Source: Bacteroidota bacterium | GTDB taxonomy: Bacteria > Bacteroidota > Bacteroidia > Cytophagales > Cyclobacteriaceae | Assembly (NCBI GenBank): GCA_016178785.1 | Contig: JACOSO010000020.1 | Coordinates: 1 to 64,000, forward strand | Length of the DNA: 64,000 nucleotides | Direction: 5' to 3' | Shown here: piece by piece, positions 1-64,000 of the stretch | Numbering within the stretch: position 1 is the stretch's first letter | How the letters are laid out: each line of letters opens with the position of its first letter | Position numbers and translations under genes: made by a program | Notes under the pieces: generated by a model | What the model was told of the DNA's origin: nothing | What the model saw: the letters and a program-made list of their open reading frames with translations, nothing else | Database searches by the model: none

Positions 1-1071
1 CTGGTAATTGTCATGGGAACGTTAATTGGTATCGTAACGGGATTGATTTTCTACGGAATACATCGCTGGCTCCCGATAACACCAAGCATTGAAATTGTTT
101 TGAGTTTCGTGGCACCGTATTGCATGTATTACTTCGCAGAAAGCTTCCACTTTTCAGGAGTCTTGGCGGTAGTGTCAGGTGGTCTTCTGTTGTCGAGTAA
201 GCGTCAACAGATGCTAACCTACCAAGGGCGCGTACAGGGATCAAACGTATGGTCAACCATTGGTTTCGTACTCAATGGAGTGGTGTTCCTATTAATCGGA
301 CTTCAACTGCCATCAATTACCAGTCACGTTGAGGAGGTCAGTTTGAGTCAAGCCATTTGGTACGGCCTTGCAATTTCATTAGTATTGATCATCGCACGAT
401 TACTCAGCACACTTGGTGCATCCGTTTTTACGCGGTTCATGGGGCATTTCATTACCGTTGCTGTTCGAAACCCCGGTTGGAAAATTCCGGTGATCTTTGG
501 TTGGTCGGGAATGCGCGGTGTGGTTTCCCTTGCCGCTGCGCTTTCAATTCCTGCCCTTACACAAGAGGGTCTCCCTTTCCCTTATCGCAACTTGATTCTC
601 TTTATAACCTTCATTGTTATTCTTGTTACACTGGTATTTCAAGGCCTTACCCTTCCGTGGCTTATCCGAAAGATAAGTCCAACGAGCGAACTCGAAACGA
701 TGACAGAACGCGAGCAAGAAATAATTATTCAAAAGAAGATCGCGCACACGTCACTTCAGTATCTTGAGGAAAGATACACAGAGGACCTTCGCACGAATGA
801 ACACATCAATAACCTTCATTCCAGAATGAAAATCGATGTGGCCTTTTTCAACCAAGGAATCGAAGAAATAAAAAACGCAAATAAAAACTCGCTCGGCCAA
901 TTTCAACGCATCTATCTGGAATTGCTGGAACAACAGCGCACTTTGCTTGATAAGATGAACCACAAAGCAGAGTTTGATGAAGATTTGATCCGAAAATACC
1001 TTTCATTGATCGACTTGGAAGAGTTCAAAATCCGGGAAAAACTATTACAAGAAATAGACCAAAGCAAGTGA
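1..1071 (+). CDS. Na+/H+ antiporter, CPA1 family (5' end outside window)
   Basis: The frame is open from base 1, so the start lies upstream; what remains is the C-terminal ~356 residues. Several membrane segments are visible (for example around VVFLLIGLQL and LVLIIARLL). They are followed by GWSGMRGVVSLAAALSIP, a segment typical of the NhaP/CPA1 sodium-proton antiporters, and then a charged, helical cytoplasmic tail of about 130 residues. The inferred role is proton-driven Na+ (or K+) export at the inner membrane. The gene ends 4 bp from a convergent gene, with no room for a separate terminator. Confidence 0.85.
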   Translation: MVIVMGTLIGIVTGLIFYGIHRWLPITPSIEIVLSFVAPYCMYYFAESFHFSGVLAVVSGGLLLSSKRQQMLTYQGRVQGSNVWSTIGFVLNGVVFLLIGLQLPSITSHVEEVSLSQAIWYGLAISLVLIIARLLSTLGASVFTRFMGHFITVAVRNPGWKIPVIFGWSGMRGVVSLAAALSIPALTQEGLPFPYRNLILFITFIVILVTLVFQGLTLPWLIRKISPTSELETMTEREQEIIIQKKIAHTSLQYLEERYTEDLRTNEHINNLHSRMKIDVAFFNQGIEEIKNANKNSLGQFQRIYLELLEQQRTLLDKMNHKAEFDEDLIRKYLSLIDLEEFKIREKLLQEIDQSK

Positions 1072-1075
1072 ACGC

Positions 1076-1690
1076 TTATTGAGCAGCTTTAACTGGCAAA
1101 GAGACTTCCAACTTTTCCCAATAGATAGCAATCTCTCCGCTAGCGTTATTCTCTGATTCAACTACGTAACGAAGCCTTTCCTGATTGGTCTCTTCGGTTT
1201 CAGGTTTTACTTTTACCCGTACAACATCTTCTTTAGAATCATAGTTATCTGCTAAGTGTTGTTCCCAATTCTTATTGATAATGATTGTCCATTCTTTCTT
1301 TCCCGGAATTGTAAACAATGCGTATTTTCCAGCAGCGATTGTTACGCCTCCGATCACCACATCCAGATTGAATTCTACGCTTGTGGCACGATGAGCACCT
1401 GTCACCCACACGTTATCAAATGGAACGAGCCCACCCCAGATCACCCGTCCGCGAACGGCTGGAGAGTAATAATTAATGGTGACGCCAGCATTGCCGATAG
1501 TGCCCATCGCCTTCGCCTTCAGGCTACCTTTCAGAGTATCCGTCTCGGTCTGCACGCTTATCACGCGAATATTCTCCTCTTTTGGAGGTACAATTTGCGA
1601 AGTTGCCTCTTTGCCTTCCTCTTTTGTTTTCGTGTTCGAACAAGCGGACAAAAGCCCAACAAGGATCAAACTGCTAAAAAATATTTTCAT
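1076..1690 (-). CDS. DUF2911 family lipoprotein
   Basis: This 204-aa protein has a lipoprotein signal (LVGLLSACS, Cys at about 17). It then carries a DUF2911 domain, recognisable from NYYSPAVRGRVIWGGLVPF, WVTGAHRATSVEF and AGKYALFTIPG. The function of DUF2911 is unknown; members are exported Bacteroidota proteins. It is the last gene of the copper operon reading from 12.1 kb downward, 24 bp after the sialidase-like gene, and is probably co-transcribed with it. Confidence 0.8.
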   Translation of the reverse strand: MKIFFSSLILVGLLSACSNTKTKEEGKEATSQIVPPKEENIRVISVQTETDTLKGSLKAKAMGTIGNAGVTINYYSPAVRGRVIWGGLVPFDNVWVTGAHRATSVEFNLDVVIGGVTIAAGKYALFTIPGKKEWTIIINKNWEQHLADNYDSKEDVVRVKVKPETEETNQERLRYVVESENNASGEIAIYWEKLEVSLPVKAAQ

Positions 1691-1714
1691 ATTGAATTAG
1701 GGTCTTAAAATCTG

Positions 1715-2929
1715 CTATAATAAAACTGTAGCCACTTTGATGTTCTTTTCTTTATCGTCCGTCCAGGCAAAGATCAATTGATTTCCTGATTTAGTCATTT
1801 GCGGAAATCCGCTGGAACGCGACTCAGAAGATGAAGCAATAATCAAGGAAGGTTCTTTACTTCCGTCTGAATGGACTTTAGCCGCTTTGAGCACAGAACC
1901 TTCCATCCAACTAACAATGGCAGTCTTGTTGTCCACTAATACAATGTCTACTCTACCGATTGCACCACCTTCATCCACTCGAATTAGATTTCCAAAAGTT
2001 GCACCTCCATCTGTTGAGAAAATTACATTTACCTGCGAAGTATCTGATGCAGCTGAAAACCATGCTGCTGCAAGATTATTCCCTTCCGCGACAACACGAG
2101 GACCATTGACCGGGCAGCCGGCAATTTTCCAATTGTCATTGTGAATTGATTTTGGCTTTGTCCATTGATGATCAATCAGCCTTACGATGGACATGTCACG
2201 GATTTCATCGTCCGATCTGTCACGATAAATAACAACTGGACCATTAGAGGTAATGGCCGCACTGGTCTGGCAACAATCGCACGTTTTGTTATCAAGTTCC
2301 CATTCGTTGATTTTATTTCCCTTGTTATCAATAATTGCTGCCCTCAGGGTCATAGCCCCATGATGACTTCCATGATGTTCTGTATTCTCCATCCCCTCCA
2401 TTACAGTATTTCTTCCATCGAGCCAAGTTACAAAGAAGTTGTCTCCATAGGGCAGAAGCGTTACAAAGCCATGTTCAGCTTGCTTCTTGTCATCATGAAG
2501 TACAATGGGATCAAGCCAGTTACGTCCGTTATCATTTGATGTGGTCAGCTTTACATCATAAGCATATGTGCTCTCTCCACTCTTATCAAGGAAATGCGCG
2601 ACAAACTGTTTCCCGTTGGCAGCGATCATGGGGTAGTCTGCCCAATTCACAAACCATGTATTGCCTGACGCGATGATGACAGGCTCTGACCACTTATTAT
2701 TCTGAAGACTTGAAAATTTGAAGGTGGTTTTTTCTTCAGCTTTCTCTATCCAAGACAGGTAAACAGTGCCGTCTTTATCAGTAAATAAAAATGGCTCACC
2801 ACTGTTCGCTTGAGTGGGTGACAGTAGAGAATTGATTTGTTTGGTTTGCTGAGTCACGCTCTTCTTTTCCGAACAAGCAATGGCGATTGCGCACAGCATA
2901 AGAACATAGAATTCATTTTTCATGGTCAT
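1715..2929 (-). CDS. Sialidase-like (BNR/Asp-box) lipoprotein with Cys and His/Met clusters
   Basis: This 404-aa lipoprotein (lipobox IAIACS) has the repeat pattern of a six-bladed sialidase-type propeller; Asp-box-like SxDxGxxW/F segments are NDNGRNW and STDGGATF. It is unlikely to be a sialidase here. It has a CDCC cluster near residue 218 and a His/Met-rich loop (MEGMENTEHHGSHHGAM) near residue 180. It also sits inside a copper efflux operon, overlapping the preceding TlpA-like gene by 17 bp. I infer a periplasmic metal-binding or metal-sensing propeller. Met3 (2923) is an alternative start. Confidence 0.7.
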   Translation of the reverse strand: MTMKNEFYVLMLCAIAIACSEKKSVTQQTKQINSLLSPTQANSGEPFLFTDKDGTVYLSWIEKAEEKTTFKFSSLQNNKWSEPVIIASGNTWFVNWADYPMIAANGKQFVAHFLDKSGESTYAYDVKLTTSNDNGRNWLDPIVLHDDKKQAEHGFVTLLPYGDNFFVTWLDGRNTVMEGMENTEHHGSHHGAMTLRAAIIDNKGNKINEWELDNKTCDCCQTSAAITSNGPVVIYRDRSDDEIRDMSIVRLIDHQWTKPKSIHNDNWKIAGCPVNGPRVVAEGNNLAAAWFSAASDTSQVNVIFSTDGGATFGNLIRVDEGGAIGRVDIVLVDNKTAIVSWMEGSVLKAAKVHSDGSKEPSLIIASSSESRSSGFPQMTKSGNQLIFAWTDDKEKNIKVATVLL

Positions 2930-3389
2930 TCATTATTTTGGTGATTAGCTCAATGTTTTGTGGATCGTCCCACATTCGAAAGCCAGTCTCTGAGAATTTC
3001 AGTCGCCCTTCCTTATTATAAATAAACGTGGTGGGTAAAGCTTGGATGTTAAGCGCTTCGAGATTTTCGAGGTGGACGTAGTGAAAATTATATTTCCGTT
3101 TTTTAATAAACTTCTCAATTTGACTCCGGTCTTCGTTGGAGGCAAGCAGAAAAATCAAGTTTTCATTTTTCAACCTTTCCTTAACATTGGCTATGGTGGG
3201 CATTTCCTGGATGCAAGGTTTACACCACGTTGCCCAAAAGTTGATGAACACCGTTTTTCCTTCGTATTGTGCAAGGTTGATGGGCTGATCATCAAGTTCT
3301 TTCAGTTTTACTTTGGCAATATCATTTTCCTTTGCTCGAGAACAACTTAAAAGTGCAAAAAGCAGTAAATAGAATGATCCGGATTTCAT
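2913..3389 (-). CDS. TlpA/ResA-like thioredoxin-fold lipoprotein
   Basis: The protein has a thioredoxin fold with the active site WATWCKPC, preceded by a short lipoprotein signal (LLLFALLSCS). The cis-Pro segment ALPTTFIYN is present. Such proteins reduce disulfides or deliver electrons to cuproproteins and cytochromes in the periplasm. I chose the ATG at 3389, because it begins directly with a signal peptide; an ATG at 3413 would overlap the upstream gene. Its neighbours, an HMBD lipoprotein and a propeller lipoprotein, suggest redox handling of copper or of metal-binding cysteines. Confidence 0.85.
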   Translation of the reverse strand: MKSGSFYLLLFALLSCSRAKENDIAKVKLKELDDQPINLAQYEGKTVFINFWATWCKPCIQEMPTIANVKERLKNENLIFLLASNEDRSQIEKFIKKRKYNFHYVHLENLEALNIQALPTTFIYNKEGRLKFSETGFRMWDDPQNIELITKIMNDHEK

Positions 3390-3402
3390 TGTCTTATCAC
3401 TA

Positions 3403-3681
3403 TCAATGATCATGATGTTTCTCTGTGCTGTCAGCTTTTTTCACAGCCTCGAGCTTCATTCCGCATTTCGAACATTTGTCGCCATCCTTGCCGGTTACTT
3501 CTGGGTGCATCGGGCAAGCATAGGCCGTTTCGTTATCATGTTCCTCGCCTTCCGCGTGTTTGTGGTTTTCATCCTCTTTTTGCTCCTGCTCAGTCTTTTT
3601 GCTATTGCAGCTTATGACCAAAACGGATCCGGTTATAAATCCTGAAATAAGAATGACAATAGTTACAATTGACTTTTTCAT
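3403..3681 (-). CDS. Small heavy-metal-binding (HMBD) lipoprotein
   Basis: This 92-aa protein has a lipobox (VLVISC), a His/Glu-rich linker (HKHAEGEEHD) and one copy of the CPMHP...CSKCGM metal-binding module found in CusB/CopA-type proteins. It ends in HHDH. The likely role is chelation of Cu+ or Ag+ in the periplasm, handing metal to the efflux adaptors encoded just upstream. Confidence 0.85.
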   Translation of the reverse strand: MKKSIVTIVILISGFITGSVLVISCNSKKTEQEQKEDENHKHAEGEEHDNETAYACPMHPEVTGKDGDKCSKCGMKLEAVKKADSTEKHHDH

Positions 3682-3788
3682 AGTGTTAGTGTTTAAGTTT
3701 GTTGATAGAATAGTTTATTAATGTTCGTGATGATGATATTTTTTGTCTCCAGTCATGTTTAGAGTTACGCTCCAGGTTCGATATTTTA

Positions 3789-4412
3789 TTAAAGTGTTTC
3801 TTTTGTTCTTCCACATTTCAACATACGTTGCCCCATATAAGGGTTAACAATCTCTTTTGTACTGCTGAGCCAGTTAGCCCCTTCACCGTTTTTTGCCATC
3901 GGGCAGAATTGATAATAAAGTTCTGACCCCTCATTGGGACGATAGGCCTTTACCAAAGCATACATACCCTCACTAATCGTAGCGAGTTCCAATCGGGTTT
4001 CTTCAATGTCCGCACTTGCGCTGATACCCGTAAGGCCTTGATTTAACTTTGCCAATTGAGCATGATAAAAATCCATTTGCTCTCCCATGAGCTTTGACAT
4101 CTCGAATTTGCTGATGGTCTCAGATAATTTTTTTGCTGCCGCCTTCGCATCGTCCTGGTTGTCCTCGATTAATGACTGATTCAGCGCGAAGTAATCTTTA
4201 AGGAACCCGTTGAGTTGAGTTTTAACAGAAGCATCTACATTCTCAAAAGCTTTCACCTCTATTGTTGCAGCGACCTGCTCGACTTTGGCGGTATCCGTTT
4301 TATCATGGCCTTCGTGACTTTCAGTAGTTTTTTTTTTGCTACCTGAACAGCCCGAGATGAATACAACAAGGTAAAATACAAGGGCGCTTACAATTGTGTT
4401 TTTAGTTTTCAT
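3789..4412 (-). CDS. DUF3347 copper-associated lipoprotein
   Basis: From the ATG at 4412 the protein starts MKTKNTIVSALVFYLVVFISGCS, a clear lipoprotein signal; an upstream in-frame ATG at 4487 would add 25 unlikely residues. The body matches DUF3347: an alpha-helical domain beginning VKTQLNGFLKDYFALNQSL and ending with YYQFCPMAKNGEGANWLS and NPYMGQRMLKCG, whose Met and Cys residues can ligate copper. DUF3347 is often found next to or fused to CusB-type adaptors. A role as a periplasmic metal carrier is inferred. Confidence 0.85.
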   Translation of the reverse strand: MKTKNTIVSALVFYLVVFISGCSGSKKKTTESHEGHDKTDTAKVEQVAATIEVKAFENVDASVKTQLNGFLKDYFALNQSLIEDNQDDAKAAAKKLSETISKFEMSKLMGEQMDFYHAQLAKLNQGLTGISASADIEETRLELATISEGMYALVKAYRPNEGSELYYQFCPMAKNGEGANWLSSTKEIVNPYMGQRMLKCGRTKETL

Positions 4413-4558
4413 AGTCAGTTTTAGTTTATAATATTTATTTGATTGATTACAATAGAAGCAAGCAACCCGATGCATAGATGGAGCCAAGTCATTAGGTTAC
4501 CGGTTTTGTTTTTGGATTTTTCATTTCCTGTTTTAAAACAATCTGTCATGCTCGATAT

Positions 4559-5752
4559 TTAGTGATGGTGATGTCCCGCTGAAAGATCTCCACCCTTCTT
4601 GAGTACGAGTTCACCGTAGAGCAAATAAGCTCCGGTAATCACCACGTTTTCTTTTTCCTCAATCCCCTCGGTGATCTCGACTTTTTCAAAATTTTCGAGG
4701 CCGGTCTGCACCATTCGCGGTTTGAACGCACCATCTTTTTCAAGTATCCATACATGACTTCCTTTGCCATCGCGAATCACGGCATCTACAGGAAGGGCTA
4801 TGGCTTTCTTTTCCGAGTGTGAAAGGATGACGGTGGCCTGCATCCCGGGAAGAAATTCCTTTTTGCTATTATTGATCTGAGCACGTAATGTGATGATCTG
4901 ACTTCCCTGGCGGTACTCGGGGCTTAAGAAAGTAACTTTCCCTACTACCGTTTCATTTTCAAATCCGCTAATTTTTACCCGCACGATGTCTCCCGTTTTG
5001 ACCAACGAAGATTCGCCCGTATAAAGCTCTGCTTCAGCCCAAACCTGGTCAAGCCTTTCGATGCGGTACAAGGCGCTTCCTTCTGAAACATACTGTCCTT
5101 CTGTTGCATCGATTCGTGCAACAACACCCGACACGTGTGCAACAAATGTGATCCTCGAATCTGTTTTTTTTCGCAGTGCAAGTTGGCTTACCTGCTCTTT
5201 AGTCATTCCAAAAAGGACAAGCTTCTTTTCAGATGCCTTAAGGAAAGATTCGTAACGCGGCTCCTTCAATTCATCAAACTGGCGAAGTGCCAAAAGATAT
5301 TCCTGCTGGAGAATAAGTAATTGCTCACTGTAAATTTCATAAAGCGCCTGGCCTTGCGTTACCCGTTGCCCAATCTCTTTAAGATATAATTTTTCGATCC
5401 GGCCCTGAACCCGGCTGCTTACCACCTCAGTTTGTTCTTCATTCACCATTAGCTTTCCGGTGAGTATGGTATTTTCGCCCATATTTTCGAAACGGGTAAG
5501 CGTGGTGGTGATGTTTGCCAACTTAATCTGGCTTTCGTTGAGCATGATTGAACCGTCAGCACCTGCTGTGGCATCCATCTTCACTAAGTCCATTCCACAG
5601 ATTGGACAACTACCTGGTTTATCCTGGATAACTTGCGGGTGCATCGGACACGTATATTTTGTTGCATCATGCTGCGCATGTTCATTCTTCTTCCCGCACA
5701 TCGAAAGCGCAAGTGTGCCAAATAGTAATAAGACATATGCCGAAGTCTTCAT
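4559..5752 (-). CDS. cusB: Efflux RND periplasmic adaptor (CusB-like), type 2, operon A
   Basis: This 397-aa membrane-fusion protein has a lipobox-like start, an N-terminal CPMHP...CPICGM metal module (residues ~35-60), the hairpin/lipoyl region around VVSSRVQGRIEKLYLKEIGQ, and a beta-barrel domain. It ends in GHHHH, a His tail likely to bind metal. The equivalent in operon B is the 368-aa protein at 20976-22082. It follows another adaptor gene by 4 bp. It should join the split CusA pump to the TolC-type channel and pass metal to the pump. Confidence 0.9.
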   Translation of the reverse strand: MKTSAYVLLLFGTLALSMCGKKNEHAQHDATKYTCPMHPQVIQDKPGSCPICGMDLVKMDATAGADGSIMLNESQIKLANITTTLTRFENMGENTILTGKLMVNEEQTEVVSSRVQGRIEKLYLKEIGQRVTQGQALYEIYSEQLLILQQEYLLALRQFDELKEPRYESFLKASEKKLVLFGMTKEQVSQLALRKKTDSRITFVAHVSGVVARIDATEGQYVSEGSALYRIERLDQVWAEAELYTGESSLVKTGDIVRVKISGFENETVVGKVTFLSPEYRQGSQIITLRAQINNSKKEFLPGMQATVILSHSEKKAIALPVDAVIRDGKGSHVWILEKDGAFKPRMVQTGLENFEKVEITEGIEEKENVVITGAYLLYGELVLKKGGDLSAGHHHH

Positions 5753-5756
5753 AATT

Positions 5757-7079
5757 TTAATTTTTGACTTTGATAAAACTTTCGCTGTCTACCATAAACT
5801 GTGCGTTGTAAGAGACACTGTCACTTGCCTCCAATCCACTGAGTACTTCAATCCAATTGCCGGACTGATGTGCAGTGACGATTTCTTTTGGACGGAATAC
5901 ACCACGTCTTTTAATAAAGGTGATTTCTTTCGTCCCGAGATTGAGCCTTGCTGATTGCGGAATCCAAATCGCTTCTTTGGAAGTTATCGTGAATTGAGCG
6001 GTCACTAATTGTCCGATCCGCAGTTTGCCAGCCTGTCCGGCAGGCGGGCTGCCGACATTTGATAAATAGACTCTTACTTTTACAAAACTTTCACCGCTCT
6101 TAAAGAACGGTTGGACAAAATTTACTTTGGATTCGATTGTTTCAGTGGTGTTATCAAATGTCAGGTGTGCGAGATCGTTTATTTTTATTGAAGCAGCATC
6201 TCTTTGGTACACATCGAATTCAGCCCACACGTATTCTGTGTTTACTACTTTGAAAACACTTTGCCCTGCGCTGACATACATGCCTTCGCGCGTTAGCAGC
6301 TCACTGCTTGATACAGGGGTTAAAGTTTGCACCGAATTTGATTTGCCTTCATTTGCCATACCGCCATCCATCGCGGAGCTTGCGGTTTTTGGTGAAATGG
6401 GAACCGGAGAAGTTAGTGCGGCTTCTTCCACAACATAACCATCCACCGGACTGAACACATTGAATGAATAAGACTCTTCACCAGTGGAAATCAAGCGGTC
6501 AATTTGCGAATTGGATACGCCAAGCAAACGCAATTTTTCTTTTGCTCCTTCAATGAGTTGAGAATTTTCTTTATCCGACTTAATAAGATAAAGCAAATCG
6601 CGCTGGGCCGTTACCAAATCAGGACTGTAGATTTCAAGGATTTTTTGCCCCTTGCGAATGGGTTGAAAATTATACTTGATCGAAAGTTTTTCAATGCGGC
6701 CTCCGAAACGAATAGGAACCGATGTAATCCTTCGGGTATCATATGTAATTATGCCGTTGGCTTTTGTAGTAATCTCCATTTCCTTTTGAACAGGCATAAC
6801 CGTTTTAATGGAACTGATGACCATTGCATTTGTAGGCTTCAGCAAATAGTTAAGTTCTGCCGTAATCTTTACTTCTTCCCCTGGCAGACCTTTCTGTACC
6901 AAATCCATAGCACAAACCGGGCACGTTCCGGGCATGTCTTGAATCACAGTTGGGTGCATGGGGCAGGTGTAGCTTTCATGCTGCGATTGCTTTTTGTTTT
7001 GTGTGCAGGCGAATGCAACTATCAGCAATACGGTTGTAGTCCATAGTCGATAGTCGATAGTCCTTTGCTTATTTGCCAT
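5757..7079 (-). CDS. cusB: Efflux RND periplasmic adaptor (CusB-like), type 1, operon A
   Basis: This is the second, different adaptor of the operon. The ATG at 7079 gives a compact lipoprotein signal (MANKQRTIDYRLW...AFAC); upstream in-frame ATGs at 7151 and 7133 run through an inverted heptamer repeat and would overlap tolC. A CPMHP...CPVCAM module follows the signal; its last Cys-Gly pair is altered (CAM rather than CGM). The barrel domain contains an in-frame SPPAGQAG insertion encoded by a GC-rich palindrome (about 6031-6053) that is absent from the paralogue at 22090-23286. Confidence 0.88.
   Translation of the reverse strand: MANKQRTIDYRLWTTTVLLIVAFACTQNKKQSQHESYTCPMHPTVIQDMPGTCPVCAMDLVQKGLPGEEVKITAELNYLLKPTNAMVISSIKTVMPVQKEMEITTKANGIITYDTRRITSVPIRFGGRIEKLSIKYNFQPIRKGQKILEIYSPDLVTAQRDLLYLIKSDKENSQLIEGAKEKLRLLGVSNSQIDRLISTGEESYSFNVFSPVDGYVVEEAALTSPVPISPKTASSAMDGGMANEGKSNSVQTLTPVSSSELLTREGMYVSAGQSVFKVVNTEYVWAEFDVYQRDAASIKINDLAHLTFDNTTETIESKVNFVQPFFKSGESFVKVRVYLSNVGSPPAGQAGKLRIGQLVTAQFTITSKEAIWIPQSARLNLGTKEITFIKRRGVFRPKEIVTAHQSGNWIEVLSGLEASDSVSYNAQFMVDSESFIKVKN
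6021..6053. repeat. GC-rich palindromic repeat inside a coding region
   Basis: The core GCCTGTCCGGCAGGC (6031-6045) is a near-perfect palindrome in an AT-leaning region. On the coding strand it adds the residues SPPAGQAG. The paralogous adaptor in operon B lacks these residues (YLKNNRLGLK against YLSNVG...GKLRIG). The reading frame stays open, so this looks like a small interspersed element tolerated by the protein. Confidence 0.55.
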
Positions 7080-7105
7080 GGACTGTGGACCATAGACCAT
7101 CGACT
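7038..7105. repeat. Inverted heptamer array (4 + 4 units)
   Basis: The left arm is four 7-mers: AGTCCAT, AGTCGAT, AGTCGAT, AGTCCTT (7038-7065). After a 12-nt loop, the right arm is ATGGACT, GTGGACC, ATAGACC, ATCGACT (7078-7105). The arms are imperfect reverse complements and can form a stem of about 26 bp. The array sits at the tolC/adaptor junction and overlaps possible upstream starts and the signal-peptide codons of the adaptor. Confidence 0.7.
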
Positions 7106-7110
7106 GTTTT

Positions 7111-8355
7111 TTATTTTTCCAATTGTTTCTCATAGCTGACAACCATTTCATAATACTTTTGAACCGTTTCCAGATACTGCATCTGTGTCATGTTGAGTGT
7201 TTCCCATGCATCGATCACAATGGGAAGCTCTTCCTTGTTTTCCTCGTAGGCCAGCATAAGTGTTTCATAATTCTTGCGCAATGCCGGCACAATGCGTTTC
7301 TCATAATTTTCAATTTGCCTGCTCAACGTAGTGATTTCCGTCACCATAGAATTAGTCATGCCCTGGAGTTCATTCAGAATAGCAGTTCTCTCGCTTTTCA
7401 TAGCTTCGATTTCCTTGCCCATCCCCTGGATGTTGGACTTATACATTTTGGAAGACCAGGGGGCGATTGGGATGGAAATCATACCGAGTAACATAAATTG
7501 ATTTGGCATTCCGGTTCCCCGGGCAAACATGTGGTTAAAACTAAGGTTGAAGTCAGGCTTTGATTGATAGCTCTCCAGTACCTGGTTCAGCTTCATGGAC
7601 TGAATACTTTTATCAATCCTGCGGATATCGCTGCGTCTTTCTGCAAAGTCAATCGTGTCAGTTGCTTCGGGTAAAAACTTATTTGAGATCCGTGTAGTGT
7701 CAATCGAAAATCTCAAATCGCTCGGCACATTCATTAACTCGTTAAGCAGGATATTTTTCTGAACGATCTGATTGTCGTTCATCAGCATCATGTTGCGTAC
7801 TTCCTGTAGCCGTCCTTCCGCTTTATAAATGTTACCCAACTTGCTTTGATTATAGGGATAGCGCAATTGAGCAATCTTCAGCACAAGGCCTATAATTTCT
7901 TCGTTCTCTTTCAATACCGTTTTCTTTTTCTCGAGCACCAACCATTGATAATAAGCCGTCTTGGCTTGGGCGCGCAGCTCATTGAAAACATATTTTTCAC
8001 TGGCTTGTTCAATAGCAGCCTTCGATTCAAGGTATCCTTGGTTTGCCCGAAGCTTGGCAGGGCTGGTAAATTTCTGTTGTACTGAAAGCATGATCTGTCC
8101 CTTGTCGCGCGGATCTTCGACTTTCCTGTAGGGCAACATCCAAAATCCACCTCCCACTTCGGGGGCCATCCAGCTTTTCGCTCCTTTGGCATACTCGTTC
8201 ATGGCATCTGCACGTGAACTGTAGCTCTTCAGCATGGGGTTTCTTTCTTTGACAACAGTAAGAATGCTGTCCAATGAAACACGATGTTGTCCATTGACTT
8301 GAGAGCCGATGAGCAGCATGATTGCGAGCAGAGATATTTTAGTGTTTGACATCAT
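7111..8355 (-). CDS. cusC: TolC-family outer membrane efflux protein, operon A
   Basis: This 414-aa protein has a signal peptide (LLAIMLLIGSQVNGQ) and the long helical heptad-rich repeats of TolC/CusC channels. The segment APWSSKMYKSNIQGM, shared almost exactly with the TolC gene of operon B, marks the second half. It overlaps the end of the CusA C-terminal gene by 17 bp (alternative start Met2). It forms the outer-membrane exit duct for the split RND pump and its two adaptors. Confidence 0.9.
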   Translation of the reverse strand: MMSNTKISLLAIMLLIGSQVNGQHRVSLDSILTVVKERNPMLKSYSSRADAMNEYAKGAKSWMAPEVGGGFWMLPYRKVEDPRDKGQIMLSVQQKFTSPAKLRANQGYLESKAAIEQASEKYVFNELRAQAKTAYYQWLVLEKKKTVLKENEEIIGLVLKIAQLRYPYNQSKLGNIYKAEGRLQEVRNMMLMNDNQIVQKNILLNELMNVPSDLRFSIDTTRISNKFLPEATDTIDFAERRSDIRRIDKSIQSMKLNQVLESYQSKPDFNLSFNHMFARGTGMPNQFMLLGMISIPIAPWSSKMYKSNIQGMGKEIEAMKSERTAILNELQGMTNSMVTEITTLSRQIENYEKRIVPALRKNYETLMLAYEENKEELPIVIDAWETLNMTQMQYLETVQKYYEMVVSYEKQLEK

Positions 8356-10273
8356 GGATTTCCAGTTTTCCGAATTTTCTTAATTCATATTCTTTTGTCA
8401 TCAGAAAGATCAGTGGAGTTACAAGCAGGATGTGAGTAGATGAAGTCAGTACTCCTCCAATCATTGGCAACACAATGGGTTGCATTACATCACTGCCCAC
8501 ACCAGTTGACCACAAGACAGGCACTAAGCCGAATAAGGCAACACACACAGTCATCAGTTTCGGGCGAAGGCGTTTGGCAGCCCCGGCTATTACGTATTCG
8601 CGCAGGTCATCTGTAGTGATTACATCGCTTGAGTTTCCTTTTAGTGTGACTAATTGTTGCATCGCGTCATTAAGATAGATCACCATCACTACTCCTGTTT
8701 CCACTGCAATTCCAAACAAGGCAATGAATCCGACTGCGACTGCGACAGAAAGGTGAACTCCGTAGAAATAAATAATGTACGCCCCTCCGATAAGTGCAAA
8801 GGGAACTGTGATAAGACTCAGGAACGCTTCACGGATAGATTTGAACGCCAGGTAGAGTGATAGGAAAATAATGAGTAGCACAACAGGAGCGATGATTGCA
8901 AGTGTCTGCTTGCCACGAATAAGGTTTTCATACTGTCCGCTCCATTCGATGAAGTAGCCACTTGGCAAGCCTGTCAATTCTGTGTTGACCTTTTCAATTG
9001 CTTCGCTCACAGTACTTCCCAAGTCACGGTCACGAACATTGAACAAAACTGCCCCGCGTAGCATAGCATTATCTGATGAGATCATGGGTGGACCATTTTC
9101 GAAACGCACTTCAGCAACAGAAGACAATGGAATGGTACCTAATGAAGTTGTTTTGATAGGAATCCGTTTTATTCTTTCAATGCTGTTGCGGTAATCTTGT
9201 GGCAAGCGGACATTGATTGAAAAACGTTGGCGGCCTTCGATGGTATTCGCTAAAGGCGTTCCGCCAATGGCAGTCTCTACTACCATGTTCACGTCCTGAA
9301 TACCTAAACCATAGCGACCTATTTTTTCACGATCAATGTCAATCAATAAATATTTACCTCCGGTAATCGGTTCTACGTATAAATCTTTCACACCCCGAAT
9401 ACCTTCCATTAATTTTTTCACTCGCTCAGATACAGCATAGATCGTATCCAGGTTTTGACCGTGCACTTTCACACCCACATCCGTGCGGATACCGGTGGCG
9501 AGCATGTTGATCCGGTTGATGATCGGTTGCGTCCATCCGTTGACCACACCTGGGATTTGAAGTTTGGCATCAAGTTCATTCACAATATCTTTTTTCGTGA
9601 TGCCCTTGCGCCATTCCGATTTCGGCTTGAGCATGATTATCGTTTCGATCATGCTGATGGGAGAGTTGTCCGTTGGCGTGCTGGCCCTTCCTGCTTTGCC
9701 CAACACTTTGTCTACTTCCGGAACAGACTTGATGATGTTATCCTGCACCTGAAGTATTCTTTTGATCTCCGAATTGGAAACGTCCGGCAAAGTCACAGGC
9801 ATAAATAAAATGGACTGCTCATCTAACGGGGGCATGAACTCACTTCCCAGTCCGATCATCAAGGGTACACTTACTGCGAGTGCAACCAGATTGATGCCAA
9901 TGGTTGTTTTTCTCCATTTCATGCAAGTGCGAATGATGGGTTCGTAAATGTTCTCAAGTCCACGCGTAAGAGGATTCGCTTTTTCATTTTTGAATTTGCC
10001 ACGCATGAAGAGCGAAATCATGACTGGGGCAAGCGTAATGACCAGGAAAGCGTCCACAATCAGGATAAATGTTTTAGTGTAAGCGAGTGGATGGAACAAT
10101 TTTCCTTCTTGCCCCGTGAGCATAAACACCGGCAGGAATGAAGTGATAATGATAATTGTTGAATAGAATACTCCACGAGACACTTGCTTGCTGGATTTCT
10201 CGATGATGGCTTCCCGCTCTTCGGCAGGGATTTCAACGTAATCCTTTTTCTTTTTGAAAATTCTACTGAGCAT
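8339..10273 (-). CDS. cusA: CusA-type RND pump, C-terminal polypeptide (TM5-TM12), operon A
   Basis: This 644-aa protein starts in the cytoplasmic TM4-TM5 loop (LSRIFKKKKDYVEIPAEEREAIIEKSSKQ). It continues with TM5-TM6, the linker, TM7, the second large periplasmic domain, and TM8-TM12. Metal-pathway methionines of CusA are kept (FMPPLDEQS, SMIETIIM, RINMLATGI). The proton-relay Glu of TM10 (GIAVETGVVM) and Lys (RPKLMT) are also present. It starts 4 bp after the stop of the N-terminal polypeptide, in a different frame. Together the two pieces equal one full CusA. Confidence 0.9.
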   Translation of the reverse strand: MLSRIFKKKKDYVEIPAEEREAIIEKSSKQVSRGVFYSTIIIITSFLPVFMLTGQEGKLFHPLAYTKTFILIVDAFLVITLAPVMISLFMRGKFKNEKANPLTRGLENIYEPIIRTCMKWRKTTIGINLVALAVSVPLMIGLGSEFMPPLDEQSILFMPVTLPDVSNSEIKRILQVQDNIIKSVPEVDKVLGKAGRASTPTDNSPISMIETIIMLKPKSEWRKGITKKDIVNELDAKLQIPGVVNGWTQPIINRINMLATGIRTDVGVKVHGQNLDTIYAVSERVKKLMEGIRGVKDLYVEPITGGKYLLIDIDREKIGRYGLGIQDVNMVVETAIGGTPLANTIEGRQRFSINVRLPQDYRNSIERIKRIPIKTTSLGTIPLSSVAEVRFENGPPMISSDNAMLRGAVLFNVRDRDLGSTVSEAIEKVNTELTGLPSGYFIEWSGQYENLIRGKQTLAIIAPVVLLIIFLSLYLAFKSIREAFLSLITVPFALIGGAYIIYFYGVHLSVAVAVGFIALFGIAVETGVVMVIYLNDAMQQLVTLKGNSSDVITTDDLREYVIAGAAKRLRPKLMTVCVALFGLVPVLWSTGVGSDVMQPIVLPMIGGVLTSSTHILLVTPLIFLMTKEYELRKFGKLEIHDVKH

Positions 10274-10277
10274 GTCT

Positions 10278-11564
10278 TTACGGATTTAGTTGTTGGTTTA
10301 ATTCCTCCTGACGGATAGCGAGGTTCCGATACGAATTTTCCGCCATGATAATCCCGTTGTCGACTATCACTCCGATGGCCAAAGCAATACCCGTCAACGA
10401 CATGATGTTGGACGAAATGCCAAACGCATTTAATAAAATAAAGCTGGTCGCAATGGTGATCGGGATCTGGATGATGATACTGATAGCGCTTCGCCAATGG
10501 AAGAGAAAAAGTATAACCACCAAAGAGACCACAATCATTTCTTCAATGAGAGTTTCCTTAATAGAGGAAATAGACTCTTCAATCAAACCGCTCCGGTCAT
10601 ATATGATATTGAACTTCATGCCTTGCGGAAAACCTTTAGCGACTTCATCCATTTTCTTTTTTACATGATGGATTACTTCATCCGCGTTCTCTCCATATCG
10701 CATCACGATAATTCCTCCCACAGCCTCCCCCTTACCATTCAGGTCAAAAATTCCAAGGCGTGTCTCTCCGGTCATCTGAACGGTGGCAATATCCTTTATC
10801 CGAATTGGCGTGGCATTCTCCGTCTTTACAGGGATCGCTTCAATGTCTTCGATCGACTTGAGGTAGCCGGTTGTCTTGATGATGTAGCCAATGTCACTGA
10901 GTTCAAACTTGCGTCCGCCTGCTTCATTGTTATTGTTGCGGATCGATTGGATGATTTCTGGAATAGACAAACCGTAGTAAGTAAGTTTGTTGGGGTCGAC
11001 CGTGACCTGGTATTGTTTTTCAAAACCTCCGAAGGAAGCAACTTCACTTACACCTGAAACATTTTGCAAGGCGAACTTCACATACCAATCTTGAATGGCG
11101 CGTTGTTCGCCAAGGTCCATTTCAGGGGCATCAAGGGTGTACCACAGAATGTGGCCGACACCGGTGCCATCAGGACCGAGAGTTGGGGTAACACCGGATG
11201 GAAGTAAACCCGTTGCCGAGTTTAGTCTTTCTAAAACACGCTGGCGTGCCCAGTAAATGTCAACATCATCATTGAAGATGACATAGATGAAACTCATGCC
11301 GAACATCGAGGCCCCCCGCACATATTTTACTTTAGGGAGACCCTGCATGTTAGTGATCAATGGATAGGTAATCTGATCTTCCATGATCTGCGGACTGCGC
11401 CCCATCCATTCGGTGAACACGATCACCTGATTTTCCGAAAGGTCAGGGATAGCATCGATTTTATTTACCTGAACGGAATAGACACCCCAGGCAAATAATC
11501 CGGCTGCGATGAGCAGCACAAAAAATTTATTGCGCAGTGATATTGAAATTAAGTTTTGAATCAT
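10278..11564 (-). CDS. cusA: CusA-type RND pump, N-terminal polypeptide (TM1-TM4), operon A
   Basis: From the ATG at 11564 (MIQNLISISLRNKFF) the product is about 428 aa; a longer frame to 11624 adds a non-homologous leader. It contains TM1, the first periplasmic domain (DLSENQVIVFTEWMGRSP, DIYWARQRVLERLN, TLGPDGTGVGHILWY), TM2-TM3, and TM4 with the proton-relay Asp (GVIVDNGIIMAEN). It stops in the TM4-TM5 cytoplasmic loop. The stop is followed by four bases and the ATG of the C-terminal half. The same arrangement exists in operon B. Confidence 0.9.
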   Translation of the reverse strand: MIQNLISISLRNKFFVLLIAAGLFAWGVYSVQVNKIDAIPDLSENQVIVFTEWMGRSPQIMEDQITYPLITNMQGLPKVKYVRGASMFGMSFIYVIFNDDVDIYWARQRVLERLNSATGLLPSGVTPTLGPDGTGVGHILWYTLDAPEMDLGEQRAIQDWYVKFALQNVSGVSEVASFGGFEKQYQVTVDPNKLTYYGLSIPEIIQSIRNNNNEAGGRKFELSDIGYIIKTTGYLKSIEDIEAIPVKTENATPIRIKDIATVQMTGETRLGIFDLNGKGEAVGGIIVMRYGENADEVIHHVKKKMDEVAKGFPQGMKFNIIYDRSGLIEESISSIKETLIEEMIVVSLVVILFLFHWRSAISIIIQIPITIATSFILLNAFGISSNIMSLTGIALAIGVIVDNGIIMAENSYRNLAIRQEELNQQLNP

Positions 11565-11658
11565 AGCTGAAAAGTCTTTTTGTGATTGGGCATCACCCAG
11601 AAAAAAAAGCGCCAAGTCGATCAAAATTGACCGCCTGAGACTTTTGACAGCTATGAAA

Positions 11659-12072
11659 TCAGATTAAGAAAGACTGAGCGAGGATGGTGATGTCCCGCTC
11701 TATCAATGGTGGTTTGTAATGAGCATAACGGGGGGCAGCAACGAAAGAATCTAAATCAATAGAATATAAAACAGGGAGTATTACTGCAATGAGGTTGAAT
11801 GAAGGGGTGATCTGTGTAGCAGCTTTTACTTCTGCAGTTGTTTCTTTCCCTTTCAGAAGAATGCTCTTTTCTTCGCAGCAACCATTTTTCTTTGCATGAC
11901 GCTCAGTGCCATGACATGGCTTCTGCATTTCCTTGCAAGGCTGGGCTTTTACGAAGACCGCAATGGATTGAACTTGTCCTGCGCATAAATGCAAATTCAC
12001 AGTAACCCCGATAGAGGCAATCAGCACGAGGCTTGCCAGGAAACCGGATACTATGGAGCGCGTTAATTTCAT
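11659..12072 (-). CDS. HYC_CC_PP family protein
   Basis: This 137-aa protein has an N-terminal membrane/signal segment and the family hallmarks: HLC (VNLHLCAGQ), a CC pair (NGCCEEK) and a PP near the C-terminus (HYKPPLIERDI). The function is unknown. Such genes commonly precede metal efflux or TonB genes in Bacteroidota. The Cys and His residues could bind metal. It is the first gene of operon A and is preceded by a plausible -7 element. Confidence 0.85.
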   Translation of the reverse strand: MKLTRSIVSGFLASLVLIASIGVTVNLHLCAGQVQSIAVFVKAQPCKEMQKPCHGTERHAKKNGCCEEKSILLKGKETTAEVKAATQITPSFNLIAVILPVLYSIDLDSFVAAPRYAHYKPPLIERDITILAQSFLI

Positions 12073-12083
12073 TGATTACAAGG

Positions 12084-12110
12084 CAAACTTACAAAACTTT
12101 TCATTCAAAC
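12084..12110 (-). promoter_or_regulatory. Candidate promoter of copper operon A
   Basis: On the minus strand a perfect Bacteroidota -7 element TAAGTTTG (12084-12091) lies just before the ATG at 12072. A TTTG (12107-12110) sits 15 bp upstream, which is shorter than the usual ~19 bp, so the -33 assignment is weak. The remaining 12.1-12.36 kb shows no gene. Confidence 0.35.
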
Positions 12111-12362
12111 GGATTTTAAGGCAACATGGTTTCGGCCGTCCCTACAATAACCAAATCTGTAATAATAGTCACCGTGCTCATCTTATTGTAGTATTCCAGA
12201 AGCTTTGTTTTGAAGATTTCGTTCGATGTCGGCTAATCCGTGGTTTAATCAAAATGAATCGGCTCCGGGAATTATTTTTAATTCACCCTGGATACAGACT
12301 GAACTACTAGGCGCGAGTTTGGGTCATAAGCTGTAGCCAACACTTTATTCCGGAGGTATGAA

Positions 12363-14771
12363 TTAAATTGTCCTTGCTCTAAGCCTAAGACTATTCACAA
12401 CAACCGAAACCGAACTTAAGCTCATAGCAAATGCAGCAAGCATCGGGCTTAAGAGTATTCCGAAATATGGATAAAGCACACCTGCTGCAATTGGAATTCC
12501 AACTGTGTTATAGACAAAAGCAAAAAACAAATTCTGCTTGATGTTGCTCATCACTTCGGAGCTCAATTTTCTTGCTCGGATAATTCCCTCAAGATCGCCT
12601 TTTACTAATGTTATACCAGCGCTTTGAATAGCTGCATCTGTGCCAGTACCCATTGCAATGCCCACGTTTGCCTGTGCTAACGCGGGTGCGTCATTTATTC
12701 CATCGCCAGCCATGGCGACAACTTTACCAACCTGTTGTAGTTCTTTTACTTTATTGAGTTTATCAGCTGGAAGATAGTCAGCTTGGTATCCATCAAGCCC
12801 CAATTCATCGGCTACGTCACTGGCGGTAATTTTATTATCGCCTGTGAGCATGATCACTTGAAGGCCTTGCCTTTGTAATTCTTGAATAGCCTTCTTTGAA
12901 TTTTTCTTTACCGGATCTGTCACACTAATGTAGCCGACCAATTCATTTTCAATGATCACATACATTACCGTCTCACCTTTTGATTGTCGCCCTTCAACTT
13001 CTTTCAAAATCGATTCGTCAGGAATCAGCCGATGTGTGTTGAGAAGTTTTGAGTTGCCGATATAAACTTTCTTATCATCGATAGTTCCGATGATACCTTG
13101 TCCTGTCATTGAATCAAAATTTTTCACTTCACGTAAAACGAGATTTCTATCCTTTGCTCCCTTCACGATGGCTTCTGCCAAGGGATGTTCGCTCTTCGAT
13201 TCAAGGGAGGCCGCCATATTTAAGATATCGTCCTCATTTATTGAGTCGACAAGTGCCCTTACGGATTTAAGAGTTGGCTTTCCTTCAGTGATCGTCCCTG
13301 TCTTATCGATGACGAGAACATTGACTTTTTTCATTTCTTCAATCACCTTAGCTTCCTTGATGAGCACCCCCATCGTTGCTCCGCGGCCTGTACCCACCAT
13401 GATAGACATTGGTGTTGCAAGCCCTAGCGCGCAAGGACAAGCAATAATAAGTACCGTTACCGCATTCGCAAAAGCAAAGACCAACGCTGGATCTGGTCCC
13501 CAAACGGCCCACGCAATAAATGTCGTTATCGAAATGATGACCACTACCGGCACAAAATATTCAGAGATCTTATCAGCAAGATTTTGAATGGGCGCCTTAG
13601 AGCGGCTCGCCTTGTTTACCATTTCAATAATTTGTGCGAGCAGTGTATCTGCCCCCACCTTCAAAGCTTTCATCTCAAAACTTCCTGTTCTATTTACAGT
13701 GCCACCGGTTACCGGGTCGCGAGGATTTTTTTCTACAGGCACAGGTTCGCCAGTGATCATTGATTCATCTACGGAGCTATTGCCCTTCATAACTTCTCCA
13801 TCAACCGGAATTTTTTCGCCTGGCTTAATTTTCAGAAGATCATTCAATTGCACATGCTCCAAAGGAATGGTTTGCTCAATACCGTTTCTTACTACCGTGG
13901 CTTCCGGTGGTACCAAATTCAATAGGGCACGGATGGCACTGTTTGTTCGACCGCGTGCCTTCAGTTCTAGAACCTGACCCAATAATATAAGAGTCAGAAT
14001 TACTGTAGCTGCTTCAAAGTATAAATGCACAGCATCGTCCATTTTGAATTGCTCTGGAAACAAACCTGGAAAAATTAAGGCAATGATGCTAAACAAATAA
14101 GCTGCACCTGCTCCAAGAGAAATGAGGGTCCACATATTTGGTGACCAACGTACTACTGAACGATAACCACGCGTAAAGAAATCTGCACTGCAGTAGAACA
14201 AAACAGGAGTCGATAAAACAAATTGAATCCAGCCCCATGTAGTTTTGCTCGCCATATCTGAAAGATGTAATTGCACCATCTCACTCATGGCAATAATGAA
14301 TACAGGTATAGTAAATACCGTAGCAATCCAAAATCTTTTGAGCATTGCCTTGTATGCAGCTTCTTCTTCCTGGTTGTCCTTTTGAATAATTCTTGGGACC
14401 AACTCCATGCCGCAGATAGGACAGCTTCCCGGTTCATTGCGGATTACTTCCGGATGCATCGGGCAGGTATATTCTGTACTTCTCGTTTTTAACTTCTGTT
14501 CTTTAACCAAGTGCATTCCGCACACCGGACAGTTGCCTGGCTTTGAATATTTCTTCTCGCCTTCGCATAACATTGGACAGTAGTACTGACCACTCTCGTT
14601 GCCTTGGTTAGCTACTTTTTTCAAGTTCTCAGGTCCATGCAAGTGATGCTCACTTCCCTCCCCTTTCTTGACCGACACTAAATTCATTCCACAAATCGGG
14701 CATTTACCGGGTTCATTCTTCACCACGTCAGGGTGCATGGGGCAGGTATATTGTTGAGTTTCCAACTCCAT
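12363..14771 (-). CDS. copA: Copper-translocating P1B-type ATPase with three HMBD modules
   Basis: This 802-aa protein has three CPMxx...CPxCGM metal-binding modules at residues ~8-32, 63-89 and 101-125 in place of the classical HMA domains. The P1B core follows: membrane helices, TGEPVPVEK, the transmembrane CPC motif ([11 protein letters not shown], ~445), the phosphorylation site DKTGT (~487), HPLAEA and [10 protein letters not shown]. It exports Cu+ (or Ag+) from the cytoplasm. It is the last gene of operon B, 26 bp after the Ca2+-type ATPase. Confidence 0.93.
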
Positions 14772-14797
14772 TTTTAAATGTTTTCAGGTTACTAACC

Positions 14798-17488
14798 TCA
14801 AACGATAACTTTAAGTTTTTTCAAAGACCAGTTTACAATTGCAGTAAATAAACTAAACCCAATGACAACAGCCCAATCTGCGGCAGATAGGTGATCCAAT
14901 CGTAAGGCATCGGCAACCGGTGAAATAAAAAACGCACCAACAGTAATCAGAATACAAAGTGCCAGCGCGTACCAAACATATTTGTTGCGTGCCACATCGG
15001 TTTTAAAAAAAGACTTGTTTCTGTCAGAAGTCATATTCAACACATGAAAAAGCTGTGAAAAGATAAGTGTTATGAAAAGGACGTTGTTGCACAGTTCTTT
15101 GTTCCACGATTCTATTTCATGTGCCCTGCCGTGTATGAAAAATACGGCCAGTAAACACCCAATGGTGATGACTAACGCGTAAACGATCAAAGATTTCCAT
15201 TGCTCTCGGCCGATGATTGGTTCGGTGCTACTTCGTGGTTTTTGTTTCATCACGCTGTCGCTTCCCTTGGTAACTCCCAAAGCAAGCGCGGGCAGCACAT
15301 CTGTGACTATATTAATATAGAGGATCTGAAGAGGAAACAACGCGTAATGAACGTTTAGTATAGAAGTCATCGAGATCAGGAACAATTCGCTTACGTTACA
15401 GGAGAGTAAAAAAACGATGAACTTCCTGATGTTGTCAAAAATCACCCGGCCTTGTTTGATGGCAACTACAATGGAAGAGAACGAATCGTCTTTAAGCACC
15501 ATGTCTGCTACTTCTTGAGCAACTTGAGTTCCGCGTAAACCCATAGCAATCCCGATGTCTGCTTTCTTTAAGGCAGGTGCATCGTTCACACCATCACCGG
15601 TCATTCCTACTACTTCATTATTCTCTTGCAAGAGCCTGACCAAGTCAAGTTTTTGTTTAGGGTTTACACGCGCGAAAATTCGAGTATGTAACCAAGCCTT
15701 TTTTCTCTCAGCATCAAGCTGCTCATAGTCGCCCATTGTATTTCCGTGCATAACCTGATCATCCTGCCCTGAATCCAAAAGCCCAAGTTTTAATCCAATT
15801 TTTTTCGCAGTTGCCGGATGATCGCCCGTGACCATAATCACCTTAACTCCTGCAGATTTACAGTCCTTTATCGCCTCGGGCACTTCGTTTCTGGGCGGGT
15901 CCATCATTCCGATTAACCCTGTAAAAATGAGCTCTTTGTTTAGCTCGCCAGGTATATCATCAGTTTCTTTGAATGCTGCCGCAATGACACGCAATCCAGA
16001 AGAAGCCATTTCACTAGCCTCTGTCATATATTGATTTCTGACAGACTCACTTAAGGGCACAACCTTGTTATCTTCTAAAAAGTGAGTACAGCTTTGAAGT
16101 ACTTCGTCTGCTCCTCCTTTTGAATACGTAGTGAAACGCCCACTGTGAGCATGACAGGTGGCCATGATTTTTGTCGCAGAGTCAAAAGGTTCTTCAAAGA
16201 CTTTAGGGTATTGTTTTCTAATGGAGAAAATATCTTTTTTGCCTGCCCTGACAAATTTTAGCAACCCGGTTTCGAGAGGATCTCCTACTTCTTGTAATTT
16301 GCCATCACGGTCAACGGAAACCTCTGCTGTATTACATAGTGTTGATACCAATTGAATAATCTCGTAATTCTGAGTTTGCTGGATTAATCCTCCTTGAAGA
16401 ATGCGCATGGTCTGTGTAAGTGCATCCGGTTCAAACACAAATTCACTGCCATTAATCCTGATGTGATTAACCTCAATTCTGTTTTGAGTAAGCGTACCCG
16501 TCTTGTCCGTACAGATAACAGTAGTGCCTCCCAGTGTTTCAACCGCAGCAAGTTTTTTAACAATTACATTATGTCTTGCCATACGCAACATCCCTTGTGC
16601 GAGGGCAAGCGTAGCTACAATAGGCAATCCTTCGGGTATGGCTGCGACTGCCAAGGCGATGGAAGTCATCAGCATATTCACAAGAGGGTGCCCATATAAT
16701 ACTCCCGCAAGAAAGATTAACACTACAAGCATCACTGTTATCCAGATCAATTTTTTACTGAATTGCTCGATCTTCTTTTCAAGTGGAGTGTCTGCGGCAT
16801 CGGCCGATTGCACAAGGGCCGCAATTTTACCCAACTCGGTTTGCATCCCGGTTGAAGTAACAATAAAATAACCGTTCCCTTTCGTCACGCTCGTCCCTCT
16901 ATACAAGATATTCGTACGTTCGGCCAATGAAGTATCTTCTGGCAGCGCATCCAACTGCTTGCTTACAGGAACAGATTCTCCTGTTAATGAAGATTCATCG
17001 ATTTCAAATTGAGAAAATGAAATGAGACGGCCATCGGCTTGCACTATATCACCCGCCTCGACAAACATCAAATCTCCGGGTACGACCTCATCAGAAAGAA
17101 TTTCACGCATGCTTCCATCTCTGATAACCTTCGCTGGAACCAAAGTCAATTTCTTCAGCGCTTCCATACTCTGCTCTGCCTGATATTCCATGATAAAGCC
17201 AATGATTGCATTGATCACGATCACTACTCCAATGGCTGTTGCGTCAAGGTATTCCTCGAAGTACGAGGAGAGTCCCGCAGCAATGATGAGCAAAAACACA
17301 AACGGGCTTTTGAATTGAGCTATGAGAATCACAACAGGATTTACTTTCTTTTTTTCTTGCAATGAGTTGGGCCCATATTGATCGAGTCTTCTTTCCGCTT
17401 CGTTCGAACTTAATCCTTTTTTAGAATCGCTTTTTAATTCCAGCAATACTTCCTTCCACTGTTTTGCATGTGCACTTTTTAATTCCAT
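14798..17488 (-). CDS. Cation-transporting P2-type ATPase (Ca2+-ATPase-like)
   Basis: This 896-aa protein contains an N-terminal cation-ATPase domain (LNELQ-like SLQEKKKVNP), TGESVPVSK, and the TM4 ion site VAAIPEGLP (~284) typical of SERCA/PMR1-like Ca2+ pumps. The phosphorylation site CTDKTGTLTQN (~328), GDGVNDAPALKKADIG and C-terminal membrane helices follow. Ca2+ or Mn2+ export is likely. It lies 3 bp after the ATP-cone nuclease gene, inside the metal operon. That setting hints at a broader metal role. Confidence 0.88.
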   Translation of the reverse strand: MELKSAHAKQWKEVLLELKSDSKKGLSSNEAERRLDQYGPNSLQEKKKVNPVVILIAQFKSPFVFLLIIAAGLSSYFEEYLDATAIGVVIVINAIIGFIMEYQAEQSMEALKKLTLVPAKVIRDGSMREILSDEVVPGDLMFVEAGDIVQADGRLISFSQFEIDESSLTGESVPVSKQLDALPEDTSLAERTNILYRGTSVTKGNGYFIVTSTGMQTELGKIAALVQSADAADTPLEKKIEQFSKKLIWITVMLVVLIFLAGVLYGHPLVNMLMTSIALAVAAIPEGLPIVATLALAQGMLRMARHNVIVKKLAAVETLGGTTVICTDKTGTLTQNRIEVNHIRINGSEFVFEPDALTQTMRILQGGLIQQTQNYEIIQLVSTLCNTAEVSVDRDGKLQEVGDPLETGLLKFVRAGKKDIFSIRKQYPKVFEEPFDSATKIMATCHAHSGRFTTYSKGGADEVLQSCTHFLEDNKVVPLSESVRNQYMTEASEMASSGLRVIAAAFKETDDIPGELNKELIFTGLIGMMDPPRNEVPEAIKDCKSAGVKVIMVTGDHPATAKKIGLKLGLLDSGQDDQVMHGNTMGDYEQLDAERKKAWLHTRIFARVNPKQKLDLVRLLQENNEVVGMTGDGVNDAPALKKADIGIAMGLRGTQVAQEVADMVLKDDSFSSIVVAIKQGRVIFDNIRKFIVFLLSCNVSELFLISMTSILNVHYALFPLQILYINIVTDVLPALALGVTKGSDSVMKQKPRSSTEPIIGREQWKSLIVYALVITIGCLLAVFFIHGRAHEIESWNKELCNNVLFITLIFSQLFHVLNMTSDRNKSFFKTDVARNKYVWYALALCILITVGAFFISPVADALRLDHLSAADWAVVIGFSLFTAIVNWSLKKLKVIV

Positions 17489-17491
17489 AGA

Positions 17492-18427
17492 TTAATTTGA
17501 CACTTTTTGTTGATGGTCTGATTGGACACACAACTCACAGCCTTCCTTTAAAATTCTTTCTTTTCTCAGAGGTGTAATCTCCAATGCGTCAAGTAAATCA
17601 GGCTGAGAACAAATCTCTTTGCACAACACTATTCTTTTTTCAAGAAGGTCCTGCTTCTCCAATTTGGTAAGAGTTGTCATACATGTAATTGGGTGCAACC
17701 CAGAAAGATCAATCAGTTCATTGAGACTACCCTTCTTTGGATAATCCCAACCTAACAAGTGAAGACCCGCGCAAGTACCGTACTGAATGGCATCGGCTGT
17801 AAACTTTGTATTAGTGACAACCCAACCCTGATGGAATTTAGTGTTGTGCCCAGGCATTGTGAGCCAATGTTTTTCAACATCTTGAAAACGGGCCTGGATG
17901 TAAAGTGGAATTTTGACATCGCATTTGATGCCTTGCGTGTTGTGGAATTTGCACTCGACCATAAAATGCTGATCGCCTTTTTCAGCCACCACATCAATCT
18001 CGTGCTTCACGCAGTGGCCCTCCACGAACACGCCAACTTGAACTGCAAAGCCCTGGGATCTTAAAATCTCCGAAATAAATTTCTCAAATGGAAATCCCGA
18101 AGGCCCGAGTTCCATGACGGCTTGCTTAAGACTATAACGGGCGGCATGGGCCCTGGAAGTTTTCTTGAGAATGTTGAAAGCATGTGTATAAATCTTTTTG
18201 GTAGAGATACCATCGCGCAAATACGGCTTGAGTTCATCGATTACTTCTTCAATTGCGTTGTCATCCGCGCCTGACCGTTTCAGAGACTGTTGGAGCTTCA
18301 CTAGTGAAAAAGGAACCTTTTCGCCAGAAGCTTTAGTGACCAATATTTGATTTTCAGAGACACTCATCCTCTTACTATAACGGTTACGAGCTTTGACATC
18401 ACTTGTCTCATTTTTTATCTTGCTCAT
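17492..18427 (-). CDS. ATP-cone domain fused to Mrr-type restriction-endonuclease-like domain
   Basis: The N-terminal part (VTKASGEKVPFSLVKLQQSLKRSG ... TSRAHAARYSLKQAV) is an ATP-cone, the nucleotide-sensing domain of ribonucleotide reductases and NrdR. The middle (KHEIDVVAEKGDQHFMVECK) has the D...ExK spacing of a PD-(D/E)xK nuclease of the Mrr type, followed by GWVVTNTKFTADA. The C-terminal ~70 residues contain three Cys. Starts at 18460, 18427 and 18367 are possible. It lies in a metal efflux operon, between a 113-aa protein and a P-type ATPase. The function is unknown. Confidence 0.75.
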   Translation of the reverse strand: MSKIKNETSDVKARNRYSKRMSVSENQILVTKASGEKVPFSLVKLQQSLKRSGADDNAIEEVIDELKPYLRDGISTKKIYTHAFNILKKTSRAHAARYSLKQAVMELGPSGFPFEKFISEILRSQGFAVQVGVFVEGHCVKHEIDVVAEKGDQHFMVECKFHNTQGIKCDVKIPLYIQARFQDVEKHWLTMPGHNTKFHQGWVVTNTKFTADAIQYGTCAGLHLLGWDYPKKGSLNELIDLSGLHPITCMTTLTKLEKQDLLEKRIVLCKEICSQPDLLDALEITPLRKERILKEGCELCVQSDHQQKVSN

Positions 18428-18749
18428 CCAAACTGAAGTTTGCATTTTCTTCAGTTTCAATCCATTTCGTACCTGATCTCCTTAAAACCACTACCGATAA
18501 TCCGTAGACATCACGAAGAGTCTCCTTTAAATCAGCAACAGTCATGGAATGTAAAAGAGTCAGATCTCCTTTGGCGTGTACCACACGACAGTCGCCAAGC
18601 GTTTTGCTACCATCCATTAGTTTTTCAGAGGCCGAGCTTTTCAGATGGCTGGATTTGCTCAAAAAATCAATTCTCATGTGCGGGAGGAATTTGTTAAACT
18701 CTTCCTGAACTGCGAAGATTTTGCGATGATCGTTTATTTGAATTTTCAT
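18408..18749 (-). CDS. Conserved hypothetical protein, 113 aa
   Basis: I do not recognise a named domain. The protein is mixed alpha/beta with no signal peptide or membrane segment and ends in a charged tail (SLDEQDKK). The segment MTVADLKETLRDVYGLSVVVLRRSGTKWIET is regular and conserved-looking. Its 3' end overlaps the ATP-cone nuclease gene by 20 bp or more, which suggests translational coupling and perhaps a shared function. Confidence 0.65.
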   Translation of the reverse strand: MKIQINDHRKIFAVQEEFNKFLPHMRIDFLSKSSHLKSSASEKLMDGSKTLGDCRVVHAKGDLTLLHSMTVADLKETLRDVYGLSVVVLRRSGTKWIETEENANFSLDEQDKK

Positions 18750-18828
18750 AATGATAGATTTTAATTGATAGTCTGTTGATCACTAATTGTTTTCACTATT
18801 CCTTTTTTCAAGATGAAATTGCCATCCT

Positions 18829-20091
18829 TTATCTCGTCTCTGTTTCGTATTCATATTCAGCCTGAAGTCGGAACAAAAGCTGCAGCTTTTCAAGTTGTTC
18901 AAATCTTTTCATCAACAACATGTCCCACGCATCGAGCAAGACGAAAAAGTTTCCAGTATTTTGTTTGTAAGCCAAAAGATTTGCTTCCATGTTTTTAGAA
19001 TAGGTCAGAATGATAGAGTCTCTAAAATTATCATATTGTTGTCTTTCATATTTCAGCATAGCAAGCCTTTCATTGGTCATTCGGGCAGCCATGAGTTTCA
19101 TATTTTCTTTTTCAAGGCTCATCGCTTGAATCTCATAAGTCATTGATTGCACTTCGGTTTTATACATTTTCGAAGACCAGGGAGCAATAGGAATTGTAAT
19201 CATACCCATTACGGTGAACTGATTAGGCATACCATACATATTCATGTGACTAACTCGCAATCCGAAGTCCGGTTTATTGCCGGTAGCCATCCAAATGCGG
19301 TTCATTTCCATTGCGTGAATACTATTCGTCATGCTGCTTATGTCACTCCGCTGAACTAGGGAGGTGTCTTGTAAAAGAATCGTTGACTCATAGTCTTTCA
19401 AAACAACGGCTGTGTCGATAGTGAAGGGTGTAGTCGTTTCCCGGTTCAGCAATGTATTAAGGCCAATATTACTTTCAGTGATTTCGCTCTTTGCCATGGT
19501 TTCCATGTTGGTAAGCTCCTGGGCTCTGGCCTTGGCTTTGAAAATGGAACTAAGATTTGCTTGATTGTAAGTGTATTTGGATTCAGACATTTTGATCAAC
19601 AAGTTCAGAACCTTCCTGCTGTCCGCGATCAATCTGATTTTCCTCTCCCCAACGAGACGTTGATAGAAAAGTAGTCGCACCTGTGTGCGAAGTATGTTCT
19701 TTGTCCATGCTGCGTTGTTTTGCTGAACCTCTTTTAATGAAGAGTAATAATTTCCCTTAGCTCTCAGTTTTGACGAGTTAGGAATCATCTGTTCAGCCGA
19801 AAACATCAGTGCTGCCCAATTCATTGGATCATCTTTTCGTTTGATCATATTCAATTGATAGGGAAACGAATTCAGTCCGAATGAAAAAGTGGGTGGCATC
19901 CAACTTGAACTACCTTCTACTTTTGATTGCAATGACTTGACGCGCAAATCATATTGAAGCACAAGTGGATATTCTGTTTCAACTCTCTTGACAATATAAT
20001 TAAGGCTTAGAACAGCGGTATCCTGAGAATACAAATTTGCCATTGGTACCAAAAGAAGAAAACTGATTATATGGTTTACTTTAGAATTCAT
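18829..20091 (-). CDS. cusC: TolC-family outer membrane efflux protein, operon B
   Basis: This 420-aa protein has a signal peptide (ISFLLLVPMANLYSQ) and the TolC helical repeats, with APWSSKMYKTEVQSM matching the operon A channel. It overlaps the upstream SRPBCC gene by 4 bp (ATGA). Unlike in operon A it is separated from cusA by the adaptors and small genes, but it should serve the same split pump. Confidence 0.9.
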   Translation of the reverse strand: MNSKVNHIISFLLLVPMANLYSQDTAVLSLNYIVKRVETEYPLVLQYDLRVKSLQSKVEGSSSWMPPTFSFGLNSFPYQLNMIKRKDDPMNWAALMFSAEQMIPNSSKLRAKGNYYSSLKEVQQNNAAWTKNILRTQVRLLFYQRLVGERKIRLIADSRKVLNLLIKMSESKYTYNQANLSSIFKAKARAQELTNMETMAKSEITESNIGLNTLLNRETTTPFTIDTAVVLKDYESTILLQDTSLVQRSDISSMTNSIHAMEMNRIWMATGNKPDFGLRVSHMNMYGMPNQFTVMGMITIPIAPWSSKMYKTEVQSMTYEIQAMSLEKENMKLMAARMTNERLAMLKYERQQYDNFRDSIILTYSKNMEANLLAYKQNTGNFFVLLDAWDMLLMKRFEQLEKLQLLFRLQAEYEYETETR

Positions 20092-20573
20092 GATTCACCT
20101 TCAAGCGATTTCTTACAATCTCCAAGCATGTTTTTTAAACACCATACGCAATACCAGTCTGCCAGAAAAAATGAGAGCAACCGATAAAACCATCCGCTTG
20201 GCTTTTCATAGCTTATGAACAATTCTGCCTGCGTTCCATTAGGAGATGGTGAAACAATTAACTGCATTTTGAACCATGCGTAGAGAATCAATTTTGGTGC
20301 TCCTATTGTTCCCCATATTTTCTCTTTGCCATTAATCCATTTAGTTACCTCTACTGTAAAGTCCATGATCATTCCAACCACTTTGCCGGTCCATCTGTAT
20401 TTTGAGCCGAGCCCTGTGTGATGCTCTGTAAGAAAATCTAAATTCAGTTTACCCCCCATCATTGGCATGGACGACTTCGTCATATGCATTCCGGTCACGC
20501 CCAAATCATCAAGACACTTGAATACCTTTTCAGCAGTTGACTTGTATATTTCTATTCTTTTTAGCGTTTTCAT
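20088..20573 (-). CDS. SRPBCC family protein
   Basis: This 161-aa soluble protein has the helix-grip layout of SRPBCC/polyketide-cyclase-like domains: LKRIEIYKSTAEKVFKCLDDLG at the start, then paired strands (YRWTGKVVGMIMDFTVEVTKWING), ending in a long helix with CVWCLKNMLGDCKKSLE. The cysteines of that last helix may bind metal. The ligand is unknown. It is translationally coupled to the TolC gene. Confidence 0.75.
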   Translation of the reverse strand: MKTLKRIEIYKSTAEKVFKCLDDLGVTGMHMTKSSMPMMGGKLNLDFLTEHHTGLGSKYRWTGKVVGMIMDFTVEVTKWINGKEKIWGTIGAPKLILYAWFKMQLIVSPSPNGTQAELFISYEKPSGWFYRLLSFFLADWYCVWCLKNMLGDCKKSLEGES

Positions 20574-20600
20574 AGCTTTGATCGATTATCCCTCAATTCA

Positions 20601-20951
20601 CTATCGAGAGTGAATTAATATCATCATCAATACCATCATCACTCCCATTCCAATACCTACGCCCCTCATCATCTTACGCTTTTTTTTATCATCGTGTTTA
20701 TGGTTCATGTCTACCAAACCGTGCATGGGGCACATCATCATATCCATTTTATGTTCTGTCGTAGAAGATTTTTTCCAGACCAAATCCATTCCGCATTTGG
20801 AGCATTTGCCCGGTGAGGCTGATTGTATTTCAGGATGCATTGAACAAGAATAGTTTAGGCTGTCCATTGTAAGCGTCTTAGTAGAATCATTTTGAGAATA
20901 GAGCGAATGAGCTACCATCAACATGATCAGCGATAATAAATAGGTTTTCAT
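20601..20951 (-). CDS. Small heavy-metal-binding protein with Met/His-rich tail
   Basis: This 116-aa protein has a signal peptide, one CSMHP...CSKCGM module, then a second half-module CPMHG within a Met/His-rich stretch (HKMDMMMCPMHG, HKHDD). A C-terminal membrane helix (GIGMGVMMVLMMILI) follows. It probably binds Cu+ at the membrane surface for the adjacent efflux adaptors. Confidence 0.8.
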   Translation of the reverse strand: MKTYLLSLIMLMVAHSLYSQNDSTKTLTMDSLNYSCSMHPEIQSASPGKCSKCGMDLVWKKSSTTEHKMDMMMCPMHGLVDMNHKHDDKKKRKMMRGVGIGMGVMMVLMMILIHSR

Positions 20952-20975
20952 TTTGTCATTGATTTAGGTCTTGAT

Positions 20976-22082
20976 TTACATTTTCATCCCCCCCATGGAG
21001 TTTGCTCCGTTCTTCAAAATGAATTCACTATTGATCAGATAAGCCCCTGAGCTCACCACTTTATCTCCCCTATCAAGTCCGAACAGAACTTCCACATTGG
21101 TTTTGTTATCATTCCCTGTTATGATCATTCTCTTTTCATACATGCCGCTTGCCGTTTCAATCCATACCGTTGTGCCACCATCTTCATGAAGAAGGGCAGA
21201 TTTAGGAATCACTAAAGACTTCCGTTGATTGTATTTGATGTGCACGTAAGCCATCATTCCCTGCCTAATTTTCTTTTCGCGGTTGTCTATTGCAAAATGC
21301 AAGAGGTTGATTTTTTTATTTTGCTCGAGCACTGGATTGATAAACACAAGTGTACCAACGAACACTTTGTTCGGGTATGCTTCAAACTCTATGCTGGCCT
21401 GCTGTTGTTGCACATTGGAAATTTCGTTGGGGTAAGCTTGAGCTTCGACCCATATGGAATTGAGGCTAGAGAGACGAAAGAGAGGAATTCCCGTATCCAC
21501 ATACTGCCCTTCGCTCACTAAAAGATCAGCAAGAGTTCCCGATACCGTACTGTAAATATTAATAACAGGAGAAGCTTTTTTACTTCTTTCAAGTTCTGCG
21601 ATTTGCTTGTTGGTAAGACCCCATAACTGAAGTTTTTTTCGCGAAGCATTTACAAGATCACCCGTTATTCTTTTTGAAGATTCGCTTATGTGCTGATCTT
21701 CTGCAAGCAGTAATGAATTCTCATCGCTCAACAATTCTTCACTGTAAATTGAATACAATAATTGACCTACCTTAACTTCCTGCCCTGGATTTCTCACCAC
21801 TAAATTATCAAGCCGTCCTCTTATTCTTGAACTAATCACAATGGTGGTTTTTTCATTAAGCACTGTAATACCAAGTAAAGTGGACTGCTCACCAATTTCA
21901 ACTTCTCTTACCGTGTCTGTTTTTATGTTAGAGACAAGCTGCTCGTGTTCTGTTAAATGAACCATACTTTCATTCATGTCATGTGCAGTATGATCTTCTT
22001 TCAAAGCTTTCTTTTTCGTTGAGCAAAAGGAAAGAGTTAGAAGAAGAGTCATCAAATAGAGGTATGTCATTCGTAATTTCAT
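20976..22082 (-). CDS. cusB: Efflux RND periplasmic adaptor (CusB-like), type 2, operon B
   Basis: This 368-aa lipoprotein (LSFCST) is the counterpart of the operon A protein at 4559-5752 but lacks the N-terminal HMBD module. The hairpin and lipoyl segments are visible (ISSRIRGRLDNLVVRNPGQ). The C-terminus is Met-rich (NSMGGMKM) where the operon A protein has four His, so both have a metal-binding tail. It starts 7 bp after the type 1 adaptor gene. Confidence 0.88.
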   Translation of the reverse strand: MKLRMTYLYLMTLLLTLSFCSTKKKALKEDHTAHDMNESMVHLTEHEQLVSNIKTDTVREVEIGEQSTLLGITVLNEKTTIVISSRIRGRLDNLVVRNPGQEVKVGQLLYSIYSEELLSDENSLLLAEDQHISESSKRITGDLVNASRKKLQLWGLTNKQIAELERSKKASPVINIYSTVSGTLADLLVSEGQYVDTGIPLFRLSSLNSIWVEAQAYPNEISNVQQQQASIEFEAYPNKVFVGTLVFINPVLEQNKKINLLHFAIDNREKKIRQGMMAYVHIKYNQRKSLVIPKSALLHEDGGTTVWIETASGMYEKRMIITGNDNKTNVEVLFGLDRGDKVVSSGAYLINSEFILKNGANSMGGMKM

Positions 22083-22089
22083 CAGGTTG

Positions 22090-23286
22090 TCATTTTAGAA
22101 TTACATTACTCTGACTATCCATTAAATATCCTGCATCACGTGCGACTTCGTCTTCACTACTAATCCCCGAAATGATTTCGACAAACCCGTCTTCTTCTGC
22201 TCCCTTTGCAATAGACCTTGCTTCAAAGAGGAAGCCGTTCTTCGAGGTCATCTTACTTTTTACCCAGACAATGTCTTGTTTGCCAAGATGGAAAATGCTC
22301 GACTGCGGCAGTAATAGCTTCATGGCTCCGGAAAGAAATGCTTCGCATGTCAAAATTGAATTTGGCTTAAGCCCGAGCCGATTGTTTTTCAAATAGACTC
22401 TGGCTTGAAGAAATTTCTGATCTTGTTCATATAAAGGTTCGATAAAGTTGATTCCCCCGTGAATGGTATCCTGAAGAAGTAATTCACTATGTATCGATAC
22501 TTGCAGATCGCGCTTTATGAAAGCATGGTCTTGTGCCTTAAAAGAAATAATAGCCCAGACCTCTTTAAAATCATTGACACGGAACAGTGTTTCACCGGCA
22601 TTAACATAAGCGCCCTCCCGGATTCTCCCTTCACTTTGATTTATTCTTTGGGAGTTATCACTTTCATTCATTCTACCCATCTCCTCTTCTTTCCAATCAG
22701 AAGTATTGGATATCATCGCGACTGCGCTTTCGAAAATGATATAGCCTTCTGAAGGACTGAGAATTTCTATGGTGAGCCCAACACTGTCTTGCTTTTGCAG
22801 GCGTTTGAGTTGAGCCTCTCTAACACCAAGAAGTAAAAGTTTTTGCCTTGCAGTCTCAAGCAAAGAAGAATCACCTGTTTTTTTAAGGAAAATATATTGT
22901 TCCAAATAAGTGTTCAGATCAGGACTATAGATGTCCATGATCTTTTCGCCTTTCTTCACATATTGATAATTGTATCGGATATAAAGTTTTTCTATTCGAC
23001 CAGACACGCGCGTGGAGACTTTTTGATTGCGCCTGATGTCTTCAGTGATGTAGCCATTGGCTTGAATGGTACTTTGCGCATTTGAATAAATTGGCTTGAC
23101 AGTGTTTTGATCTGAGATGACAAATTTATTCGTAGTCGCAGATACATCTGTTAAATCCTTAATCGTAATCGCGTCTTCGCTCATTGTTGTCTGATGGCCT
23201 TCATGGGCATTTTTCTTGCTACAGTTCTGAAGTAAGATTGCTCCAACAATCAAAAGACATTTCAATATGGTATCAGCGTTTATCAT
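22090..23286 (-). CDS. cusB: Efflux RND periplasmic adaptor (CusB-like), type 1, operon B
   Basis: This 398-aa lipoprotein (ILLQNCSKK) corresponds to the operon A protein at 5757-7079. Shared segments include VSTRVSGRIEKLYIRYNYQYVKKGEKIMDIYSPDL. It has no CPMHP module and lacks the palindrome-encoded insertion. It starts 3 bp after the CusA C-terminal gene. Two unlike adaptors per operon suggest a mixed adaptor ring around the pump. Confidence 0.88.
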   Translation of the reverse strand: MINADTILKCLLIVGAILLQNCSKKNAHEGHQTTMSEDAITIKDLTDVSATTNKFVISDQNTVKPIYSNAQSTIQANGYITEDIRRNQKVSTRVSGRIEKLYIRYNYQYVKKGEKIMDIYSPDLNTYLEQYIFLKKTGDSSLLETARQKLLLLGVREAQLKRLQKQDSVGLTIEILSPSEGYIIFESAVAMISNTSDWKEEEMGRMNESDNSQRINQSEGRIREGAYVNAGETLFRVNDFKEVWAIISFKAQDHAFIKRDLQVSIHSELLLQDTIHGGINFIEPLYEQDQKFLQARVYLKNNRLGLKPNSILTCEAFLSGAMKLLLPQSSIFHLGKQDIVWVKSKMTSKNGFLFEARSIAKGAEEDGFVEIISGISSEDEVARDAGYLMDSQSNVILK

Positions 23287-23289
23287 TAC

Positions 23290-25206
23290 TCAATCCACAT
23301 TTAGATAAATCAGTCTGCCTTTCCTCTTGAATTCCCATTCTTTAACCATGGCGAAAATTACAGGTAGCAAGATCAGTGCATAAAGAGTGGATGTTATCAA
23401 ACCAAATACATAAGGCATCGTAATAGGAATCATTACGTCACTACCCACACCAGTAGAAAGCAGCACGGGAGCAAGCCCTATCATATCTACTGCTACGGTC
23501 ATCAGTACAGGTCTTATTCTTAATACTGCTCCTCCAAAGACAGCGTCTTCAATATTCGCCACTGTAATATCTTTGGCGTCTTTGTTTTCGGCAAGATTGC
23601 CAATGGATTGATTCATATAGACCAAAATCAAAACGCCTGTCTCCACAGCTACACCAAATAAAGCAATGAAGCCCACCGCTACCGCGACAGAAATATTGAC
23701 ATGATAGAAATGAAGTGAATAAATTCCACCAATCATGGCGATTGGCAAACTGGTGAGTACAATAATTACTTCACGGAACGATTTAAAGGTGAAGTACAGA
23801 ACGAAACAAATGATCACTAGAACGATAGGAATAATGAGAGAAAGCCTTTTTTGCGCGCTCACTTGGTGTTCATACTGTCCGCTCCATTCAATAAAATATC
23901 CGTTGGGTAATTTTTTGAACCGATCTTCAATGCGTTGCTTGGCTTCATTCACTACACTGCCCATATCCCGTCCACGAACGTTGAACAGCACAGTTCCGCG
24001 GAGCATCGCATTTTCTGAATTGATCATCGGTGGGCCTTCAACAGTTTTTAAATCTGCAATGGCCGATAAAGGAATTGTTCCATAGGTTTTAGTCTGGACG
24101 GGAATGCGTTTTATTTCTGCGAAGTCACTTCTGAAGTCTTGTGCTAATCTCATGCTGATATTGAATCGCTGTCTTCCTTCCACTGTGTTGGTAAGCACCA
24201 TTCCCCCAAGTGCAGTTTCGATGATCATGTTTACATCTTCAACATCTAATCCATAACGAGCTAAAGCTTTTCGTTTGATTTCAATTTCAAGATACTTTCC
24301 ACCGGTGAGTTGTTCTGTGTACAAATCTTGTAGCCCTTCAATGCCTTTCAATGTTTTTTCAACTTCCAATGAAATGTTATAGATGCTATCCAGACTTTGT
24401 CCGAAGATCTTTATGCCCACATCTGTACGGATACCTGTGGAAAGCATGTTGATGCGGTTAATGATAGGTTGCGTCCAACCGATAACAACGCCTGGTATTT
24501 GCACTTTCTCATTCATCTCAGCTATCAACTTCTCTTTAGTTTGGCCCGGTCGCCATTCGGATTTTGGTTTTAGAACTATGATTGTTTCAATCATGCTCAT
24601 AGGTGCATTGTCAGTAGCAGTGTAGGCTCTTCCAGCTTTACCCAATACACTTTCCACTTCAGGAAAATTTTTAATGATCTTGTCTTGTACTTGAAGAATT
24701 CGTTTTGCTTCTGCGTTGGATATATCTGGCAGGGTAACAGGCATCAGTAAAAGAGATCCTTCATCAAGGGGTGGCATAAATTCAGTTCCTGTATTAAGAA
24801 TGACGGGAATGCTTCCCAACGTGAATAGAAGAATGACAAACAGTGTTAACTTTTTCCACTTTAAACACAACCTGACAACCGGACCAACGCTTTTAATGAA
24901 AAACTTTGAAACAGGATTTCGACTTTCAGGAATGAGTTTCCCTTTGATCAATGTGCGCATTAGCATAGGCAGGATAAACAATGCAACAAAAGCAGAACCC
25001 GCCATGGCAAAAGTTTTCGTCCATACCAACGGGGCAAATAATTTCTTCTCCTGGCCCGTGAGGAAAAGAATCGGTGAAAATGAAATTAGTGTAACTAGAA
25101 TTGAAAAAAATACCGCACGACCGACTGTCTGAGCAGACTTTTCAATAGACTTGATTCGCTCTTCCTCAGAGATTTCATTTGTATTGCCGATGCGATGCTT
25201 TCCCAT
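23290..25206 (-). CDS. cusA: CusA-type RND pump, C-terminal polypeptide (TM5-TM12), operon B
   Basis: From the ATG at 25206 (MGKHRIGNTNEIS) the product is about 638 aa; a frame extension to 25236 uses TTG. It covers TM5-TM12 and the second periplasmic domain (FMPPLDEGS, SMIETIIV, RINMLSTGI). TM10 keeps its Glu (GVAVETGVLI). The conserved RPKxMT Lys seen in operon A is Val here (RPVLMT, codon 23506-23508). The gene starts 4 bp after the N-terminal half's stop, exactly as in operon A. Confidence 0.9.
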   Translation of the reverse strand: MGKHRIGNTNEISEEERIKSIEKSAQTVGRAVFFSILVTLISFSPILFLTGQEKKLFAPLVWTKTFAMAGSAFVALFILPMLMRTLIKGKLIPESRNPVSKFFIKSVGPVVRLCLKWKKLTLFVILLFTLGSIPVILNTGTEFMPPLDEGSLLLMPVTLPDISNAEAKRILQVQDKIIKNFPEVESVLGKAGRAYTATDNAPMSMIETIIVLKPKSEWRPGQTKEKLIAEMNEKVQIPGVVIGWTQPIINRINMLSTGIRTDVGIKIFGQSLDSIYNISLEVEKTLKGIEGLQDLYTEQLTGGKYLEIEIKRKALARYGLDVEDVNMIIETALGGMVLTNTVEGRQRFNISMRLAQDFRSDFAEIKRIPVQTKTYGTIPLSAIADLKTVEGPPMINSENAMLRGTVLFNVRGRDMGSVVNEAKQRIEDRFKKLPNGYFIEWSGQYEHQVSAQKRLSLIIPIVLVIICFVLYFTFKSFREVIIVLTSLPIAMIGGIYSLHFYHVNISVAVAVGFIALFGVAVETGVLILVYMNQSIGNLAENKDAKDITVANIEDAVFGGAVLRIRPVLMTVAVDMIGLAPVLLSTGVGSDVMIPITMPYVFGLITSTLYALILLPVIFAMVKEWEFKRKGRLIYLNVD

Positions 25207-25210
25207 GCGG

Positions 25211-26500
25211 TTAGTATTCCAATTTCTTATCGTCAATTTTCAATACCTGATTGGTTAGCTGCCGATATGCATTCTCTGTCATCACTATTCCTGAGTCAAC
25301 TAAATCTCCCACAGCCAACGCCACACCACCCAACGACATGAGATTGGAAGTGATCCCAAACAAATTCATCAGCATAAATCCAATGAGTACGCAAAGTGGA
25401 ATATTGAAAATGGCTACGAGTCCTGATCGGATATGAAATAGAAAAACCAATACAACTAACGATACGGTTAAAATTTCTTCCGTGATAGCCTCCTTCAAGG
25501 TATCAATAGCACCAAGTATAAGATCACTTCGGTCATAAGCTATTTTGAACTTTACTCCTGGAGGCATTCCCTTCTCGATTTCTTTCACTCTCTCTTTGAC
25601 ACGAACAATAAGATCCTTGGCATTCTCTCCGTATCGCATAACCACAATTCCACCTACTACTTCGCCTTCTCCATTGAGATCCGTGATTCCTAATCTCAGG
25701 TCACTGCTCATTTGAACTGCTGCGATATCTGATATTTTAATTGGAATAGATCGGTAGTTGCCGACAGGAATTTCTTTTATGTCATCAAGGCTTTTGATGT
25801 AGCCTAAGCCTTTAATCAGGTAACCGGAGCCATTCATTTCGAAAATACTTCCGCCAACATCCCGGTTGTTTCGAGTGATCGCATTAATCACATCCATCAT
25901 GGGTACTTTGTAATAAACTAGTTTATAAGGATCAATACTTATCTGATACTGTTTTTGAAATCCGCCAAACGAAGCCACTTCACTGATGCCGTCAACTTTT
26001 TGAAGAGCGAACTTGATATACCAATCTTGAAGTGCGCGTAATTCGCCTAGATTATAACCTGGTGCATCAAGCGTATACCAGAACACATGACCGACACCCG
26101 TTCCATCAGGGCCAAGCGATGGGGTTAATCCGGGGGGAAGAAATTTTTGTGCGTAGTTAAGCCTTTCCAACACTCTTGATCGAGCCCAGTAGATGTCTGC
26201 ATCGTCTTTGAAAATCACAAAAACAAAACTCATTCCGAACATTGAAGCTGCCCGAATACTTTTGAGTTTTGGAATGCCTTGAAGATTTGATACTAATGGA
26301 TACGTAACCTGATCCTCCATAATCTTTGGGTTGCGCCCCATCCACTCCGTGTAAATGATTACTTGATTTTCCGATAAGTCGGGCAACGCATCGACTGGAG
26401 TTTCAATGATGGCAATTACTCCTCCTATCACGATCAGAATAATTCCAACCCAGACAAGAAACCGGTTATGAATCGACCATGAAATGATTTTTTCAATCAT
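25211..26500 (-). CDS. cusA: CusA-type RND pump, N-terminal polypeptide (TM1-TM4), operon B
   Basis: The ATG at 26500 overlaps the stop of the ArsR gene as ATGA, which supports this start over the longer frame to 26530. The product (~429 aa) contains TM1, the first periplasmic domain (DLSENQVIIYTEWMGRNP, DIYWARSRVLERLN) and TM4 with VDSGIVMTEN (proton-relay Asp). It ends NQVLKIDDKKLEY in the TM4-TM5 loop. The stop codon is followed by CCGC and the ATG of the second half. Confidence 0.9.
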   Translation of the reverse strand: MIEKIISWSIHNRFLVWVGIILIVIGGVIAIIETPVDALPDLSENQVIIYTEWMGRNPKIMEDQVTYPLVSNLQGIPKLKSIRAASMFGMSFVFVIFKDDADIYWARSRVLERLNYAQKFLPPGLTPSLGPDGTGVGHVFWYTLDAPGYNLGELRALQDWYIKFALQKVDGISEVASFGGFQKQYQISIDPYKLVYYKVPMMDVINAITRNNRDVGGSIFEMNGSGYLIKGLGYIKSLDDIKEIPVGNYRSIPIKISDIAAVQMSSDLRLGITDLNGEGEVVGGIVVMRYGENAKDLIVRVKERVKEIEKGMPPGVKFKIAYDRSDLILGAIDTLKEAITEEILTVSLVVLVFLFHIRSGLVAIFNIPLCVLIGFMLMNLFGITSNLMSLGGVALAVGDLVDSGIVMTENAYRQLTNQVLKIDDKKLEY

Positions 26501-26835
26501 GCTTTCGTTTTTAAAATATTTTGGATGCACCGGGCTGCAAGGCTATCATTGTTGAGGCGATAGAAGATTTTGCCTTGCTTAATCTCTCTCTTAAGCAACC
26601 CACTTTTTTTCATGATGCCGAGATGGCGGGAAGTGATCGATTGTTCAAGGTGAAGTTTTTCGTAAATGCTTTTCACCATGATCTGGTCGCAACCACAGTT
26701 GCACATCAAATGAAGGATGGCAATTCGCTCTGGATGAGCCACTGATTTCAGTGCCTCAGCAAGGTCATTCCAATTCGATTCCGATTTTGTGCCGGACTTT
26801 GTCACTGTTCTGCAAAATGATATGCCAAATTGCAT
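26497..26835 (-). CDS. ArsR-family metal-responsive repressor
   Basis: A winged-helix ArsR domain is clear: SVAHPERIAILHLM, then SIYEKLHLEQSITSRHLGIMKKSGLLKREIKQGKIFYRLN. The CNCGC cluster just before the recognition helix is a probable metal-sensing site in the position used by CadC/SmtB-type sensors. It heads operon B and overlaps cusA-N by 4 bp, so it likely autoregulates the operon. The start is uncertain (ATGs at 26868, 26853 and 26835, or GTG at 26805). Confidence 0.85.
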   Translation of the reverse strand: MQFGISFCRTVTKSGTKSESNWNDLAEALKSVAHPERIAILHLMCNCGCDQIMVKSIYEKLHLEQSITSRHLGIMKKSGLLKREIKQGKIFYRLNNDSLAARCIQNILKTKA

Positions 26836-27045
26836 ATAGCTACAAACCTGCATAATGACTAGGATCAAGGAGGAAAATGATTTTGGTCATTAGGATTTTT
26901 TAAAACTTGCGAAACACTCTTTTCGATCCTTATCCACGTAAGGATTATGCGCCCTTGACAATTATCATATTTTCATGTTATGTACGTCATGAGTGAGAAT
27001 CCCAAAATGCTCATACTTGCATACCGTTAACGAATTCTCTATCGC

Positions 27046-27498
27046 TTGAAAAATACAGTGATTATAATTTGCCTTTTCTTTCTTCTGAGCGAAGTGCTTG
27101 CTCAGAATACTGGAAACGAAATTGTTGGAACATGGCTTACTGAAAAGGAAGATGGAATTGTCAACATCTATAAGAGAGACCAAAAGTATTATGGTAAGCT
27201 CGTTTGGCTGAAGAATCCGAATGATGATAATGGAAACCCTACGGCTGATAAACATAACAGAGATAAAGCCTTGAGAAGCCGAAGACTTATGGGCATTCTC
27301 ATCCTTGACTCATTTGTGTACAACAATGAGGATAAGGAATGGACCAATGGCAAAGTTTACGATCCTAACATGGGTCATCAGGCAGAAGGCATACTCACTT
27401 TAGTAAGCAACGATGTTTTGAAAGTGAAAGGTTATGTAGGCTTTAGATGGATAAGTAAATCAGAAATATGGAAAAGAACAGCCAAGCAAACACCATAA
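27046..27498 (+). CDS. DUF2147 family exported protein
   Basis: This 150-aa protein has a signal peptide (ICLFFLLSEVLAQ) and the DUF2147 pattern: GTWLTEKEDGIVNIYKRDQKYYGKLVWL, then GLKILDxF-like GILILDSFVYN, ending SEIWKRT. The start appears to be TTG, because an in-frame stop (27028-27030) precedes it without an ATG. DUF2147 proteins are small periplasmic beta-barrels of unknown role. The gene overlaps the region upstream of the LolA-like gene and probably starts the export operon. Confidence 0.8.
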   Translation: MKNTVIIICLFFLLSEVLAQNTGNEIVGTWLTEKEDGIVNIYKRDQKYYGKLVWLKNPNDDNGNPTADKHNRDKALRSRRLMGILILDSFVYNNEDKEWTNGKVYDPNMGHQAEGILTLVSNDVLKVKGYVGFRWISKSEIWKRTAKQTP

Positions 27499-27503
27499 AT
27501 GAA

Positions 27504-28259
27504 ATGAAGCTTTTTAAATCCATCATCAACACAATCTTTTTTTGTCTGTCGTGTCTTCTCGTTGGCTTTGGCCAAACATCTGATGAGATCATTAAGAAAT
27601 CAGAAGATAATATGCGCGGCAAGACCCTGCGCGGTACAATGAACATTAAAACAATCCGCCCTACATGGTCACGCGAAATGAGTGTAAACATTTGGCTTAA
27701 GGGAAATGACTATGCGATGATACTGGTGAAATCGCCAGACCGGGATAAGGGCATCACTTATCTCAGACGGAAAAAGGAACTTTGGAACTGGATGCCCATT
27801 CTTGAGAAGACAATCAAGCTGCCCCCTTCGATGATGTCTCAAGCATGGATGGGTACTGATTTCTCAAATGATTATCTCGTAAAGGAATCTTCCCTCACCA
27901 CCGACTTTGAAAGTGTCTTACAAAAAGACTCAACTGTTGATTCAAGAGTTTGCTGGAAAGTTGTATTGACACCTAAAGAAAATGCCGCAGTGGTGTGGGG
28001 AAAGGTTGTATTGTTTATTGATAAAACGGACTACCTGCAACTTCGGAATGAATACTACGATGAAGATGGCTCCGTGCTGAATGTTGCTCATGCCACAGAG
28101 ATTCAAAAAATGGGAGGGAGAACAATCGTTACGTCCCTTGAAATGAAACTAACTGAGAAGGCCGGAAACAAAACAATTATCACTTATCAATCAATTGTTT
28201 TTGATGAAATGATTGATGATAATTTTTTTTCGACCGCCAATATGAAACAAATTAAATAG
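27504..28259 (+). CDS. Outer membrane lipoprotein-sorting (LolA-like) protein
   Basis: From ATG 27504 the protein has a clean signal peptide (IINTIFFCLSCLLVGFGQ). The body follows the LolA/COG2834 fold: RGTMNIKTIRPTWSREMSVNIWLKGNDYAMI, KGITYLRRKKELWNWMP, then YLQLRNEYYDEDGSVLNV. These proteins carry lipid-anchored cargo or lipids across the periplasm. Being encoded with its own permeases and ATPase, it likely serves this one exporter rather than general lipoprotein sorting. Confidence 0.85.
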   Translation: MKLFKSIINTIFFCLSCLLVGFGQTSDEIIKKSEDNMRGKTLRGTMNIKTIRPTWSREMSVNIWLKGNDYAMILVKSPDRDKGITYLRRKKELWNWMPILEKTIKLPPSMMSQAWMGTDFSNDYLVKESSLTTDFESVLQKDSTVDSRVCWKVVLTPKENAAVVWGKVVLFIDKTDYLQLRNEYYDEDGSVLNVAHATEIQKMGGRTIVTSLEMKLTEKAGNKTIITYQSIVFDEMIDDNFFSTANMKQIK

Positions 28260-28263
28260 AGTC

Positions 28264-29478
28264 ATGTTGTTTAAACTAGCCTGGAGGAATTTATGGCGTA
28301 ACCGAAGCCGCTCATTAATAACAATGGCTTCTGTTTTCTTTGCTGTTCTGCTGGCAATTCTTATTGCTTCATTGCAAGATGGTGTGTATGCTAACTTGAT
28401 CAAGAATGCTGTCAATTTCTACACCGGATATATTCAGATCCATAAGAAAGGCTATTGGGATGAGCGTGTGCTTGATAATACAATTACGAAGGATGAGAAA
28501 ACATTCGGAGAATTGAAGAATAACCCTGACATAAAATTCATTTCTTCAAGGCTTGAGTCATTTGTACTGGCATCGAACGGTGATAAAACGAAAGGGTGTT
28601 TCATATCGGGTATCGATCCCGAAAAGGAAGCGGTGATGATTTCTCTCAAGGATAAGCTAATTGAGGGAAAGTATTTTTCCAAAAATGATAAAGCGATACT
28701 GATTGCGGAAGGATTGGCTAAAAAACTTCAGATAAGGCTTCAGGACACACTTGTTCTTATCGGTCAAGGATACCACGGAGCAACGGCCGCAGGTAAATAT
28801 CCGGTCAAGGGCATTTTGAAATTTGCGTCTTTTGAAGTTAACGATGCGTTTCTTTTTCTTCCTCTGAACGAAGCACAAATTCTTTTCAATGCGGACAATA
28901 TCGTCACTTCCTATGTGATCATTCCTGAAAGCACTGAAACCCTTGACGAACTCAAAGCTAAACTTGGTGCATTTTTAGGCAACGATTATGAGGTTCAAAC
29001 CTGGAAAGACTTGCTCCCCGGACTCGATGAGCACATAAGGATGTGTACAGCAGACGGATATATTTTCATTGCTGTGCTTTATGTTTTGGTCTCGTTTGGA
29101 ATTTTTGGAACACTCTTAATGATGATGGCAGAAAGAGGCAAAGAGTTTGGCATGTTGGTTACGATCGGCATGAAAAGAAAGCAACTTGGCCTTGTTGTCT
29201 TAACAGAATCAATCCTGATAACTGTAATGGGAAGCGTTATGGGCGCAGCGTTGGGCATCCCTTTAACTTATTATTTCAGATTTAATCCCATTCAACTTAC
29301 AGGGAAATTAGGCAAGGCTTATGAAACGCTCGGCTTTGAATCGAATCTTGCTTCTTCAACAAATGGTGACATAGTCGTGACACAGACAACAATCATTCTT
29401 GTGATAGCCCTGGTTCTCTCCTTCTATCCGCTAATTAAAATTTTAGGGTTAAGACCGGAACAGGCATTAAAAAAATAA
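28264..29478 (+). CDS. ABC transporter permease, FtsX/LolC-like (first)
   Basis: This 404-aa protein has the four-helix FtsX/MacB layout: TM1 at the N-terminus (WRNLWRNRSRSLITMASVFFAVLLAILIASLQDG), a periplasmic domain of about 220 residues, then three helices, including LMMMAERGKEFGMLVTIGMKRKQLG, the coupling region. It is co-transcribed with its partner (3-bp gap). It resembles LolC/LolE in the lipoprotein-release complex. Confidence 0.85.
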   Translation: MLFKLAWRNLWRNRSRSLITMASVFFAVLLAILIASLQDGVYANLIKNAVNFYTGYIQIHKKGYWDERVLDNTITKDEKTFGELKNNPDIKFISSRLESFVLASNGDKTKGCFISGIDPEKEAVMISLKDKLIEGKYFSKNDKAILIAEGLAKKLQIRLQDTLVLIGQGYHGATAAGKYPVKGILKFASFEVNDAFLFLPLNEAQILFNADNIVTSYVIIPESTETLDELKAKLGAFLGNDYEVQTWKDLLPGLDEHIRMCTADGYIFIAVLYVLVSFGIFGTLLMMMAERGKEFGMLVTIGMKRKQLGLVVLTESILITVMGSVMGAALGIPLTYYFRFNPIQLTGKLGKAYETLGFESNLASSTNGDIVVTQTTIILVIALVLSFYPLIKILGLRPEQALKK

Positions 29479-29481
29479 GTT

Positions 29482-30693
29482 ATGATCTTCATCATTGCAT
29501 GGCGGAATATTTGGCGCAACAAATCGAGGAGCGGTGTCCTTATTGCTTCCATCATCACGGGGATTTGCGCAGGTATTATCCTTACCGGAATCATGATGGG
29601 TATGTATGGGCAGCGTCAGGATGACGCCATTCGTAATGAAGTTTCCAACTTTCAGATACACACGAAAGAATTTAAGACTGATAACGACCCACGGTTTGAA
29701 ATTCAAAATAGTGAAAGCGTACTCAATATAATTTCTGAGTACAAGGAAGTAAGAGCATTGTCGGGTCGGGTCATTGCTCATGGAATGATATTAACTGCCG
29801 GAAGCAGTGCTGGCGTAAAAATTAATGGAGTGGTTCCCCAGGATGAAGCCAACACAAGAGGGCTTAACGCAAAAATTACAGAAGGATCATATTTGGAAAG
29901 AGATAAGCATAATCAAATTCTGGTGGGTGAAAAACTTGCTCACAAGATGCAAATGAAAATCAAATCGAGGGTGGTTTTAACGTTTGAAGATATTCATGAT
30001 AATGTTATCTCTGCATCATTTCGTGTTTGCGGATTCTTTAAAACAACGAACCCTTCATTTGATGAGACCGTAGTTTATGTTTCCAAAAAAAACCTTGCTG
30101 AGTTACTTCAAACAAAGAATGAAGTGCATGAGATTGCCGTCCTGTTGAAAAATAAAGAGGATGCTGAGTCAGTAATTTCCCGAACCAAAAAACAATTCCC
30201 TGATTTGTTGGTTGAAGACTGGCGTGAGATTGCACCCGAGATCGGACTGATGATTGACATGGGTGCGGGGATTTCAAAAGTAGTTATTGTCCTCATCCTG
30301 TTTGCTCTTGCTTTTGGCATTATCAATACGATGTTGATGGCAATGTTGGAAAGGACTTATGAGATAGGGATGATGATTGCATTGGGCATGAACAAAGCTA
30401 AGCTTTTCATGTTGGTAGTGCTGGAGACGGTTATGTTGGTAATGGCCGGTACTCCCTTCGGGGTTCTATTTAGCTATCTCGCGGTAAGTTTTTTTTATAA
30501 ACACGGCATTGACCTTGGACAATATTCAAAAGGATTAGAAAGCTTTGGCATGAGCCATATTATCCATCCACAGGTTTCATTATCCCAATATATGCAGATA
30601 CTTTTTCTTGTATTTATTACTGCGTTGATCTCAAGTCTGTTCCCGGCAAGGAAAGCGCTGAAGGTAGATCCGGCAGAATCAATAAAAAAATGA
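29482..30693 (+). CDS. ABC transporter permease, FtsX/LolE-like (second)
   Basis: This 403-aa paralogue of the preceding permease has the same start (AWRNIWRNKSRSGVLIASIITGI), periplasmic domain and C-terminal helices (MLERTYEIGMMIALGMNKAKL). It ends LKVDPAESIKK, the usual end of FtsX-like permeases. The two probably form a heterodimer. The ATPase gene starts 4 bp downstream. Confidence 0.85.
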   Translation: MIFIIAWRNIWRNKSRSGVLIASIITGICAGIILTGIMMGMYGQRQDDAIRNEVSNFQIHTKEFKTDNDPRFEIQNSESVLNIISEYKEVRALSGRVIAHGMILTAGSSAGVKINGVVPQDEANTRGLNAKITEGSYLERDKHNQILVGEKLAHKMQMKIKSRVVLTFEDIHDNVISASFRVCGFFKTTNPSFDETVVYVSKKNLAELLQTKNEVHEIAVLLKNKEDAESVISRTKKQFPDLLVEDWREIAPEIGLMIDMGAGISKVVIVLILFALAFGIINTMLMAMLERTYEIGMMIALGMNKAKLFMLVVLETVMLVMAGTPFGVLFSYLAVSFFYKHGIDLGQYSKGLESFGMSHIIHPQVSLSQYMQILFLVFITALISSLFPARKALKVDPAESIKK

Positions 30694-30697
30694 AATT

Positions 30698-31405
30698 ATG
30701 AAAACTGTTATTGAAGCGCATAACCTATCCAAAGTATTCAATCCGGAAACGATACCCGTGCGGGCAATCAATGGTGTTGATCTGTTTGTTGAACAGGGAG
30801 AGTTTACCGCATTGGTTGGCCCTTCAGGGTCTGGAAAGACAACTTTGTTGAATATGTTAGGAGGTCTTTACAAACCAACTACCGGAAATATTCTGATCAA
30901 TAACGTTGACATAACAAAGCTTTCGGAAAATCAGCTTATCGAATTTCGGTTACACAACATTGGTTTTGTATTTCAATCGTACAACTTAATTCCAGTTTTG
31001 TCAGCGAAGGAAAATGTAGAATTTATCATGTTGCTTCAAAAGATTTCAAAAGAGAAGCGCGAGACGCGTGTGGCAAACCTCTTAAGGGAAGTTGGTCTTT
31101 CGGATAAAATGGAAGTGCGCCCCTCACAACTATCCGGTGGACAACAACAACGTGTAGCAGTTGCGCGGGCATTGGCATCGAAACCTCAGTTCATACTTGC
31201 CGATGAACCGACTGCGAATCTTGATTCCAAATCCGCTACGAATCTCTTGGACATTATGGATAAATTAAACAGGGATGAAAACATCACATTTCTCTTTTCA
31301 ACGCATGATCAGCGTGTGATAGAACGAGCAAGGCGGGTGATAACTCTGGTGGATGGAAGAATTGAATCAGATGTAGTGATCGAAACCCTGGAAGCTGTTA
31401 CATGA
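30698..31405 (+). CDS. ABC transporter ATP-binding protein, LolD/MacB type
   Basis: This 235-aa ATPase has Walker A GPSGSGKTT, the Q-loop VFQSYNLIPVLSAKENV, signature LSGGQQQRVAVARAL, Walker B ILADEPTANLD and the H-loop STHD. It belongs to the LolD/MacB/FtsE family, which powers mechanotransmission permeases rather than classical importers. That matches the two FtsX-like permeases upstream. Confidence 0.92.
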   Translation: MKTVIEAHNLSKVFNPETIPVRAINGVDLFVEQGEFTALVGPSGSGKTTLLNMLGGLYKPTTGNILINNVDITKLSENQLIEFRLHNIGFVFQSYNLIPVLSAKENVEFIMLLQKISKEKRETRVANLLREVGLSDKMEVRPSQLSGGQQQRVAVARALASKPQFILADEPTANLDSKSATNLLDIMDKLNRDENITFLFSTHDQRVIERARRVITLVDGRIESDVVIETLEAVT

Positions 31406-31411
31406 TCACTT

Positions 31412-32578
31412 ATGAAGCTAACAAGTTTAATGCGCTTTGCAACTCTATTTTGTTTCGGGCTTTCAGGTACAATGTTTGGTCAGGATTCTACCCGAATTGA
31501 TTTCAGTGGTTACGTAAAAAACCTCCAAACCCTTTCCTTTACAGATAATGTTGATTCAATCTTGCTTACTAATCTCATTCACAATCGCATTAATTTCTCT
31601 TTACAAAAGGGCAAGCATTTCTTTTTCAATGCAGGGTTGCGCAATCTTATTTTCACCGGTGACCAGGTAAAATATACCCCACGATTTAATAAGACATTAA
31701 GTCACGATAATGGCTACCTGGATTTAACCAACGGATGGGCTCAAACAAACTCACTTCTTTTTGTATCAACATTTGACCGCTTGAATATAGGATGGAATTT
31801 CAAAAATGGATCAGTACAAGTTGGAAGACAACGCATCAATTGGGGGATCAATCCTTTCTGGAACCCGAACGATATTTTTAATACGTTCAACTTTTTAAAT
31901 TTTGATTATACCGAGCGACCCGGCATTGATGCAGCAAGGGTTTCATTTAACTTCAAAAGTCAATCTAACCTTGAAATCGCAATTGCTCCCGCGAAGAATG
32001 ATTCCTCAATCATCGGGGCGATAAAATATGGGTTCAATAAATGGGGTTATGACTTTCAACTTCTCGCTGGAAATTACAGGACGGATATCGTTGGCGGTTT
32101 TGGTTTCGCTGGAAACATAAAAGAGGCAGGATGGAAGAGTGAGGTAACTTATTTTCAGCCGCGAAAAAATAACTATGAGTCCACGGGCAGCATCAGCGTT
32201 TCATCGGGAATAGATTATGGATTTAGGAATGGATGGTATTTGAATGGATCGTTTCTTTACAACTCAGCAGCATCGAATCAGCTTTATGCCATAGCCCAGT
32301 TGACCAGCTTTCAGATTACTCCTAAAACGCTCATGCCTTCGCGGTTGAATTTTTTGGTTCAAGCTGTAAAAACATTCACCCCCTTGTTCATCGGTAACTT
32401 TTCAATATTATATTCTCCTAAAGTGAACTTGCTTGCTATCCTTCCTTATTTGTCTTATTCCATAAGGGAAAATTGGGACCTCGACTTAGTTATTCAATCC
32501 TTCTTTGCGAAGAATGCGAATGGGGATTTTAGCACATTGGGAAATTCTGTTAATCTCAGACTCAAGTGGAGTTTTTAA
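31412..32578 (+). CDS. Outer-membrane beta-barrel protein of the export operon
   Basis: This 388-aa protein has a signal peptide (LFCFGLSGTMFGQ) and alternating amphipathic strands. It contains GSVQVGRQRINWGINPFWNPNDIFNTF, a segment of the type seen in DUF1302-like outer membrane proteins, and ends LRLKWSF with a C-terminal aromatic typical of BAM substrates. It closes the operon 6 bp after the ATPase and is likely the outer-membrane acceptor or exit for the cargo. Confidence 0.7.
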   Translation: MKLTSLMRFATLFCFGLSGTMFGQDSTRIDFSGYVKNLQTLSFTDNVDSILLTNLIHNRINFSLQKGKHFFFNAGLRNLIFTGDQVKYTPRFNKTLSHDNGYLDLTNGWAQTNSLLFVSTFDRLNIGWNFKNGSVQVGRQRINWGINPFWNPNDIFNTFNFLNFDYTERPGIDAARVSFNFKSQSNLEIAIAPAKNDSSIIGAIKYGFNKWGYDFQLLAGNYRTDIVGGFGFAGNIKEAGWKSEVTYFQPRKNNYESTGSISVSSGIDYGFRNGWYLNGSFLYNSAASNQLYAIAQLTSFQITPKTLMPSRLNFLVQAVKTFTPLFIGNFSILYSPKVNLLAILPYLSYSIRENWDLDLVIQSFFAKNANGDFSTLGNSVNLRLKWSF

Positions 32579-32952
32579 AGCATCACGAAATTCCAACTAC
32601 GAAATTTCTCTATCATTTAACAAACGTTCATATCGGACGATCGATACGATTGCCAACATCTATCGCAATTCATATTCTGATGGAATACGCATCCACAATT
32701 GCACGGGCGGTGAAGAATAGAAAGACATTCAAGGTGTGCCACCCACTTTAGTGAATCGGCTAGCTGATTCCAGTTTGCTTTTTAGGTCTCTGATTTTCAC
32801 ACCAACTATTACAATCGCCAAATTACAGATAGCTGCATACTTGAAATATGGACATTGATTAACTCAAAAAGAGATTTTAGTCATGAACCGAAGCCAAAAA
32901 AAATTTAAAAACAATGGTTTGAAGTCACGCTAAGGTTTATCAGCTTTTATCC
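32579..32952. other. Intergenic region without recognised gene
   Basis: This stretch separates the ABC export operon from the stress island. Short open frames on the plus strand continue the barrel gene in other frames and show no family features. No hairpin terminator with a T-run is evident. Confidence 0.5.
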
Positions 32953-32996
32953 TGAAGATTATCATACGTTGTGTGCAAGCTCAACGATTACCTTTC
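32953..32996 (+). promoter_or_regulatory. Candidate Crp/Fnr-like promoter of the DUF892/DUF4136/CHAD operon
   Basis: The palindrome TGAAgattATCA (32953-32964) is one base off TGAY-N4-RTCA. The -7 element TAccTTTC (32989-32996) follows after 24 bp, one more than in the best examples. It is the weaker kind of match in this set. Confidence 0.4.
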
Positions 32997-33033
32997 TCAT
33001 GCGAAACGGTAATTGAAGTCTCACAAAAAGGCA

Positions 33034-33447
33034 ATGATTATGAAAACTGAAACTGATCTCAAACAACAACTGCTACAGGAAGTTGGGCTTTTGTACATCA
33101 ATGAAAAAGAATTTTTGTTCCGTCTGCAGAAAATGGCAAGCTTTTCATTGGGAAAGGTTGTCGACAGTTATTTGTACCAGATCATTGAGAACCACAAACT
33201 GCAATGCTATCGACTGGAGGGAATACTTACAGCCCTGAACGAAGAGCTACCATCCCATTCAAGAAAAATGAACTCTTCCCGAACAAAGCTTGGTACGCAA
33301 CTGGCGGATTATCAACCAGTCATTGCGTTAGCTGAATTGACAGGGAGTGCGGAAATAGTGAGATTGCTCAAGCACGCCTCTATTAAAAAGAGAGATTTCA
33401 GAACCATCCCATTAGAGTTAATTGGACATGCATTGGCGGCCGCGTAA
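33034..33447 (+). CDS. DUF892-like (YciE/YciF) ferritin-fold protein, divergent
   Basis: This ~137-aa all-helical protein begins with LYINEKEFLFRLQKMA, the DUF892 opening where helix 1 carries YxxEK/LxxxLxKM. Helices such as VDSYLYQIIENHKLQCYRLEGILTALNEEL follow. Metal ligands are less obvious than in ferroxidase-like members. A frame from 33013 uses TTG; ATGs are at 33034 and 33040. It is probably a stress protein and the first gene of a three-gene unit. Confidence 0.6.
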   Translation: MIMKTETDLKQQLLQEVGLLYINEKEFLFRLQKMASFSLGKVVDSYLYQIIENHKLQCYRLEGILTALNEELPSHSRKMNSSRTKLGTQLADYQPVIALAELTGSAEIVRLLKHASIKKRDFRTIPLELIGHALAAA

Positions 33448-33483
33448 CAATTTTTTAAAATAATTTAACCAAATGTTGATACG

Positions 33484-34041
33484 ATGAAAAAGTTAATTCC
33501 ATTAGTAGGGCTATTAATTTCTTGCAGCTCTGACATGTATATCTTTACCGACTACGATAAAAGCTTTGATGTAACTAAGTACGAAAGTTACAGCTGGAGT
33601 GAAATTAAAAACATTGAGAACAATAGAAATCCGATCTATTACAATGAATTGAACGATAAACGAATCAAGGTAGCGGTAAATGAAGCCCTGGCCGGCAAGG
33701 GATATAAGGAAGAATCTAGAGAGCCGTGCTTTGTTTTGCATTATCACATCGTGATTGGTGACGTAACTGCTTATCACGCTGACCCTATGCTCAGCCATGA
33801 GGCGCCTTGGATGAGGCCGATGGTTCCCTACTATCGCTACAAGGAAGGCTCGTTGATATTTGATGTGATGGACATGAAATCAAATAGCCTCATTTGGCGC
33901 GGATACGCTTCGCAAATTCTAGTGGCCGAAAATACTCCGCTAACGGACGAAAATATAAAAGGAGCAGTCAAAAAAATATTCAGAAAATTTCCGGCACGGA
34001 ATACTGCGAATGTTTTAAAATCAAAAGAGGGTACGCAATGA
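33484..34041 (+). CDS. DUF4136 domain lipoprotein
   Basis: This 185-aa lipoprotein (LLISCSS) has the DUF4136 pattern: DYDKSFDVTKYESYSW near the N-terminus, RIKVAVNEALAGKGY in the middle, and LIFDVMDMKSNSLIWRGYA with a C-terminal KKIFRKFP. The function is unknown. It overlaps the CHAD gene by 4 bp (ATGA). Confidence 0.85.
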   Translation: MKKLIPLVGLLISCSSDMYIFTDYDKSFDVTKYESYSWSEIKNIENNRNPIYYNELNDKRIKVAVNEALAGKGYKEESREPCFVLHYHIVIGDVTAYHADPMLSHEAPWMRPMVPYYRYKEGSLIFDVMDMKSNSLIWRGYASQILVAENTPLTDENIKGAVKKIFRKFPARNTANVLKSKEGTQ

Positions 34042-34808
34042 TACTTAAGAAACCAGAAATAATTCGGATGGGACGGTTCAAGAAATTTGCTAATCACCAA
34101 TTCAAGTCGCTGGTCGAGCATTTGGAAGACTATCGGAACAAAAAAGACCAGGAGCTCCTGCACAAAATTCGCGTTGACATAAAAAAAATCAAGGCAATCC
34201 TTCTACTGACCAATGATCGAGTGAAAGGATTTAATGGGCACAAAAATTTTATTCCGTTTCGGACCATATTCAGAAGAGCTGGCGGAATTCGAGAGCCTGA
34301 AGTTCTCAGCAGTTTGCTTTTGGCTTATAACATTCCGGGAGTCCATGACCAGTCCATTGATGGGAATGGCGAAAAATTAGCGATAAGTTTCTCAAACGAT
34401 GTGCATTCATTTATTGATATTGTGAATAAGCAGTGGCAAAAATTAGAATCGGCCTTTGGGAAGGTGAGGAAAAAAGACCTTGTCCAATATCTCAAAAAGA
34501 CAAATAAAAATATCAAAGCGAAACTTCATCCTGAGCCTGCCATAGATCTGATTCATAAAGTGCGAAAATCGATGAAGGAATTCAAGTATTTATCCCAGTC
34601 AATTCAAGGATCAAGAAAAAAAAGGCGCAAATTTTACTCGGCCGAGATTGAATTGATAGGTGACCTTCACGACCGACAGGTGTTGCTCAACTTGCTAAAT
34701 AAAGGCAATGGCGCGGCAGACAAAGTAACGATCGAAAAAATTCAGAAGGAGTGTGATGCTAAGAAAGATAAGATCAAAAAAAGGGCACTGCGGTTTTATC
34801 GAAGTTAG
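34038..34808 (+). CDS. CHAD domain protein
   Basis: The true start is the ATG at 34038, overlapping the DUF4136 stop; a longer frame from 33894 runs inside the previous gene. The ~256-aa protein is helical and rich in conserved His, Arg and Lys, with the repeat HKIRVDIKKIKAILLL and HKVRKSMKEFKYL that marks CHAD (conserved histidine alpha-helical) domains. CHAD proteins bind polyphosphate. A polyphosphate-granule role is consistent with a stress island. Confidence 0.8.
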   Translation: MILKKPEIIRMGRFKKFANHQFKSLVEHLEDYRNKKDQELLHKIRVDIKKIKAILLLTNDRVKGFNGHKNFIPFRTIFRRAGGIREPEVLSSLLLAYNIPGVHDQSIDGNGEKLAISFSNDVHSFIDIVNKQWQKLESAFGKVRKKDLVQYLKKTNKNIKAKLHPEPAIDLIHKVRKSMKEFKYLSQSIQGSRKKRRKFYSAEIELIGDLHDRQVLLNLLNKGNGAADKVTIEKIQKECDAKKDKIKKRALRFYRS

Positions 34809-34850
34809 GCTGGCCTAAAACTTAAGTGGAGTACGACATGCCTTATCTTA

Positions 34851-37403
34851 TCAACCCTTCCTTAACTTCGCATGACGGAAAAAGAATCGTTTGAGCATTT
34901 CGGCTGAGACAATGTAACACAGCACTAACCCCAACAAAACGGCTATGTAACCAAAAGGTAGTTTTTCGAAACCGAGCACACCTGCAAGCGGAGAAATCGG
35001 AATCAGGAGAGTCATCATACCTGTGAGAAGCACAGCCGCAAGAAGATACCTACTAGGCCTGCTTTTGAATATGCTATTAGGAGAACGTACGATCAGTACA
35101 ATTAAAGACGCTGATACTACCGATTCAACGAACCAACCTGTTCGAAATTGAATTTTGTCAGCCTTCAATAAAAAGAGCAATACTCCAAAAGTTGCAAAAT
35201 CAAACACAGAGCTAAGCAGGCCAAATCTGATCATAAACTTCCTTATAAATTTTAAATCCCATTTGCGAGGTTTGGTAATCGTTTCTTTCTCCACGTTGTC
35301 GCTGGCAATTGTCATTTCAGGAAGATCAGTAAGAAGGTTTGTAAGCAAAATTTGCGAAGGCAGCAGTGGCAAATACGGTAGAAATAGAGAAGCACCAGCC
35401 ATGCTGAACATATTGCCGAAATTGGCGCTCGATGCCATTAATATATACTTTAGCGTATTCGCAAAAGTCCTCCTTCCTTCTTTTACTCCTTCCATCAATA
35501 CATTCAGATCTTTGTCGAGCAGAACGATGTCGGCCGATTCTTTGGCAATGTCAACAGCAGTATTTACCGAAATCCCAACATCTGCAACATGCAACGCAGA
35601 GGCATCGTTGATTCCATCACCCATGTAGCCCACTACATTGCCACTTTTCTTAAGAGCCAACAAAATCTTTTCTTTTTGGTTGGGTTCAATTTCCGCAAAG
35701 ATGTTGACAGCGTTGACCCGATGTACCAATGCCTCATCGCTGATCGCGTGCATTTCCTTGCCTGTTAGAATTTTTGGTGTTCGTGAAAATACTTTCTCTC
35801 CTAAATCAGCAGCGATGTAGCGATTATCGCCAGTAATCATTTTTAGGGTAATTCCCATTTTCTTTAGGCTGCTTATGGTATCGATAATGCCTTCTTTGGG
35901 AGGATCGTAAAACGTAATGAATCCGAGAAAGATCAATCCGCACTCCTCATCTTTTTCAATTCGAGTTATTTCACTGATATTTTTATAAGCGATCGCAATG
36001 ACTCGCAGACCTTGTTTGCTCAAATGTTCAAATCTTTTGACAAGATCGCTCCTGCATTCTTGGATGTCCTTGAAAGAAGTTTCGCCAACTTCTATTTTAG
36101 TACAGCATTCAATAATATTTTGAAATGCTCCTTTGGTGATAACGATGTGGCCGCTAGGGGAATTGATGACAATACTCAATCGCTTGCGGATAAAGTCATA
36201 GGGAATCTCATCCGCTTTTGTGTATGGACTTATATCAAGCTTTGCAGAATCGATAATAGCTCCATCGATCGGGTTCTTAAAGCCTGTTTCATAGTACGAA
36301 TTCAAATAACTATATAATTGTGTTTTGTTACTTCTTATCCCCTGCCAATCCATAAACTCTCTGACTTGTACACTGCCCTCAGTGAGCGTTCCTGTCTTAT
36401 CGGCACAGAGCACATTCATGCTACCAAAGTTTTCTATACAAGACAATTTCTTTACGATGACTTTTTTCTTGGCAATATTCTTTGCCCCATGTGATAAGTT
36501 GATACTGATGATGGCAGGCAACAGCTGCGGTGTAAGCCCCACCGCCAGCGCTAGCGAGAACAGCAATGAATCAATGACAGGCCGATGAAAATAGATGTTG
36601 ATTGCAAAGATGGTGATAACAAGGATCGAGGTTACTTCCATCAGTAGGTATCCAAACTTCCTGACACCAACCTCGAAATCTGTTTCGACAACTGTACTTG
36701 ATAAATGTTTGGTGATTTCTCCAAACTCCGTTTTTATTCCTGTGTATACCACCAATGCCGTAGCCAGCCCACTCACTACGTGTGTGCCCATAAAAAGTGA
36801 GTTAAACCGCTTCGCCAGAGGAGCATCAGCCGAGACAAGTTGATCGCTTTTTTCTACGGGAAAAGTTTCGCCAGTCAAAGATGCTTCATCAATGAATAGA
36901 TCTTTTGAGTTGATAATTCGGCAGTCTCCAGGGATGATGTCTCCAGCTCTCAAAGAGATTACGTCTCCTGTGACGATTTCTTCAATGGGAATTTCAATTA
37001 GAGCACCATTGCGAGTAACTGAAGTTTTAATTTTGATCACCGAAAGCAGATCGCGCACCGCGCCCCTGGCACCCAGTTCCTGCCAAAAACTAAGCCCTGC
37101 GCTTGCCATGATTATGAAAAATATAATGAATGTGTTAGTCGCCTCTCCTAAGAACATCGATAAGCAAGCTGCAAATAATAAGATGATAGTGATGGGGCTT
37201 TTAAATTGATTTAAAAGCAAACTCAGGGAAGATTGTTCTTTGATCGAACTTAGCCTGTTAGGTCCATCCTCCCGCCCTCGTCTCCTTGCTTCTTGACCTG
37301 ACAGCCCATTAAAATTTGCATCGAGTTTTCTTGTGAGCTCGTCTATCGGTGTGGACCAGAATTGAATTAACCCGGCATCTTCTATTTCCTTCGATTTACT
37401 CAT
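34851..37403 (-). CDS. mgtA: Mg2+-importing P3B-type ATPase
   Basis: This 850-aa protein matches MgtA/MgtB: N-terminal FNGLSGQEARRRGREDGPN, QFKSPITIILLFAACLS, FIDEASLTGETFPVEK, phosphorylation site CADKTGTLTEG (~334), LKMITGDN and YMGDGINDASAL. The C-terminal helices include LLTDLPEMTIASD. It imports Mg2+ driven by ATP. It ends convergently with the CHAD gene. No MgtA-type leader was seen; instead a Crp/Fnr-like box precedes it. Confidence 0.9.
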   Translation of the reverse strand: MSKSKEIEDAGLIQFWSTPIDELTRKLDANFNGLSGQEARRRGREDGPNRLSSIKEQSSLSLLLNQFKSPITIILLFAACLSMFLGEATNTFIIFFIIMASAGLSFWQELGARGAVRDLLSVIKIKTSVTRNGALIEIPIEEIVTGDVISLRAGDIIPGDCRIINSKDLFIDEASLTGETFPVEKSDQLVSADAPLAKRFNSLFMGTHVVSGLATALVVYTGIKTEFGEITKHLSSTVVETDFEVGVRKFGYLLMEVTSILVITIFAINIYFHRPVIDSLLFSLALAVGLTPQLLPAIISINLSHGAKNIAKKKVIVKKLSCIENFGSMNVLCADKTGTLTEGSVQVREFMDWQGIRSNKTQLYSYLNSYYETGFKNPIDGAIIDSAKLDISPYTKADEIPYDFIRKRLSIVINSPSGHIVITKGAFQNIIECCTKIEVGETSFKDIQECRSDLVKRFEHLSKQGLRVIAIAYKNISEITRIEKDEECGLIFLGFITFYDPPKEGIIDTISSLKKMGITLKMITGDNRYIAADLGEKVFSRTPKILTGKEMHAISDEALVHRVNAVNIFAEIEPNQKEKILLALKKSGNVVGYMGDGINDASALHVADVGISVNTAVDIAKESADIVLLDKDLNVLMEGVKEGRRTFANTLKYILMASSANFGNMFSMAGASLFLPYLPLLPSQILLTNLLTDLPEMTIASDNVEKETITKPRKWDLKFIRKFMIRFGLLSSVFDFATFGVLLFLLKADKIQFRTGWFVESVVSASLIVLIVRSPNSIFKSRPSRYLLAAVLLTGMMTLLIPISPLAGVLGFEKLPFGYIAVLLGLVLCYIVSAEMLKRFFFRHAKLRKG

Positions 37404-37422
37404 CAGAACCTGATAATGATCA

Positions 37423-37465
37423 CGAACTTATAAATCCGGTTGTCAAACAATCATGACGATTGTCA
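37423..37465 (-). promoter_or_regulatory. Candidate Crp/Fnr-like promoter of mgtA
   Basis: The perfect palindrome TGACgattGTCA lies at 37454-37465. On the minus strand TAagTTcG (37423-37430) follows after exactly 23 bp, and the mgtA ATG is at 37403. The box and its flanks extend the dyad (ATCATGACgattGTCAATCG). Confidence 0.65.
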
Positions 37466-37565
37466 ATCGTGGGTATGAGGAATCTCGTGTCAAATATTAT
37501 TGGCATGTAGTTACTTCAGGAAAGAATAGGCACAGTATGATATCCGTCACTTAAAGAATTGAATT

Positions 37566-37703
37566 ATGAAAACCAAGGCGCTAAGCGGACATCACGAATT
37601 TTCCATTCGTAGCCCACAATTGACATCCATGATGGCTACAGTTATGTCCATTATCAAGTTTATAATCGTGGTAGTCGGCATCGCTTTAATGTTTTTCAAA
37701 TAG
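37566..37703 (+). CDS. Small single-helix membrane protein, 45 aa
   Basis: The ATG at 37566 gives MKTKALSGHHEFSIRSPQ, a short soluble start, followed by one membrane helix (VMSIIKFIIVVVGIALMFF) and a final Lys. It is similar in plan and N-terminus to the next small gene (MKTNAIRKRHELFISGSQ). This suggests a tandem duplication of a real microprotein. No function is known. A near-consensus box TGATatccGTCA (37538-37549) lies very close upstream. Confidence 0.55.
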   Translation: MKTKALSGHHEFSIRSPQLTSMMATVMSIIKFIIVVVGIALMFFK

Positions 37704-37752
37704 AGAATCGGGTGGCGCTCCTTAGGTGTATGATTTTTCTCATCTGGCAACT

Positions 37753-37795
37753 CGACCTAAGTCAGCATTCGTGCCCTTGAGGTAAGCTAATTTCG
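37753..37795 (+). promoter_or_regulatory. Candidate Crp/Fnr-like promoter of the microprotein/usp operon
   Basis: CGACctaaGTCA (37753-37764) differs from TGAC-N4-GTCA by its first base. TAatTTcG (37788-37795) follows after exactly 23 bp, 19 bp before the ATG at 37815. The -7 element has the same TTcG variation as the mgtA promoter. Confidence 0.55.
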
Positions 37796-37814
37796 TTATA
37801 ATAAAAAAACAGAT

Positions 37815-37961
37815 ATGAAGACAAATGCGATTAGAAAACGTCATGAATTGTTCATTAGCGGTTCTCAGGTAAAATACATCGTGCTTACTGTCCTGGCAGT
37901 TGTTGTAATAGTAACCGTTGTTGCCATTGTCGCTTTATTATTCAAAGGTATTGTCTCCTAA
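37815..37961 (+). CDS. Small single-helix membrane protein, 48 aa
   Basis: The ATG at 37815 gives MKTNAIRKRHELFISGSQ followed by a strongly hydrophobic helix (IVLTVLAVVVIVTVVAIVALLF). It resembles the 45-aa protein 112 bp upstream. It lies 16 bp before the usp gene and just downstream of a well-placed promoter module, so it is probably translated and co-expressed with usp. The function is unknown. Confidence 0.6.
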   Translation: MKTNAIRKRHELFISGSQVKYIVLTVLAVVVIVTVVAIVALLFKGIVS

Positions 37962-37977
37962 ATAAGACGTCAGTTCT

Positions 37978-38811
37978 ATGAAACGTATCCTTGTTCCGTG
38001 TGATTTTTCCGCGCCCGCACAAGAGGCCTTTAAGTTCGCAGTTGCCATTGCAAGACAAAGCAACGGTGTAGTTCATGTACTTTATGTGATTGACGTTCCT
38101 TTTCTGAAAGACAATCCCATTATGTCGCATGGAAATGTTCTTAACCTCGAATTCATGCAAGACATTGAGCAAAAAGCAAAAGAACAATTCGAGACCCTCC
38201 GAAAATTAAATGCTCCACCAACGCTAAGCGTTAATTTCACTGTTGATATCAATCCGCTTGTTCTGAGTGTTGAAACCTGCGTAAGAGAAAAGCAAATTGA
38301 TTTGGTGATTATGGGTGGGCATTCTTCGAGCGACTCCATATGGGGAACTAACAGCAGCAAAATAGTCCGTTATTCCCAGGTTCCTGTAATCACTATTCGA
38401 GAGAATTCTCATCAACAAATCGAAAATATCGTTGTGCCAATTGGGCCGATCCAATACCACGAGTCGCTGGAGAAAGAGTTAAAAAAACTTCAGGCTTTCT
38501 TCAACGCCAAGATCCATTTTCTTTGGATCAATACACCTCTCATATTTAAGACCGATGTCGAATCAAAAAGAGAGATGCAACATTACGTTCAGGCATCGAA
38601 GTTTGAAAACTATACAATTAACGTGTTGTCGGATTATAATGTCGAAGCAGGGATATTCCGATTTGCAAAAGAGAAAAAGGCCGATATGATAGCAATGGGT
38701 ACGCACGCCTGGAAAGGCCTTGTTCGCAATCTTACCATCAACATTACCGAAGGTGTGGTTAGCCATGCCGCGTTCCCGATTTGGACTTATGACATGAATC
38801 AAAAACGATGA
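37978..38811 (+). CDS. Tandem universal stress protein (two UspA domains)
   Basis: This 277-aa protein begins MKRILVPCDFSAPAQEAFKFAVAIA and contains two UspA folds. Domain 1 ends with IMGGHSSSDSIWGTNSSKIVRYSQVPVITI and domain 2 with AMGTHAWKGLVRNLTINITEGVVSHAAFPIWTY. The second carries a degenerate nucleotide-binding loop. USPs act in growth arrest and hypoxia. It overlaps the next small gene by 4 bp. Confidence 0.92.
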   Translation: MKRILVPCDFSAPAQEAFKFAVAIARQSNGVVHVLYVIDVPFLKDNPIMSHGNVLNLEFMQDIEQKAKEQFETLRKLNAPPTLSVNFTVDINPLVLSVETCVREKQIDLVIMGGHSSSDSIWGTNSSKIVRYSQVPVITIRENSHQQIENIVVPIGPIQYHESLEKELKKLQAFFNAKIHFLWINTPLIFKTDVESKREMQHYVQASKFENYTINVLSDYNVEAGIFRFAKEKKADMIAMGTHAWKGLVRNLTINITEGVVSHAAFPIWTYDMNQKR

Positions 38812-39002
38812 CGTTAAAAATGATGACAAAGAAACCATCCGAAATTCCTGAACCTGAAAGGCCTACAAAGTTTCCTCCCGAGGAACCGGTGGAACCTTCT
38901 TGGCCCATCAAGGAACCAGAAATAAAACCGGATGTAGAGCCTTCTGTTCCATTCAATCCCCCGAAGGAAATACCACCATCTCCAGAGGGCGATCTTGTCT
39001 AA
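38808..39002 (+). CDS. Proline-rich small protein, 64 aa
   Basis: The ATG overlaps the usp stop codon (ATGA). The product is acidic, disordered-looking and Pro/Glu-rich, with repeats such as PEPERPTKFPPEEPVEPSWP and PSVPFNPPKE. It has no signal peptide. The codon arrangement and tight coupling argue for a real gene, possibly a flexible partner or linker of the USP. The function is unknown. Confidence 0.55.
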   Translation: MTLKMMTKKPSEIPEPERPTKFPPEEPVEPSWPIKEPEIKPDVEPSVPFNPPKEIPPSPEGDLV

Positions 39003-39014
39003 ATTAAATTTGCC

Positions 39015-39443
39015 ATGAAAAAAATTATCAACATCGGCTTACTTGCAGGCTTGTTGATACTAGCGGCCAGCATGGTTTGGGGAATGCTCTCCAACATGAT
39101 TTGGCCTCAGTTGGCCAAAGATTATCAGAACCCACAAATTTTCAGACCCTGGTCTGATCCGGCCATGTCTATTTTTTTTGTTCACCCATTTATTGTCGGT
39201 GTAATACTGGCTTGGATTTGGTCTAAAACAGACCAACTCTTCAATAATCCAATACGCTGGAAACGTGGAGTAATTTTTGGGTTTACGTATTGGGTCGTCA
39301 CCATTCCGGGGATGATCATTTCATACAGCACGTTCCAAGTTTCGCTCATCATGATTTTGAGTTGGACTATGAATGGGTTGATTCAAGCGGTTGTAGCAGG
39401 TTATGTATTCTCTAAACTTTTGTATCCGGCAAAAAATGTGTGA
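39015..39443 (+). CDS. Hypothetical four-helix membrane protein, 142 aa
   Basis: Hydrophobic segments occur at about residues 5-25, 50-68, 85-105 and 112-135. Conserved-looking features are a WPQ near the first helix, a short loop DPAMSIFFVHPF, and RWKRG between helices 2 and 3. No domain is recognised. It lies in the usp-to-PRPP-synthetase gene row, 12 bp after the Pro-rich gene. Confidence 0.65.
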   Translation: MKKIINIGLLAGLLILAASMVWGMLSNMIWPQLAKDYQNPQIFRPWSDPAMSIFFVHPFIVGVILAWIWSKTDQLFNNPIRWKRGVIFGFTYWVVTIPGMIISYSTFQVSLIMILSWTMNGLIQAVVAGYVFSKLLYPAKNV

Positions 39444-39515
39444 TTACCAAAACACAAAAAAACTATGATGCCAATGGAGCCGACAATGTGAGCAATGGAA
39501 ATTAAATGTTAGTCT

Positions 39516-39965
39516 ATGATAGGTGAACTTACTTCCGACCAAATTGACCAGGTGATGTTCAGGCAAATCATTGGCCGCATCGGCTGCTCAGACGCAGGCA
39601 AATTGTATGTTGTCCCCATTGCCTTTGCCTTTGACGGCAATTATATCTATGCACATTCTAAAGAAGGAAAGAAAATCAAGATGATGCGAAAAAATCCAGA
39701 GGTCTGTTTTCAAGTCGATGTGATAGACAACATGGCCCATTGGCGTAGTGTGATTCTCTGGGGTCGTTATCAAGAACTAAAGTCAGAGCGCGAGCGACAG
39801 CGGGCAATGAAACTATTGATGGACCGGATCGGTGCGCTTCAGACAGGAGAAACGAGTCATTCGAAGGAATATTCGCAAGCGCCTCAAATTGTGGAGAAAA
39901 AGAAACGGGCCATTACGTTTCGGATAGAGGTGCAAGAAAAGACCGGCAGGTTTGAAAAGCCGTGA
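39516..39965 (+). CDS. Pyridoxamine 5'-phosphate oxidase-like flavin-binding protein
   Basis: This 149-aa protein has the split-barrel fold pattern: GRIGCSDAGKLYVVPIAFAFDGNYIYAHSKEGKKIKMMRKNPEVCFQVD, then WRSVILWGRYQEL. This is the PNPOx/nitroimidazole-reductase-like family, which binds FMN or F420. A reductase role in stress is likely and the substrate is unknown. Its stop overlaps the GTG start of the phosphorylase. Confidence 0.8.
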   Translation: MIGELTSDQIDQVMFRQIIGRIGCSDAGKLYVVPIAFAFDGNYIYAHSKEGKKIKMMRKNPEVCFQVDVIDNMAHWRSVILWGRYQELKSERERQRAMKLLMDRIGALQTGETSHSKEYSQAPQIVEKKKRAITFRIEVQEKTGRFEKP

Positions 39966-41482
39966 CACATTCCCAGCTTCAGATGTCAGACGAATACAGT
40001 TTCCTGAAAGTAAAATCTCTCGGAATTGACACGTACCGTGAGAACATCATCTTTATGCGACAAGATTGCGAAGTCTGCCGATCCGAGGGGTTCTCTTCAT
40101 TGACACGCATTGTCGTCAGCTTTGAAGGTAAAAGCATCGTAGCCACTTTGAATGTCGTCAATTCAGATATTCTTCATCATTCCGAGGTATCGTTGTCAGT
40201 TGAAGCCATGAAACGACTTGGTGTTCATGACGGAGACATTGTTCACGTTTCACATTTGAAACCGATTCAATCACTCAAGAAAGTCAGGGCAAAAATGCAC
40301 GGACATTTGCTGGATGAATTCTCTTATCAGGAGATCATCAAAGACATTGCTGCCGGGCATTATTCAAATGTTGAGCTTGCCGCTTTTATTACTTCGTGCG
40401 TAAGCAAAAGGCTCACTACGTCCGAGATCACCTCATTAACTAAAGCGATGGTTATGACGGGTGAAAAGTTAGACTGGGGATCTGAGCGGATTTTTGATAA
40501 ACACTGTGTGGGAGGAATTCCCGGGAATCGTACCACACCAATTGTCGTAAGTATTGTTGCTGCCTCCGGACTAATGATCCCTAAAACATCATCGCGCGCG
40601 ATCACTTCACCTGCAGGAACTGCAGACACTATGGAGACCCTGACAAAAGTTGATCTCTCTCTCCAACAAATCAGAAAAGTGGTTGAAAAAGAGGGCGGCT
40701 GCATGGCGTGGGGAGGTGCTGTGCAACTCAGCCCTGCGGATGATATTTTAATTTCAGTCGAACGATCGCTCGACATCGATAGCGAAAGTCAAATGATTGC
40801 CTCCATCCTATCAAAAAAAATTTCAGCTGGAACAACAGACATCATCATCGATATACCTGTCGGACCGTCTGCCAAAGTGAGAAGCGTTAAAGACGCAATA
40901 AGTCTTCAGCATTCATTTGCCTCCGTTGGACAAGCCGTCAACCTCGGCATACAAGTTGTTCTCACCGATGGAAAGCAGCCCGTGGGGTTTGGCATTGGAC
41001 CATCACTTGAAGCCATAGATGTGCTCCATGTTTTACAAAATGAAAAAGGGGCATCAGCTGATTTAGTCAATCATGCTCTCCTGCTATCAGGGAAATTGTT
41101 AGAAATGGCAGGCAAGTGTGGTTCGGGTGAAGGCATCGTTGAAGCAAAACAAATTCTGCAATCAGGAAAAGCCTTTAAGAAATTTGTAGCGATATGTGAG
41201 GCCCAAGGCGGGTTCTTTCAACCTAAAGCTGCTCCATTCACTAAAGACTTTCCTTCCGAGCGAGCTGGAAAGATCGTTGGCATCGACAATCGAACCGTGG
41301 CCAGAATTGCAAAGCTTGCGGGCGCACCAAAAGCACCTACCGCAGGAATTTTTTTTGGTGCTCATCTTGGAAAAAATATTCAAATCGGTGAACCTCTCTT
41401 AACGATTCACGCGGAATCACAAGGCGAATTGAACTATGCCTATGATTACGCTCGCTCCAACCATTTTATTGAGATCGTATGA
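39962..41482 (+). CDS. Thymidine-phosphorylase-family protein, AMP phosphorylase-like
   Basis: This 506-aa protein starts with GTG overlapping the previous stop (GTGA). Besides the pyrimidine phosphorylase core (HCVGGIPGNRTTPIVVSIVAASG, KTSSRAITSPAGTADTMETL), it has the N-terminal ~85-residue extension (LKVKSLGIDTYRENIIFM) typical of archaeal AMP phosphorylase. It therefore likely cleaves nucleoside monophosphates with phosphate, giving ribose-1,5-bisphosphate. The adjacent PRPP-synthetase-like gene fits a nucleotide-salvage unit. Confidence 0.85.
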   Translation: MTHSQLQMSDEYSFLKVKSLGIDTYRENIIFMRQDCEVCRSEGFSSLTRIVVSFEGKSIVATLNVVNSDILHHSEVSLSVEAMKRLGVHDGDIVHVSHLKPIQSLKKVRAKMHGHLLDEFSYQEIIKDIAAGHYSNVELAAFITSCVSKRLTTSEITSLTKAMVMTGEKLDWGSERIFDKHCVGGIPGNRTTPIVVSIVAASGLMIPKTSSRAITSPAGTADTMETLTKVDLSLQQIRKVVEKEGGCMAWGGAVQLSPADDILISVERSLDIDSESQMIASILSKKISAGTTDIIIDIPVGPSAKVRSVKDAISLQHSFASVGQAVNLGIQVVLTDGKQPVGFGIGPSLEAIDVLHVLQNEKGASADLVNHALLLSGKLLEMAGKCGSGEGIVEAKQILQSGKAFKKFVAICEAQGGFFQPKAAPFTKDFPSERAGKIVGIDNRTVARIAKLAGAPKAPTAGIFFGAHLGKNIQIGEPLLTIHAESQGELNYAYDYARSNHFIEIV

Positions 41483-42366
41483 ACGCGGTGGTATTTGGCT
41501 TTCCCGGTAACGAGCTACTTGTTAACTCAATCAGTGATGCGCTCAATGCGGAGAGGGGAATTATAACCATTCATCGTTTCCCGGATGAAGAATCATTGGT
41601 GCGCATCGAAGCAAATTTTGCCGGTAAAGAAATTGTAGTAGTGGCAACACTTGACCATCCTGACAATAAAATTTTGCCACTATACTTCTTGTGTAAAAAA
41701 TTAAAAGCCGAAGGCGCGAAAACGCTTACGCTAATTGCTCCCTACCTGGCTTACATGCGGCAAGACAAGTCTTTTCACCTTGGTGAGATTGTGAGCTCCG
41801 ATTACTTTGCGGCTTTGCTCTCTTCATTTGTCGATCGCTTAATAACGGTCGATCCCCACCTGCATCGGCATCATTCTTTGCGCGAAATATTCACCATCCC
41901 ATGTCATGTGGTTCACTCCTCAAGCGCAATTTCTTCATGGATAAGGGATAAGGTCGATAACCCAGTTTTGATCGGGCCCGATTCAGAAAGTCGGCAGTGG
42001 GTATCTCAAGTTGCAAGCGAAATTCACGCGCCCTATGTCATCTTGAACAAGGAGCGACTGAGCGATCGATCTGTTAAAATTTCTTTTCCTGATGCTGAGA
42101 AGTATAAATCATTCACACCGGTGATTATGGATGACATTATTTCGACAGCACATACAATGATTGAAACGATTCATCATTTAAAGGAAGTGAACCTCAAGCC
42201 GACAGTTTGCATTGGCGTTCATGCCTTATTTGTTGAAAATGCTTACGAACAACTTATTCATACAGCAGCAAATATGATTGCTACCTGCAACACCATTCCA
42301 CATAGTAGCAACAAAATCAACGTGCATGAATTGATTATTCAAGAGTTGAGAGACACTATTGTCTAG
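41479..42366 (+). CDS. Ribose-phosphate pyrophosphokinase-like protein
   Basis: This 295-aa protein is a little shorter than usual PRPP synthetases (~315). It keeps RFPDEES (normally RFPDGE), LIAPYLAYMRQDKSF, DPHLHRHH and the PRPP loop MDDIISTAHTM (~217-227; normally DDxIDTAGT). The changed loop suggests an altered substrate or allostery. Its ATG overlaps the phosphorylase stop, so the two are translated together. It may turn the phosphorylase product or ribose-5-phosphate into PRPP. Confidence 0.85.
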   Translation: MNAVVFGFPGNELLVNSISDALNAERGIITIHRFPDEESLVRIEANFAGKEIVVVATLDHPDNKILPLYFLCKKLKAEGAKTLTLIAPYLAYMRQDKSFHLGEIVSSDYFAALLSSFVDRLITVDPHLHRHHSLREIFTIPCHVVHSSSAISSWIRDKVDNPVLIGPDSESRQWVSQVASEIHAPYVILNKERLSDRSVKISFPDAEKYKSFTPVIMDDIISTAHTMIETIHHLKEVNLKPTVCIGVHALFVENAYEQLIHTAANMIATCNTIPHSSNKINVHELIIQELRDTIV

Positions 42367-42413
42367 AAACAAATCTTACTTTAAAATAAGTAACAAAAAT
42401 CTACATCAAAGGA

Positions 42414-42456
42414 TGACTAATCTCATTCTTTGAACTCCAATTTGGAAGTACGTTTG
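42414..42456 (+). promoter_or_regulatory. Candidate Crp/Fnr-like promoter of hsp20
   Basis: TGACtaatCTCA (42414-42425) has one mismatch to TGAY-N4-RTCA. A perfect -7 element TAcgTTTG (42449-42456) follows after exactly 23 bp. A strong ribosome-binding site (AAGGAGG, 42468-42474) lies before the ATG, which is unusual for this phylum. Confidence 0.6.
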
Positions 42457-42478
42457 GTATCTAAAAAAAGGAGGTTAT

Positions 42479-42937
42479 ATGAATACACTTATGAAAACAA
42501 ACGGGAATCTGTTCCCAACCTTGCTATCCGATTTTTTCGGTGCAAGTCCTGTGCTAAGTCCAAATTTATTTGATGTGGACTTAGATCTACTGCCCTCACG
42601 GCTAGGCATCAATGTTCCGACAGCCAACATTTCTGAAACAGAAAAAGAGTATCAGATTCAGTTGGCTGCACCAGGTCTGGCTAAAAAGGATTTTAAGATC
42701 GAAACAGACAATGGTGTCCTCACGATCAGCGCTGAGAAGGAAGAAAAAGCTGAAAGCAAAAACGGGTATGCCCGTACGGAGTACTCGTTCAATTCATTCA
42801 GTCGCTCTTTCACATTGCCAGAGAACTCAAAACCAGACAACATCAACGCAAAGTATGAAGATGGCATTCTCAAGCTGACAGTTCCCAAAAAGGAAATCAC
42901 GTCTGTTAAGCCGAAAAAGGAAATAGCAGTTTCCTAA
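42479..42937 (+). CDS. Small heat shock protein, Hsp20/alpha-crystallin family
   Basis: This 152-aa protein has an N-terminal arm (GNLFPTLLSDFFG), an alpha-crystallin domain from about 42 to 138 (VPTANISETEKEYQIQLAAPGLAKKDFKIE ... YEDGILKLTVPKKE), and a C-terminal IAV motif used for oligomer contacts. It is an ATP-independent holdase. An SD-type ribosome-binding site and a terminator immediately downstream indicate high, single-gene expression. Confidence 0.95.
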   Translation: MNTLMKTNGNLFPTLLSDFFGASPVLSPNLFDVDLDLLPSRLGINVPTANISETEKEYQIQLAAPGLAKKDFKIETDNGVLTISAEKEEKAESKNGYARTEYSFNSFSRSFTLPENSKPDNINAKYEDGILKLTVPKKEITSVKPKKEIAVS

Positions 42938-42946
42938 AAACGGTGG

Positions 42947-42983
42947 AGGCTTTTAGTCCCGTAAGGCTAAAAGCCTTTTTTTT
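42947..42983 (+). terminator. Rho-independent terminator after hsp20
   Basis: The stem AGGCTTTTAG / CTAAAAGCCT (42947-42956 and 42967-42976) encloses a 10-nt loop and is followed by a T-run (42976-42983). Confidence 0.85.
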
Positions 42984-43051
42984 GTTCAGGATTCTAGGCG
43001 TTTATTATTATGGATTTGGCATTTAAAATCAAATTCAATTTTTGTGTTCTT

Positions 43052-44440
43052 ATGATCAGAGTTCGTTTTGGTCTGATCATTCTATTTCTATTTTGTTGGT
43101 GTGCTTCTATTGCTCAGGATCTGTACACTGCCCGTGGCTATTGGGAGGAAAGTAACAAAGACAGCTACAAAAAAATCAGCGAAAAAAAACAGCGAAGTGA
43201 ATTATTGACTGACAACGAACAGCTTTACCTCGCTGATTATGAAAACTATTTGCTCACATATTACCAACGAATGCCGAAAGAGGAGCAAAAGAAATTTGAG
43301 TTAATGAAGTCAACATGGGATCAGGAATTAACCCAATCTAAAGATGCACCAAAGCAACCACCTTTAAACTCTGACAAACAAGAATTCACCTGGCGCTCAA
43401 AAGACCATTTTCATAATGGACTTTATGGGTTGTATTACGGCATCACTTTGGTGGCCATCACCAAACCAAGCAATTCACTCTCAGGTGGCCTGCCACTGAT
43501 CACGGCTGGTCTATGGCAGCTCGGTCCTGTTTTGAACCCTAAGAAGTACGAAGGAATAGACCCCACCACGATGCGTGCCGCTGGCGCAGGAAAATTTTTG
43601 GGATTAGGGTATGGACTTGCGCTTGGTTTTGCCATTGCTGGTAACTCGAGTGACAATGAGAACCTGACGCTTGGCTTATCTACGCTCGGAAGCATTGGTT
43701 TAGGTGAAGTAGCCTTTCAAATACAAAAGAGGAAAAAATATAGCGAGGGATATGTGGAACTCATGAGGCACTACGGATTTCTTGGCCCAGCCGTTGGTCT
43801 GCTTACAGTTGTTGCAGCCGAGAACGACAATGCGAATGTAGCTGGCGCTTCCGTTTTAGTTGGGGGAATTGGGGGATTGTATCTGGGAAGTCGAGCCGCA
43901 AGAAAATATGATTACACCATAGGTGATGTTTACGCCATCCGTTCACTAACCTGGATATATACGGGAATAGGTTTTGCACTTGGTGGTCAATTAGCTGAAG
44001 GCGGTGATCGAAACCGAGAATTATTTCTCTTGCCTGCAGTCACGGCCGTGGCGGGTACTATTTTTGGCCAGCGTATGGTCAAGGGAATAAATCTCACCCC
44101 GCGTCAAGGGGGCGTACTAAATCTTGCTTCGGGAGGGGCAGCACTTATTGGTTTAGGTCTTGTTACTTCATTCAAGACGGAGTCAGTTGGCGTGCTTATA
44201 GGCGTACCTTCGGTTTTTGCTCTGATCACGCACCAATTAATTTTTCACAATTACAAAATGAAGAATTTGCAGAAAAAAAATCAACTGGGCAGTAACTCAA
44301 AATACCCTAGCTACTTTTCGTTTCAAGTGAATCCGGAAAACTATTTTGTCAACCTAAAGCAAAATCCTGAGCGCCTGGTCATGACTGACGGCAGGCCTGT
44401 CATGTCCAATCCAATTGTTAAGCTCAATTTTACTTTTTGA
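43052..44440 (+). CDS. Hypothetical membrane protein with Gly-rich helices
   Basis: The ATG at 43052 begins a signal peptide (MIRVRFGLIILFLFCWCASIAQ); a frame to 43010 adds 14 residues. A soluble N-terminal region of about 100 residues is followed by several Gly/Ala-rich hydrophobic segments (GLGYGLALGFAIAG, LGPAVGLLTVVAA, GLYLGSRAA), then a short C-terminal domain ending VKLNFTF. No family is recognised. It could be a membrane or barrel-like envelope protein. Confidence 0.6.
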   Translation: MIRVRFGLIILFLFCWCASIAQDLYTARGYWEESNKDSYKKISEKKQRSELLTDNEQLYLADYENYLLTYYQRMPKEEQKKFELMKSTWDQELTQSKDAPKQPPLNSDKQEFTWRSKDHFHNGLYGLYYGITLVAITKPSNSLSGGLPLITAGLWQLGPVLNPKKYEGIDPTTMRAAGAGKFLGLGYGLALGFAIAGNSSDNENLTLGLSTLGSIGLGEVAFQIQKRKKYSEGYVELMRHYGFLGPAVGLLTVVAAENDNANVAGASVLVGGIGGLYLGSRAARKYDYTIGDVYAIRSLTWIYTGIGFALGGQLAEGGDRNRELFLLPAVTAVAGTIFGQRMVKGINLTPRQGGVLNLASGGAALIGLGLVTSFKTESVGVLIGVPSVFALITHQLIFHNYKMKNLQKKNQLGSNSKYPSYFSFQVNPENYFVNLKQNPERLVMTDGRPVMSNPIVKLNFTF

Positions 44441-44551
44441 GAAAAGTAAGGAGCACAAAATCCAGTGGATTGCGCAAGTGTACCATGCTTTTTTTGATTT
44501 TTTCATAAGCTCGATCCTGCATATTGTGTCTATCTGCACTTCGTAAAAAGA

Positions 44552-44573
44552 AAGGCGGAGCTTTCTCCGCCTT
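44552..44573 (-). terminator. GC-rich hairpin, oriented as a minus-strand terminator
   Basis: AAGGCGGAG-CTTT-CTCCGCCTT forms a 9-bp stem. The T-rich tail (TTTCTTTTT) is on the minus-strand side, so it would stop leftward transcription, although no minus-strand gene was seen to its right. It may also serve the preceding plus-strand gene. Confidence 0.45.
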
Positions 44574-44928
44574 CGCAGGTAAGCCGAAATCCGTTATCTC
44601 AACGAATTCTTGTCACTTAACCTTTCTTCATCATTTACCCCGCAGGCTGCCACATGGCCATTCGAGCAATTGCTCTACTTACCTGATTCAAGGCTGTCGA
44701 TGATCTTGATGTAAGAAAAAAAGATTTGAAAAAATATCCGATGACGGTTGTCATGGTTTGATGAATTTAAAATCACTTTCGTTTGTTGATTACTTTGTGG
44801 ATTTGGGGACAACGTTAATCTCCTTTATCTCAACTGGAAAACCTTGCAATGATGGGTGATATATATCATAGTCTTTTAGCTCAGCGCCAAATAACTTTGA
44901 TTACAATTCTAAAGTTAGGTGAAGCACC
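44574..44928 (+). promoter_or_regulatory. Upstream region of nrdJ with two Crp/Fnr-like boxes
   Basis: The proximal box TGATatatATCA (44857-44868) is a perfect palindrome, and the perfect -7 TAacTTTG (44892-44899) follows after exactly 23 bp. A distal box TGACggttGTCA (44742-44753) is followed by TTcgTTTG (44778-44785) after 24 bp. No gene is visible in this stretch. Confidence 0.7.
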
Positions 44929-46698
44929 ATGGACGATCAATATGCATCGGTTATAAACCCTGTTCAACTTTCTCACAATGCTTATCGAATACTTGAAAAC
45001 CGATATCTGAGAAGAAATGAAGCGGGAGAATTGGAGTTAGCTGAAGAGTTATTTCAACGCGTGGCGCGCAAAGTCGCGCAGGCTGAACTCGTTTGGGGTA
45101 CGTGGAGCGACTCGCTATTTTGGGAGGAAAGATTTTTCGAAATCTTATGCGATTTGAAATTCCTTCCTAATTCACCCACGCTCATGAATGCGGGCACTCC
45201 ATCTAATCAGCTGAGTGCATGTTTCGTTTTGCCAATTGAAGATTCACTGGAAGCTATTTTTTCCACGCTGAAGCTTGCAGCCCTGATTCAGCAAAGCGGT
45301 GGAGGCACGGGCTTTAACTTTTCTCATTTAAGACCAAAGAATTCCCTTTTGGAAAACACGCAAGGTTCTGCGTCCGGGCCTGTTTCTTTCATGAAGATTT
45401 TTGATGCTGCAACAGAACATGTCAAACAAGGTGGCAAAAGACGCGGAGCAAATATGGGGATACTTAACATAAGTCATCCCGACATTGAAGAATTTGTTGC
45501 AAGTAAAACAGGCGATCAAGATCTTCACAATTTTAACATCTCCGTAGGAGTATCTGATGCATTTATGAACACTGTGAAACGCGATGAAGAATGGGAACTT
45601 GTTCATCCGAATACAGGATTTGTTGCAAGAAAAATCAAAGCCAGAAAATTATGGACCAGCATTATCGAAAACGCATGGCAAAACGGAGATCCGGGTTTTA
45701 TTTTTTTAGACACCATTAATGAAACAAACCCCACGCCTATCTTGGGAAAAATCGAATCAACCAATCCCTGCGGAGAAGTTCCTTTATTGCCTTACGAATC
45801 ATGCAACCTTGGCTCACTCAACCTCTCAAAATTTATTCTCACTGATGGAAAGTCATTTGATTGGGTGGCACTTGAGCAGGCTATAAACATTGCCGTTCGC
45901 TTTCTCGACAATATTATTGAAGTCAACCACTATCTCTCATCAGAGATAAAAGACATAACGGTAGGAAATCGCAAAATTGGTCTCGGTGTCATGGGTTGGG
46001 CCGAGGCGCTAAGCATCCTGGAAATACCGTACGATTCTGTGGAAGCTGTAAGAGTTGCTGAGTCATTGATGAAGTTTATCTCAGATAAGAGCAAAGAAGC
46101 ATCCGAAAAATTGGCCAAAGAGCGTGGTGTATTTAAAAACTGGAACAACAGTATCTACTACCCTCACACCCGCATCAGAAATGCAACACGGACAAGCATC
46201 GCACCTACAGGAAGTATTTCTATCATTGCAGATACTTCTTCTTCGATTGAACCTTTTTTCGCGTTGGCATATCAACGCTATCACGTGCTAAAAGATGAAA
46301 CGCTCCAGGAGGTGAATAAAAGTTTACTCAACTACCTTGACGCTCATCAAATTCCATCAGACGAAGTCATGAAGATGATTGTAGATTCCGGAACTTTGAA
46401 AGATGTCACCTCTTTATCTGATGACGAAAAACGTTGTTTTAAAACAGCCCTGGAAATAAAACCCGAATGGCACCTAAGGCACCAGGCTGCTTTTCAGAAA
46501 TTCACTGACAATGCAGTATCGAAAACCATCAATTTACCACAAGGAGCAACACCAGCTGATATATCATCCATTTACGCGCAGGCATGGCGCCTTAAATTAA
46601 AAGGGATCACGGTGTTCCGGTATAACTCAAAACCCAAACAAGTGATGTATCAGGGAATCACCAGCGATATAAAGAATTGCAAAGTTTGCATAGCGTAG
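44929..46698 (+). CDS. nrdJ: Adenosylcobalamin-dependent (class II) ribonucleotide reductase, compact form
   Basis: This 589-aa protein contains LPNSPTLMNAGTP, the first redox Cys (LSACFVLP), QSGGGTGFNFSHLRP, the radical-site segment STNPCGEVPLLPYESCNLGSLNL (~278), GVMGWAEALSIL, and TSIAPTGSISIIADTSS. It ends in NCKVCIA, a C-terminal Cys pair for re-reduction. There is no ATP-cone. It makes dNTPs without oxygen using B12, which suits hypoxic repair or dormancy. No NrdA/B genes are nearby. Confidence 0.93.
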   Translation: MDDQYASVINPVQLSHNAYRILENRYLRRNEAGELELAEELFQRVARKVAQAELVWGTWSDSLFWEERFFEILCDLKFLPNSPTLMNAGTPSNQLSACFVLPIEDSLEAIFSTLKLAALIQQSGGGTGFNFSHLRPKNSLLENTQGSASGPVSFMKIFDAATEHVKQGGKRRGANMGILNISHPDIEEFVASKTGDQDLHNFNISVGVSDAFMNTVKRDEEWELVHPNTGFVARKIKARKLWTSIIENAWQNGDPGFIFLDTINETNPTPILGKIESTNPCGEVPLLPYESCNLGSLNLSKFILTDGKSFDWVALEQAINIAVRFLDNIIEVNHYLSSEIKDITVGNRKIGLGVMGWAEALSILEIPYDSVEAVRVAESLMKFISDKSKEASEKLAKERGVFKNWNNSIYYPHTRIRNATRTSIAPTGSISIIADTSSSIEPFFALAYQRYHVLKDETLQEVNKSLLNYLDAHQIPSDEVMKMIVDSGTLKDVTSLSDDEKRCFKTALEIKPEWHLRHQAAFQKFTDNAVSKTINLPQGATPADISSIYAQAWRLKLKGITVFRYNSKPKQVMYQGITSDIKNCKVCIA

Positions 46699-46716
46699 TG
46701 CGTTCCATTTTCCTCT

Positions 46717-47376
46717 TTACGATTTATCATAAACTTCAAGCGCAGTCGAAAGACAAGAGGTCACGCCTTTTAGTCAACAAACAGTTAAGGTGATAAGTAT
46801 GGCATCTTTCACTTCCTCTCTTGACGCTCCAGCTTTTTTTGCCATCGGCACCTGATAGTAGATAGTCGTCCCTTAAAAACTCAATTTTTAAATTCTGATT
46901 AGGGCGAAAGCATTGTTCAAGTGCAGATCAGCCGCGCGACCCGTGATGCGATTTTCATTGAAAGCTTGTAGTCGCGCAAAGAGTAGCGCGGACTGCGGCT
47001 TTTGAAAAAGATGCTCCTTCGGTGCCCGCGCATCTGCACAGATTTATCAAAAGAGCTTACGCGGCTTCAACTTCCAGCCGGTAGGACAAGTAGGCCATAC
47101 TGTTAAAAAACTGCAAGGGTTTCGGATAAATCCTCTCCTTTATGGCAAATTCTTTCAACTGTTTTTCGCTACTTTCCTTACAAATTGAAATCCGATCGGC
47201 TTTTTAAGGGACGACTAGATAGCAGTTGAGTTTCCTGACGAAGTCTGCAAGGCGATATAAACCAATTGTTTGGTTTTATCATCGAATCTCCTTGTAGCCT
47301 TCAAAGCCTCAATTAGTCCGTCAAAAGCTTTTGCAACTTCAGGTGATTCTTTTTGAAAAATTTCCATCGGGTTCAT
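46717..47376 (-). pseudogene. Carboxymuconolactone decarboxylase-like gene, interrupted by a MITE
   Basis: Reading from the ATG at 47376: MNPMEIFQKESPEVAKAF ... TKQLVYIALQTSSGNSTAI. The frame then meets the inserted element. Removing the element plus one target copy rejoins it to YYQVPMAKKAGASREEVKDAILITLTVC. A TGA (46774-46776) sits where Gly is expected, and the same frame continues LKGVTSCLSTALEVYDKS to the stop at 46717. The restored product would be about 100 aa, the normal CMD/AhpD-like length. The gene is dead on two counts. Confidence 0.8.
46865..47215. mobile_element. 351-bp MITE-like element with 15-bp inverted ends
   Basis: The ends are GTCGTCCCTTAAAAA (46865-46879) and its exact reverse complement (47201-47215). 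The flanks TAGATA (46859-46864 and 47216-47221) form a 6-bp target duplication. There is no coding capacity. A transposase elsewhere would be needed to move it. Confidence 0.88.
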
Positions 47377-47396
47377 GTGTGTTAGTTTTTAAGTGA

Positions 47397-48395
47397 TTAC
47401 TGTATATACCTTTTCATTAAGTCCAGGTATTTTTTTAAATCAGCCAGTTGGCGTCTGCGTTTTTCCGGAGCGCGTACTTGCCTTAGTTGTAAGCCATGAA
47501 CTTTAGCTCGTACGTTTGCTCGCAAGCATTTATAATAGGTGAGGAGCTTTTCGTCTTCACTCGATTCTAAACATGGGAAGCGACTGAGGTATTTCTGAAG
47601 TAAATAATCTGAAATTGATTTTTCCTTGTAGAATTCCAACTCCATGCATAGAAATGCGATTTCGTACAGTACATCGATTTGTCGATACTCGTCATTAAAT
47701 TCGATGCAGTCAAAAAGCACTGGCTTTGGATAGAGAAATATATTTCCGCTGTGCAAATCTCCGTGAATATCTCTTTTGAATCCTGCATCAACGCGCTCTT
47801 GAAAACGCTTTTGATGTTCTTGAAGAAATGAATCACTCCATTCTTTTGTCAAAGAAATCAAGTTTATGTAACGTCTGCCCAAATTATTCTTGACGACCGT
47901 CTTTATCATGTCGATATCATTAAACGTTTCTCTTGCCACTGCAAGATTAAAAGGCTTAAATACACCCCTTGACCTCGCGTGAAACCGGGCAATCGTAACC
48001 GCCAGTCGTTTGATTCGATTTTCACTAACCTTCGATGACTTCAACAGGTTATCCATTTTCATGGCCTGATCCATTCGCTTCATCACCACCGCATAGTCAA
48101 TGGGCTTCCCCCGGCCGCCAATTCGCCAATCTTGATTTGATTTAACAATAGGGAGAACCGACAAATAAATGTGAGAGAATCGTTGATTGAGTTTCAGCTC
48201 TCTATCACAATATTTCTTCCGTAGTCGCAACGTGGAGAAATCCAGAAAAGGAAGCTTAAACGGCTTCTTGATCTTAAGCGCCCTGTTTCGCGTCAAGAGC
48301 ACCCACGATATATGTGTCTCTTCTATGGTACCCCGTATTGGTCTTCCATCAAACTGGCCATTGGTAGCAAGATCTTTAACATCTTCTTCTGTCAT
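47397..48395 (-). CDS. Aminoglycoside-phosphotransferase-like kinase (COG2187 type)
   Basis: This 332-aa protein has a kinase-like fold with DIHGDLHSGNIFLYPKPVLFDCIEFNDEYRQIDVLYEIAFL, giving the HGDLHxxN catalytic loop and the DxxE metal site. The N-terminus (EETHISWVLLTRNRALKIKKPFKLPFLDFSTL) matches COG2187. In many bacteria this domain is fused to a P-loop kinase; here the partner is a separate gene 3 bp upstream. It is unlikely to be a true drug-resistance enzyme. Confidence 0.85.
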   Translation of the reverse strand: MTEEDVKDLATNGQFDGRPIRGTIEETHISWVLLTRNRALKIKKPFKLPFLDFSTLRLRKKYCDRELKLNQRFSHIYLSVLPIVKSNQDWRIGGRGKPIDYAVVMKRMDQAMKMDNLLKSSKVSENRIKRLAVTIARFHARSRGVFKPFNLAVARETFNDIDMIKTVVKNNLGRRYINLISLTKEWSDSFLQEHQKRFQERVDAGFKRDIHGDLHSGNIFLYPKPVLFDCIEFNDEYRQIDVLYEIAFLCMELEFYKEKSISDYLLQKYLSRFPCLESSEDEKLLTYYKCLRANVRAKVHGLQLRQVRAPEKRRRQLADLKKYLDLMKRYIQ

Positions 48396-48398
48396 CAG

Positions 48399-48911
48399 TC
48401 ACACGTTTTCTCCTTCGATGTACTCAATCGCCTCTTCCAACATCGCTGAAATATTTTCCTGAGTGGATTGCAATTTTAGTCGAGGTGTTGTCCATGCTTC
48501 AAACTGTTCTTTAATCACCATATATATTTTGAAATCGGCTTCGCTTTCCACCCGTTTTTGCGACAGTCGTTGTCTTATCAGGTCTTCATCGGCCCACACT
48601 TCAAAACAGAAAACGCTGATGTATTTTTCCTCAGCCAGATTAAGGAATAAGTCTCTTGTGGCAGCCAGCTGAAATGTAGCATCTACAACCACCGATTTCT
48701 TCTCTTGGAGATAGTTGCTGGTCTGCTTATACATTTCCTTGTAGACTGCAGCCTTATCGGAAGTAGTGTATTTTCCACGGAGATGGATCGCACTCCTAAT
48801 GTAATCGCTGTTGAGGTATATGGCTCCTATTTTACCTGCAAGTTTTTCTGCAAAGAAGCTTTTACCGGATCCTGGCAGGCCTGATACCAGAATTAATCGG
48901 AGTTGATTCAC
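48399..48911 (-). CDS. P-loop kinase (AAA/zeta-toxin-like), COG0645 type
   Basis: This 170-aa protein starts with a Walker A motif (SGLPGSGKSFFAEKLA, residues ~10-25) and continues LNSDYIRSAIHL, the pattern of small-molecule kinases such as gluconate or zeta-toxin kinases. It is the separated equivalent of the C-terminal domain of fused phosphotransferase/P-loop proteins. It lies between the usp gene and the phosphotransferase-like gene with gaps of 6 and 3 bp. Confidence 0.85.
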   Translation of the reverse strand: MNQLRLILVSGLPGSGKSFFAEKLAGKIGAIYLNSDYIRSAIHLRGKYTTSDKAAVYKEMYKQTSNYLQEKKSVVVDATFQLAATRDLFLNLAEEKYISVFCFEVWADEDLIRQRLSQKRVESEADFKIYMVIKEQFEAWTTPRLKLQSTQENISAMLEEAIEYIEGENV

Positions 48912-48917
48912 AATGAC

Positions 48918-49766
48918 TCAGGTTACCGGTTTTTTCAAAGCATAAGTCCAAACGGGACTTGTGATGTGGTTGATCACGTCTTCTGTTATACTTCCATTAA
49001 AAAGATGAGCGAGCCCTTTGCGCGCGTGCGTAGCCATGACAATTAAGTCGATCTTCTGCGTAGCCGTAAAATCAATAACACCCTCTTCTTCGTTTCTATA
49101 ATTCCGAAAGTGGAATTCGAAATTTTCGAGTTTATACTGTTTCGCAAATTCATCAAAAGCTTCCTTCGCATCAGAGTCGCGCAGGAAATGGCTGGGAGAG
49201 TTAACAAAAAGGACATGAAGGGTTGCATTTAGAAACTGCTGTAACTCCTTTAGTTTCTTCATAAACTCGGCTTGATCGAGATTCATTAGCGTTGGAAACA
49301 ATATTTTCTTCATCGATGAGACATTGACGTATTCTCGCACCGCTAAAACCGGAACCGGTGAATGACGCACTACTTTTTCTGTATTAGAACCGATGAATAT
49401 TTCCTCCAAGCCCGAGCTCCCTGACGTTCCCATGATGATCATATTCATTTTATTCGACTCCACAAAATTCTTTATTGAAAAAACGACATCACCATAAACA
49501 ATCTCAAGCCTTGATTGCACGGAAGAGAAATTCGCCTCCTGTTTCATCTTCTCAAATTCAGTTTTTGCGTCTTGCTCCATAGAAGACAGATACTCGGGAT
49601 TAAAAGCCAATGTCTCGCCAGTGAAGCTGAAATCATAAACTGCAGGTATAAAGTTGACATAGAGCGCAATCACTTCACCGCCTGTCAGTGATGCCCAATG
49701 CATTGCGGTCTTATACGCCTCGCGAGACCGGGAAGAAAAATCACATGGAACAAGAATCCGTTTCAT
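48918..49766 (-). CDS. Tandem universal stress protein (two UspA domains)
   Basis: This 282-aa protein starts MKRILVPCDFSSRSREAYKTAMHWA. Domain 1 ends GTSGSSGLEEIFIGSNTEKVVRHSPVPVLAV with an intact GxxGx9GS/T ATP-binding pattern. Domain 2 ends ATHARKGLAHLFNGSITEDVINHITSPVWTY. It heads the usp-kinase-phosphotransferase operon. It is a paralogue of the USP at 37978. Confidence 0.92.
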   Translation of the reverse strand: MKRILVPCDFSSRSREAYKTAMHWASLTGGEVIALYVNFIPAVYDFSFTGETLAFNPEYLSSMEQDAKTEFEKMKQEANFSSVQSRLEIVYGDVVFSIKNFVESNKMNMIIMGTSGSSGLEEIFIGSNTEKVVRHSPVPVLAVREYVNVSSMKKILFPTLMNLDQAEFMKKLKELQQFLNATLHVLFVNSPSHFLRDSDAKEAFDEFAKQYKLENFEFHFRNYRNEEEGVIDFTATQKIDLIVMATHARKGLAHLFNGSITEDVINHITSPVWTYALKKPVT

Positions 49767-49793
49767 TGAACTTGGTTATTTAAAATAGTGATA

Positions 49794-49837
49794 CAAACTT
49801 TTAATCAATTAGCTGCCCCAAGCCTTGAAAGCTATCA
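49794..49837 (-). promoter_or_regulatory. Candidate Crp/Fnr-like promoter of the usp/kinase operon
   Basis: TGAAagctATCA (49826-49837) within a TTGA...TCAA dyad is followed on the minus strand by AAagTTTG (49794-49801) after 24 bp, 28 bp before the ATG at 49766. Both parts carry one mismatch, so this is a weaker member of the set. Confidence 0.4.
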
Positions 49838-49979
49838 AAATGAACAGAATGATCATCAGCATCACCATCACGAAATATTTCACATACAATTTCATAGCTT
49901 TTTCATACTACTTTGACTTTGCAATACGAATTTCTCAAAGTGCGGTGCTTTCCAAAATGACATTTCCCATCATGTATTA

Positions 49980-50022
49980 TGACATAAATCATTCACATCT
50001 GTTTCGCTCTGACATAACTTTC
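49980..50022 (+). promoter_or_regulatory. Candidate Crp/Fnr-like promoter of the phosphoribosyltransferase gene
   Basis: TGACataaATCA (49980-49991) is followed by TAacTTTC (50015-50022) after exactly 23 bp, 23 bp before the ATG at 50046. The rest of 49.77-50.05 kb contains no supported gene. Confidence 0.6.
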
Positions 50023-50045
50023 TATGCTTTTAAAAATTAACGGCT

Positions 50046-50699
50046 ATGACGGAATCGATCCAAGATACTCTACTGCAAAACCGGGAAGAAGCCGGGCTGA
50101 TTCTTGGCAGGAAGCTAAAGGAATATGAAAAGACCAATGCGGTTGTAATAGGAATTCCCCGCAGCGGGGTTATCGTAGCCGCAGCGATTGCAAATTATCT
50201 AACTCTTCCGCTGGAGATCATGCCTTGCCAAAGAATCAAACACCCCGCTAACGACAACAAAAACCTCGGCTCAGTGAGTCTCACTGAAGCATTTCTTCCA
50301 GACTGTATTGAATGCATACCCCGGGATTTTGTTGCTCACCAGATTGCGTTTTCAAAAAATGCCAATTTGTTTGAGTACAATTTTTATCATAGAGACCGTC
50401 CTCCGTTGCCTTTTAAATACAAAACCTTGATTGTAGTAGACGACCTGCTGATATCGGGTGAAACGATGTTAGCCTGTCTTCAAGAAATCAAAAAGCAAAA
50501 TCCGCTGAAGATCATTGTCGCAGTTCCCATTGTAAGCGCCAAGGCAGCTCAAATGGTGCGAGCTGAGGTTGATGACATGTTATTTTTAAAAATGGAGCCT
50601 GAAGTCGGATCAGCAAAAGAGTATTTCATCGAATGGGAAAGAATTGACAGAAACAAAGTCAAGAAGCTTCTGGACGCTTCAAAAAAAAATACGGGCTAA
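50046..50699 (+). CDS. Phosphoribosyltransferase family protein
   Basis: This 217-aa protein has VVIGIPRSGVIVAAAIANYL and the PRPP-binding loop TLIVVDDLLISGETMLA. It belongs to the predicted phosphoribosyltransferases (COG1926 type) often found next to stress genes. The natural acceptor base is unknown. PRPP supply could come from the PRPP-synthetase-like enzyme at 41.5 kb, which lies in the same island. Confidence 0.88.
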   Translation: MTESIQDTLLQNREEAGLILGRKLKEYEKTNAVVIGIPRSGVIVAAAIANYLTLPLEIMPCQRIKHPANDNKNLGSVSLTEAFLPDCIECIPRDFVAHQIAFSKNANLFEYNFYHRDRPPLPFKYKTLIVVDDLLISGETMLACLQEIKKQNPLKIIVAVPIVSAKAAQMVRAEVDDMLFLKMEPEVGSAKEYFIEWERIDRNKVKKLLDASKKNTG

Positions 50700-50860
50700 G
50701 CCATCTGCTGCACGAGTTCAAACAACGCCTCCGTTCCAAAATTCCCAGTAGTGAAAAAGAAACTATGGGTTGTTCAAGTCGTAATATGAATGACAAAACC
50801 TTGCTTCTAAGGGCACTTTTTTTTAAATTCAACTTCTCTTCAAAGCCAATTTGACCGATC

Positions 50861-51275
50861 ATGAACGATCTGAAACCCGTGGTAGCCGGCAACGAAGCGG
50901 GATTTCGTGTCTTGTTCGAATGTGCTACTATTGGCATACTCGTGATCAATGAAAATGGCGGGATTGAGCTCTTAAACTCTTGTGCTGAAAATCTTTTTGG
51001 ATACTCTTCGGAAGAATTACTAGGTAAGCCGGTTGAAATACTAATCCCCGATAACCTGCGTCAAAAACATACCCAGCACCGCGAGGGTTACTTTGCACAT
51101 CCAAAGGCCAGACCCATGGGGCTTGGCATAGAGCTTTATGCATGCAAAAAAAATGGCGTCATATTTCCAGTTGAAATAAGTTTGGGGCATTATGTTTTTA
51201 GATGACGACAACATGGCCGTAGCTTTTGTCACTGACATTACTGAACGAAAATCGGAACAACATTATCAAGGATGA
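50861..51275 (+). pseudogene. PAS domain fragment of a broken histidine kinase
   Basis: The first frame encodes a PAS domain (LFECATIGILVINENGGIELLNSCAENLFGYSSEELLGKPVEILIP) and stops at 51205. The expected PAS end (MAVAFVTDITERKSEQHYQ) continues in another frame (51201-51275), as if one base were lost in the T-run at 51195-51199. The kinase follows in a third frame. This could be decay or an assembly error at a homopolymer. Confidence 0.65.
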
Positions 51276-52335
51276 CGAAGGCAATGTAATTGATTTGCGC
51301 TATCTCGAAGTAAATTCACGTGCCGAAGAAATGCTCGGCAAAAAAAGCCATGAGCTTGTTGGGCGCCTCAGAGGCGAAGTGGAGGGACCATTTGATGAAC
51401 AAACGCGAGACGTTATAGATAGGGTGCTAAACAAGAATAAACAGGTAACCACCGAACGCTACATACCCACGATAGACCGATGGTTTCAGATCAGCAGCTA
51501 CTCTCCTCTGCCCAATCAAATTGCAACCTTGTCACTTGACATCACCGAGCGCAAAAGAGCACAAGATGAGCTGCAAAAATTAAATGAAGAGTTGGAGACC
51601 CGCGTAGAAGATAAAACAAGGGAGCTTCAGGAATCTGTTCAGCGTGAAAAGGAACTGAATGAATTGAAGTCGAGGTTTGTTTCGATGGCTTCACATGAAT
51701 TTCGCACGCCCTTGAGTGTGGTACTCTCCAGCGCTTCCCTGATTGGACAATACGTTGGTGATAACAACGAGCGCGTCAGCAAACATCTGTCAAAAGTCAA
51801 ATCTGCTGTTGGTAACCTCACCAATATATTAAACGACTTTCTATCACTTGATAAACTGGAGCAGGGCAAAGTTGAGATTGAATGGGAAGCATTTGATATG
51901 GCTGAATTTATTAACGACATGCTGGAGGAAACTCTTTCAATAAGAAAGAAGGGGCAGCAAATCAACGCAAGTCACTCGGGGAATAAATGGATCAAATCGG
52001 ACCACAAGACGCTTCGCTACATTGCTGTCAATCTGATTTCAAATGCGATAAAATACTCTGAAGAACATGCTGTCATCAATTTAGCATCAATAGTTGAAGA
52101 CAATCAATTGACAATCTCTGTGCAAGATCAAGGGATTGGTATTCCTGCGGAAGAACAAAAATATTTATTCGAGAAATTCTTTAGGGCAAAAAACACCGGT
52201 GCAATTCAGGGCACGGGATTGGGGTTAACCATTGTGAAACGTTATGTTGAACTCCTGGGTGGGACAATCGCTTTTGTTAGTGAAGTAAACAAAGGCACCA
52301 CATTCACCATTTTACTACCTCAATCTTCTTTATGA
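51226..52335 (+). CDS. PAS-containing sensor histidine kinase (N-terminally broken)
   Basis: The frame starts at a TTG, not a convincing start. It enters mid-way into a second PAS domain (GNVIDLRYLEVNSRAEEMLGKK ... LSLDITERKRAQ). A coiled coil, the HisKA box (RFVSMASHEFRTPLSVVLSS) and HATPase boxes (NLISNAIKY, QDQGIGIPAEEQKYLFEKFFR, GTGLGLTIVKRYVELLGG) follow. The kinase core is intact; the first ~15-20 residues of PAS 2 seem missing. It overlaps the response regulator by 4 bp. Confidence 0.8.
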   Translation: MSLTLLNENRNNIIKDDEGNVIDLRYLEVNSRAEEMLGKKSHELVGRLRGEVEGPFDEQTRDVIDRVLNKNKQVTTERYIPTIDRWFQISSYSPLPNQIATLSLDITERKRAQDELQKLNEELETRVEDKTRELQESVQREKELNELKSRFVSMASHEFRTPLSVVLSSASLIGQYVGDNNERVSKHLSKVKSAVGNLTNILNDFLSLDKLEQGKVEIEWEAFDMAEFINDMLEETLSIRKKGQQINASHSGNKWIKSDHKTLRYIAVNLISNAIKYSEEHAVINLASIVEDNQLTISVQDQGIGIPAEEQKYLFEKFFRAKNTGAIQGTGLGLTIVKRYVELLGGTIAFVSEVNKGTTFTILLPQSSL

Positions 52336-52697
52336 AAACGATTTTAGTTATCGAAGACAATTCCGACATCCTGGAAAACACGACTGAAATTCTTGAGCTC
52401 GCCAACTTTAAAGTGCTCAACGCAAAAAACGGCAAAGAGGGCATTGATGAAGCTATGAAAAGTAAACCTGATGTTATTTTGTGTGATATTATGATGCCCG
52501 AGGCTAGCGGTTATGAGGTGCTTCTTGGTCTTAAGAAAAATCCGATCACTAAAAATATACCTTTCATATTTGTAACGGCCACTGTAGAAAAAAAGGATGT
52601 GAATAATGCGATGGACATGGGAGCTGACGGTTATTTAAAAAAGCCTTTCGAAATAGAAGATCTTCTCAAAATAGTTAGGTCCTTCATCAAAGACTGA
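52332..52697 (+). CDS. Single-domain response regulator
   Basis: This 121-aa receiver domain has the acidic pair ED near the start, the phospho-acceptor Asp in VILCDIMMPEASGYE, the Thr/Ser switch (IFVTA) and the Lys in GYLKKPFE. There is no output domain. It is translationally coupled to the histidine kinase and could act by protein contact or in a phosphorelay. Confidence 0.92.
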   Translation: MKTILVIEDNSDILENTTEILELANFKVLNAKNGKEGIDEAMKSKPDVILCDIMMPEASGYEVLLGLKKNPITKNIPFIFVTATVEKKDVNNAMDMGADGYLKKPFEIEDLLKIVRSFIKD

Positions 52698-52731
52698 ACC
52701 TCTTTGTCCATACATCAAAATTACGTGGCCA

Positions 52732-52893
52732 ATGAAGATCAATAAAGAGTGGCATCAGCAGCACAAGATGCCCAAAAACCCAACTATTGAAGAACGGATA
52801 AAATGGCATGTTTCACACACTAAAAATTGCGGTTGCAGAAAAATTGAAGGAAAGCTCGCTGAGGAAATGAAGAAGAGGGGAATTAAAGTCTGA
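52732..52893 (+). CDS. Small conserved His/Cys protein, 53 aa
   Basis: The ATG at 52732 encodes MKINKEWHQQHKMPKNPTIEERIKWH..., then HTKNCGCRKI and a charged helix. The pattern WHxxHxMPKNxTxxxRxxWHxxHxxxCxCR is one I recall from short Bacteroidota proteins, and the His/Cys set suggests a metal-binding site. It lies just after the response regulator. The function is unknown. Confidence 0.6.
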   Translation: MKINKEWHQQHKMPKNPTIEERIKWHVSHTKNCGCRKIEGKLAEEMKKRGIKV

Positions 52894-52899
52894 TTCGGG

Positions 52900-53117
52900 T
52901 TAACAAGCTCTCCGAAGCGGGTCCTTTGAACAAGGCAATACTTCAAAATGATTGTTGAGCTGCTGCTATGAGTTGTTGGAACTAATGATATGCTCAAAGT
53001 AGACGGCTCGCGCAATAAAAACTGGGTAAGTTTGCGGATCGGCTCAGCGGTATCTCTACGATACTCGAGTAAGCCCGTGATGCCGGGAAGGTGATCTTCT
53101 AAAGGTATATATGGCAT
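52900..53117 (-). pseudogene. Remnant of a carboxymuconolactone decarboxylase-family gene
   Basis: From the ATG at 53117 the first ~43 residues (MPYIPLEDHLPGITGLLEY ... LTQFLLREPSTLS) read like the start of a CMD/alkylhydroperoxidase-like protein. The frame then loses similarity. Another frame shows EHIISSNNS before a stop, as if the segment leading to the catalytic Cys region had been deleted. No CxxC is left. Confidence 0.5.
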
Positions 53118-53413
53118 AACAATAATCGTTATTTCAGTATGTCTTGATTTAAAGAAGCAGCGCCTGTCTCGAACCCTATACGAGATCAGGCTGCTGACTT
53201 CCTTGTCAGTACCGATAATCCAAAATAACGGTGACTGACGTACTTCATATCTTAAATATTCTCCAAAAAGAATCCCTGATTTTTTTCAAACAGTTTCTTC
53301 TAAGAAATTCTTGATCATGCCGGAGGACTGGCGCATTGACAGCAGATTAGCCTATCAAACAAATAGGATAGCGCTATGCTTTGATCTTATTTCAGATTTG
53401 TTTCTGCTGCAAA
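53118..53413. other. Intergenic region without recognised gene
   Basis: Nothing coding, repeated or palindromic was recognised between the CMD remnant and the next gene. Confidence 0.4.
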
Positions 53414-53956
53414 TCAGCAAACTGCGTTTGGCGGAGGCGTAGGAACGGGGAGCTCCTGTGAAAGTAATTTATCCACTACTTTAGAGATCGGCATTGTCTC
53501 ACTCAAAGCCATCGGTGATTGGATAACAATTTCTTCACTCAAGGGATTGTAGTCTTTCAGAAAGCCAACCAATGCTTTTGACGTTTGATTGGTGGACGAT
53601 TGATCAGTGGATTGTTTAACAATATCATTAAGGACAGCGTGTGCTTGTTTCTTTTCAAGATTTTTTAAACAAACCACATAGACAGTATCATTCTCATACT
53701 TTTGCTCGATGAGCGTAAAAAATTCTCCACCGTGCTCGAAGTTACCAGAAATGCGTTCAAAACCATTTTGAATGGGATAAGGAAGTGTGAGAGGAATTTT
53801 AATAGTAACCGTTTGCGCTCGGTCATACGTATTGTCATCGATGGCGCGATCTGCTTTTACATTCGCTTTGTGAACCATACCCACATAGATACCATAGTAT
53901 CCTATCACATTCAGCAAGAATATGAAAGTGAAAAATATGGCTATGATCCGTTTCAT
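53414..53956 (-). CDS. Conserved hypothetical Bacteroidota envelope protein, 180 aa
   Basis: The protein has an N-terminal membrane anchor (IIAIFFTFIFLLNVIGYYGIYVGM) and a mainly beta domain (TVTIKIPLTLPYPIQNGFERISGNFEHGGEFFTLIEQKYENDTVYVVCLKN). The tail is Pro-rich and low-complexity, ending PVPTPPPNAVC. I recognise the layout from unnamed Bacteroidota proteins but know no function. It seems to be a single gene. Confidence 0.65.
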   Translation of the reverse strand: MKRIIAIFFTFIFLLNVIGYYGIYVGMVHKANVKADRAIDDNTYDRAQTVTIKIPLTLPYPIQNGFERISGNFEHGGEFFTLIEQKYENDTVYVVCLKNLEKKQAHAVLNDIVKQSTDQSSTNQTSKALVGFLKDYNPLSEEIVIQSPMALSETMPISKVVDKLLSQELPVPTPPPNAVC

Positions 53957-54133
53957 TGACTACACATAAATAAGTTTTTAATCTGAGAATTCAAAACCCT
54001 GCGCTCAGGCCAATCGAGCTTAAAACGTGAAGGCCTGATAAATTAAATCGAACAGCTTCATTGGCGGAGTATCTCGGATGAAATATTTTCATAGCGTATC
54101 CCTTCAGATTCCCAATGGCATGATTAATAATAC

Positions 54134-54307
54134 CTAGTCTTTTTCGGTTGCTGCTTTAATCACATAAATGATCAGTACGATAAAGGACAAGATCATCAAC
54201 ACCTCAGCAAACGGACCAGAGATCATGCGAAAAAAATAAGACAGGATTGTCAAAATCGAGAGGGCCAACTTCGCCAGTAAATCCGCTGTATGCAAATTCT
54301 TCGTCAT
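54134..54307 (-). CDS. Small two-helix membrane protein, 57 aa
   Basis: The ATG at 54307 gives MTKNLHTADLLAKLALSILTILSYFFRMISGPFAEVLMILSFIVLIIYVIKAATEKD, two membrane helices joined by a short loop. It is supported by a promoter module with the same exact spacing as its neighbours (54363-54405). The function is unknown. Confidence 0.6.
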   Translation of the reverse strand: MTKNLHTADLLAKLALSILTILSYFFRMISGPFAEVLMILSFIVLIIYVIKAATEKD

Positions 54308-54362
54308 AGAAAGTGGTTATCAGGCCTGCTTTTTAACTTTTCTACACGCGTATGGAGTACAT

Positions 54363-54405
54363 TAAAAATAGCGAAGGATGAGGTTTTCATTCCTGACTCA
54401 AATCA
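54363..54405 (-). promoter_or_regulatory. Candidate Crp/Fnr-like promoter of the 57-aa membrane protein
   Basis: TGACtcaaATCA (54394-54405) is followed on the minus strand by TAttTTTA (54363-54370) after exactly 23 bp. Confidence 0.5.
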
Positions 54406-54416
54406 TTAGTTCTTAT

Positions 54417-54459
54417 TGATTTGTGTCATCAATAGTTATTGGGCTGGCCTCTATTTTAG
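54417..54459 (+). promoter_or_regulatory. Candidate Crp/Fnr-like promoter of the coiled-coil gene
   Basis: TGATttgtGTCA (54417-54428) is followed by TAttTTAG (54452-54459) after exactly 23 bp, 19 bp before the ATG at 54479. It is back-to-back with the box for the divergent membrane protein. Confidence 0.55.
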
Positions 54460-54478
54460 AGTCACAAACTTTTATTCA

Positions 54479-55093
54479 ATGGAAGTGAATAGCGCCATAG
54501 GCACAACAGAAAAGATCATCCAGCGGCTTGAGAGCACGAAAAAGGAGATCGAGCAATTCCTTTATGAGATGAACCATGGAGAAGTAACAGTTGAAAAGCA
54601 ACTTGAAAAATTAAAAGAAGAACTCCTGTCCTCCATAAGGGAGATGAAAGAGTTCCTTCAGAGAAAAGATGTAATCACTGAAAGCAAGGCAATTGCTCTT
54701 CAAATCAAATTATCAGCGCTGGAAGAGCATTTGGAAAAACGAAAGGGAGATACTCCTGATGACATCAACCTCTTTTTAAGTGGCGTCAAAAAAATACTTA
54801 AAGAGGTAGCTACGGTTTTAAATAACAGTAATACTATCAACGAAATGTTGGAAAAAATTCACGACCGGTTACAACAGTACCGGCTCAAGTTTGATATACT
54901 AAAATTGAAACTCGCCCTGGGTACACTTCAAGTGAAGTATGGGGGTAAAGAAATACAGCATCAACTAACTCAAAAAATGGATGTCCTTTCAAAATTTATT
55001 CGCGAAAGTGAAATTAATGCAGCTGATAAATTGAAAAAATTCCGGCAAAAAGTTGGCAAAATTTATTCTGGTATTAGCAAGCTATACTCATAA
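54479..55093 (+). CDS. Coiled-coil hypothetical protein, 204 aa
   Basis: The ATG at 54479 (MEVNSAIGTTEKIIQ) is chosen because the longer frame from 54416 would cover the promoter box. The protein is almost all helix, with heptad-rich segments (STKKEIEQFLYEMNHGEVTVEKQLEKLKEEL). It has no Cys, no signal and no membrane segment. It is followed after 15 bp by a DUF2267 gene. The function is unknown; a structural or phasin-like stress role is possible. Confidence 0.65.
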   Translation: MEVNSAIGTTEKIIQRLESTKKEIEQFLYEMNHGEVTVEKQLEKLKEELLSSIREMKEFLQRKDVITESKAIALQIKLSALEEHLEKRKGDTPDDINLFLSGVKKILKEVATVLNNSNTINEMLEKIHDRLQQYRLKFDILKLKLALGTLQVKYGGKEIQHQLTQKMDVLSKFIRESEINAADKLKKFRQKVGKIYSGISKLYS

Positions 55094-55108
55094 CCAAAAA
55101 CAATATCT

Positions 55109-55555
55109 ATGAACTTTGAAAAACATGCATCCAAAGGAAACGAATTTGTCCATCGCTTAGCAATTCGTTTAGGTAATGAAAAAGATCGCGAGCGCGCAGG
55201 CCGGGTGCTGCGTTGCGTTTTACACGCATTGCGCAATCACCTGTCACTTGAGGAATCGTTTCAACTCATGGCTCAACTCCCCATGGCTATAAAAGGAATG
55301 TATGTTGATGGTTGGGCACCTGGCCGTAAGCATACCAAAATCAAAACTATTGGCAAACTGGCAGAGGAGGTAAGAAAGGAAGACGGTCTATCTACTGAGA
55401 ACGATTTTCCCGGGGTATCTGACGCGATGGATGCTATCGAAGCCGTAATAAAAACAATTGCGGATTACGTATCGTCAGGCGAGCTCCATGATATTGTCTC
55501 TATTCTTCCAAGTGACATGAAGAGCTATTTCTTAGAGTGGATGCACACACCCTGA
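55109..55555 (+). CDS. DUF2267 domain protein
   Basis: This 148-aa protein matches DUF2267: FVHRLAIRLGNEKDRERAGRVLRCVLHALRNHLSLEESFQLMAQLPMAIKGMYVDGW, then a repeat-like second half with the same helix plan ending ILPSDMKSYF. DUF2267 proteins are common in stress islands. The molecular role is unknown. It is probably in one operon with the coiled-coil gene. Confidence 0.85.
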   Translation: MNFEKHASKGNEFVHRLAIRLGNEKDRERAGRVLRCVLHALRNHLSLEESFQLMAQLPMAIKGMYVDGWAPGRKHTKIKTIGKLAEEVRKEDGLSTENDFPGVSDAMDAIEAVIKTIADYVSSGELHDIVSILPSDMKSYFLEWMHTP

Positions 55556-55615
55556 TTAATACAGATATCGTTAAGTTAAGGCTTGCATGTAACAGGATAC
55601 CCCGCTAACGACATT

Positions 55616-55681
55616 GATTCAAGATTTAAAATTCAAGATTCAACATTGTTGGACTAAGCTAATTTTGAATTTTAAATCTGG
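55616..55681. repeat. Inverted heptamer array between convergent genes
   Basis: The left arm is GATTCAA, GATTTAA, AATTCAA, GATTCAA (55616-55643). The right arm is AATTTTG, AATTTTA, AATCTGG (55661-55681). A perfect 15-bp stem (55622-55636 with 55665-55679), extended to 19 bp with one mismatch, can form. Its place between convergent genes suits a bidirectional terminator. Confidence 0.65.
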
Positions 55682-55738
55682 AACTTTTGAAGTGCCTCGC
55701 TTAACGAAACGACATTGATCCGGACACCAGGCACCTTA

Positions 55739-56308
55739 CTAGTTTACCTTCATTAGCGGGATTCTTTCAGTGTGCTCTTTGGAATAACTGAAAACGGTAT
55801 TTACAAAATCCCGGATCGGCTTTTTAAAGGCGGAAAAATCATGGTCTTTGATTTTATACGAAGCGACCCATTTGGCATCGTCTTTTAGATCCGGGTGTAA
55901 AATGCTTTTAATCTCCAATTCAGTAACCCCTATTGGTTTCTTCCCAACCATGTACTGAAGCTGCTCCGTAATCTTTTGCTTTTGTCCTTCACGGCCTCCG
56001 CATACTGTAATAAAAGCATAGTTCCTGATATGCTCTCGTTCCATTTTTATGAATGACTTCATTGGAGTTGCAATTTTAAAGTCCCAAACGGGCGCGATGA
56101 AAATCAGGGTCTCATAATCTCTGAGAAAAACCTTCGGTTTTCGGACTTTTGCGTCTCTACCAAAAGCAAGATCAAGCAGGATGGTGAAACTTGTCCGTTT
56201 CTTCTGTTCTTCAATTTTCACAAGGTCACTCCCGAATCGCAATCTCAATTCCTTGGCGAGCGATTCATTGTTTCCTGAATACGAGTAGTAAACGATAGCC
56301 AACTTCAT
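55739..56308 (-). CDS. Flavodoxin family protein
   Basis: This 189-aa protein has the flavodoxin phosphate loop near the start (VYYSYSGNNESLAKEL), then LIFIAPVWDFKIATPMKSFI and FITVCGGREGQK, which line the FMN. It is likely an FMN-binding electron carrier or quinone reductase of the NADPH-dependent FMN reductase superfamily. It is a single gene, convergent with DUF2267 and divergent from ftsH. Confidence 0.85.
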   Translation of the reverse strand: MKLAIVYYSYSGNNESLAKELRLRFGSDLVKIEEQKKRTSFTILLDLAFGRDAKVRKPKVFLRDYETLIFIAPVWDFKIATPMKSFIKMEREHIRNYAFITVCGGREGQKQKITEQLQYMVGKKPIGVTELEIKSILHPDLKDDAKWVASYKIKDHDFSAFKKPIRDFVNTVFSYSKEHTERIPLMKVN

Positions 56309-56436
56309 AGACTTTTTTTTAAGATGTCATATAATTTCCGTTTTACGTTTTCGAGTGCTCAAAACTGAGCCAAAACCGGTCGACAATATTATCTTGATTG
56401 CAGTGTAAATTTTGAAGCCAATGTCATCCGATGAAA

Positions 56437-56479
56437 TGACCTTTGTCATGATTAATTCATCGTTGTAAATCAACCTTTA
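56437..56479 (+). promoter_or_regulatory. Candidate Crp/Fnr-like promoter of ftsH
   Basis: TGACctttGTCA (56437-56448) is a perfect box. A degraded -7 element AAccTTTA (56472-56479) follows after exactly 23 bp. Confidence 0.45.
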
Positions 56480-56510
56480 CTAACGAATAGAATTACGAGT
56501 TCTGTAGTTT

Positions 56511-58448
56511 ATGGATCAGCAAAATACCGGGAAAGAAAAGGGCAGATTGTTCAAGATCGGAACAGGATGGCTTTACTTAATCCTGATTCTGGCGCTATTG
56601 CTTCCCTCCATTCTTGATTATTCGTCTACTAACCAGATTACTTGGAAAGATTTCGAACAAAAAATGCTTTCGCGCCATGCAGTAGATAAGGTAGTGGTGG
56701 TCAATAATGAAATTGCTAAAGTTTATATCAAACCTGAATTCGCCAACGACCCCGCCTTTAAAGATGTCATGAAAAATCCTATGGGGAAAGGCATTAATCC
56801 GGGGCCGCATTTTCAATTTACCATTGGCTCGATTGAGTCTTTTGAAAGAAAGTTAGATGAAGCACAAGAACATTTCTCTGAAAACGACAAAATAAACATA
56901 AGTTATGCTAAGAGCAGTAACTGGACTACCACACTGCTGCCATGGCTCATCCCGATTTTTTTGATGGTAATATTCTTTCGTTTTTTTCTGAATGGTAGCA
57001 CAGGCGGATCATCTGTCTTAAATTTTGGAAGATCTACTGCCCAGCTTTTGGATAAGAGTGATAAGAGTTCAGTCACGTTTGAAGACGTAGCCGGCCTGGA
57101 GGAAGCAAAACAGGAAGTAAAGGAGATCGTTGATTTTTTAAAAAATCCCGTACGGTACACCAAGCTAGGAGCTAAAATTCCTAAAGGGGTTATCATCGTT
57201 GGCCCCACGGGAACGGGCAAAACCTTGCTAGCGAAAGCAGTAGCAGGTGAAGCCCAGGTGCCATTCTTCTCTTTGTCAGGCTCTGAGTTTGTTGAAATGT
57301 TTGTTGGCGTTGGTGCATCGCGGGTGCGTGATCTTTTTAAGCGTGCAAAAGAAAAAGCACCTTCCATCATTTTCATTGATGAGATTGATGCAGTAGGTCG
57401 GTCAAGAGGAAAAAATACATTTTATACTGGCGCAAACGATGAGCGCGAAAGTACGCTCAACCAGTTGCTCACAGAAATGGATGGCTTCGGTACTAACAGC
57501 GGAGTGATTGTGCTGGCTGCCACGAACCGTGGTGATATGCTAGACCATGCGCTGCTCAGGCCTGGAAGATTTGACAGACACATCTACCTCGACTTACCCA
57601 ACTACAATGAGCGTAAAGCTATTTTCCGGGTGCATCTTAAGGTATTGATACTGGCCGAATCCGTGAGCGCAGATTTCCTTGCGTCTCAAACACCAGGCTT
57701 CTCTGGCGCAGACATTGCCAATATCTGCAACGAGGCAGCATTGATCGCTGCGCGAAACAGGAAAGATAAGGTAGAACGCCAGGATTTCATGGACGCATTG
57801 GATCGAATTGTGGCAGGCCTAGAGAAGAAGAGCAAAATACTTTCCGCAAAAGAAAAGAAAACAATTGCTTATCACGAGGCCGGTCATGCGGTAGCAAGTT
57901 GGTTTTTGAAGAATGCTGATCCGCTCGTAAAAGTCTCTATCATTCCACGAGGCAAGTCACTTGGTTCGGCCTGGTACTTACCTGAAGAGCGGCAGCTTAA
58001 AACCCTTACCGAACTTGAAGAGCACATATTTGTAGCACTCGCAGGTCGCGCGGCTGAGGAGTTAACTTTTGGGGAAATCTCGTCAGGCGCACTTGATGAT
58101 CTGGAAAGAGTTACAAAGGATGCTTATGCGATGGCGATGTACTACGGGTTCAACAAAAAAATAGGAAACGTAAGCTTCTATGATTCCGGTGGTCGTGAAG
58201 CATTTCAAAAACCTTATAGCGAGGAAACAGCTAAGCTTATTGACGAAGAAGTTCGCAAGTTCGTGGAGACTTCTTATATCAACACAAAAAACCTTCTCGT
58301 GCATCATCAGCATGAGTTGACAAAAATAGCAGAGCTTCTCCTGCAACGGGAAGTGATCTTCAAAGAAGACTTGGAGAAAATACTTGGAGAGCGAATTGAA
58401 GAAATTTCAGAGACAAACACAATGGAAGTAGCGAATAATAACATGTAA
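56511..58448 (+). CDS. ftsH: ATP-dependent zinc metalloprotease FtsH
   Basis: This 645-aa protein has TM1 (~20-40), an exported domain, TM2 ([18 protein letters not shown]), and the AAA module with GPTGTGKT (~231-238; GPPGTGKT is usual), [11 protein letters not shown] and the second region of homology (RPGRFDRHI). The zinc site HEAGH is at ~455. The HEAGHAV Glu is catalytic. It degrades membrane and damaged proteins. The stress-type promoter suggests a dedicated extra copy; a housekeeping ftsH probably lies elsewhere. Confidence 0.95.
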
Positions 58449-58453
58449 ATCAT

Positions 58454-59065
58454 ATGACACGCCTTATTCTACTCTCTGCTCTCATCCTGTTTTCTTGCGG
58501 AGACAATGTGAAATTTGAAGTACCTCAGCCGGAAGGAAAAGGAAATGAGGATGCTTTCCCGAAGAAAATACGTGGAATGTACCGCAACCTCAAAGACTCC
58601 TCGCTCCTTACGATCACCGCAGATCAAATCACGCGAATGTATAATATAAGATTTGTAGTGCATAAGTCGGATCTGGATTCTGCAATCAAGGTCAAAGGCG
58701 ATACTTCGTTTTATGACGCAGTCGAAAAATTAACGGTGACAGTAAAGGGCGACAGTGCATACGGACGGATCAATTATATCGATACGTTATTTTACATTTC
58801 GTCAAATAACCTTTTGCGGGTATTCAAAGGCTACTATTACTTGAATAAAATGAAATCATTCAATAACTGGGAGGTTGATCTGATGCAGGTCAAGGGAAAA
58901 GAATTAACCATTTTATCAGATTGGAATGAATCAGATTTAATCAATATGAGGCGAATCACGCATACAAGCGATTCGACACGAACGTTCAAACCGACCCGAG
59001 GGCAGCTCAAGAAATTTATTCGGGAAAAAAGCATGAAAGATGGAGAAATATATAAAAAGATATAG
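58454..59065 (+). CDS. Hypothetical lipoprotein, 203 aa
   Basis: A lipobox (ALILFSCG) follows a short signal peptide. The body is mainly beta with repeated short segments (FVVHKSDLDSAIKVKGDTSFYDAVEKLTVTVKGDSAYGRINYIDTLFYI) and a basic C-terminal helix. No domain is recognised. It lies 5 bp after ftsH, so it is co-transcribed and may be a partner or substrate receptor in the envelope. Confidence 0.65.
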   Translation: MTRLILLSALILFSCGDNVKFEVPQPEGKGNEDAFPKKIRGMYRNLKDSSLLTITADQITRMYNIRFVVHKSDLDSAIKVKGDTSFYDAVEKLTVTVKGDSAYGRINYIDTLFYISSNNLLRVFKGYYYLNKMKSFNNWEVDLMQVKGKELTILSDWNESDLINMRRITHTSDSTRTFKPTRGQLKKFIREKSMKDGEIYKKI

Positions 59066-59076
59066 ACCCTGACCCT

Positions 59077-59119
59077 TGACTAAAATCATATTTTAAAAAA
59101 GGTCGCAGTCATTACTTCC
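59077..59119 (+). promoter_or_regulatory. Candidate Crp/Fnr-like promoter of the BON gene
   Basis: TGACtaaaATCA (59077-59088) is a good box. The element at the 23-bp position, TTacTTcC (59112-59119), is poor. Confidence 0.4.
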
Positions 59120-59144
59120 TATCAACAAAAGATAAACCAACGCC

Positions 59145-59825
59145 ATGAAAACAGATGAAGAACTTCAGCACGATGTTATGGAGGAGATCAAATGGGATCC
59201 TCGCTTGAAGAGCATCGCAACACAGGTCGGAGTTACAGCAAAGGATGGTGTGATTACACTTTCGGGTGAGGTAGATACCTACCGGAAAAAAATTGCAGCC
59301 GAGCACGCTGCTCAACGCGTAGCCGGTGTAAAAGTAATAGCAGTGAACATTCAAGTGAACCTGGAAGGGAATGCAGCTAAGACCGACATTGATATAGCCA
59401 GGGCTGTTGGGGAGGCATTGAAGTGGAACAGTTCGATCAATGAAGACACGATCGAAGTCAAGGTTGAAAGTGGCTGGGTTTTTCTTGACGGCACAGTGGA
59501 GTGGGAATTTCAAAGGAAAATAGTAGAAGGAACGGTTCATGAATTGGCAGGAGTTCGCGGGGTGACCAACCGAATTGTTGTTACGTCAAAACTCTCGATT
59601 AGCCCTACCGAAATCAAAGAAAAAATAGCATCCGCTTTTCACAGAAGCGCTACCATTGATTCATCTGCTGTTAGAGTAGAAGTTTCCGGGGGCAAAGTAA
59701 AGCTGATTGGTAAAGTTCGGACCTGGCTGGAGAGGCAAGAAGCTGAAAATGCAGCGTGGTCTTCTGCAGGAGTAGTTGAGGTGGATAACAAAATTGAGGT
59801 GGACGCGGCACTGGAACTAGTATAA
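59145..59825 (+). CDS. Protein with three BON domains (OsmY-like)
   Basis: This 226-aa protein has three BON repeats at ~5-70, ~78-145 and ~152-222, each with the pattern VTAKDGVITLSGEVDTYRKKIAAEHAAQRVAGVKVI or GWVFLDGTVEWEFQRKIVEG. No signal peptide is evident. BON domains bind phospholipid surfaces and occur in osmotic-stress proteins. It is followed by the HPF gene at 34 bp. Confidence 0.9.
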   Translation: MKTDEELQHDVMEEIKWDPRLKSIATQVGVTAKDGVITLSGEVDTYRKKIAAEHAAQRVAGVKVIAVNIQVNLEGNAAKTDIDIARAVGEALKWNSSINEDTIEVKVESGWVFLDGTVEWEFQRKIVEGTVHELAGVRGVTNRIVVTSKLSISPTEIKEKIASAFHRSATIDSSAVRVEVSGGKVKLIGKVRTWLERQEAENAAWSSAGVVEVDNKIEVDAALELV

Positions 59826-59859
59826 ACTAAAATCGAAGATCAATAAACCAGTTACTAAC

Positions 59860-60180
59860 ATGAATACTCAAGTACAATCACTCGGTTTTGACGCCAACCC
59901 ACCTTTGTTGGAGCTCGTTAATAAGCGACTGGAAAAAATAGCTCAGCACAGCGATCGGATATTGGAAGCAAGGGTAATACTCAAGCTAGACAAATCCGAC
60001 ACGAGGGAAAACAAGAGATGCGAGATCCGCCTCGTAATCCCGGGAAATGATCTTTTCGCAAAGAAAGTAGGTGGAACTTTTGAAGAGGCACTCGATCACG
60101 TAATCCATGCACTCGAAAAACAGGTTTCAGATTGGAAAACTACATTACACGATCGGCAGGTGAAGGTTGCAAAGAATTAG
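59860..60180 (+). CDS. hpf: HPF/RaiA-type ribosome hibernation factor
   Basis: This 106-aa protein shows the short HPF/YfiA fold: VQSLGFDANPPLLELVNKRLEKIAQHSDRILEARVILKLDKS, then KRCEIRLVIPGNDLFAKKVGGTFEEALDHVIHALEKQV. It binds the 30S decoding site and silences or protects ribosomes in stationary or hypoxic cells. The long C-terminal dimerisation domain is absent. Confidence 0.9.
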   Translation: MNTQVQSLGFDANPPLLELVNKRLEKIAQHSDRILEARVILKLDKSDTRENKRCEIRLVIPGNDLFAKKVGGTFEEALDHVIHALEKQVSDWKTTLHDRQVKVAKN

Positions 60181-60415
60181 TTTTGACCTGCAACTTACCC
60201 TGTCTCAGTTCCAGTAGAATAGGTAGGTCTTCATCTTAGGATGTTGATCAGCAATCAACCTTGCAACACCGAGGCGGTACGAACCAGATCATGTCAATAC
60301 AAACTATTGTGCCACGACCGCGCAATTCAGGATTACTGCGATGAAGCTGGAATGTAAAACGAAAATATCCGTCCCCACATAATGTCAGCGCAGCCAGCAC
60401 AAGTTCTCAAATGCA
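60181..60415. other. Intergenic region without recognised gene
   Basis: This lies between the convergent HPF and GH57 genes. No hairpin or coding frame was recognised. Confidence 0.4.
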
Positions 60416-61639
60416 TTAGTTCCATGACACTTGCGGTAAGTCGACTTCGACCTTCCTACCATTTCGTGAAGTCATCTCAAGATCTGCTGCTATATTCATA
60501 AAATTAATATAGGCATCGTAGGGAGAATCGTAAGGGCTGAAGTATTTGTGCACATCTCCGTCATTCCAATACTTGGTAGACATATAATATAGATGGTCTG
60601 AAGTCAACAACTTAGCCCAGCTGCTAATGAGTTCGGGGTTCTTAGTATCTTTTAACTGACGCTCTAGCTGGTATATCCTTTCTGCTGCATCTTGCTGCAA
60701 ATCGTTTCCCAACCACGCACTCAAGTCACGTTCCGTATCAGCCCACGAGGTAAAGTAAGGAACATCATACTCACCTCTTGAAGAATAAGATTCAATTATA
60801 TCTGAGGGAGTTTTGAAATCAAAATCAGGATGCTTCAGGATTTCGCGAGGCATATTTTTGAGGAAATCGAAGATGCCCGTCTCTTTCCATTGATGTTCAC
60901 CAAAAGTTTCATAATCCATGAAAAGGTTGATGATCTCTCCGCCTCCTGCGATTTGATGAACCCAATGAGCAAACCGATCGGCCGTCAAGGGAAATTGATT
61001 CCAGTTTTTATCAGAAAACCGAAAAGCAATATCGTCTGACAGTTTATAATTTTTCAAAAGGCATTTGAATCCCGGAATCGCAGGCGGATTATAAACAAAA
61101 TTCGGACTTCGATTTCCGAGCAGCCTGTCCACGCCTTCACAAATAACTCCTTTAAACCCGAGCGTGTTGATCAACGTAGCCAGCCGGTTGTTATAAATCA
61201 GCTCTGTGTTGCGAAAAATTTTAGGAGTTTGCCCCGTCAATCGATTGACTAATTTGCGATGCATGTCGACTTGACGGATAAACTCTTCAGCTGAGTACTT
61301 AAAACTCAACGAATGATAATAGGTTTCACAGAGTAATTCGACACAACCTGTTTTGAATAACTGAACAAACGAATCACAAACTTTGGGTTCGTACTTTTCA
61401 AACTGCTCCCAAGCGGTGCCGGTAATCGAAAACGCTATTTTGAATTTGCCTACATTTTGGTTGATCAGATCCAATAATAATTTATTCGTTGGCAGATAAC
61501 ATTTTTTTGAAACACGCTTCAGTATTTCACGATTCTTGGTTTCATCCTCATAATAATGGTCTTCCCCAATTTGAAAACAGGAATAAGGTTTCAAACGATA
61601 AGGTTGATGAACCTGAAAATATAAACACACTGATGGCAT
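60416..61639 (-). CDS. Glycoside hydrolase family 57 protein
   Basis: This 407-aa protein starts MPSVCLYFQVHQPYRLKPYS, the HQPYR signature of GH57. The nucleophile region is LLCETYYHSLSF, and the acid region FMDYETFGEHQW is present. GH57 enzymes are alpha-amylases, 4-alpha-glucanotransferases or branching enzymes. It lies 2 bp after a glycosyltransferase gene, so storage alpha-glucan metabolism is likely. Confidence 0.9.
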   Translation of the reverse strand: MPSVCLYFQVHQPYRLKPYSCFQIGEDHYYEDETKNREILKRVSKKCYLPTNKLLLDLINQNVGKFKIAFSITGTAWEQFEKYEPKVCDSFVQLFKTGCVELLCETYYHSLSFKYSAEEFIRQVDMHRKLVNRLTGQTPKIFRNTELIYNNRLATLINTLGFKGVICEGVDRLLGNRSPNFVYNPPAIPGFKCLLKNYKLSDDIAFRFSDKNWNQFPLTADRFAHWVHQIAGGGEIINLFMDYETFGEHQWKETGIFDFLKNMPREILKHPDFDFKTPSDIIESYSSRGEYDVPYFTSWADTERDLSAWLGNDLQQDAAERIYQLERQLKDTKNPELISSWAKLLTSDHLYYMSTKYWNDGDVHKYFSPYDSPYDAYINFMNIAADLEMTSRNGRKVEVDLPQVSWN

Positions 61640-61641
61640 AT

Positions 61642-62937
61642 TCAGGGAGTTAAAACATTGTATACGTTCATTATCTTATCAGTCGTCTTGCCCCACGTGA
61701 GATGTTCAACATCTTTATGAGACCGCGACTCCATTGCATTTTTCAACCTGGGATACTTGAGAATAGCATAAAGGTAATTCGCAAACCCATCTGTATCCCA
61801 GAAGTCGGCACGTAAGGAATTAGCCAATACTTCAGCCACACCGGAGCGTTTAGAAATTACGCTTGCTGTTCCATGTTGAGCGGCTTCGACTGCAGACAAT
61901 CCAAAGGGCTCAGACACGGAAGGCATGAAATAGGCATCGGAACTTGCAAGCAGATCCTTGATTTTTTCGCGAGAAAGGAATCCTGCAAAACTGAAATACT
62001 TACCCAATCGTTGTCGTGCCACTTCATGGATCAACATGGGCAATAGATCACCATTGCCTGCAATGATGAATCTTACGTTGGGGTAAACACGAATTAATTT
62101 TTCGGCTGTCTCTACCAAAAACTGCGGACCTTTTTGAAAGGTAAGGCGCCCGATAAAAGTAATCCATTTCTCACCTGCTTTCTTCCTGAACTTAGAACGC
62201 GCTGTTACCTCCGCGCCATTGTGAACGACTTCAATCTTTCTTTCATCAATGCCATAATGAATTGCTATTTGTTGTTTTGTGTAATCACTTACGGCAATTA
62301 TTTTATCGGCCTCCTGCATCGCCATTTGCTCAATAGCATAAATTTCGTTTCGGGTTTTTTCGCCTGCACGATCCGTCTCAAGAGAATGAACATGCAGCAC
62401 CAATGGCTTGTGTGTATCGTGCTTAAGTTGAATAGCCGCCTCGAATGTAGGCCAATCATGTGCATGAATGATGTCGAACTCTTTTTGTGATGCCAGCTCC
62501 TTTGCAGCTATCGCATACAAATGCGTGCGTTCTAAAATATCGCGACCGTATAAATCATGCGTCTGAAAATATTCAGACACATCTGACCACGTTGAAATCG
62601 TTTTAAAGAATTGCTCACCACTTTCTGTTCTTTTTGAAAATCCCTTTCTTGACTTTAAGGCTGGATAGGCTGAGAGCTCGACAAGAACGCGGGACAGAAG
62701 AACAGTGGGAAATTCCCTTACAAAGTTTTCGTTTTTAAATTCCTCTTCAACCCGGTTCAAAGCCGTCACCTCAACATTTTCAAGATTTTGTGCATCTGCG
62801 AATGGAACGATCAGGTGAACATTTGCCCTTTCGCTTAACGATTTTACAATATTAAAGCACGCAACTCCCAAACCGCCAGTAAATGCAGGTGGAAATTCCC
62901 ATCCTAACATCAGTACGTGTTTTCTTTCGTGTTTCAA
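61642..62937 (-). CDS. Glycosyltransferase family 4 (glycogen-synthase-like)
   Basis: This 431-aa GT-B protein starts from TTG: MKHERKHVLMLGWEFPPAFTGGLGV, the Rossmann entry with the KxGGL-like loop. HAHDWPTFEAAI, FIGRLTFQKGPQFLVE and the EX7E site MPSVSEPFGLSAVEAAQHG follow. It probably extends alpha-glucans from a nucleotide sugar. It pairs with GH57 as an operon for glycogen-like polymer metabolism. Confidence 0.88.
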   Translation of the reverse strand: MKHERKHVLMLGWEFPPAFTGGLGVACFNIVKSLSERANVHLIVPFADAQNLENVEVTALNRVEEEFKNENFVREFPTVLLSRVLVELSAYPALKSRKGFSKRTESGEQFFKTISTWSDVSEYFQTHDLYGRDILERTHLYAIAAKELASQKEFDIIHAHDWPTFEAAIQLKHDTHKPLVLHVHSLETDRAGEKTRNEIYAIEQMAMQEADKIIAVSDYTKQQIAIHYGIDERKIEVVHNGAEVTARSKFRKKAGEKWITFIGRLTFQKGPQFLVETAEKLIRVYPNVRFIIAGNGDLLPMLIHEVARQRLGKYFSFAGFLSREKIKDLLASSDAYFMPSVSEPFGLSAVEAAQHGTASVISKRSGVAEVLANSLRADFWDTDGFANYLYAILKYPRLKNAMESRSHKDVEHLTWGKTTDKIMNVYNVLTP

Positions 62938-62964
62938 TTTTGGCAGGCGATTGATTTGTAGTTT

Positions 62965-63007
62965 TAAAAGTACTTTGTAACCTCTTCACACCTAATGACC
63001 AAAGTCA
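62965..63007 (-). promoter_or_regulatory. Candidate Crp/Fnr-like promoter of the glycosyltransferase/GH57 operon
   Basis: The perfect palindrome TGACcaaaGTCA (62996-63007) is followed on the minus strand by TActTTTA (62965-62972) after exactly 23 bp, 27 bp before the TTG start. Confidence 0.6.
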
Positions 63008-63206
63008 GTTTTGTTCACTGTTTTTGTCACCACGAAAGCATCTGTAAAGAATATAATATCGAAAGAGAATATAGAATAATCGATTGTTACTGGGATTAAA
63101 TCCTAGTGCTATTCGCGTGAAGTTTCTGTGGAAATGTTGGCCTAATTTAGACGACAGAGAATGAACCTGAGTCACAGAGCTTCAATGAATGTTTATCTTC
63201 AAGTTC

Positions 63207-63272
63207 TGATTGAAGTCACGTGTTTAATGTGATTCAAGTCATAAGATATCTTATCCATTGAAATTAGCTTTG
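63207..63272 (+). promoter_or_regulatory. Candidate Crp/Fnr-like promoter of the pfkB-type gene, two boxes
   Basis: TGATtcaaGTCA (63230-63241) is followed by a perfect -7 TAgcTTTG (63265-63272) after exactly 23 bp. A second box, TGATtgaaGTCA (63207-63218), lies 23 bp (about two helical turns) upstream. The rest of the 361-bp divergent region holds no gene. Confidence 0.65.
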
Positions 63273-63298
63273 TTCGCTGATTAAAAGAAGATAAGCTT

Positions 63299-64000
63299 AT
63301 GGATAGTTTAGAGAGAAATACAGAGCGAAGATCACCTGTAAAAAAAGATTTACACAGACTAAAGGAATGGCTCGGGGCCACCGAGAAGTCAGGCGTAGCA
63401 CACCAAGTCTTCATCGGTTTCGATGGCTTTGTTGATAAAATTCAGAAAGCTGTAAAGCAAAAGAGAAGCGGCAATAACCTCTTCTTCAACAGCATTCACG
63501 AATTTTCAGAACACATCGATTCCCTCACGGGCCGAAGTGGTCAAATTGAACTAGTTACAATTCAAACAAAGGCAGGAGGCAACGCTCCTATTCTTTCGTC
63601 AGCTTTAGGAGAGCTAAACGTGAAAAGTTTTTGCATCGGGTCAATGGGTTTTCCTAGGATAAACCCCTTGTTTCAAAACATTACACCGCAGGCAGAAATT
63701 TCATCGATCAATGCACCGGGAAACAGCCAGGCAATTGAATTTAATGATGGAAAGATCATTCTTTCAGATCTGAGTGGATTCATTGATTACGATTGGAACT
63801 ACGTTAAGAAAAATTCAGATCTCGAAAAAATTCGCAGCTCAATCCGCTCGTGTGACCTTGTAGCGCTGGTTGACTGGTCTAATCTTCCCAATGCAACAGA
63901 CATTTGGCAAGGACTGCTTCATGATGTCATCAAGGTTGTAAATCGCAAAGATTTTTATTTCGTCTTCGATCTTTGTGATCCGTCAAGAAGGAATTCTCTG
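63299..64000 (+). CDS. PfkB/ribokinase-family carbohydrate kinase (3' end outside window)
   Basis: From the ATG at 63299 the frame is open to the end, 234 residues. It shows FIGFDGFVDKIQKAVK and TIQTKAGGNAPILSSALGELNVKSFCIGSMG, the N-terminal lid and GGNA-type substrate motif of PfkB sugar kinases. LVALVDWSNLPNATDIW and FDLCDPSRRN follow. The C-terminal DTxGAGD anion hole is cut off. It phosphorylates a sugar or nucleoside; the substrate cannot be stated. Confidence 0.85.
   Translation, partial: MDSLERNTERRSPVKKDLHRLKEWLGATEKSGVAHQVFIGFDGFVDKIQKAVKQKRSGNNLFFNSIHEFSEHIDSLTGRSGQIELVTIQTKAGGNAPILSSALGELNVKSFCIGSMGFPRINPLFQNITPQAEISSINAPGNSQAIEFNDGKIILSDLSGFIDYDWNYVKKNSDLEKIRSSIRSCDLVALVDWSNLPNATDIWQGLLHDVIKVVNRKDFYFVFDLCDPSRRNSL

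Follow-up and report, generated by a model that had tools for sequence, protein, structure and literature searches.

The window analysed here is the whole stretch of 64,000 nucleotides (positions 1 to 64,000, forward strand) of contig JACOSO010000020.1 from a Bacteroidota bacterium of the Cyclobacteriaceae (GCA_016178785.1). From position 32953 onwards, a palindromic box, TGAY-N4-RTCA, was located 23 or 24 bp before sequences resembling the -7 element TAnnTTTG, upstream of the following genes.

32953..32964, plus strand: box TGAAGATTATCA (1 mismatch), 24 bp to TACCTTTC (32989), before the operon at 33013
34851-37403, minus strand: mgtA, with a TIGR01524 match above cut-off
37454..37465, minus strand: box TGACAATCGTCA, 23 bp to TAAGTTCG (37423-37430), which would serve mgtA
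37753..37764, plus strand: box CGACCTAAGTCA (1 mismatch), 23 bp to TAATTTCG (37788), operon of a 48-aa microprotein and usp
42414..42425, plus strand: box TGACTAATCTCA (1 mismatch), 23 bp to TACGTTTG (42449), hsp20 (42479-42937)
44857..44868, plus strand: box TGATATATATCA, 23 bp to TAACTTTG (44892), nrdJ (44929-46698), encoding a B12-dependent ribonucleotide reductase
49826..49837, minus strand: box TGATAGCTTTCA (1 mismatch), 24 bp to AAAGTTTG (1 mismatch), usp2 (48918-49766)
49980..49991, plus strand: box TGACATAAATCA, 23 bp to TAACTTTC (50015), phosphoribosyltransferase (50046-50699)
54394..54405, minus strand: box TGATTTGAGTCA, 23 bp to TATTTTTA (54363-54370), 57-aa membrane protein
54417..54428, plus strand: box TGATTTGTGTCA, 23 bp to TATTTTAG (54452), coiled-coil gene and DUF2267
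56437..56448, plus strand: box TGACCTTTGTCA, 23 bp to a weak -7 element AACCTTTA (56472), ftsH (56511-58448)
59077..59088, plus strand: box TGACTAAAATCA, 23 bp to a very weak -7 element TTACTTCC, BON (59145-59825)
59860-60180, plus strand: hibernation-factor-like gene, which the BON box at 59077 would also serve
62996..63007, minus strand: box TGACTTTGGTCA, 23 bp to TACTTTTA (62965-62972), glycosyltransferase and GH57 (60416-62937)
63207..63218, plus strand: second box TGATTGAAGTCA, forming a tandem pair 23 bp upstream of the box at 63230
63230..63241, plus strand: box TGATTCAAGTCA, 23 bp to TAGCTTTG (63265), PfkB/Khk-type sugar kinase

The original prediction had put the gap at exactly 23 bp in 11 of these sites, which held in all 11, and at 24 bp before a DUF892 and a second usp operon, where both sites were found (32953, plus strand; 49837, minus strand), each with one mismatch in the box and one in the -7 element. 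Nine of the 11 boxes matched TGAY-N4-RTCA exactly, and those of microprotein/usp and hsp20 had one mismatch each. The -7 element was exact for hsp20, nrdJ and pfkB (3/11) and had one mismatch in six others (mgtA, microprotein/usp, phosphoribosyltransferase, 57-aa membrane protein, coiled coil and glycosyltransferase); those of ftsH and BON, already described as weak, had 2 and 3 mismatches. As for the gene names, no Pfam or NCBIfam match was obtained for DUF892, and pfkB stood only as a Pfam Khk match in a gene running past the window end. The ftsH box TGACCTTTGTCA was also 23 bp from AAAATTTA (2 mismatches), facing a flavodoxin-like gene.

The boxes were far more frequent than in shuffled sequence, with 23 in the whole window against 6.4 in 200 dinucleotide shuffles (sd 2.5, maximum 17), and 16 against 3.0 (maximum 10) in positions 32951-64000. 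In the latter part TGAY came first among 128 palindromes built alike (16; AAAR 13, ATTY 13, mean 2.3). Thirteen of these 16 boxes were intergenic, that is, outside an ORF-based gene list drawn up for the analysis, with an intergenic share of 13.5% (binomial p 2e-9). The same-genome background consisted of 20 stretches (400 kb) on other contigs, picked blind. It held 44 boxes, and a -7 element with at most one mismatch followed at gap 22 in 4, gap 24 in 2 and gap 23 in 0 of 88 orientations. The 41-kb island held 22 boxes, 4.9 times the background density, and 9 of 44 orientations had the element at gap 23, 0 at 22 and 2 at 24 (gap 23, island against background, Fisher p 3e-5). In the genome-wide scan that had been proposed, the gap-23 pattern with at most one mismatch occurred 31 times and the reversed pattern 9 times, the latter being a weaker control than the control palindromes and the same-genome background; 10 of the 31 were in the island (p 2e-13). 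Elsewhere in this genome the module was present at a Usp gene (L115, exact) and at otsA (L118, 1 mismatch). The cbb3 operon had a box upstream but no -7 element at gap 23.

The module also recurred in other Bacteroidota. Eighty loci were chosen around a receiver-Crp fusion (REC-Crp), partly from related genera and so not independent. In their 594 box orientations, exact -7 elements peaked at gap 23 (30) and gap 45 (34), with 4-6 at the neighbouring gaps 22, 24, 44 and 46, 4 at gaps 0 and 49, and 0-2 at the rest. Six control palindromes gave at most 3 at any gap from 15 to 31 in the same loci, including 3 at gap 23 for TGAR, which is one step away from TGAY. The gap-45 peak arises where another box lies 22 bp further upstream, and the gap-45 sites have a degenerate box at gap 23 too. 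The consensus across loci was TGAY-N4-RTCA with the 5' T not conserved, and no -33 TTG was seen in the spacer between box and -7 element at the 80 loci. The exact module was found 404 times in 73 genomes of the same class (reversed pattern 13) and 113 times in the remaining 223 of 296 genomes (reversed 12). At the best 30 hsp20 loci, window included, it was present in 9 (gap 23 in seven, 22 in one, 24 in one) and absent from 21; other gaps were 17 once, 19 once, 45 six times and 46 once, and five of six control palindromes gave 0/30, TGAR 4. The spacing is thus general beyond this genome: 23 bp recurs untuned in the 80 loci, the 296 genomes and the hsp20 promoters.

These results bear on the simplest alternative, in which the pattern reflects AT-rich intergenic DNA and the picking of the best-looking sites by eye. 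The sites had indeed been chosen freely, tolerating up to 3 mismatches in the -7 element, and other AT-rich palindromes are common in the island too (13 vs 16), but this explanation is contradicted by the shuffles, the background stretches of this genome, the reversed patterns, the control palindromes and the genomes not seen beforehand, and its probability is practically negligible.

Genes of stress and respiration often lay behind the module. For the 56 modules in the loci picked around REC-Crp, the downstream genes, named by reading their sequence, included Usp in 15 cases, PAS kinases in 13, REC-Crp in 2, Hsp20 in 2, HemN in 2, CopA/FixI-like genes in 3 and a CcoN-like gene in 1. Among 30 exact modules examined in five further genomes, only 3 had an evident usp or hsp20 downstream; for many others no connection with stress was evident, and one or more apparently lay in coding sequence. 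Homologues of the glycosyltransferase and of nrdJ in other genomes had the module in 0/24 (start placement corrected; a wider stretch searched for L208) and 0/2 cases, so membership of the island would be partly lineage-specific, and a conserved island gene set as such was dropped. A glycosyltransferase paralogue (73%) on contig C56 of this genome has the same module, with TACTTTTG.

TGA-N6-TCA is the known half-site spacing of Crp/Fnr proteins, and the box is a palindrome with this core. An excerpt of a Flavobacterium start-site map places TAnnTTTG at -12 to -5, from which the box centres would fall at -41.5 and -63.5 (PMC9723704). The recurrent gap of 23 bp and this position support the box as a putative class II site near -41.5 for an activator of the Crp/Fnr type, as had been proposed. 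The likeness to FNR sites held for the palindrome with TGA and TCA, but not strictly for TTGAT-N4-ATCAA, the outer T being not conserved.

A Crp/Fnr-family regulator had been suggested as the reader, with its gene outside the window; a Crp-type gene was not found on the contig, and two candidates were revealed in the genome. The first (L002, contig C89) has Crp/Fnr domains, and its best NCBIfam match was Fnr PRK11161 (84 bits, below the cut-off of 228). FNR itself binds its 4Fe-4S cluster with C20, C23, C29 and C122 and has the recognition helix E-x-x-S-R for the site TTGAT-N4-ATCAA. C10, C13 and C112 of the candidate, present in 41/41 sequences, aligned with C20, C23 and C122 of solved FNR, but no Cys aligned with C29, and an extra C59 was present in 40/41; it was therefore named FNR-like and not filed as FNR. 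E, I and R of its helix E-x-x-I-R were found in 41/41, with I in place of the S of FNR, and the outer T of the FNR site is absent. A box was located within 250 bp upstream of 14/29 FNR-like genes at loci not picked for the box (L272 left out for its cut flank), four control palindromes giving 0 to 2 each; in a wider set it was 24/41, 12 of these loci having been picked near known sites. Its four near-invariant cysteines make the protein a candidate for sensing oxygen or NO through an Fe-S cluster.

The second candidate is REC-Crp (L003, contig C67), whose gene comes after that of an adjacent PAS histidine kinase, the pair adjoining usp, hsp20 and the cbb3 oxidase operon. D16, D59, T89 and K111, giving the receiver its phospho-Asp, acidic pair, T and K, and E, I and R of the helix were each conserved in at least 95% of 79 sequences, although 79 of the 80 loci had been picked by a motif around D59. 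The helix E-x-x-I-R is common to both candidates. A box was found within 250 bp upstream of 30/77 REC-Crp operons (four control palindromes 0 to 2 each), and these upstream counts for both families agree with the suggested kind of regulator. Upstream of 79 REC-Crp operons, 34 ORFs had a PAS domain with His, 28 an N-terminal receiver, 4 no H-box and 2 were other, and a kinase ORF was absent from 11/79; the His motif was thus in 34/68 upstream ORFs, with 28 others starting with a receiver. One partner kinase had a PAS domain matching solved FixL (E 1e-28). The PAS domain of the C67 kinase matched FixL at 7e-15, the PAS of a multi-sensor kinase (10jx) scoring higher.

One alternative is that the FNR-like protein is the sole reader and REC-Crp has other targets. 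In its favour, 150 modules were found in 30 same-class genomes, and 28 in G271, without full-length REC-Crp among the scored candidates; the 14/29 FNR-like genes agree with this. The box upstream of REC-Crp operons, the identical helix residues and the box-rich REC-Crp neighbourhoods (297 boxes in 1.45 Mb against 64-131 for four control palindromes) speak against it, making this reading possible but doubtful. REC-Crp as the main reader, phosphorylated by PAS kinases including the island kinase and receiver, is unlikely. It would suit the adjacency of kinase and fusion beside usp, hsp20 and cbb3 genes, the FixL-like PAS domains and the phospho-Asp of the receivers, yet REC-Crp, found in at least 43 of 73 same-class genomes (best 6 candidates per genome scored), was uncorrelated with module number (on average 5.9 modules with it and 5.0 without; Mann-Whitney p 0.80), and G072, G122, G253 and G269 have REC-Crp without any exact module. 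REC-Crp as sole reader was dropped for this lack of correlation. The island components count against it as well.

50861..51205, plus strand: PAS domain, one His of which aligns with the heme-ligand region of DosP/FixL
51226..52335, plus strand: histidine kinase (PAS_4, HisKA, HATPase_c), in a frame different from the PAS ORF
52332..52697, plus strand: stand-alone receiver, 53% identity to the receiver of REC-Crp on contig C67

The PAS domain matched FixL at 2e-10 (multi-sensor kinase PAS 10jx higher), the receiver has no DNA-binding domain, and the kinase looks broken; it was dropped as a working sensor for its frame changes.

The mycobacterial DosR system uses a NarL/LuxR-type response regulator, and both regulator type and operator are unrelated to the Crp/Fnr-type box. 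Passages on the mycobacterial hypoxia-induced set name the pfkB-acr cluster, nrdZ, ctpF and otsB, one passage calling the cluster DosR-independent (PMC8044303); this genome resembles that set with hsp20, the PfkB/Khk kinase, NrdJ, a P-type ATPase, otsA/otsB and usp. A regulator of another family, such as a NarL/LuxR-type one, might by this likeness bind the palindrome, but TGA-N6-TCA matches the Crp/Fnr half-site spacing, and the box clusters at Crp/Fnr genes, the genes for which clustering was examined, which makes it very improbable.

The reading we prefer, with a probability of roughly three in four, is a class II Crp/Fnr-type operator with two likely readers and a low-oxygen-type survival switch. 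A Crp/Fnr-type dimer at -41.5, 23 bp before TAnnTTTG, would replace the -33 element and recruit the housekeeping polymerase, and some promoters would take an additional dimer at -63.5. Binding and activation are suggested by sequence, spacing and recurrence. We infer that the readers are the FNR-like protein (C89, L002) and REC-Crp (C67, L003) with the same E-x-x-I-R helix, the latter switched by the PAS histidine kinase encoded beside it, and that a shortage of oxygen, or a respiratory signal related to it, would switch on the survival set made up of Usp, Hsp20, B12-dependent ribonucleotide reductase, Mg P-type ATPase, FtsH, BON, hibernation factor and sugar storage. In many genomes of the class the module recurs, often preceding genes of stress and respiration and accompanying two kinds of Crp/Fnr-type regulator, so the switch is probably this Bacteroidota group's counterpart of the FNR low-oxygen switch. 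More tentatively, at slightly less than even odds, these bacteria may have a low-oxygen logic of their own, in which two sensors, a rearranged-Cys FNR-like protein and a REC-Crp driven by a FixL-like kinase, act on one -41.5 operator spread over a dormancy-type island with cargo resembling the mycobacterial hypoxia set.

Class II promoters of FNR, Anr and FixK in Proteobacteria share the Crp/Fnr fold, the TGA-N6-TCA core and targets such as cbb3, hemN and usp with the system here, and they have the centre at -41.5 that is predicted for it. The system here differs in its Bacteroidota -7 element TAnnTTTG and in the second box, predicted at -63.5, that many of its promoters have. Its consensus TGAY-N4-RTCA lacks the outer T, its recognition helix reads E-x-x-I-R where FNR has E-x-x-S-R, and one FNR cysteine is not conserved. 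In the FixL-FixJ-FixK cascade the signal of a PAS kinase likewise ends in a Crp-type activator, but here a single protein joins receiver and activator, which would shorten the cascade by one step. BT4338 of Bacteroides thetaiotaomicron also belongs to the Crp family. As described in an excerpt, it bound upstream of the Bacteroidota -7 element, as proposed here, and its proposed site (wwwTATGTTnTAnAACATAwww) and signal, carbon limitation, differ (PMC6989115). The heme-binding kinase pathway NmpRSTU of Myxococcus xanthus governs, according to an excerpt, cbb3 oxidase and HemN genes (PMC11841059), a similar link, but with an NtrC-like regulator. No mention of the operator, the spacing or the receiver-Crp fusion was found in the titles and abstract openings of the open-access papers searched, or in passages of several such papers.

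The 43-bp pattern is fixed and has little background, so candidate regulon members can be listed in genomes of the same class. Being short and apparently soluble, the candidate regulators are open to direct testing. A further candidate reader may be L001, another Crp/Fnr gene of this genome, where a box starts 34 bp before the start codon.

The promoter module predicted for the stress island (32951 onwards), a TGAY-N4-RTCA box followed after 23 bp by a TAnnTTTG element (-7 element), is real. The 23-bp gap was found in all 11 pairs listed, with exact boxes in 9/11 and -7 elements that were exact in 3/11 and had one mismatch in 6/11; the ftsH and BON elements, already described as weak, carried two and three mismatches, respectively. 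Both cases with a 24-bp gap were also present, each with one mismatch in the box and one in the -7 element. There were 23 boxes in the window (6.4 in shuffles), and between 32951 and 64000 the comparison with shuffled sequence favoured the original prediction as well (16 boxes versus 3.0). In this stretch the box ranked first among 128 like-built palindromes, two AT-rich ones reaching 13, and 13/16 boxes were intergenic, where intergenic bases made up 13.5% by our own ORF list.

The source genome comprised 4.47 Mb in 100 contigs, the window being bases 1-64000 of C88. Twenty stretches of other contigs (400 kb), with at most one mismatch allowed in the -7 element, held 44 boxes, four with a -7 element at gap 22, two at gap 24 and none at gap 23. 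The 41 kb of C88 from 32951 to about 74 kb held 22 boxes, nine with gap 23, two with gap 24 and none with gap 22. Over the whole genome, allowing a single mismatch, the gap-23 pattern had 31 matches versus 9 for the reversed pattern, and 10 of the 31 sat in the same 41 kb. Past the window end the island continued with further usp genes, pyruvate phosphate dikinase and a P-type ATPase (named from sequence). Two divergent designs were observed. At 54394-54428 a pair of boxes with a 23-bp offset serves genes pointing in opposite directions; at 56437-56448 a single box has a weak candidate -7 element at 23 bp on either side (ftsH and a flavodoxin-like gene).

The 23-bp spacing is a rule in many Bacteroidota genomes and not a local habit. 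Distances from exact box to TAnnTTTG were collected in 80 loci (1.45 Mb) around receiver-Crp genes of other genomes, with 30 at gap 23, 34 at gap 45, 4 to 6 at each of gaps 22, 24, 44 and 46, 4 each at 0 and 49, and between 0 and 2 at every other distance. With six control palindromes (gaps 15-31 shown), no gap had more than 3. When the 34 gap-45 sites were aligned, another, less well conserved box emerged at gap 23 (T-C-A in 34, 32 and 32/34; T-G-A in 32, 29 and 27/34). These sites therefore hold two boxes in tandem with a 22-bp offset, and a -33 TTG was not seen in their spacer. The exact module occurred 404 times versus 13 reversed in the 73 same-class genomes of 296 Bacteroidota, and 113 versus 12 in the other 223, with 28 of those 113 in G271, the most of any of the 296 genomes; family f17 had 6 in 65 genomes. 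In the window, two exact boxes (26856 and 26878) show this 22-bp tandem spacing but have no -7 element at gap 23. They sit where an ArsR-like gene begins, ahead of an RND-type efflux gene, both genes being named from sequence.

In the Flavobacterium psychrophilum transcription map, the TAnnTTTG box lies at -12 to -5 (PMC9723704). Since the gap is 23 bp, arithmetic on that other organism's start sites would centre the 12-bp box on -41.5, spanning -47 to -36, and the second box on -63.5. The proposed Crp/Fnr class II reading appears well supported by data the prediction did not have. Three findings go beyond that prediction: the spacing holds in many Bacteroidota genomes, a tandem box would lie at -63.5, and a pair of candidate regulators shares one recognition helix.

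Four genes of the source genome exceeded the Pfam Crp cut-off, and HTH_Crp_2 gave nine matches at E 1e-3, none of them on C88, in agreement with the remark that the window contains no such regulator gene. In the FNR-like protein L002 (C89), C10, C13 and C112 aligned with cysteines of solved FNR (alignment from residue 9 on), and the third N-terminal Cys of FNR had no counterpart. Among 41 FNR-like sequences (L002, its 28 best homologues and 12 hand-picked ones), C10, C13 and C112 were invariant, C59 was present in 40, and the recognition helix had E, I and R in 41/41. The receiver-Crp fusion L003 (C67) had receiver, cNMP-binding and HTH_Crp_2 domains; its receiver residues and helix E, I, R were conserved in 79 relatives. 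Judged by its receiver-Crp protein, the source genome has as nearest named relatives one MAG of Cytophagales (84%) and others of Bacteroidetes (80% and 71%), which places it in Bacteroidota. A box lay within 250 bp upstream of 14/29 FNR-like genes (four control palindromes 0, 0, 2, 1) and 30/77 receiver-Crp operons (0, 1, 0, 2). Because recognition helix and operator context are shared, it is proposed that both proteins could read the box. Full-length receiver-Crp was found in at least 43/296 genomes, all of the same class, and its presence did not track module number per genome among the 73. The second fusion L004 (C28) has N in place of I in the helix; in the Crp/Fnr-type L001 (C8) the helix reads E-T-T-A-R, and a box starts 34 bp upstream of the gene's start codon. 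In locus L119 (4648-5701), on the short 8.3-kb contig C89, a box comes after the FNR-like gene, and then a 163-aa gene with no Pfam match and a gene that resembles usp in sequence.

A long ORF lay directly upstream of the receiver-Crp gene in 68/79 loci, 62 of these encoding kinases that start with either a PAS-His or a receiver domain. The partner-kinase PAS domains matched the heme PAS of FixL and DosP (locus L114 1e-28, own C67 kinase 7e-15, window PAS 2e-10) and had a His in the ligand region; for the latter two, the PAS of a multi-sensor kinase (10jx) scored still better. The matches support heme and oxygen sensing as a possible function. The window kinase copy may be dead, since its PAS and kinase ORFs are in different frames, and the stand-alone receiver of the window, 53% to that of L003, had no output domain. 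The two ORFs (50861-52335) look like one sensor-kinase gene whose frame changes near 51190-51235, either broken or an assembly error.

In the 80 loci, chosen around receiver-Crp, 56 modules (at most one -7 mismatch) preceded, with names read from sequence, 15 Usp, 13 PAS kinases, 2 receiver-Crp, 2 Hsp20, 2 HemN, 3 CopA/FixI-like and 1 CcoN-like genes. Of 30 modules in five other genomes, two evidently preceded usp and one hsp20, and the mixed remainder lowered our probability for the overall explanation slightly, from 0.77 to 0.76. Within 35 kb, C67 carried a nitrous-oxide-reductase gene, usp, hsp20, a cbb3 operon and the kinase and receiver-Crp genes; at gap 23 the -7 element was exact before usp, had one mismatch before a 171-aa gene, and was absent before ccoNO and the kinase. 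For hsp20 the module was found at 9/30 best loci, the window included. The glycosyltransferase/GH57 pair had a 73% paralogue with the module on C56 and a 48% paralogue without it on C8. Homologues of the glycosyltransferase (0/24) and nrdJ (0/2) in other genomes lacked the module. This lineage thus seems to have added members to a recurrent core made up of Usp, Hsp20, kinase and respiration genes. One module in G271 (L182) precedes a gene reading like the YtfE/RIC iron-sulfur repair protein.

The island encodes Usp, Hsp20, B12-dependent NrdJ, a Mg P-type ATPase, FtsH, BON, an S30AE hibernation factor, a PfkB/Khk-type kinase, GH57 and a glycosyltransferase, and on C8 OtsA, OtsB and Usp stand behind another module. 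This cargo overlaps the Mycobacterium tuberculosis hypoxia-induced set (pfkB-acr cluster, nrdZ, ctpF and otsB; PMC8044303); the resemblance lies in the genes and does not extend to the regulator. Tandem microproteins of 45 and 48 aa (37566-37703 and 37815-37961) upstream of usp had somewhat similar N-termini and no Pfam match, and each terminated in a single hydrophobic stretch.
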